A stretch of 64,000 bases of DNA, taken from positions 18,743,501-18,807,500 of the forward strand of contig NC_088933.1 in the NCBI RefSeq assembly GCF_038396675.1, given 5' to 3'. The DNA comes from Hydra vulgaris. Lineage: Eukaryota > Cnidaria > Hydrozoa > Anthoathecata > Hydridae. The notes under the pieces were generated by a model. The model searched no databases, was not told the origin of the DNA, and saw only the letters and a program-made list of their open reading frames with translations. Both the position numbers and the translations under genes were made by a program. This document shows positions 1 to 64,000 of the stretch, piece by piece; the first letter of the stretch is position 1; each line of letters begins with the position of its first letter.

Positions 1-3000
1 AGCTATTTATCATATTTCGTGTATGAACAACTTCAGGCTTAAAACTAAAAGCGACAACCAATGTGGACGTCCATTAGATCTCATTATGTTTGAAAATTTT
101 GAGAAACTCTGTTTCTGGTTAGAAGAAGAAACTGACTGCGAACTTTATACTCTTTCAGATGTGCACATTAAAATGAAAGAACTTAGTATTGGTTATCCGT
201 GTTACTCGACGAAATCTTTAAAACGAAAATTACTTGAACATTATCGTGATCATATTTTTTTTGGAGAACTCTCTGGTCAATCTAATTTAGTTTGTTTCAG
301 AGATATGGCTTCTTTTGTTACATCGAAATTCAAAAAAAGAAAGATCACACTAAAAATGATATTATTTCTGCCGCTGCAAGTATAATTAGAAGCGAAATCA
401 GAGAAATGAATGTCGATAAATCTGTATATCCGTCACTAGAGGATATGGGTGATATTGAATATGGACTCAAATGGGTTCCAAAGAGTTTACAGCTATTTCT
501 AAGCCATTTAATTTCAGTTAAGCTTTGACAAATTAGTTTAGGACAATGCATTGCCCAAGCTTCGCGACCAAGATTTATGATAGCACCAATTCCATTTGGA
601 ATTGGAGTAGATATCGATAAATCTTTTGGAACAAAATGGCTTGTGGATCACCTTTACAAATTTGGATTTTCAATTTCCTCCGATGAAGTTAAGTTGTTCA
701 AGTTATCTGCTGCAGTTAGTAGAGTAAATGCCGAGCAAGAACAAGAGCCGAACTTCCTACATTGGGTTGCTGATAATGTAGATCACAACATTCGAACATT
801 GACCGGAAAAGGAACGTTTCACGGAATGGGTTTAATATCAATATTCTAAATGCAATTATGAAAGCATAACACGTTTGAAACACAAGTCTATTAAAAATTT
901 ATCTGATATGTCTTTAAAAATAACGCCTTATCACGGATCAAGCTATCAGGGTTTATTAAATGTAAGTTTTAAACTAATAAAAGATATTGTATCTGAAGTA
1001 TTCCGTGCGCCCGAAATGAATCTTGATCTTATTTGGTATGTGGCATGGTTTTTTAGTTCAAGAAATAATCCTCGCCCAAACTGGTCAGGTTATATGATGC
1101 ATACTGAAACATGCATATATTCTACACTATTGCTCATTATTGATGAAGCCAATAAATATAAAATAATTACTCCCTGCGTTACGTTTGATCAGCCATTATG
1201 GCAGAAAGCGTTTGGTGTTATAAAAGATCAGAACCTCAATATAGTATGTCAACTCGTAGGGTTTCACACAATGATGAGCTTTCTCGGAAGCATTGGAAAA
1301 CTAATGGCAGGGACTGGCCTGGAAGAAGTTTTAGAACAAGTTTACTCTGAAGATACAGTAAAACATATGCTTAAAGGAAAAACTGTTGCAAGAGCTTTAA
1401 GAGGTCACATGTTGGTCCAGAGTGCATTGATGAGTCATATTATAGATATTTTAGTTGACGAATCAAAACTAGATATATCCGGACTTAAATGCACTTATAA
1501 AATTGCAATGCAAAATGGTATGAATGAGGAAGAGTTAATCAGACTTGGTAATACAGATGCTTTCAAAAATATTGAATGTGCCATATTAATCTATGCGGAA
1601 AAGAAGTCATATGAATCATGCACTGCAAAACTTTGGATCTTGTGCATATGCTATATTAGTATCATCACAATCTCAAAATGCTAAACTTATTTGCAGCATC
1701 AGGGCATTCAAACTATGCCAAGTGCTCCAGGTTATATTTGCAAGAAATGCAATACCTTTCAGAAACGAATCCATGGTTACAACAATTCTTAGATGGTCGT
1801 CACGCAGTGCGCCGATCTGAAAGGTATTGGGCTGACCTATCTTCTGATCTTGTAATAGAGCAGACTCTGATGCGGTCTTTAAAATGCAATGGTGGTTTAA
1901 CTAGAGGTAGAGGTTTTGATGAAAAAGTACGCAACCTATGGACAATGAGCATCTGTTATTCTGAAAGTGTTCATGAAGCAATGCATAAATTATTTGGATT
2001 TGATATCGGAGTTACGGAAAGCAATAAAGAAATGGGTATTAAAAGATTAGTATGTGATTATGAACATTGTGAGTTGTTTTATGACTAGTTTTCTGGAAGA
2101 CATCCATTCAATACTGTTGATAGAAATCTATATTCATTATCTACGCGTCTTGTGTCAGTCAATGGTGAAGATCTTGTCAACTGTAACGAGGCTGAGAACA
2201 TGGGTGTTTGTCAACAAACATTTCTCAACGGCCTTAAGTTCAATGAAGCAAAGTTTAAAAAGAAGAATACATTTTTTTCTTTAAATGTTTTGACCAATAG
2301 CGTAAAACTAGACAAACAAACTGATTGTTGTGTCAATCCAACACTCCTTTTTAATAGACTTGCAGCAATTCTAGAAAGAGAGGATGACGTTGAACTATAT
2401 TTTGATTATGAGCTTACTCATCTCCCACAATCATTATTTAAAAATAACCTAATGCTGAAAGCAAACAAATCATCTTTGCGCAAAGTGATTCTTCCTGACG
2501 ACAAAATTAAAGCAAATACAAATGTCAGTTTGTGCAAATATGTCCTTGATGGAGGTTCCTTACTCCACAGAGTTCTTTGGAACAAAGGTATGAGGTTTGT
2601 AGAAATTTTTGAGACCTACATCAGCTATATAAGAGAAAATTATGCCACCACTTATATTTTATTTGATGGTTATGATAAGAAATCTTCAATTAAATCTAAT
2701 GAACACATCAGAAGAAAATGCAAAGGTTCTTCCCAAAATCTTGTTATAAGCGAAAATAATCAGGTTCCGTACTCACAAGAGCGTTTTCTATCGAGTTCAC
2801 ACAACAAGGCACAATTAATTTTACTTTTGTCAGATTACCTTAAACGAGATGGATATGAAGTATATATTTGCAAAGGGGATGCTGACACGAAAATTGTCTC
2901 TAAATCGTTGGAAGTTGCAAATGAAATTTAACCATGCATTGTTGTTGCTGATGATACTGATATAGCAGTTATGCCAATGTATCATTGGAAAGATGAATTA

Positions 3001-3722
3001 AATGAGATTTTTTTTTATCAAGAAAGAAAGAAAAAACTCTGGAGTATTAAAGACGCTCAATTTCAAGTAATGGATTTTAAAGAACATCTGTTATTTCATT
3101 GAAATTTTTGGTGGAAATGCAGAATCTTCGTTAAGGAAAATGCGGTTGGTATTTGAAAGTTTAATTATAATTTTGTGAATTTAAGTCACTCATTTAGATT
3201 TAGAAAGTGTTATATTTTTATAGTATTTTTCTTAGGTATTTAAAATATAAACAAATGGTTTGTGAAGGAATTATTAAGCCAGAAAAGTTACCACCCACAG
3301 ACCGTGCTGCTTATTTTCATGGTCTTAGAGTTCATCGACAAGTTGTTGAATGGAAAATGCTGGATGAATCTTTCAACTTGGATCCTAAAGAATGGGGATG
3401 GAAGTTAGATAATGGTTGTCTTCTTCCAACACCAACAGACAATGATGTGGCACCACCCAATATATTAAAAGTAATTCATCCGTTTTTCCTGCAAGAGCAG
3501 GAAAAACGGATTAAAATGCATGCCTGCATGCGGTGGCTGTCATGAGCAAGACTGCAGTAATAAAACGGTAAATTTTATTTTTTAAATATACACATAATCT
3601 TCTTTAAATATTTTTGCTTTTTTTGGAATACAAATATTTTGCATTTTTAGGATTTTGAAATTGAAGAAGATTCAAGTGATGAAATTGAAAACAAGAGAAA
3701 TTTATTTGATGATTTGTTTTGA
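1..3722 (+). pseudogene. Decayed, intron-bearing copy of a dispersed GKGTFHGMG/IEQTLMRS/ADDTD family
   Basis: Consecutive blocks in changing frames match one large uncharacterised protein family that I recognise as high-copy in cnidarians and other animals. They are: LITLSDVH-like N-terminus (30-340), VADNVDHN..GKGTFHGMG (577-840), VTFDQPLW..GFHTMMSFLGSIG (875-1600), IEQTLMRSLKCNGGLTRGRG (1678-2088), LFDGY...KGDAD (2152-2931), VVADDTDIAV (2935-3100), LPPTDRAAYFHGLRVH..LDPKEWGWKL (3236-3475), CGGCHEQDCSNKT (3526-3567) and an acidic tail DFEIEEDSSDE..DDLF ending at TGA 3720-3722. The acidic DGY, GDAD and DDTD patches look like a PIN/FEN-type nuclease fold; that is inference. Two introns keep consistent phases: 3145-3235 (phase 2, joins M-R-YLKY) and 3568-3650 (phase 0). 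Frameshifts near 375, 545, 850, 1640 and 2088, an in-frame TAA near 2930 and an internal deletion near 3100 make it non-functional. Its mobile status is not shown; no terminal repeats were found. Confidence 0.75.
3478..3511. repeat. Perfect inverted duplication, 15-bp arms, 4-nt loop
   Basis: Left arm ATCCGTTTTTCCTGC (3478-3492), loop AAGA, and exact reverse complement at 3497-3511. It sits where the family protein above should run from PPNILKVI into its Cys-rich end, and it is translated there as an alien HPFFLQEQEKRIK segment. Confidence 0.9.
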
Positions 3723-4316
3723 GAAAAGTAAGATATCGGACATCTAATTTTAAAGAAATTTGCATTCAAGTCTTAAAGTTATTTTAAAAGAATATATTAT
3801 TTTCTAATTTTTTCTTATTTAAAATTGCGCACAGACAAAAGTTATATTATTATGTTTTGAAAACAAAAAATATAACATTTTAACGATTTTACACTTTTCA
3901 AACATAAAAAATAACTTTCTTTTAACTCTAATAACTTACACTTTTCAAAACGTAAAAAAACTTAAAAAACAATTTTTTTCAAGTAATAGTTCTTATATAA
4001 ATATTGATCAGCATAAAATTTTTGATCCAACGATATAAAGTTTATGATATTTTGGTGCTGTCAAATTGCCCCTTTTTTGTACCCCAAATTGCCCCAAAAG
4101 GAATGTTCCCGTAGCGCAATCAACGGGGCTTTTTTTTACGCTCATCCAGACACTGTCTACTTTCTCTCTGCAAAATTTCAGCTTTATACCATTTTTGTCC
4201 GGGTTCGACCTTATTTTTCGCTAATTCTCTCCTACTATTATTTTGATCTGGTGATACGCATTCGTGACTTATTTATAGTTTTTTATTATTATTTGTAAGT
4301 TAAAGACTATGAAATC
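3723..4316. other. AT-rich intergenic stretch
   Basis: No coding signal. Contains a small GC-richer patch at 4060-4135 with repeated AAATTGCCCC and a CCCGTAGCGC..ACGGGG inverted pair, possibly the remnant of a transposon end left of the Tc1 copy. Confidence 0.4.
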
Positions 4317-5353
4317 ATGGCTCATAAAGTTTTTAACATTTGGTTTTTGATACCTGGATTTGAAACGGGACGTGGTAAGCGTTTAAAGAATGAAGTACTA
4401 GCAGTAATCAACGCATGTAAAGATACAGACTTATCTAATCGGGAAATTACAAAGAACATTAAAAGACCTACAAAAGTGGTTAATAATTACTTCAAGATTA
4501 GCGTTAATTATGGAGCTCATAAGAAAAGTGGTGGCAAAAATAAAACTGATAATCGTACTAAACAAGTTATTGTAGGTCTTGTTACTGCTCAGCACATGAA
4601 TACATCTCAAATTCTTGTTGATTTACAATTACCTGTAACTGTTTAACGTGAAGATTTTACATGAAGATCCAAACACAGTTTGGAAAAGCGTAAACCAAGA
4701 CCAAAACTTACTGTTCGTCATAAAGATGTTAGATTACAATTTGCAAAAGAACAAATGTCTTCGCAGGAAGAGTGGCATCAAGTTCTCTTTAGTGATGAAA
4801 AAAAGTTCAATCTAGATGGTCCTGATGGCTATCACTATTACTGGCACGATCTTCAAAAAGAAAAAGAAACTCGAATGAGTCGTAACTTTGGTGGTGGAAC
4901 TGTTATGGTTTTGGGGGCTTTTGCCTTTGCTGGAAAACAACCACTGGCATTGATTTCGACAAAAAAGAATTCACAGGACTACATTGACTTATTAGAAATT
5001 AGTTTGCTTGAACATGGTGAAGAATTGATGGGTGAAAGTTTCACTTTTTAACAAGACAATGTGCTATCCATAACTCAAAGCTTACAAAAGCTTAATTTAG
5101 AGAGAAAAATATTCACGTAATGGAATGGCCCGCATGCAGTCCAGGTCTTAACCCAATTGAAAATCTATGAAAAATACTTTCTAGAAAGGTTTATGAAAAT
5201 GGTAAGCAATATGAATCCGCATTGGAGCTGAAAACTCGTATCAGAGAAGCTTGGAATGAAATATCTATAGAAACTATCCAAAATCTTGTGACTAATATGT
5301 CAAGTCACATATTTGAAGTCATTAAAAATTCAGGAAGCAGTACTAAATATTAA
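4317..5353 (+). pseudogene. Tc1/mariner transposase, broken
   Basis: A helix-turn-helix N-terminal part (GRGKRLKNEVLAVINACK..., 4370-4640) is followed by a DDE domain. The first Asp lies in [20 protein letters not shown] (4770-4830), the [11 protein letters not shown] strand at 4890-4925, the second Asp in QDN (5053-5061), and the family-typical SPGLNPIENL with the terminal acidic residue at about 5138-5168. The C-terminal helices end ...SGSSTKY then TAA 5351-5353. A frame change at 4646-4680, an in-frame TAA just before QDN, a shift after it and further TAA/TGA codons near 5096 and 5168 disable it. This is a cut-and-paste DNA transposase family acting on its own terminal repeats at TA targets. 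No clear left terminal repeat was found, so this copy is truncated or strongly diverged. Confidence 0.85.
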
Positions 5354-5401
5354 AGAGCATAGAACAAAATATTTTTTGTATTTTCTTGTATATTACGTAA
5401 A

Positions 5402-5604
5402 TAAGGCAAATTCTATTTTCTCCACAAATTGAATACTTTAAATTTTTTTTCCACTTGTAATTAATTAAACATACCAATTTAAAAACTTTTTAATTGTAAT
5501 AGAAGACAATAAGAAATAGGGTAGATTTAATCATTGTTTCATTGCCATTTTTGTTAAATTAGAACGAAAAAGAAAGGTGAGGCTAATTCTATTTTCTCCG
5601 CTGT
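5402..5604. repeat. Repeated AATTCTATTTTCTCC motif, probable right end of the Tc1 copy
   Basis: AGGCAAATTCTATTTTCTCC (5403-5422) recurs as AGGCTAATTCTATTTTCTCC followed by GCTG (5580-5603). Read inward the distal copy begins CAGCGGAGAAAATAG, which has the CAG start common in Tc1-like inverted repeats. No matching left copy is visible. Confidence 0.45.
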
Positions 5605-6690
5605 AGATTTAAATTAACTTCAGGAAAGTTAGTGCTGTAAATATCATAGAAAGTTGACTTAAGAACTTTTTGATTTTACGAAGTTCTGGACAACTAGGTG
5701 GGTTCATAGTTTTAATAGACACCATCTCAACGTTGTTAGCGTTATACCATTCCATTTTTGTTCTATAATAATGTCAACAGGCTTAATCTGTCCAAAAAGT
5801 AACAATAGTTGAGTAAATGAATGAAAGACAAGAGATATTTTTGGAGGCACTAAGCGATGTAACGTTCAGCATTCTTTGTTTGCAATGTGAAAAACTGAAA
5901 TCTTTCTCGTCACAACTGCACAAAGATGTTAAAAAAACAATTTTCTAAAATTTTATTTTGCATCTAATATTTAAACTTCTTTAGAATGTTTTTTTTTGCA
6001 CAGCGCAGACAACAACTTGTTCAAACAACTTGTTTCAATTCGCTTTTTACATACGTTTAATAAACAGCCAATTTTGCTCTTGGCTAATTGGTTGTTTATG
6101 GTTTCATTATCAAGATTTCGTTCGGATATTTTATGAGACATATCGTCTCGACATTTAAGCAAAAACTTAGTGGGGTTGTTGCCCCGGCCCCCACGGTTTT
6201 GGGAGCGTTGATTTAAAACAAGATTTTTTTAAAAGAAACTCTGGAAATGAAATCTTTGACTAATGACATAGATAGGGGTCTCCTGCTTTAAAATAGCCCC
6301 GAGCCCAAGTCTTAATCTATCACTAACTGTGGTGGGTGATGTTTCATATCTTGGATCGTGATTTTTTTCAGATGTACTCGAATGGTTAAATGTTACGTCA
6401 CATTTACATAGCTTACGTAATGAGATTTCAAAGTGTGCATGGTTTAAACATAATCTGATGAACAGCCGGAGTATGTTTATATTTGAACTGGTGTTATCCA
6501 AAGGATATTTGTTTGTTTTAAAACCTTTTTTAAAAATATCAGCAAAAAGTTTATAAAATAAAGGTCTTAAAAAAACAAAAAAAAACTTTTAATTGGGTTA
6601 TTGAATATAGCAAATCATCCTGAAATTAATTGTAGCAATAATAACTTTATGTAGTAATAATAAGTTATAACTTATTTTCCAACTATTTTC
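5605..6690. other. Intergenic, no recognised gene
   Basis: Two minus-strand open frames (5971-6162, 63 aa; 6229-6501, 90 aa) show no recognisable motif. A GC-rich patch (6166-6205) resembles a transposon edge but has no partner that I could find. Confidence 0.3.
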
Positions 6691-6838
6691 CAAACAATAA
6701 AGGTTATTATTTACAAGTTTACTGGTAAATAATAGCCTTTATTGTTTCAAAACAGTAAAGGTTATTATTTACAAGTATACTTATAAATAATAACCTTTAT
6801 TGTTTGGAAGAAATTTCCAAACAATAAAGATTATTATT
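6691..6838. repeat. Tandem hairpins built from one arm sequence
   Basis: CAAACAATAAAGGTTATTAT (6691-6710) and its inverse are repeated. Hairpin 1 spans 6691-6747 and hairpin 2 about 6752-6805, and an orphan arm lies at 6818-6838 (CCAAACAATAAAGATTATTA). Loops are about 8-11 nt. This may be a nested short inverted-repeat element; no protein is encoded. Confidence 0.75.
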
Positions 6839-9725
6839 CAGATTTGTTAATAAGACGATTGAAAAATTTATGAATAACTGTTTAATTTCTTTTATAGAAG
6901 TATAGATTTATAGATAAACCGTCAAATTATTAGAAGAACTTCAGATATTTCAGGTCAAAAGATTTTAATATTATTATTTCTGGGTTGAATTATGTAAAAA
7001 ATAAGAAATCGATAAACGATAAGTAATCCAAGAGTTTTCTTTTTGAAAAGTTATTATTAAAACTATGGACTGGTTTTAAACAATCGCTCAAGTTATACTT
7101 TTTTCAAAGGCTACCATATAATTGGATTTGTTGGCAACAATGCCAACAGACTTTTAGATAAGCTAAATATGAATGTGATATTACAAGGATCAAGGAAAAT
7201 CTGATTTATCTTAAATGCTTAAAAAATAACAAGCAATGAACCAAGTTATCTTTAAAAAATAAATACTGATATTAAACTTGCTGTTAAGAAACTTATACCA
7301 TTTTATGCTAATTTAATGGAAAATGTTAATATCTACTTTTAAAATGTTTCTTCAAATATACCCTGGAAAGTTAATATGGCAGTTATATAGATAACTTACT
7401 TGGAATTTTTTCAGAACAAGCAGCTGGTTCGTCGTAAGTTTAAAAACATTTGATTAGTTGTAAAAGACAACAAAAACACTCAGAATATCCTTAGCTATCG
7501 ATTAAATAGTTAATACTTTCATAATTGAAGTTAAGTTTCAAAATTGTTATTTATGTATAAACATTAAATTTTTAATTGCATGAAAGATACTGTTGATTAA
7601 GAATTGATAAAATAATTTTGTTAAAATTTATAAGAATTAATAAAATAAACTTGTTTATTATAAAGTTTATTTTTTTATATATAAAGTTTATCACAAAATT
7701 TAGTCTGTATATTATTATATAAAATGTAAACAACTATTTTTAATATTAAATGCGATTTTTTTCAAAAATTGCTGTTGTTTTTATGAGTATGTTTTTTGAA
7801 ATGTGCAAAACTTTAATTTCTGAAAAATTACTAACTCAAAAAAGGATTTTAAAACAAAAAACGCCCATAACTTTTTAAATATTTATTCTATATTTGCATT
7901 ACATCCTATATTTCCATTGATATGCTTCTATTTTTTAAATGAAGTCACAAATATTGACTTGCTTACTTACTTTTAACTTTTAAAGATGTCTTAAATAATA
8001 CGCTATCGTATATTTTTTCAGTTTTTTGCATAACTCTGAATAACCCGAATTTATTTGTAAGCACCTCCCGGTTTCCTCCCGGTTGGAAATAAGCAAGCGA
8101 CTAGCTAGCTTTATTTAAATATTTTAGGGAATTTTTTTTCTTGTATTTTTCTTTTCATTTTTCTTTTATGTTTTAAAAAATTTGATTTTTAGTACTGTAT
8201 CTAATATATTTATGATAATTATTAAACTTATAACACTGTGACAAGTTATTACACTTGTAACAACTTATGATAACGCTGTGATTTTATTATGTCATACTAT
8301 CTTGATATCAGCATTACCACAATATATCGTTAGCGACATATCGTAGCATTGTAGCTACAATAGTTGCAACAAACTTATAGCAGGGTCATTCCATGCCAAA
8401 TGGACCAAAGTTTTAGGATTTCAATATGGTCCCCCTCAGATTTTGATGAAACCTAGTGGGTTTGTTAATATCAATGAGAAAGACAATTCCTGAAAATTTC
8501 AGAATAAAATCTTTTGTGGTTCATGAGATATGGTCATTTGAAATTTCTGATTTTTCCAAAAATAAAAACTTCAGTAGCAAAAATATGATTTGTTCATACT
8601 TAAAAAAATTTTAAAAACCTTCTATTTTTTTTATTGTATACAACTCTAGACTTACTTTAATAAAACTTTGACATCGAATTCTTGAATGTCACATTTTTTC
8701 CATAATGGCTACCTAAAAAACCAAAAAAATTGTTTGTTAGTATAAAAAGTTGATTTTTGATGAGTCAATATACAAAACCTGCATTTTAAGAAGTGAAAAG
8801 AAATATTTTTTTAGTTTCTATATATGATAGGCTTCTAAATTTTTAGAAATTTACTGATAAGATACAATTCAGTATTAAATTATAGACCTCTGAAAATAGC
8901 TGCGGCTAAAACATAGGAAAATGTGTCTCCACTTCAAATCACCGGTAACCTAGGATCAATAGTGGTTTTATTAAGATTTTTTTTTCTTCTAATTTAATAG
9001 ACTTTGCAGTGATTTCAGAAGAAAAAAAAGTGAGTAATCCTGGGAAAGTTACAAAATCAGAACAGTGAAAATTACCTAAAATACATTAAAAACAAAAATA
9101 AAGTTATTGTTGTACTTTAGTTTGTATTATATATTGTTATACAAAGTATCTATGAACATAAAAGTATTTTATCATCAGTACTAGAAATAAGTCTTTAATT
9201 AATTCTGAATTAAACTCAATTTTTAAATAGCCCCAGCTCTTTCCTGCCCCCCCTCCCCCGATTATTTACTTTTTAACATTTACATTTTTTCCCAGAACTT
9301 AGAAAAAAATTGTAATTGAACACTTCTCCTAACATTGTGTGTCTGGTTTTATGTCTGATGTATGAAGTGCCTTTATGCCCAAACACATCACTAAACATAA
9401 ACACATAAAAACTGAAATTTAGTTTTTAATGTTTTCATATAAAACTTATCAGTAGCCTATTAGGTAAAACTGAAATGAAAGACTTTTAGTCTAATTTACC
9501 TAATATTTAATATCATGACTATAAATTTTATAACATTTTTTCAACACATTCACGATTCCACCCTTCCTTATTAATTTGACTTATTTGATTATCATTTTCA
9601 AATTTAGATTACAATTTATACCAAGTTGTAAGAGCTATTTGAATTGTCAACATAATCCAATGTTGATTATGTAATAAATAGGTTATTATGTAATAAACAA
9701 TCAATATAAACATTGAATCTTTTAA
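6839..9725. other. AT-rich stretch with a probable transposon-end motif
   Basis: No open frame of note. 8381-8475 (AGGGTCATTCCATGCCAAAT and following) resembles a dispersed-element terminus and may belong to the decayed copy at 9726-10584. No inverted partner was identified, so the boundary is not supported. A TTTTTTTTTCTTCT / AGAAGAAAAAAAA pair occurs at 8968-9030. Confidence 0.3.
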
Positions 9726-10584
9726 ATGATTTTTGCTAAAAAACTTAGACCAAATGGTGTATTCCTATTTGAGGTGCTTCAGGTCTCCATTAAGTATGTG
9801 TTTGTGAGTACCACCAAAATGCAGATTAAAGAAACTGGTCAGAATTGTAAACCAAAGTCAAGCAGCATGACGGTAGAGCCAAATTTTTATAAGAATTTCT
9901 TAAGAGCAGGTTAACACTTAAGTGATTCTTCACATGCAGTGGCTTAAAAATTACCGAAAATTCTGATACAGTTTGGGTTATTGCTCACTGCAATGATTTA
10001 TCAATTCTTGTTAGTCATGTTGTTCAATCTCACAAAATATTTTAGTAGATATTTTGTTAAGCTTGGAATTAATGGTGGTACACGTTTTCTCAAGTTTTTT
10101 CTAAGCATTGTTGATACTGCGTTAAGGGTTGATATCAGCTCAACACCTCAAAAACAATCTCTGACTCCAAAGACTGGCAAAGACACTGGAATTACGAGAC
10201 AAATTCTTGTTGCGGTATTAGAAGACTTGCCAAAAACTCACTCCAAAATTGAACAAATCTGGTCACTGATTAATGCAAAATGAGTTTAACTAATTTTGGC
10301 TTGCGATATGAAAGTTGCAAATATAATTTGTGGTCTTCAAACCCATTTAAGAATGCATTCTTGAATGCAGGAAGCTTCTTGAAAATGTGGATGTGCTTCA
10401 GGATTTTGCTGATACAAACTCGGTGCCCAACATTCTTCACATAATTGAGGCATTCAAAAGTTTCAATTTAGTTGTAAAATCTTGCTTTGGATTCATCCTT
10501 CAGCGGAAGTTTGTTGAAACAATTGAAAATTTTAAAAGATGTTTTTTAAAGATAACTGGTGCAAGCTTTATATATTTGCCTTAG
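9726..10584 (+). pseudogene. Decayed copy of the dispersed KLGINGG / VTPKxH-type family
   Basis: Three frames carry ordered blocks of a multi-copy uncharacterised family: VSIKYVFVSTTKMQIKETGQ..SMTVEPNFY (9780-9890), SRYFVKLGINGGTRFLKFFL (10041-10100) followed by an ITRQILVAVLEDLPKTH region (10188-10245), and ILHIIEAFKSFNLVVKSCFG (10430-10490). The Gly-rich KLGINGG strand is the family's most conserved block and is matched by KVCGDNGGGSF in the minus-strand copy at 60.7-62.7 kb. Frame changes near 9915 and 10285 and missing downstream blocks show that it is dead. No catalytic chemistry can be assigned from the sequence. The immediate 3' neighbour is a SINE. Confidence 0.6.
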
Positions 10585-10590
10585 AAATAA

Positions 10591-10746
10591 AGGATCCGTG
10601 GTTCAAACCCCACCTCTGGGCAAGTTTTGCTACATCGATTAGGAAGGAGGCGTAAACTTCCAATTAAATGCTCATCCCTGATGCTCTGTGATAAGATGGT
10701 AAGGACTTCTTAGGGCACCTAAATAAAATTAAAGAAAAAAAAAAAG
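10591..10746 (+). mobile_element. tRNA-derived SINE, family A, 5'-truncated
   Basis: It begins in the B-box-like GATCCGTGGTTCAAACCCC and keeps the family tail (GGAAGGAGGCGTAAACTTCC, CTCTGTGATAAGATGGTAAG, ACTTCTTAGGGCACCTAAAT) before an A-rich end. The same tail occurs inverted at 17947-18120 and 20278-20478. Confidence 0.8.
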
Positions 10747-11599
10747 CTTAACACAAAGTTCACATTGTCTTCTACCTCATCAAAGATTTCATCAGTTGCA
10801 AAAGATTGCCCTTGGGCCCTATAGTAAACAAACTGTCGAAACTGCTCATCAAGACTTTTATAAATATTGGTATAAACAAAACAATAACTTATAATGGTAT
10901 AAATAAACAATAAGTACAAAGAAAGATTGTTATGCTGCAAAACTGATCTAAACAGTAAGCATCTTTAAAGAAATGCTACCATAATTCAATTTATGAGATT
11001 AGGCAGCAGAAAATCATAGCTTACGGTTTAATGAACATTTAAACCATTTTAATCCTTAACTGCTGTTAGTAATTATGAATTTTAATATTACATATAAAAA
11101 TATTAAAGAGTATTTGACTAAAAGAGTATATTAAGCTATTTGAAATAATTTTTTTGTAGCGAGAAAATCAAAGACCATGTCTTACAACTTAATCAGATGC
11201 TATTCGATGGTAATATAATGTAAAAAATAGTTACTTTATTACTTCATTTTGAAAGTCAATGTGTTTAAAAAAATTTCAAGGGCCAATAAAAATTCTTTTA
11301 ACAAAAACGTTTTTTTTTGTTTTACTAACTGATAGTCCTTTTGTCAGGTTTTACACTTTTTTTGCACTTTTTTTTGCATTTTGGCAGTAACCAAAATAAA
11401 GTAAAGTATAACTTTAAGAAATGTTGAGATATTTACGCTTTGCATAAGACAATTCAAAGCTTGCTTCAACTACAAGTCATGAAATTTTGACAGTATCGAA
11501 GTTTTTGGTTTCATCTTCAGCAAGCTCCCTAGCATTTTCTTCTTTTCTCTCTAGCATTTTCTTCTTTTTTCATTTTTTTTTCTATTATTAATTCTATAT
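10747..11599. other. No gene seen
   Basis: AT-rich, homopolymer-rich sequence with a minus-strand 73-codon frame (10719-10940) that overlaps the SINE tail and has no recognisable motif. The 11540-11580 stretch is a CTTCTTTT-type low-complexity tract. Confidence 0.3.
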
Positions 11600-12310
11600 T
11601 CATTTGTTTACATATTTCTCTAATCTAATTAAAAACTTTATTAATTTCAGCACTTCTAAAATACTAAAAATGTCCTGATCTCTTTTTTGTAGAGATGTAC
11701 ATTGTTTATACTCTCCAGAATCAAACGCCATAAATATAAAAATAGTAAACTTATTTAAACATTTATACGAATTTAAACATTTGTACAAGGATTTAAATAG
11801 ATATAACGCATCTCCAACAGAACGTTCATTTTGAATTACATTTAGCAATGAAATAATAGATACCAAAGTTTTTTTTACAACATTAATTGTATTAAATTTT
11901 GAACACCATCTTGTATTAACAGCCATTTTAAGACTGATTCTGCTTACAGATGTAATTATGTTCCAAAGACTTGTAGAAGAGAAAAATAATGAGTTTTTCT
12001 ATGAGAAAAAATACTCCAACTAAATTTAAGCTGTGTTCACAGCAAGGGATATATTGGGATAAGGGATTTTCGATATATATTTTCATATTCAGCATATTAT
12101 GTGAATGTTTTGTAAACGCATACACACACGAATTATGCTTATTCTTGTTCATAACATAAGCAATAACACTCTTTTTTTGGGAAACAAATAAAATGCGTAT
12201 ATGAATTTTTTTCCCTAGACAACGATACAAGGTAGGTATATGCAATTTATCTGAAATGATTTTGGCGCCCTTCGAATGCTGCGTCCTTGGCAACTGCCCA
12301 TATGCCAACG
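11600..12310 (-). pseudogene. hAT-type transposase fragment (ZMYM1/DUF4371-like)
   Basis: The minus strand reads a catalytic-core pattern. The 11928-12308 frame contains IPCCEHSLNLVGVFF (the hAT C-x2-H-SLNLV signature). It is followed, in the 11600-11926 frame, by MAVNTRWCSKFNTINVVKKT, matching the family's S-x-TRW-S segment, and then a QNERSVGDALYLFKSL helix. The order and spacing fit the middle of a hAT transposase. The first Asp block, the C-terminal dimerisation block and the ends are absent, so only an internal relic remains. Confidence 0.6.
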
Positions 12311-12965
12311 CCTAGCTACGCTTCTGCCTTAATCAATAAAGCAGTAAAAAAATACAGTCCGCATCGTTATTTGATAGTTATAAGAGTAAATAAAATTCCA
12401 ATTTTGCATTTTATTGCACTAAAGATACCTGAATGACATTACGATTGAATTAGCTTCAGGAATTTCCATTGAATGAAGGCCAATAAAATCTTCTTAAATT
12501 TGTAAACTGTCATTCACCCAGCAAAGAAAGATAACAAGTTGTTCAAAATCAAGACTGTCCTGAAGAGACTTTAAAGGAGGGTGTGTGTGTGTGTGACGTA
12601 TCTGTTTTATGCCAATTAAGGCCCAAAATTTCTTTTTGCCTAGGATCTGGAAGAAAAAAAAAAAAGTCCTCCTTAGCTGACATTTGCTGACTGCCAATTA
12701 TAGATCCAATTTTACCGACTCAAGTATCCAATATGCCGACTAGTAAATTTAGTCGAGTTGGAAGGGGGGGCAAGACACCCCTACGCCTCCCTCAGGAAGG
12801 CTCTGTTCAAGATTCAATGCATCGTTAATCTAATTTACCATGGTGGTAGATGAGATTAATTATACATCCTGCAAATTGGATTTTGATGAGATATTGAGCA
12901 TTATCCTATGTGATTACCTGAGAAAATTAGTTTAACAATTAACTAATTAAATAATTAATTAATAT
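12311..12965. other. No gene seen; short (TG)n
   Basis: Contains a short GTGTGTGTGTGTGTG run (12580-12594) and a G-rich patch (12763-12770). A minus-strand 67-codon frame (12494-12697) has no recognisable motif. Confidence 0.3.
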
Positions 12966-13194
<229 letters not shown>

Positions 13195-13196
13195 AC

Positions 13197-13373
13197 ACAC
13201 ACTAAAAAAAAAAGGAAATTTTAAGTAAGGTATAACTTTTTACCTTCTAAGGAGAAATATTTCTAACTTTATATCTTTACGGTAGAAAATTGTAGGAAAA
13301 ATCATTATTTTTAGTATAATTTTTTACCTCAGAAGGTACAAAACTATGGCAGAAAATTCTACTTTTTCTTTTA

Positions 13374-13377
<4 letters not shown>
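13197..13377. mobile_element. ~180-bp MITE between two (TA)n arrays
   Basis: Ends are inverted: CACACTAAAAAAAAAAGGAA (left) against TACTTTTTCTTTTAGTGTG (right), with internal inverted pairs TACCTTCTAAGG and CCTCAGAAGGTA. Both flanks are (TA)n, so a target duplication cannot be read. It encodes no protein. Confidence 0.7.
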
Positions 13378-13380
<3 letters not shown>

Positions 13381-13457
<77 letters not shown>

Positions 13458-13473
13458 GTATATATATATATAT
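13381..13473. repeat. (TA)n microsatellite
   Basis: Array with two CTG interruptions near its right end. It lies between the MITE and the TIR element that starts at 13478. Confidence 0.95.
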
Positions 13474-14139
13474 CTGTTGACCAAATCTGGAACAGCGGAC
13501 CTTAAATGGGAAATCACGTTTTTGTAGTTATTAACATATTTAAAAGATTATATTGAAATATTTAAATATTTATTTATATTTGAAAGAGCTTTAAAATAAG
13601 ACAAATTTCATTCGAATCGCCCAGTAATTGACCGAGTTAATATTATTTTTATAACGGTACATAAAATACCGAGTATTTTTCCGAAAAACACAGTTTAAGT
13701 TAAACTATAATAACTGTCAAGCAAATCATTAAACTATCATAAAAATTAAGTTTTTTTTTCGTATGTCTCTTTTCTACAATGCCTAGGCTGCAAAATAAGA
13801 CATTATTCATGAAAATATTCCAACAGTTATGTGAAAAATCTAAACTTTGCTTACTCTTAACATGCCAGAATTGACGCTATAGATTTAGCGGCAAAATTTA
13901 AAAGTTTATTATTTAAATCAAAATGCAATAACAATATTACTGATGCAATTATTGATATTTTTCAATTATTTTTAAAGAAAACCTTCAAAATAAATAAAAG
14001 TTGGTAATAAAAATAAAACATTAATTTAAAAATTTTTAATTTTAAAATTAATAAAAATACAAAAAATTAAAAAAAAAGTTTTTATTTTTTTATTTTTGTG
14101 TTAAAAGTTTAATGTAAAACTCAAACTAACTTTAATGTA

Positions 14140-14271
14140 TTACTCTGTAGGTTTTTGGCAGGTAAACTTTCCCCTTATTTTACTATTTCTATATCCAACA
14201 TCCCCACAAAATTCACATTTTGGTGGAGCACGAACAAGATTGATACTGCATTTGTCTGAGGTTTTGGGCAT
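14140..14271 (-). CDS. 43-aa ORF with Cys pairs inside the TIR element
   Basis: The frame reads MPKTSDKCSINLV..APPKCEFCGDVGY..GKFTCQKPTE and stops at 14140. The C-x2-C followed by a distant C resembles the C-terminal Cys-rich finger of some DDE transposases such as piggyBac. That parallel is weak: only this tail remains and no catalytic domain is present. It is probably the relic 3' end of the element's transposase rather than a working small gene. Confidence 0.35.
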   Translation of the reverse strand: MPKTSDKCSINLVRAPPKCEFCGDVGYRNSKIRGKFTCQKPTE

Positions 14272-14760
14272 TGCAAATCTTTAGAATTTTCGATAAAACA
14301 ACTTTCTAAAATCTATAGGCTATCACTGCAAACTCCAATTTGTTAGATTATAGTTAATTTGGGTCAGACCTATAATCAAAGTTCCCTAACCCTAGCCGGA
14401 ACCCCTAACCTTACCAATAACTATACAACAGTTTAATCAATCATCCATAACAACTATTATTACTATAATTAATAGGATGAAAGTAGGTCATTTAAAAGAT
14501 TAAAGACCACAAGACTTATAGACACGAGTATGGCATTCTGTAAACATTACACTGCATGTCACTGTGACTGCAACTATTTTGATAAAAAATAATAATTCAG
14601 TACTTACATCATTTTAGAAACAAAACTATACAACTTAGTTTATAACTTTATGGCATTTTAAATGATTTTATGAGTACTTACATCGACTGAAACTTTGTAA
14701 AAAAAGTTATTATTTTCTATACCATCTATAATTATAAATAACTAAGAAGAAGCCGAATGA

Positions 14761-14829
14761 CTGTAATGTTACTGAGCATCAACCTGTAATGTTACTGAGC
14801 ATCGACCTGTAATGTTACTGAGCATCAAC
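14761..14829. repeat. Tandem repeat, 3 x 23 bp
   Basis: Three back-to-back units CTGTAATGTTACTGAGCATC + RAC, with one substitution. Confidence 0.95.
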
Positions 14830-15365
14830 AATCAAAAATTTATATTCATAAAATTTAATTTGTTTTGTTAATATATATTTTAGTACTTATATCTATTTTA
14901 CATTTTCAAAATATAATTAATTTATAATTATAGTTCATAGTTTTCTTGTTATAAGAATCAACCACTTAAAGTTATTGTTAAACTAAAAAATATTTTAAAT
15001 ACCATACTATACCATACTATCCTTGAGATTTGGGTCATAATAGCGCATGAGTACATAACCTATTAAATCTGGCGACGTTATTCAACAGTAAACAGAACGA
15101 GACCTTATGTGGGTTATATGACTAAAACACGCTGTATCTCAAAACAACTTTTTCCATTTAAGGCCCCTTCCTCCAGATTTGGTCACACACACATATATAA
15201 GAAGAGTACACGGGAAAAACGGCAGAGTCATTAATTTAATGGTAAAATAAATTTTTAATCTTTCAGGATTGAATTAATTTACAAAAATTTAAAGTTTGTT
15301 TAAACCATTTAATTGTAAAGTTAATTTAAATTAACAATGTTAACTTAACTATTAAAATATCTTAA

Positions 15366-15401
15366 AGTAATTTTAACACAACTATTTGTGTTAAAATTAC
15401 T
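15366..15401. repeat. Perfect inverted duplication, 15-bp arms, 6-nt loop
   Basis: AGTAATTTTAACACA (15366-15380), loop ACTATT, exact inverse at 15387-15401. Confidence 0.85.
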
Positions 15402-15454
15402 AAAGTGATAAAATTTTAAATATATATGATTTGTTGATTATTTAATCAACTATT

Positions 15455-15671
15455 CGTCTAGTTTTTTTCCTCGAACATCAGCTCTTTGGAATTCGCTTCC
15501 TTCATCTTGCTTTCCTGATTCATATAATTTGCTATCTTTTAAGTCGTCCGTCAATCGTTATCTTGCTCTACAATCTTCATCTTTTCTCTTTCAGTAACTT
15601 CCAACTTTAATTAGTGGCTGCTTGCAGCCTTGTTGGAAGCGAAGATGTTTAAAAAAAAAAAAAAAAAAAAC
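15455..15671 (+). mobile_element. Non-LTR retrotransposon 3' end
   Basis: The plus frame reads FFPRTSALWNSLPSSCFPDS, typical of the C-terminal tail of a jockey/CR1-group reverse-transcriptase ORF, then SFKSSVNRYL. It is followed by a short 3' UTR (GTGGCTGCTTGCAGCCTTG) and a poly-A run at 15652-15670. The fragment is 5'-truncated, as is usual for LINE insertions. It probably belongs to the same LINE group as the endonuclease fragments at 20.6-21.8 and 36.9-37.7 kb (inference). Confidence 0.75.
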
Positions 15672-15935
15672 TTATATTACAAATTCTAATTTACAAATTT
15701 GCCGACTTTTCAAAAATGATCAGTCACGTTTTCGAAGTTTACTAGAATTTCTCTGTACACATTAAGTAAGGCTAATCTGACTTGTCTGTTTTTTACCCTT
15801 CGACATTACAATTTTTCATGAGAAAAATTGCATAAATGTCCAGTATAAGTGCAACTTTTTTTTCGAAACAATTGACTGAGCCCATTTGTTAGAGCGAACA
15901 CATATACAGCACATCCTAAAAACACAATAAAATCA

Positions 15936-15988
15936 CTTTCCTTAATGGATAATAACAAAACTTGCTTTTATTATTATCCATTAAGGAA

Positions 15989-15990
<2 letters not shown>
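15936..15990. repeat. Perfect inverted duplication, 20-bp arms, 15-nt loop
   Basis: CTTTCCTTAATGGATAATAA (15936-15955) and its exact inverse at 15971-15990, immediately before a (TA)n array. Confidence 0.9.
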
Positions 15991-16104
<114 letters not shown>

Positions 16105-16247
16105 GCGCAAGGGGCATGCAAATTATGCGGTCGCATAGGGCGTCAGCGTGGCAGGAGCACCTCGCTGGCCTAGCCAAACTTTTATTTATTTATTTTATTC
16201 TAATTTTGGTTTTAAAAAAAGTTCATATACTGTGTTGTTTACATAAT

Positions 16248-16545
16248 AGGGGCGCTAAAGTTTATACTAAACTGTTAATTTTTTACTTTTTTTCTCAGCA
16301 CTTCAATGAAAAAATTAATAGATCGAGAATAGTAATTAATTATTTGAAAGAATAAATTTGTGAGTTAATTGTATATTTAAATTACGTTTTTTTTTATGTT
16401 AAATGTTTATTGTAATAGTAAACTCACATTAGGGGCGCCGAATTTTATATTTTAAACTATTTTGAATGTATTCGCACTTCAATGAAAAAATAGTTATAGC
16501 AAAAAGTAGTAGTTTGCTAATCATTTGAAAGAATTTGTGTATCCT
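16248..16545. repeat. Diverged direct duplication (about 180-bp spacing)
   Basis: Two copies of AGGGGCGC..(A/T)-rich..TTAAACT..CACTTCAATGAAAAAAT..ATTTGAAAGAAT (starting at 16248 and 16431). No coding content; origin unknown. Confidence 0.6.
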
Positions 16546-17944
16546 CATGCCGGGAAAAAAAAACCTTCGGGTTTCTTTCATAGAAAACCCAAATCAGATA
16601 TGGATAGAGAAGACAAAAAACAAGTAAAGTCATTAGATTAAATTTTTTTTTAGATTGGAAAAGCAAGATCTTAACGATAATCAGCATCAATTCCAGGTAA
16701 GATATGTTATAAGAGTACATTTATAGCTATCAAGTTTGTTAACTTATACAAAATAATAATAAGTTAAAGAGATGATAGATTTTCCCTTACAGCTAGAAAA
16801 AACAACAACTTGTACTCTATGAGCATAAGACGTCAGGAAAAATTCAGTCTCTCTTGATGAAGCAATTGAAGCTGAATCTTTTTTTTGTACAACAGCGCTT
16901 TAATTTACAACCAAGTACCAGTATGAGTACGTCAATTTCATTTTTATTAAAGGTTTAATCTTTTCTTTAAAAAAAATTGTATAAAATTACAGTACAAAGT
17001 CTTACTTTAAAAAACTTCAGAGCATCAGATAACATTTTCTTGAACTTGTTCTGGTCTTAGATATATCTAGGCAAAGGTTGAGAGCTTGCTTGTTAGACGA
17101 GGTTTTAAAAAAAGAACATTCTTACAAAATATGGGTGACCAAGGTTATGATAATAGATTACACGTAAAGGGAAAGAACAATTAGGTTGACGTACAATAAA
17201 AGATTCTTGCCCTAAATCCACTAGCTTTTTTCGTTCCTTGTGAAAGCCATTCACTAAACCTTGTTTTCAATGATGCAGCATTTTTCTGCACTTTAGCTGT
17301 TAACTTTTTTAGCAGCATTCAGGAGGTTTATAACTTTTTTTTCTGAATCAACCCATATATGGAGTATATTAACAAATCATATTACCAATTTGACTGTTAA
17401 TCCTCTAAGTGAAACTCGTTGGGAGAGCAGGATAGATATCCTTGAATCTTTGTGATACCATATTGATAAGATTTATGACACTGTCTATGAATCCACATTA
17501 GATTCCAAGATTGATGCTTTTAGAAAATGTACCGCTAAGGAAATTGCCAAGAAAATTACAGATTTCTTCTAAAATTCTTCTGCTCTTTGGTCTCTTGGTA
17601 TAATCTCGTCTCGTTCAAATTTAATTTAGTAAGCAAAACACTTAACTGTTAATCTGCAGAGCACTTTGAAACTTGTTGAAAGTGCCGAGACTTTTTGGAG
17701 AACATGAGATCGGAAAATGGGCTGTATAGTGTTATTACATATGCCACGGAACTAACCAAATAACTGGACATCTAAAGCCAAATAACTGGACATCGATCTA
17801 AAGTTCTCTGATGAAGTTATGGTCAGGTCAAAAAGAACAAAAAGCAATTTCACTATGAAGGTAAAGATAAATCTGCGTAGTCGGCAATGGAGTCTTTTAA
17901 AGTAAATTTCTATTTTGTAGTTTTAGACGCTGCTATTAATTCTT

Positions 17945-17946
<2 letters not shown>

Positions 17947-17981
<35 letters not shown>

Positions 17982-18120
17982 TTTCTTTAGGTGCCCCAAG
18001 AAGTCCTAACGGTCTTATCACAGAGCACCGCGGAAGTGCATTTGACCAGGAAGTTCACGCCTTCGAACCTGGATCTCCTGCTTTGATAGCAAGCGCTCTA
18101 ACCACTGCGCCACGGCCGCA
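17947..18120 (-). mobile_element. tRNA-derived SINE, family A, internal deletion
   Basis: Read on the minus strand it starts TGCGGCCGTGGCGCAGTGGT, carries an A-box-like TGGCGCAGTGGTTAGAGC and a B-box-like GGTTCGAA, and ends in the family tail GGGGCACCTAAAGAAAC and a long poly-A (poly-T 17947-17980 on plus). Compared with the copy at 20278-20478 it lacks about 40 bp before the B box. It is nested inside the hAT pseudogene, so it inserted later. Confidence 0.9.
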
Positions 18121-18505
18121 CAATTCTAAATCTCAGAAAAATTTGAACAGATTGAAAATCACAGCAAACATTTCGAATACCTCTATAACATGAAAAATTT
18201 TAAAAAATGTGAAAAAGATGCAGTTAAAGAAAAATGCAAAAAACTACACTCCGTTTTGGCAGCTGATGGCAAGAGTGACGTCAATAGGAATGAACTGTTT
18301 GATGAAATTGTAATTGTAACTCTAATGTTGCTAAAAGATAGCAGTCCCAAAACAACATTATTATTGGCAACATTGTCAAAACTATTTGGTTGACATCATT
18401 CCTAAGTAGCATTTCCTTTAGCATTGAAAATTTTGCTATTGCTCCTGGTACCATTGACCAGCGAAGAAAGGAGTTTTTCCAAACTAAAAATGTTCAAAAA
18501 TCACC

Positions 18506-18566
18506 TTCGATTGACTCTTTCTCAGGACCGCCAATATAGGCGGTCCATGAGAAAGAGTCAATCGAA
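18506..18566. repeat. Inverted duplication, 27-bp arms, 6-nt loop
   Basis: TTCGATTGACTCTTTCTCAG..ACCGCC (18506-18532), loop AATATA, inverse at 18539-18566 with one extra A. It replaces the expected C-terminal end of the hAT transposase. Confidence 0.9.
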
Positions 18567-18616
18567 TAAAGCAATTTAACTATTTATTAAGATATTATGT
18601 TTTTATTGTATTTTAC

Positions 18617-18805
18617 ACAGCGAAAAATCTAACGCTAACATAACGATTACATAACGGTAAATTAAAAGTTTGGCGTTATGTTTACCGTTATATTAGTAAT
18701 AAATATGTCTAAAGCGTTATGTTGGCCAAAGTTATTTGTATATTTGTATATAAATGTAAGGCGTTATGTTTAACCGTTATGTTTTCCGTTATGTTGGTTG
18801 GAAAT
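18617..18805. repeat. CGTTATG/CATAACG motif cluster
   Basis: About eight copies of CATAACG or its inverse in 190 bp, with CTAACATAACG near the left edge and CGTTATGTTGG at the right edge. Looks like a small non-autonomous inverted-repeat element. The flanking 18806-19300 shows nothing recognisable. Confidence 0.55.
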
Positions 18806-19303
18806 ATGTCATCACATAATAATATGACATCATAAAAGTATTTGTAAAAAAAGCGCGAGTTAAAAGAATCTTTGAAAATTAATTAATTGTTGCAGTTAAA
18901 CAATTTGATCAGAAGGTGTTATTAATTGTTAATGAAAATTTGAATTTAACTCTGATGCAGATTCTTTGTCCCAGTCTCTTTTAGGCGAACTGCTTGAGCA
19001 TAAAAAATTTAACAGTTTAGCAAAGTTAAAATAGTTAGCAAAAGCATAAAAAAGGAAAGTTTCATAATCAATAAAAGATTAAAAATCTAAGTTTAAATTT
19101 TATTAATATCCTATCAAATGACAGCGGAAAAATCTACCTAAAAACCGAATGTATGAAAGAAAAAGCAATCTTCTATTGTTGAGCTGTTCTTAATAAAATT
19201 CATTAGAATAAACGCCCCAATATTCCCCTACACTATTGGAGCCTTCAAAACACGCAGCGTAGTCTCTTTATAACTATTTTTATTTGTGACTCTTTTCCAA
19301 TTT

Positions 19304-19306
<3 letters not shown>

Positions 19307-19388
<82 letters not shown>
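19307..19388. repeat. (TA)n microsatellite
   Basis: Pure TA array ending at the start of a LINE fragment. Confidence 0.95.
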
Positions 19389-19391
<3 letters not shown>

Positions 19392-20112
19392 AATTAAAAA
19401 ACTTTATAGTAAACAAAACACCCATGCAGGATTGTATTTGGTGCACGCAGAACTTTTCATTGCGAACCTCTTTTAAGGAAGCTTGGTGCCCTAAGTATCT
19501 ATAAACTTAATATACACCAAGTTCTACAATTCATGTTTAAAATAAAACATGGGCTTTCTCCTAATGTATTTCACTCTTACTTTAGTGAAATCTCGCACAA
19601 GTATCCTACTAAATTTTTAATTAACAACTTAGTTGTACCAAAACTAATTTAAAACCAAGTTCTTACCAAATTCATTACTTTGAAACACTTTTCAAAGTTT
19701 ATTACAAAAAAAATAATATTCAAAACCTCTCTTTGGAACAATTCAGGAAAGAATCTGAGAGTCTCTTATTACAAAATGACTTTGATTTAAAATATCTCTT
19801 TTAAAATAAATAATATAAATTATCTGAAAAAATAGTTATTGACACTACTTCTCTTTTGTTGCAGTTTTATTTTTATTTATTTTTTTTGTTAAAAACTTTA
19901 ATACTTTTATGTTGTTGTTAATCTTTGATATATTGCGTTATATTTCAAGACTAATATTTATATTATATTTATATTTATATTGTAACTAACGTGTGTAAAA
20001 TTCTTATTACGTACTTAGCTACTTTTCTTTTTTGTATATAAACTGACGATTTTTTCAATGTAAATGGGGCTCGATAATAAGACAGTTTATGTGTTCTGCT
20101 TGCTCCAGCTCT
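19389..20112 (+). mobile_element. Non-LTR retrotransposon 3' fragment
   Basis: The frame reads FHCEPLLRKLGALSIYKLNI, then LQFMFKIKHGLSPNVFHSYF, the thumb/C-terminal part of a LINE reverse transcriptase, with stops downstream near 19650. The 3' UTR (TAAATGGGGCTCGATAATAA..CTTGCTCCAG) matches the end of the second copy at 58020-59040. 5' truncation is typical. It encodes nothing functional. Confidence 0.75.
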
Positions 20113-20182
20113 CTTATTTATTAACACGATTTATTTCATTGTAAAAATTAATATACGGCAAATAATAATAATTAAAAAATAT

Positions 20183-20190
20183 ATATATAT

Positions 20191-20277
<87 letters not shown>
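20183..20277. repeat. (TA)n microsatellite
   Basis: TA array abutting the poly-A tail side of the SINE at 20278. Confidence 0.95.
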
Positions 20278-20596
<319 letters not shown>

Positions 20597-20619
20597 GTAA
20601 GATGTGATTAGTAGATCTA

Positions 20620-21784
20620 AGAGAGGAGATTGATGAAAAATTCGGGAGCCTATTTTAGAGATAAAATACGAAATTTTGTGACCTGAGAATAACGGGCTTT
20701 GGCGTTAGACAAACCTTTTTACAATGGGTTCTAGCAATAGTAAAAAGACGTCTGTTTCTGGATAATTGTTTTGGTGATAGATATAGAAGTAATGGTTATG
20801 ATTGGAAATTGCAGCAGCACAATGAGAGGAAAACTATAGAGAAGAGTGATGCTTGACTTGGAATTGTCGAGATAGAAAAAAGATTCCATGCCAGCCTGAG
20901 TCCAAAAAGTTACATAAGAAGCACATTTGTCAACAGTAAGATGAAAGATTTCTACCAAAGGGCCATCACGAAGAAAATTGCGGAAAGAGTACCAGTCAGC
21001 TTTCGATACTTGTAAGAGATACGATGATAGCGGATTCTGATGATGAAGAAGAATTAGATAACAGTTTTAGAGAGATCAAACCGTAATCAACAACACCTAA
21101 GAGTGAATGTGAAAAATCTGAGCACTGACTAAGATCAGAAACAAGACATAAGTCGAGTTGAGAAGGTAAATAATTCGAATTGTCTGGCAAACGAATTGGA
21201 AAATGGCTATTTGTGTTTGAGATTGAGAAAGGCAAAAGTTACGGGCTTGAACACCTTTAGAGTCACTGGAACCAAGCCATTCAGTATGATGAGCATTAAA
21301 GTTACCAACAACAACAATATTGGCTGAAGAATAAATAGAAAGAGTTTGGTCAAATTGATCAGAAATAACATCAAAAAAAGTGCAGTCTTTAGATAAAGGA
21401 GAGCAACATAAAACAAAAATAAAGATGATAGAGTGAAGTGGTGCTAAATGAAAGCACATAAAATAATACTCTGTGGATTCACACCGTGTTTCCCGACAAA
21501 TGAGTGAATTCTTACTAATGTAAATGCCCGGGCCAAGCATGTGACTATTGGAATCTTTACGAACTAAAGAAAGATAACCACCATTAATAAGATCACAAGA
21601 TAAGACAGCTAAGCTCAAATTAGTCTCACAAATAGCAGGTAGGTCTGGTGATCTTTGTAAGAGATTAGACTTAGCAGAAGAAAAGTTGCTTCAAATACCA
21701 CAGATATTAGTGAATGATAGGTTTAGAGAACTTGGTGATGACCATGGTTTTTTGTGTTTTATAGTTTTTGAAACTTTAGTCATT
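20620..21784 (-). pseudogene. LINE AP-endonuclease and linker fragment
   Basis: Reading leftward from about 21784 the minus strand encodes the 5' half of a jockey/CR1-group ORF2. It has an NLSFTNICGI start region (21690-21720), PDLPAICETNLSLAVLS (21590-21640), then VVVGNFNAHHTEWLGSSDSK (about 21260-21320; family G-D-FNAHH), LPSQLDLCLVSDLSQ (21120-21165), and GVVDYGLISLKL (21050-21090) replacing the usual SDH motif. The linker VEIFHLTVDKCASYVTFWTQ (about 20895-20955) follows. EN domains of this type nick target DNA. The changed motifs (GDFN to GNFN, SDH to VDY), stops and frameshifts near 21200, 21000 and 20730 indicate a dead copy, and the RT domain is missing. Confidence 0.82.
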
Positions 21785-22242
21785 ATTTAAATTGATTAAA
21801 GAACATGACTAAAAGTACAGATAGTACTCAGTACACTATTTAATAATCCAAGCAATATGAAAATACGAACTAATCAGAACTTTTTATATCGGATTTTGGC
21901 AAATTTAGAATTAATGCTACTTTTTGATTCTTTTTACCCACTGTGCAATGGTAATACACCTCTGGTCATTTTTATTGAATTTTAAATTTTAAAATCGTGA
22001 AAACATAGTAAACATTCAATTTCCTGAATTTTAAAGAATATTAAAACGGCTATAAAAAGAATATTAAAACGGCTATAATATTATCGGACGCTGCAACATG
22101 TTTTTAAAAATATGTAAATGTCACATCCAACAATACCTTACAAAGCCAAAAAGCTAAAACAAAAATCTTTGAGGAGCACTTTTTTTATTCTATTGGTAAT
22201 TCCCTGCATATATGATATATACTTTTATAGAATAAGATCTAT
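21785..22242. other. No gene seen
   Basis: AT-rich; GAATATTAAAACGGCTATAA is duplicated at about 22037-22080. Confidence 0.3.
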
Positions 22243-22388
22243 TCATGGCGTGCTTTATAACAGGCCTATTCACCGTGCGGATGACGTCATAAACTAGAGG
22301 CGAACATTTTGTATTTCCTCTTAACATTGAGTCAAAGTGCTCGCAAAATTATTTAGTCAATTTTTAAATTTTTTAATTTACTTTGTAA

Positions 22389-22626
22389 TTAACATAGGTC
22401 GTAAATACGGTGTCACGAATTGCAACGGCAATTTTGATAAAAGTTTTAAAGAAAAAACTTTTCGTCTTCCTCGAACACCAAAAGAAAGAAAAAATGGTTG
22501 GCTGTTATACAAAGAGACAACATACCTGATAAGAAAGACACCGTTGTTTGTGAAAGGCAATGGCTTGTTGCCAGTGTCTTGTTTGATACGTTTCGACAAA
22601 AGATTATGGCAAAGAAAGACCATGTG
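22389..22626 (+). pseudogene. THAP zinc-finger DNA-binding domain relic
   Basis: The frame reads VTNCNGNFDKSFKEKTFRLP (C plus the conserved FRLP), RTPKERKNGWLL, KTPLFVKGNGLLP. A THAP domain needs C2-CH zinc ligands and an AVPTIF-like box. Here the first Cys is replaced (GRKYG where CC or C-V is expected), the CERH ligand pair reads FVKGN, and the W is shifted (NGWLL), so the fold is lost. It sits just inside the left TIR, as in P-like transposases, whose THAP binds the element ends. It ends with a stop at 22625-22627. Confidence 0.7.
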
Positions 22627-23229
22627 AAGAATTAGGCAAAAGATTATCGCAAAAAAAGGCCATCCTCCATCTATGTTTAAGTGTGTAAAACCAAGTTTAA
22701 TAACGTAACCATCTGGTTGTCCTAGAACAACTTCAAGATCACGAGTTGTCTGCTTTCAATTTAAAAGATGTTATGAAATCTTTTAATGATCTGAAAAAAA
22801 GCATAGAAAACTAAAAATATTTGCAATAATTATATCACTGAAAAGTCACAGGAACTTGAATTTTTTGTTAATAAAGAAAAATAGTTTCCAAATGGTCTCA
22901 TATTGTAGCATTGCATAAATTAGAAATCAAATCAAATAACTAAAATGTTTAAACTTACAGATGTTGCTGTGTTCCCAAAACCAATTGAAAGGCTATTTTC
23001 TCTTCTGGTGATTTTAATCTTCAAAAGCTGTTAGAACTCGGAAAGATGGCTAAGCAAATATGCTCTTTCCAATAGTTTGGAAAACTGAGACAGGGATCAG
23101 GAGGTATATATTTTATTACTGTTTAACAAATACGAGAGAAAGTGGGTATTATAAAAACAAAATTACTTTTGCAATTAGACAAATATGGTGTTGATCTTGA
23201 TTTTCATGAACATCAGGTCATGCTTGAGA

Positions 23230-23553
23230 AAGATGGGAGTTTTACTTAAATGAAGAAATATTTTTGATATTTGATAATTTTACCAGAATTAGAAAATATA
23301 TTATCTATAGATGTCAAAATAGTTTACATAACTGGTTATATTGTCCGAAATGACAAAGACTCATTTTTATTATGGGAAATTTAGAGATTTTACTGAGGAA
23401 ATCAATCGTGGAGGTTTAACTATACCTGGTGATTTAGTATGTCAATGGGTAATATATTGCTATATTATGTTTCGTGAAGTAGCTGATAATACATGTGTAT
23501 CTTCTATGTGCAATCTAATGATGCTTGTATCAGAATCCTATCAATTGAATTGA
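23230..23553 (+). pseudogene. P-element/THAP9-like transposase C-terminal relic
   Basis: One frame carries VKIVYITGYIVRNDKDSFLL (23311-23370, the family's Y-I-x-GYI block). Another has FTEEINRGGLTIPGDLVCQW then VIYCYIMFREVADN (23387-23490), matching the conserved E-x-NRGGL segment near the C-terminus of THAP9-type transposases. A frameshift near 23370 separates them. The catalytic core between 22630 and 23230 cannot be read. Confidence 0.7.
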
Positions 23554-23885
23554 ACAGAATTTTACACTTTCAAATATATATATTCAAATAAAGAACAAGT
23601 GTTACACTTTCAAATATTTTTTTTTAGAACTATTGTAAATATATTCTCCAAGGTCTGAAAAAATTTAACAGTTCAATTTAACATAATAGAATAAAAGAAA
23701 AAAGTAGTATTATTTTTTAATATATTTTTAATACATTTTTTGTTATTTACTTTTATTTCTTCCTTAAAAATTAATTTTTATGTTTAGTTCAGGTTATTTT
23801 TTCTGTATTTTTTGTTTAAAAAAACTCGCCTCAGCCTATGACGTCATCCGCACTCTGTTTAGGCCTGTTATAAAATACGCCATGG

Positions 23886-24636
23886 ATCAATTTTACGTCA
23901 TTCTTCCAAGGCTGCCGAGAGCCGCATGCGACCTGGGACAGCAACCCTGGTACGCGCCCTTATTTCATTTGGCGCCCCTTGGATATTGCCGCCCGGGACA
24001 AACTGTCTCGTTTGCCCCCTCTCGGCGGCCCTACATTCTTCGAATTAAAAATTTAAAATCAAGTTTAAGCAAAAAGGTTTATAAAATTAAAGCTGAAGAC
24101 GTAAATTAAATAATTTATTAGATGCAATTCTTTAAAGGTTATTAAAACTTGATAAGATATTAAATAATAAGATAAATAAGACATAATTTAAAGGCATAAA
24201 TTTAAACTTGAGACATAAATTAAACTTACTAAGTTACTTAGGAAATAAACGTCTGCAATAAAGCCAAGCCTTTAAATTCTGGATCCTTGACATTTTTCGA
24301 AAAGATTTTTTTCAATAACGTTAATAATTTTGTTTTATTATACACTCAAAAAAGTGTTTTGAAAACTTCGTTCAAACATTTCTAATGTTATTGAGATAAT
24401 TCAGTTGATTTATAAAATAATTTTTGGATCCCACTGTAGAATACCTCTTCTTGAGTAATCTAGTAAAGTAATTCTCGAGGAATCTAAGAAAAAAAAAAAA
24501 CTCAATTAATTTATTTATAAAAAAAGCAGTTTTCTATTCAATATAGACCAAAAATTTCCAATTGGGTTTGAATCAGAAGAATGCTGGCAAATACATAACT
24601 GGTATTAATTTAAATTTTAGTCAGGGTTAAAATCAC
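23886..24636. other. No functional gene seen; GC-richer patch then AT-rich
   Basis: 23900-24040 is GC-rich with CTGCCGAGAGCCGCATGCGA and GGCGCCCCTTGGATATTGCC and looks like part of an old repeat. An open frame crossing the right TIR (23780-24109) is not a gene. Confidence 0.35.
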
Positions 24637-24658
24637 AATAACCCTAACCCTAACCCTG
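24637..24658. repeat. Short interstitial telomere-like repeat
   Basis: AACCCTAACCCTAACCCT, three TTAGGG units on the complementary strand. A looser CCCTAACCCTAGC patch occurs at 14384-14410. Confidence 0.85.
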
Positions 24659-25788
24659 ATGTTTAAAATCAATATCATGAAATAATAACAATTCCACAGC
24701 GTAATGAATTTTATAATGACATGTCATGTCATTTAACATGGTTCATTGAATTATGTTGAAGATGAGTGTAATGACCATTGAGAAAATATACTTATAGTAT
24801 AAATTATACTTGTAAAAGTTGTATAAGTACAAGTTTAAGATATACTTGTTCCAAGTTGGTTAACTAAGAGTTTGTGATACAGATGATGGTATAGTGAACA
24901 TAGTGCCTTACGCAAGATAAAGTCCTCTAACTTTGTGTGCACTAAAAACATTGGGGTTGAATTTTTCCCCAATTCATTTACAATAGTGAAGTCAACCATT
25001 ATAAAACAAAACAAAAGTAGACTCATTGCTTCAAATAACTTCAGCTCATTTTTTACTTGTCCAATTTTTGTGCTCAACATATCACTAATCTCTTTGCAAT
25101 TGGTTTTACTAATAATTTTGATACTACTAATCTGATGCTCGAATCACATTAGAAGGGAAAGAAGGGCCCTTTTTATTTGCTTTTTTGCAATAATGTCACT
25201 TGACGCTATTATTTGATCAGTATTTTTAGCAGTATTGTTTTATTTGACTTCCTCCCTGATCCAACAGACCTTACAGTTTTACCAGTGTGTTTATATTTCT
25301 TCAAGAATCTGCAAATAGAAATGCTGTTTAATGCTTATATGAAGCTCTTCATGCTCAGCAGCTTCAATATTTGATTTCTATATCTCTATTATAATATTAA
25401 TATTATAATAAAGATATAGAAACTTTTACTTGATCAACAGATATAAAAAAGGTAGTATCTCTCTTTCAGCATAAACACAACAATGTTGTTGTGTTAATGT
25501 TAATATTATTGTGTTTTTGTTACATTACATATCAGGTGCTTTTATTTTATATTTATCAAAAGTTATTACTATTAATTTAAAACAAAGTCAACTGTTTTTA
25601 ATGATAAGTTTTTTTAACCAGGTAACGGTGGTTATTCACAAACTCTGCTATTATTCTATAATACAATTGCATAGTTTGTGAAAGAACAAAGTAAAAACTG
25701 TTTTAATTACATATGAACTTGCACTTAAAGGTATTGAAAGGTTTATTATAAAAGTTTATACACAGTAGTTTGTCATGTACACTTCATA
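24659..25788. other. Upstream region of the DMTF1-like gene
   Basis: No TATA/initiator pair that I trust. Contains a 48-bp AT palindrome (25375-25422, one mismatch) and a 10-bp-arm hairpin AACACAACAA-TG-TTGTTGTGTT (25474-25495). Short open frames on either strand (24835-25135) are overlapping shadows without motifs. Confidence 0.35.
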
Positions 25789-25802
25789 AAACTTTTTTTT
25801 AG
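25789..25802 (+). promoter_or_regulatory. Candidate spliced-leader (trans-splice) acceptor
   Basis: A pyrimidine run CTTTTTTTTAG ends in AG at 25801-25802, 28 nt before the ATG of the DMTF1-like gene, with no upstream exon visible. Hydra is known to add spliced leaders at such 3' splice sites. It could also be the acceptor of an ordinary 5' UTR intron. Confidence 0.4.
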
Positions 25803-25830
25803 TTAATATACAAATAAAAAAATATATAAA

Positions 25831-52472
<26,642 letters not shown>

Positions 52473-52549
52473 AAAAAAGTATTGATCGATTTAACTGCTG
52501 AAGGATATATTTTTTCATATATATATATATACATACATAGAAACTATTT

Positions 52550-52555
52550 ATTAAA
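52550..52555 (+). terminator. Candidate polyadenylation signal ATTAAA
   Basis: First ATTAAA-type hexamer downstream of the stop codon (78 nt). In sequence this AT-rich the match is weak evidence. Confidence 0.25.
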
Positions 52556-53102
52556 TCTATTGCATTATTTTAAATCTGTGATTTGGTTGTAATATATATA
52601 CATAAACACTCATTTGTAAGTTTATTTTTGTAAATAAGTTATTTTATTTGATTAGTAACATTCTTAACTTCTTTTTTAGTTCTAATTTTTTCATTGACAG
52701 GTTGATAACATAAACATGTGCGTTCAGTTAAATGTTTACCTGTTGACTGTCTAAATTATTTTAACAAATACTATATTTATCATTGTTCATTCAACATAAT
52801 CCACAAAATATAGCTGTTTTTATCCGCATATTAATACATACATACGTAAGACGTAAAATATTATTTTAAATGTATTTTTATAATTTATTTCTAAATGCTA
52901 AGCATTTAGACGGATTTTTTTATTGCACGCGGGGTAACATTGGCATTTCTGTCATTGCGATTTTGTCAAACGGCGGAAAAGTTAGTGATGAAAATTTTCC
53001 GGAGAATTTTCGTAAAATTTGCTCACAATTTCCAAAAAAATAAAAATTTTCAAAAAATCGCAATTAGATTATATACTTTAATAAAAGTCATTACTTTGTT
53101 TC
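52556..53102. other. Between DMTF1-like gene and hAT element
   Basis: AT-rich, no gene seen. Confidence 0.4.
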
Positions 53103-55379
53103 AGAAATAGAAGAGACTGGAATTACCGAAAAACGGTTCCTTCGGTAAATTTCGGTTCCTAATTTGATAAGGAACCGATAACTTCGGTTTTTTTCGATTC
53201 CTTATTTTAGGCAAGATTCGAAATTTCGGTAAATTTCGATTCCTTATTTTAAGAAAGAATCGAAATTACGGTAAATTTCGATTCCGATTCTGATAAAGAA
53301 CCGATAACTTCGGTTCTTTTCGATTCCTAATTTTAAGCAATAATCGAAATTACCGTAAATTTTGGTTTCAATTTCGGTTCTTAGCGGGAAATATCGCAAA
53401 AAATCGAAAATGCTACAAAGAATCGAAATTGTTACTAAGAATTGAAAAACTTGAATTTTTTTAATTTTTATTTTCAAAAATACAGTTGAAATACAGTTAT
53501 TCTAAATCACTATCAGTGAGATCAGTGACACTGTCCTTGCTGCCCTTGCGACTACCACTAGCACTGCTATAAGCTACGCTAGTAGAACTATCACTAGCTT
53601 CAGTATTAAATAAATCTTTAGATGCATCATATATAGGGTTTTTTTTCATTGGTGATTCAAGTACAAGTTTCCTTTTTTTAGCTCTTTGTAGTAGACTTTG
53701 AGACTGTGATTCATTTGGTTTCAAAAAACTTTTCATTTCTGTCTGTTTGGTTGATTGGGTTTGTGTAGATGGAGATGGTTGAGGTTGAGTCTGAGAAGTT
53801 GATGGTAGAGGTTGAGTCTGTGAAGTTGATGGGAGAGGTGGATGGTAGAGGTTGATCTTGAGAGGTGGATGGTAGAGGTTGAGACTGATAGCCTGGTTCA
53901 CCAGGGCATTTTTTGTCCCAGGACCTTATTTTTGATTTGACTAGTGGAAAGTTTTCTTTTATGAACATTATTTTTTGAAGGGTCTCTGCTTCATATTGTG
54001 TCTTTTATCACTAATAATATTTCCTCCTAATGAAAATAGCCTTTCTGAAGAGCATGAAGTCACTGGTGGACACAAGTACTTCCTTGCCATAGCAGCTAGT
54101 AATGGCAGTTCCTTTTGATTGACCTTCCACCATTCCGAAACCTTCACATCCTTAGCTGGCTTTTGCATAGACAAGTACCTTTTAAATTCCATCTAAAAAA
54201 AAATTTGAATTTACCGCAAAGAATCGAAAAAATATTTATAAGTATCGGAAATATTTATAAGAATCGAAATTATTATTAATAAAAATGAATATCTACCTTT
54301 AGAGGAGGCTCTGATGGTCCTGCCAAAGTTGGTGCATCATTTCCATCATTTTCCACGGCCATTCTCTCAAAATCATCCATATCTTCATCTAAGTTTGGCT
54401 GTGCAGAAGGTAATGAAGCCTCATAAGCCTTATTGTATTCTCTGGTAGTTGGATGATTGTCTACCAGTTGGTCTATTATTCCATCTAAATGATCTTTGTT
54501 GCCCTTGATTAATGTGATAGAATAACCTCTATAAAATGGGTCAAACACACTTGCAAGATTAAAGTCATTAACTTCAGTGCCTTTATCTGGAATCCTAGTT
54601 TCCAAGTATTCTATAAACCTGGTCATTGCATCTTTAGCAATTCTTGAACCTGGAAAAGAAAAAAAAATATAAATAATCAAAATTGCATAATTTGTTGATA
54701 ATTATTCGAAAGAATCGAAATTTGTTGATAATTATCGAAATTATTAGTAAGAATCGAAAGAATCACAAAAAAATATTTTTTACCTGAAGTATTTTGTGTA
54801 ACTGTCCTATGGCACATAGTAATCAATGAAAAGAGGTGTTGCTGGATCTTGTGAACTGTAGGTGTTTTATCTGAGGACCAAATCTCTGAGTATTCTTGAC
54901 ATTTTGCCAAGAAAGGATGAAGTTCTGCAATTACTTGAAAATCTTCATCACTTGGTATAAGTATTGTCAAGTTTGCATTCAGGCTGTTATCTCTGACTAA
55001 CTTCAAACCTTGCTCATTTCTTAACACTGACTTGAACAGCATTGCATTTGAATTCCATCTTGTTTGCACTGGTTGGATTAGATTGATTGGATTACACCCT
55101 AGAGATTCACATTCTTGTTTGATTTCATACCAATCCTTAGTGCTTTGATGTGTCCTTTGAGCAAGTCTCTTGCACTTATCAACAATTACCTTAACCTCAC
55201 CATTTTCTAATGTGTCTTTCAAACAGTTGTTTAACATGTGATCAACACACACCAATTGCTTGTCCAATAAAGTTGATAAACTGACAGCTGCCTTCATGTT
55301 AGCTGCACCATCAGTCACACATGTTCTTTCTAGGTCAGGCCTTGCCAAGACTTCATATTTTGAAATCATAGTGTCTAAT

Positions 55380-55433
55380 CCTTTGGCAAGTAAAGGACCT
55401 GTTTTCCTAAACAGGTCCTTTACTTGCCAAAGG
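55380..55433. repeat. Perfect inverted duplication inside the hAT core exon, 25-bp arms, 4-nt loop
   Basis: Left arm 55380-55404 (CCTTTGGCAAGTAAAGGACC + TGTTT), loop TCCT, exact inverse 55409-55433. On the coding (minus) strand the downstream arm encodes the expected TGPLLAKGLDTM; the upstream arm is its inverted copy and shifts the frame. Confidence 0.95.
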
Positions 55434-56271
55434 CAAGTTTAAATGAGCCTGGCAGTCCAAACTGTACTTTTTCAACTCAAAATCACTGTTGATGTAATGG
55501 AGTGTGAGAGATTCAAAAGGATCACCATTTTTTGCAGTCCAACCATCTGATGTAAAAGCTACACTTTCACATTCTGGTACTTCTTCCTCAAGTTGATTGG
55601 TTATTGCCTTTTCAATATTATGATGAATCATGTCAAGCTTTGTTGTAGCAAGTGTTTTTGGTGTTTTTATGATTGCTTTTGGTGCCAAATAGTTCAAGAG
55701 CAACTTCATTCCTGGAGTTTCCACAATATTGAAAGGAAGATTTGACATGATGCAGGCCAGAGTGAGAACTGTATCAAAATCAAGCTGACAGCTGCTTTGT
55801 GAATCCCATTTAGTTATCTGAAATAATAAAAAAAATGTAAAATATCGAAAGGAATCGAAATTACCGCAAGGAATCGAAATTACGTTAAACAAGACCTAAC
55901 AACCTAATATATATGGGTAAGTTGTTGCAGTTTCTAGAGACAGTGCTAATCACTCTATCTATTAAAACAAAGAATTTTAAAGTTAAAAGCCTTTAAAGTT
56001 TTGAAACGTTTGAAAAACACGTGTTTACTAAATCTACATGCACGTGTTAGGTGACAGGTCAAATCAAAAACTTTAAACCTTAATAACTTTGTTAATATTG
56101 AGTTTAGAGCAAAAAGGACATTAATTTGGAATCATTAAATTGTTGTCTAGTGTGGAAATTTAACTTTTTATTAATTTACAGAGTTATTAAACTTTAAAGT
56201 ATATTATAAATTTGGAAAAGGGCTGAAAAGTTTCTAATTGAATATAAAAATAGATTTCTAACATTAGTTTC

Positions 56272-56404
56272 ATCAAAATCAAGCCCGAATTGGTAAATTG
56301 AGAAAAAAAATATTTTCTGCATGGCCCAAACGGCGCCCAAAAGATCCGAGTTTTTTTTGAAGAAATATTTTTTCTCAATTTACCAATTTGGGCTTGATTT
56401 TGAT
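56272..56404. repeat. Long inverted repeat in a hAT intron
   Basis: ATCAAAATCAAGCCCGAATT..GGTAAATTGAGAAAAAA is mirrored by TTTTTTCTCAATTTACCAAT..TTGGGCTTGATTTTGAT around a ~50-nt GC-richer centre. Confidence 0.85.
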
Positions 56405-57337
56405 TCGAATATTTACAAATAAAAACGGTAAAATGTTATAAAAACGATTATTTAAGCTACTAAAAAATTACAATATTTTTCTCACCTTAACATACTCATC
56501 CAGAGTTACTTGAAGTTTTTCATGACCACCTTGCTGACTGGATGGTGGAGACTTTTTACTAAGGTTAGCCACCCTTTTTTTACTAGTGGTTGTGGCTGGA
56601 AAGAAACCTCTCAAACTTGAAGATCTATCAAGCTCCTTTTCAACCTCCTACCTGTCAAGGTAGTGCAGCCAGTTGCATTACCTTGTCATTCTTTGCCTTA
56701 AGATAAGCTTTGGCTTGAATGGGATGCTGAGATCTGTATAAAAAAAGATTTAAAATAAATAATTATAGGGATAGGAATCGAAATTACCGAAATAATTGAA
56801 AATATTGAAAAGAATCGAACAAATTGAAATAACTCCTATAGATGGCGCTATATTAAATTAAATGTAACAAACAGTATTACTGTTAGCTGTTACTGTATAA
56901 TAAATAATAATCAGTGCTTATGTTTATTTAATTATTCAGAACTATTGTTATTTTTTTATTTTTTTATAAAGTAAATCTTTACTTAATATTAACTTAAATT
57001 GCAAAAATTCTGAAAATATTAAAAAGAATCCAAATTACCAAAAATATTAAAAAAACATTACTTACCCTAAATGTTTACTCATTCCTGATGTACTTCCATG
57101 GCAGCAAGTTAACACTGCTTGACATTGATTACAACTTGATTTATAAGTTTTCTTTTTGGTGACAGAGTTCACTGTCACTTCTGGTAGTTTGGTAAAGTAA
57201 TTCCAAATTGCATTATTAACTTGAGACATTGTTGTAAATTGTAATGTTGTTGTTGTTTGTAAGAGTTGTTTGTGAAACAATAAATTGTAACTGATTAGAT
57301 TTTCACAAAACCCCACTATTTATACTGGTAAAGGGGA

Positions 57338-57545
57338 ATCCCTTAGGGGAGGAAAATTAAATTTGAATGAATTTGAATTTAATTTCGCACGCCATTATTA
57401 AAACGTATTTGTAATAAAAACGATTCTTTACAATAAAAACGATTTTTTAATTAATCCCTTAGGGGAGGTAAATTAAATTGGAATGAATTTGAATTTAATT
57501 TCGCACGCCATTATTATAACGTATTTGTAATAAAAACGATTTTTT
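57338..57545. repeat. Direct duplication, 115-bp period, upstream of the hAT ORF
   Basis: ATCCCTTAGGGGAGG..AATTAAATT..GAATTTAATTTCGCACGCC occurs twice (from 57338 and 57453) just 5' of the transposase start. Confidence 0.85.
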
Positions 57546-58019
57546 AATTAATAATTGAAATTTAACGTTTTTATTACAAAGAATCGAAATTACCGAAATA
57601 ATTGAAAATATTGAAAAGAATCGAAAATATTGATTATAACGGAAGTATATTATTAAAAAAAAGGTGAGTAATCAATTTACGGTTCTTTTCGATTCCTATT
57701 CTGATAAAGAACCGATAACTTCGGTTCTTTGCGATTCCTTTTTTTATAAGGAACCGATAACTTCGGTTCTTTTCGATTCCTATTCTGATAAAGAACCGAA
57801 ACCTTCGATTCCTTTCGATTCCCCGAAAAATACCGAAGAACCGTTTTTCGGGAACTTCAGTCCTTAAGAAATAGTCGTTAATCAACTAAGTAACAACTTT
57901 CACGAAATGTAGATAAAATAAAATGTATACTTTTCCATAAAGTAAATAAATCAGAAAGCATTCCTCATAAATTACCAAATCTTATAATCTTAAAAATCTA
58001 AATCTTATTAAGGGAAACA

Positions 58020-59040
58020 TACGTAAACTTTTTTAGGAGTAAAACTGGATAAAAATTGTATTGAACTGCATGTAAATAGTATCGAAACAACATTCTCAAA
58101 AAGTATGGCAATGGTGGTAAAGGCTAAACCTTTCCTAAATGTGAAAAATTTATATTTTGCTTTCATTTACAATTATTTGTCTTACTGTAATATTGTGTGG
58201 ACTAGTACTAGCCATACAAAACTAAAGAAAATCTACAACAACAAACAAAGTATGCGTGCGGAATAGTTTTTGGAGCCTATAGAAATGCTCTTTGCGAACC
58301 ACTTTTAAGTGCTTTAAATGTGTATAAACTTAATTTACACCAAGTTTTATGGTTTATGTTTTAAAACAAAAATGGGGTTGTCCCCAAAAACTTTCGAACT
58401 TGTTTTAATAAATTTAATCAACAAAGTTGATTAAGTTTCTTAGTATTCAACAAAGTTTTCAGATAACAACTTTGTTCTTCTCAAATGAAATTTAAAATTA
58501 ACTTCCTATTCAGTTAAATACCGCGGATCTTATCTGTGGAAAAAATTCTGCAAACAAGAATGCATTGGAGCTATTTAAGAATGAATCAAAGCGATTACTA
58601 CTGTTGCCAGTGGGCACAGTACGTTTTTAAATCGTTCTTTGGACGTTTTTATTAAGTTTTAAACCTTATAAAAACGTCTAAAAGACGTTTTAAAAACGTA
58701 CCGTGCCCACTGGGTTCAGGGATCTTAATTTATCCGACTTTAAATTTTTTACCGTCCGTTAAGCTTTCTCAATTTTATCAATTTGGCATATTGTGTATAG
58801 GAGAACAATATTCTAGCATAGGACGTACATAATACAGTAGGCTTTTACCATTAGTCATCTATTACGTGAATGAAAAGCTTTTTGAATTGCTTTATTCTCT
58901 TAATTATTTTCTGTTTTATTTCAGATTTTTGTCTTTATATACATTTGTACGTTACGGTTATGTAGAATTTTTTTTATGGGGCTTGGCGATAAGGCAAAAT
59001 GTATCTTCTTCTTGCTCCAACCATTAATTCCGATATATGT
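58020..59040 (+). mobile_element. LINE 3' fragment carrying a MITE
   Basis: The plus strand reads LGVKLDKNCIELHVNSIETT, MAMVVKAKPFLNVKNLYFAF and IYNYLSYCNIVWTSTSHTKL (RT thumb region), then ALCEPLLSALNVYKLNLHQV after a frame change. It ends in the 3' UTR GGGGCTTGGCGATAAGGCAA..CTTCTTGCTCC, shared with the copy at 19389-20112. It is 5'-truncated and has several stops. Confidence 0.78.
58607..58713. mobile_element. 107-bp MITE in the LINE fragment
   Basis: CCAGTGGGCACAGTACGTTT..TTAAAT and inverse TTTAAAACGTACCGTGCC..CACTGG form a nearly complete foldback with internal GGACGTTTTTAT / ATAAAAACGTCTAAAAG arms. Confidence 0.85.
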
Positions 59041-59115
59041 ATATGCAAAGTACACATTTTTTAACGGCCAAATTAAATACTTTTATAAGAAATAATAATT
59101 TTAGTGAAATTAATT

Positions 59116-59270
59116 GCCGACAGTGGGTTAATGCTTACAGTGGTTTTGATTACAGACATTGGATTACAATAAAATTGATTGCCGACACTGGATTAGTGCT
59201 TACAGTAAAATTGAATACAGACATTGGATTATTGCTTACAGTAAAATTGATTACAGACAGTGGGTTATTT
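59116..59270. repeat. 36-bp tandem repeat keeping an open frame
   Basis: About four units GCCGACAGTGGGTTAATGCT..TACAGTAAAATTGATT, one shortened to 29 bp. It gives a repeated T(D/A)TGL-LTVKLI-like peptide in a plus frame (59037-59291) without other coding evidence. Confidence 0.8.
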
Positions 59271-59291
59271 AAAGTAGAATTACTTCGCTAA

Positions 59292-60693
59292 GCAGAACTA
59301 ACATGTTGCTAAGTTAAAATCCAAAAGCTATGATGATTCTTACAGTAGGTAGTCAATACTAGTAGAAAAACAGTCATCAGAGTCTAAAGATGTACTACAT
59401 TTCCTTGTTTTTTCAGAAGTACAACCAAACATCATCAAAGTGAACATCACAATGAAATCCAGTTAAAAATGACATCTAGCTGGTTCTAATAAGTTACTAT
59501 GCTAATAAATGATCGGAGCATATATGTTTAAAACGTTTTCTTAATTTTGTTTGTCGAAATTTTAATTATAATGTCACACCTAATAAATTGATTGTAACAT
59601 TTTCAGCATAAAATATATATTTTAAATATATATATTCTTCAATATTACTCCATACAACATTGACAGTTGTACCGCAATAATAAAATTAATGCCTTGCCAT
59701 TAATATTACATAACTAATTACATTTTTTATCAATTTATGGTAGCAATATCATTTGTAAACTCGTAAAAATATTTAAAAAATATTTTTTTTGTTTTAAAAA
59801 TATTACCTTTTTTTGTCATACAGAGTAAATGCCTATGAAAATAGTGAAATGAGTGAAAAACTATGAAAATATTATATAACAAAAACTAGAGATTTCACCC
59901 TATATATAACAGCATCAAATCGAGGTAAATATGATTAACAAATACGCAGGGCAATTTAAACATAGAATTAGAATTGCAAATTAAATTTCTCTTGTGCATT
60001 CTGGTCATTGTTGGTTTTTAAAAATTTATTTTGACTTATTAGACGTCCTGGAGATTCTCACCCGTAAATTCCCAATAATCAATCTTTAAAGCCTACCATA
60101 CTTTTGTTTTAATATGTTTAAAGCGAATGCTATATATTTAGCAACATTTTGGCTTACGATTCTGTGGCAAATCCTTTTATGATATTTAAACGCAAATAGC
60201 TATTTACATTTTTTAAAATGAAGTTTATGCGGTGTCTTCGTTTGTTTTAGTTTTTATGTCTTAAAGTCTAAAAAAAAACAATTAAAAGTGCATAGTAAAT
60301 AACATATGAAATTAATTCACCTGTAAAGTTGACCGAGATTTCATCGCGGATTTTACTACCATTTTTATTCCTTAATAAAACCTACGAAGATCGATCTTTG
60401 AAATATAGTATTATATATCATTGGAAAAAATAAAAGTTAGGCAATAATATCTAACACAGTATTTTTACCAGTCATTTTTTTAAATGAAGATGTGCAGCTA
60501 AGAAGTTGGATAACATTTCGATATTTTTTTACTAATCGTAAAACAATATGGCTGACTTATTTCGACAACATCTTAAATTAACTTTATACAAACATATTAA
60601 ATATATATATTTAACATAAACTATACAACTTTATTATGAAAAATAATTTTTTATACATAAAATATAAAATTTATTATGCAGTTTTCTTTCTTT
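59292..60693. other. No gene seen
   Basis: AT-rich; nothing recognised. Confidence 0.4.
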
Positions 60694-62700
60694 GAGGGAT
60701 GATGGTCGGTTTTAATGACTTTGCCATTTCTTATTGAAATGGTCACTCATACTTTCTAATTTTCGTATACCAGACATGCTCGAGTATATTCTTTCGATAT
60801 TATTAAATTCTGTATGAATACTCTCATCAGCTTGCTCCCCATATAATCCAAGACCTACTCCCCATGTGGTCAAAAATACTCTCATGTGGTTCTCTAACAT
60901 ATGCATTTTGGAAGTTATTGATTCCCTTGGACAAGTGCTTCAAAAAAACTTCATTAATTCACATACTGCTATTTCTAGAAAAAAAAACTTAACTAGTAAA
61001 CCTAAATGAATAATGGAAAAATTTGTCTTTAAACAATATTTATTAAATATTTCTTATAAACTTACCAAAACTCTTTATTTTTTCTTCGCAGAATAAATGA
61101 CACATGAGTTTATTTCATTGTGACACTTTGAATAGTATGACACTAATTTGTTTGTAATTGTGACACTGTGAATAGTTATTAAACAAAATATTGAATTTTC
61201 ATTGTTAGTTATTCGCCTCTACATGAATTGGATGTTATTGTTATTTTATATGATTGAAAACTACTAGGGGAATCAAGTCACATAACTTTTTTATGTTACC
61301 AACCTAAAAAAATAAACAAAAATCATTTACCACATTTGTATAATAAAAGTTTTTATTATATGCATATGCTTTATATGCATAAATACGTATATGCATTGCA
61401 ATATATTTGATCAGAAATGTTGATCGGAAAAAAAACCTGCATAGCATACAGAACAAATTTTATTTCATACTATACCTTTAACATTTTATGAACATGATTT
61501 CCAATGAACAAGCAACTATGACATGCTTGACATTGCACTCCACACAACTGTAAAACAGATTCAATTCCTTTTATTATTGGCCTATTCCTTCTAATTATTC
61601 AACTTCATAGACTTCTGCAATTTGTGCCTCTTTAAAAATTAAATATAATTATTGTACAAAAAATCCAGATAATACACTTTGTAAAATAAAATAAACAATG
61701 CTCTAAAAATAAATAATTATTTCCAGTACCATTTAATAGATACCTTTTCTACTCTCTTTGATTTTAACAGTGCAATTCTCTCTATGTACAATAACTGCAA
61801 GTGTATAAATATCAAATATATAATCACCAAATATAAACACACACAAATTCTTTTCCCTAAAATTACAATTTATTAAAATTGATTTAAAAAGTTTTTTATT
61901 TTAAACAATTTTTTTATAAGTCGAAGAGCAAATAAATTTTGGAAATATTTGATTATTAACCTCCATTTCATTGTTTGAAGCTGTCTAATTTCATCTATGT
62001 ATCTTGAGAGCCAAATTTTAAGGTTTGATCTATAGTCTTTGGCCTCAAATATATTGAAAACTGTTGAATTATTCTTTAAATTAGGTTTAGAAACATTAGC
62101 TATCTGATAGCTCATTTTAAATGAACCACCTCCGTTGTCGCCACAAACCTTTACATGTATTTCACTAGGATTTATCTTTTCATTTGTTAGTTGGTTATAG
62201 CTACGATAATAAAGAAGAAATTGTTTATTTATAAAATAAAGATTAGAATTTAAACAAATTATTTATAAAAAACTTAAATATATTTTAAACTTACCTTTCT
62301 AATTCATCCAGCAACTTGATTAAATGCGATGGTAAATCATTAATATATGTTGCAGGAGGAACTTTTATTTCAAAAGTTCCTTTTTTATTTTTGAATTCAA
62401 ACAGAAATTCTTTGTTTTCAACAATCAAATCATCACCTGACAAATATTTAGAAACTTTTTGCTGATTAGAAAGTGACAGTAGCTTGACATTTTGTGAGCG
62501 GAAAAATCTGAAATAAAGATAACTATAAATAAACATATATGTGTGTGTGCAGGGCCGGATTAACATCCTCGGGTCTCGAAGCACTTACCTAATCATTTTT
62601 TCCATCTTTTCCCGAGGTAAACCACAATTTGCCTTTAGTGATACAATACCTTCTGACCCTATCTGAACTTGGGGGATGTTTGCTTTTTTCAGTATATTAA
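60694..62700 (-). pseudogene. Spliced copy of the KLGINGG / VGLGLYGEQ family, one nonsense codon
   Basis: Minus-strand exons: about 62700-62589 (KKANIPQVQIGSEGIVSLKA..MEKMI), 62507-62295 (FFRSQNVKLLSLSNQQ..FEIKVPPATYIND..LLDELE), 62200 to about 61947 (INPSEIHVKVCGDNGGGSFK..QLQTMKW), a possible small exon near 61793-61740, about 61600-61476 (GVQCQACHSCLFIGNHVHKM), and 60969-60694 (ESITSKMHMLENHMRVFLTT..WGVGLGLYGEQADESIHTEF). Joins 62589/62507 and 62295/62200 are GT-AG and in phase (both phase 2, creating R and S). A TGA near 60940 interrupts the last exon (FF-stop-STCPRES), and exon joins in the middle could not be resolved. It is the same family as 9726-10584. Function is unknown; the family is multi-copy in cnidarians. 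Confidence 0.65.
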
Positions 62701-63114
62701 CGACGCATTAATGCGCACTATAAACGTCTGATAGGTATCAAGATTAAACGACCGTTATAGATACGCATTCAATATCAATCTTCTATCAAATCTTTTATCT
62801 TCAATCAAATATCTACTGATTTTATTGTAAAACCAATTGAGTTCCAAAAACATTTTTTTTTGACAGCTTTTTAAAACTAATATAAAATCCATTGGAATCA
62901 AAATCAAAAAAATTAAAAGAGGTGAAATATGCTTCTCTTGACTTTTTGCTCATTAAAATTAAAAAAAAAGAAAGATTTTAATAGTGTTTTGGCCGGTCAT
63001 TATGGTTAAAGAAAGCTACAAGCTTTTTTTTTCTAAATTTTTATTTAAATAAAACGTTTAACCAAATTAGGTTTTGGTGCGCTAGCCTAGCTACACCCCT
63101 CAAAGTTTATAGGT
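62701..63114. other. No gene seen
   Basis: AT-rich sequence with no recognised feature. Confidence 0.4.
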
Positions 63115-63122
63115 GTTATAAG

Positions 63123-63838
63123 TAGGGCTGTAAATCCTGGCTCGTGTTCGTGAACGGCTCGGTGATCGGCTCGACAAGAGCTCGTTCATGTTCGGCTCGA
63201 ATAGTAAACGAGCCAGGCTTGAACAAAAAATTAGGCTCGTTTATTAAACAAGTCGAGCTTGAACGCCATAGGCTCGTTCATATAGGCTCGATTAAAGCTC
63301 GATTAATCTATTTATCCAATGCAATGAGAGCAAGACTTATATTTGTGAAAATGTAATTTGAACTATTAGTGTTTAATAGGAGCTATTATGTTTGTGAGAG
63401 TTTACATTATGTTTGAACTTTGAACATTAAGTTTGAACATTGAACTATTAGTTTTAACTTTTATTTTGAACTATTAGATTTGTGGGATCTTATTTCATTA
63501 TGTTGTTTATTTGCATGTTTAATAGACGTTAGGATTGTTTATGTTGTTTGTTGATTTGAACTTGCATTATTTACAGACGAGTCTTTAACGAACAATTTTT
63601 TTTTACTAAACGAGCTTTAAACTAACAGGTTACAATAATTATTTCGAGTTTTAAACCAGTCGAGCTCGAGCAACAAAACGAGCCGAGCCCAAACAATACT
63701 AATCTTTAACGAGCCGAGCTCGAACAAAGAATCTCATGTTCGAAACGAGCTCGAGCCGAGCCTGAACACTCTTAATATGTAAACGAGCCAAGCCGAGCCC
63801 TGGCAAGCTTGGCTCGTTCGGCTCGATTTACAGGCCTA
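63123..63838. mobile_element. Non-autonomous hAT element, 716 bp, GAGCC-rich ends
   Basis: The target duplication GTTATAAG occurs at 63115-63122 and 63839-63846. Ends are inverted: TAGGGCTGTAAATC on the left, TAGGCCTGTAAATCGAGCC read inward from the right. Both sides carry many GGCTCG / CGAGCC repeats (63140-63300 and 63590-63825). The centre is AT-rich with TTTGAACATTAAG-type repeats and no transposase. The 70-codon frame crossing the left arm is not a gene. Confidence 0.92.
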
Positions 63839-63846
63839 GTTATAAG

Positions 63847-64000
63847 CTTGTATATTTGCTCTTAGCTAATGTTCAATATTGCGTCATTTTTATTTTCAAT
63901 TTTGACTCGCTAACACAAGTTTTTCTCAAAAGTGTAACTGCTCAAATTTGGATTGTAAAATCTTTTGGGTTTCTATTTCTTACTAAATTTGCGCCTTGTA
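63847..64000. other. Window end, no feature
   Basis: Short flank without recognisable content. Confidence 0.3.

Follow-up and report, generated by a model that had tools for sequence, protein, structure and literature searches.

Foldback (snap-back) templated insertion at a break probably produced most of the short perfect hairpins with a readable history in this part of the Hydra vulgaris genome, leaving an ancestral arm beside a newly made, inverted copy of it. The window, meaning the whole stretch of 64,000 nt analysed here, contains all 12 of the short inverted duplications listed in the initial annotation, some of them with corrected coordinates or arms.

With simple repeats masked, 10 perfect inverted repeats with arms of at least 15 bases and loops of at most 8 nt were found in the window. 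A comparison with dinucleotide-shuffled sequence, which the initial annotation had proposed for the whole assembly, was made for the window; none of 200 shuffles contained such a hairpin, and the longest arm reached was 14. Expectation by chance is 0.125 hairpins per window at arm 12 and 1.04 at arm 10, so that the hairpin at 36822 has modest significance on length alone and the one at 36850, taken alone, has a chance-level length. A mismatch-tolerant search returned 36 hairpins, 23 of them perfect, 8 with one mismatch, 3 with two and 2 with at least five, against shuffle means of 0.6 perfect and 0.07 with one mismatch. As had been claimed, the arms are unrelated to each other: no pair among the 36 catalogued hairpins has an inner 14-mer in common. 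Outside the window, 66 stretches, most of them flanking repeat copies and some of them overlapping, total 261,635 bases and yielded 11 hairpins at the same thresholds, of which 50 kb taken at random positions contributed one. The window is denser in hairpins than these stretches (10 versus 2.7 expected, P=0.0005).

The history of the hairpins was read through repeat-family copies in the same genome, and eight sites were polarised this way. Six lie in the window (arm/loop lengths; no strand assigned):

55380..55433, perfect hairpin, 25/4, inside a transposon-like copy
55410..55437, 28-base insertion at the 55380 hairpin; 24 bases copy the left flank in inverted orientation, and CAAG makes up the rest
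32333..32379, hairpin, 22/3; left arm ancestral, right arm in place of about 80 other bases in four paralogs
33600..33645, hairpin, 21/4; right arm formed by a repeat-family end, left arm copied from it in inverted orientation
41458..41507, hairpin, 23/4; left arm and loop part of an old repeat family, right arm new
47598..47673, hairpin with 35-base arms and a single mismatch; its perfect core (26/6) spans 47607-47664
3478..3511, hairpin, 15/4; right arm ancestral

At each of these six sites the relatives have a single arm, and the second is an inverted copy of adjoining DNA. The cleanest case is 55380, where 28 bases were gained and none lost. The insert is missing from 24 aligned paralog rows (23 places, as L032 and L035 overlap) and also from the partial paralog L033. 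The CAAG supplies the last bases of another small foldback, CTTGCC AAA GGCAAG. The insert length is not a multiple of three and it sits between two overlapping open frames, to which Pfam assigned no family; a hAT-like identity is not claimed for the surrounding transposon-like copy. The join shows 1 bp of terminal pairing and a loop of 4.

Terminal pairing is AG:CT with a loop of 3 at 32333, where ancestral bases were lost, and CC:GG with a loop of 4 at 33600; at 41458, where 5 of 7 fetched family copies align through the loop, it is about 2 bp with a loop of 4, as judged on old paralogs. Relatives of 47607 begin at the right arm, and one locus (L063) has both flanks with other bases instead of the left arm. 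Three of these sites (41458, 47607 and 32333) were polarised on old relatives of roughly 72-83% identity, which leaves the exact ancestral bases uncertain. At 3478, the left part copies 19 ancestral bases in inverted orientation, and 4 of these 19 are now gone from the parental strand; the site has lost about 54 ancestral bases, and the event needs a template lying 4 bases ahead of where the primer ends. The 33600 case had suggested repeat ends as a hotspot. This idea was dropped, as an assembly-wide exact search for the hairpin at that repeat end (arms of 17 bases, gap of 0-30), in which intact repeat ends were uncounted and no internal control pattern was included, returned the window copy as its single occurrence.

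Polarised hairpins also occur elsewhere in the genome. Locus L012 carries a 30/7 hairpin whose right arm is ancestral, with 327-388 other bases at that place in seven compared rows; its join has 1 bp of pairing and a loop of 7. Locus L027 contains a 57-base insertion composed of the inverted left flank, 8 bases and the inverted right flank. Its two flanks are contiguous in the aligned rows, and both were copied back; this is the only recent two-sided case, with a loop of 0. Both flanks were probably copied back at L055 too. A further hairpin, at L019, has one ancestral and one new arm, less cleanly than L012 and L027. The earlier proposal that a strand was copied backwards on itself is partly supported: it gains support at the six window sites, L012, L027 and, less cleanly, L019, but not at 51579, a family trait.

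The remaining hairpins in the window are as follows:

18506..18566, hairpin, 27/6 with one extra base: 19 perfect pairs, one extra base, 8 more pairs
51579..51612, hairpin, 15/4, inherited within a repeat family
36822..36848, hairpin, 12/3, adjoining the start of a repeat family
36850..36871, hairpin, 9/4, left arm resembling family sequence
15366..15401, hairpin, 16/4, earlier scored 15/6
49461..49505, hairpin, 21/3, 9% GC, one base longer per side than listed (49462)
6795..6829, hairpin, 15/5, missed by the earlier list, overlapping 6756-6799 (16/12) and a larger quasi-palindrome, 6688-6809

These show that the hairpins do not form one uniform class. The 18506 hairpin is an older event present at three loci, two of which carry it in decayed form; its unfolded form is found in L056-L059. 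The inverted self-match of 51579 is present in 38 of 39 other scored family copies (40 of 260 candidates scored), and among tested sites this is the only hairpin present in most copies of its family. The stem-loops GAATCGAAATT / AAAGAACCGA occur both at 53257-53319 and in L012. A two-ended reading of the 36822/36850 pair was dropped because the short 36850 hairpin has a family-like left arm. Abutting hairpin pairs were observed six times, versus none in 30 shuffled sets. The same transposon-intrinsic stem-loops account for two of these pairs, and 36822/36850 and L027 for one each; the others are at L044, which none of its relatives covers, and L070.

Loop lengths were analysed for 24 perfect hairpins (arm at least 15, loop 0-15) from the window and the 261,635 bases elsewhere, leaving out 51579 and L033:1457 as family-intrinsic. 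The clustering at 3-6 nt that had been reported holds in part: 11 of the 24 fall in this range (P=0.02 versus a flat spread), but 6 of the 24 have loops of 0-2 nt. A loop of 4 is the commonest (6/24, P=0.003, for a value picked after seeing the data).

Under the foldback model, a 3' end exposed at a break would fold onto itself, with its last 1-2 bases pairing to complementary bases slightly upstream across a loop of 3-7 nt. Using its own strand as template, the folded end would grow by some 15-30 bases and then unfold, sometimes to refold, before being joined to the opposite end; the bases in between may or may not be lost. Such self-priming fits five joins (55380, 32333, 33600, 41458 and L012), although pairing of 1 bp is hardly distinguishable from none. 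The join at 47607 is unreadable, and 3478, L019, L027 and the other loop-0 cases do not fit; the loops of 0-2 nt and the 3478 geometry exclude simple self-folding for some hairpins. In the loop-0 cases and 3478, the template was probably in trans (the sister end or another strand at a fork), or the hairpins are centre-trimmed palindromes. The starting lesion was presumably a double-strand break, to which the two-sided copy in L027 and the lost bases at 32333, 3478 and L012 point indirectly.

The main alternative is a short-range template switch at a replication fork, in which the growing strand copies 15-30 bases backwards off another strand and returns, no break being needed. It yields the same one-new-arm outcome, is compatible with loop-0 hairpins, and for one-sided events is indistinguishable from a break by sequence. 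Under the four-point model, of which the available text of PMC7954356 reports 4017 significant events in great apes, one-sided events fit equally and 3478 fits better, as an inter-strand switch; L027 needs two copies. The loop mode at 4 nt, the 1-2 terminal base pairs at five joins, the copying of both flanks in L027 and probably L055, and the loss of more than 300 bases at L012 argue against it, and fork switching is a possible but rather doubtful origin for the class.

Other explanations fare far worse. Inherited transposable-element stem-loops do account for 51579 and the GAATCGAAATT / AAAGAACCGA structures, but the hairpin is missing in the compared relatives of all eight polarised sites, which, on these alignments, refutes the idea as a general explanation and makes it very unlikely for the class. 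Artefacts of the assembly or the library, such as foldback reads or polishing errors, are slightly less probable still. Foldback artefacts occur in sequencing libraries, and the majority of polarised cases are private and have perfect arms. Against this, the 18506 hairpin recurs at three loci, with decay at two of them, and 13 of the 36 hairpins have mismatched arms; both findings disfavour a pure artefact, as do the two-sided L027 and the ancestral bases lost at 32333, 3478 and L012. Going by the sequence, the artefact reading appears refuted for the 18506 hairpin, and across the class it is unlikely. Chance or AT bias is barely conceivable: the window is 71% A+T and 36850 is at chance level, but the shuffled sequences refute it for the class, bearing out the earlier statement that AT bias is no explanation.

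The favoured foldback reading resembles known systems, as far as the accessible parts of the cited papers describe them. In theta-mediated end joining, inverted templated insertions of 3 to 30 bp copy a flank at the join after 1-3 bp of priming across a short loop (PMC11292364). The Hydra cases share the inverted flank copy, short priming (1-2 bp) and short loop, but they are inherited genomic scars with a predicted enzyme only, the loop mode is 4 rather than the 6 quoted there for Drosophila, and some hairpins are longer, with arms of up to 51 bases. Local foldback inversions at yeast breaks, which involve Pol delta and end joining, are likewise mostly inverted insertions of 5-34 bp in which one end folds and is copied and the other is ligated; the excerpt describes an imperfect microhomology of 10 bp and a loop of 41 nt, in contrast to 1-2 bp and 3-7 nt in Hydra (PMC11724301). 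As in the ape template switches, most of which add sequence according to the text available, a single event can yield a perfect inverted repeat (PMC7954356; for RNA genes, PMC8794818), although the median copied length is 12 in apes and Hydra arms are mostly 15-30 (PMC7954356). A cross-genome survey also used perfect arms (at least 10, spacer at most 8); in the part seen, zero spacers predominate and are A/T-rich in eukaryotes, and its counts are not comparable with those obtained here after masking simple repeats (PMC13155455). Among the matches listed from a limited open library, nothing joined Hydra with template switching or foldback insertions.

The assembly encodes a polymerase-theta-like domain in a 490-codon frame, whose best solved match is Pol theta (E 7.5e-122; best Pol I, E 2.5e-60). 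It was the single polymerase-A match found, and among six frames run against Pfam it alone was named. The copying enzyme may be of the polymerase-theta type, with this domain as a candidate.

Inverted copying of a genome's own neighbouring sequence is a known type of mutation, and this hairpin-forming error may be unusually common in the Hydra genome. Three events, or two when the window is excluded, give a rate of one per 270-390 private substitutions, with L019 left out as its hairpin is outside the aligned segment; per substitution this appears higher than ape template switching as given in the available text (PMC7954356). That foldback copying is hyperactive, adding one 17-30-base inverted insertion per such interval at tens of times the ape rate, with two-ended copying included and hairpins continually born genome-wide, is a tentative and somewhat unlikely proposition. 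The high rate, if true, would be new. Should it hold genome-wide, Hydra would offer a natural record of snap-back repair, with many dated events that can be polarised and that would reveal the rules of priming, the limits on loop size and the lengths copied, without induced breaks. It would also mean a steady supply of new perfect stem-loops, bearing on the origin of hairpin RNAs and regulatory hairpins.

All twelve short inverted duplications with tiny loops listed in the initial annotation are present in the window (G000:C14:18743501-18807500; A+T 71%), which belongs to an assembly of 911.5 Mb in 15 contigs. After runs of 1-6-base units had been masked and arms of low diversity discarded, 10 perfect inverted repeats (arm at least 15, loop at most 8 bases) were found, against 0 across 200 dinucleotide shuffles of the window. 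The observation is real.

Hairpins of the window, by start position
3478, 6795, 15366, 32333, 33600, 41458, 47607, 49461, 51579, 55380: the ten perfect hairpins of the masked scan
18506: eleventh hairpin, carrying one extra base

The hairpins at 36822 (arm/loop 12/3) and 36850 (9/4) are unremarkable by length alone. The outside sample comprised 66 stretches of at least 700 bases fetched from elsewhere in the assembly (261,635 bases after exclusion of window copies; largely repeat-copy flanks, part overlapping, with five random 10-kb stretches). It contained 11 such hairpins, 1 of them in the random stretches, and the window is denser than these 66 stretches (10 observed vs 2.7 expected, P=0.0005). 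Window positions 6688-6809 form a quasi-palindrome (60-base arms, 5 mismatches, loop 2) overlapping smaller hairpins at 6756 and 6795, and the longest perfect hairpin found, with 51-base arms and a 2-base loop, lies in a fetched stretch (L046:127-230). Separately, window 1-1590 matches G000:C14:18734202-18735791, about 9.3 kb upstream of the window start, at a reported 100% identity over 1590 bases; this duplication is recent.

Relatives within a transposon-like family reveal which arm is new. Paralogous copies around 55380 read CCTGTTTTCCTA followed directly by TTTAAATG; at this junction the window adds 28 bases, absent from 24 aligned rows (23 places, as L032 and L035 overlap) and from the partial row L033. 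The insert, located where two open frames overlap, is the inverted left flank (24 bases) plus CAAG, and its end forms a second small foldback, CTTGCC AAA GGCAAG. At the join, the last ancestral base, A, can form a single pair with a T over TCCT. In family copy L012, which carries a 30/7 hairpin, the right arm is ancestral, the new 30-base arm occupies the place of 327-388 bases in seven compared rows, and the join is compatible with one G:C pair over 7 nt. Copy L027 has a 57-base insertion, private among 27 aligned rows, composed of inverted left flank, 8 bases and inverted right flank; both palindromes have loop 0, and the two flanks lie directly side by side in the seven printed rows (one being the window twice). 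A 22/0 insertion in copy L019, amid short repeats and with few relatives, is a less clean case. Two family copies (window 53257-53319 and L012:3772-3834) also share the paired short stem-loops GAATCGAAATT and AAAGAACCGA.

Other repeat families were polarised similarly. At 33600, the element is preceded by TA and starts GGGTGTCCC or GGATGTCCC in six of eight fetched copies (L077 is preceded by CA; L079 differs); in the window, an inverted copy of the element's end stands ahead of it, joined by CC:GG over 4 nt. At 32333, four paralogs run on for about 80 bases beyond CTGAGAG, where the window turns back along its own sequence, with AG:CT priming over GAG. Seven relatives of 41458 were fetched (73-76% identity): five match along the left arm and loop (CTCTGGG or similar) before they diverge, and the alignment of two (L044, L045) does not extend that far. 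At 47607, whose arm extends to 35 bases with one mismatch allowed, the search gave long matches that mostly begin at the right arm (query 391-403), and one relative, L063 (74%), keeps both flanks with about 80 other bases in place of the new arm and loop. The right arm of 3478 occurs alone in six fetched copies (88-90% identity by search), and the new part is TCTTGCAGGAAAAACGGAT copied inverted. Here the parental strand no longer contains TCTT, and some 54 ancestral bases are gone. A primer folded on itself had no way to read TCTT, so this event probably used a trans template or is a centre-trimmed palindrome.

Some hairpins are older or inherited. The 18506 hairpin recurs with altered arms at loci on contigs C3 (89%) and C4 (81%), and four further fetched copies have the unfolded form (77-79% identity by search). 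Fetched stretch L055 also carries the right flank copied inverted, and the event may therefore have been two-sided. The 51579 hairpin is a family trait, kept in 38 of 39 other scored copies (40 of 260 candidates scored). A mismatch-tolerant scan of the window and other loci gave 36 hairpins, some transposon-intrinsic: 23 perfect, 8 with one mismatch, 3 with two and 2 with at least five (shuffle means 0.6 perfect, 0.07 with one mismatch). Such a distribution matches the prediction of a continuing process with decay. At L044:2154-2216, in DNA without covering relatives, 14/5 and 13/4 hairpins abut with zero bases between, possibly a two-ended foldback. At L067:865-955, a 28/2 hairpin is followed by an extra direct copy of part of the left arm and flank, which suggests back-and-forth copying.

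The proposal that a strand was copied back on itself, for example by fork template switching or hairpin-primed repair, was right in kind for most readable loci, with exceptions such as 51579. Five joins (55380, L012, 32333, 33600 and 41458) are compatible with a 3' end that would pair through 1-2 bases over a loop of 3-7. According to PMC11292364, human polymerase theta uses two terminal base pairs to start extending stem-loops, and 1-3 bp with a 6-nt loop between are favoured in Drosophila; PMC11724301 describes yeast foldback insertions, mostly 5-34 bp, via Pol delta and end joining. The Hydra assembly encodes a family-A polymerase domain on contig C12, with polymerase theta as its best solved match.

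L098:108-1580 (G000:C12:57734413-57735885): polymerase-theta-like domain, single 490-codon open frame

Among 24 hairpins, the most frequent loop size is 4 (6 cases); 11 have loops of 3-6, and 6 have loops of 0-2, so that a second route exists. Break-end foldback is the probable mechanism, fork switching is rather unlikely as the explanation, and a mixture of both is quite possible.

The event rate was estimated from 27 rows of the transposon-like family (two overlapping; 96,754 aligned bases, 812 private substitutions). Three foldback events within aligned segments (window, L012, L027) amount to one for every 271 private substitutions (95% limits 93-1312); because the window row led to the family, it was also left out, giving two events and 1 per 394 (109-3253). 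Among 22 rows of rare insertions of at least 8 bases, 2 are foldbacks from these three events; the remainder include several tandem duplications (e.g. L025, L027, L032), some microsatellite steps and a few unexplained cases. The great-ape tree holds roughly 60 million substitutions. Set over that approximate figure, the 4017 events given for great apes in PMC7954356 correspond to about 1 per 15,000. The contrast is large, though drawn from two to three events in one family and from differing detection methods. The mutation type is already known; what may be new is the weight of foldback mutation in the Hydra vulgaris genome.
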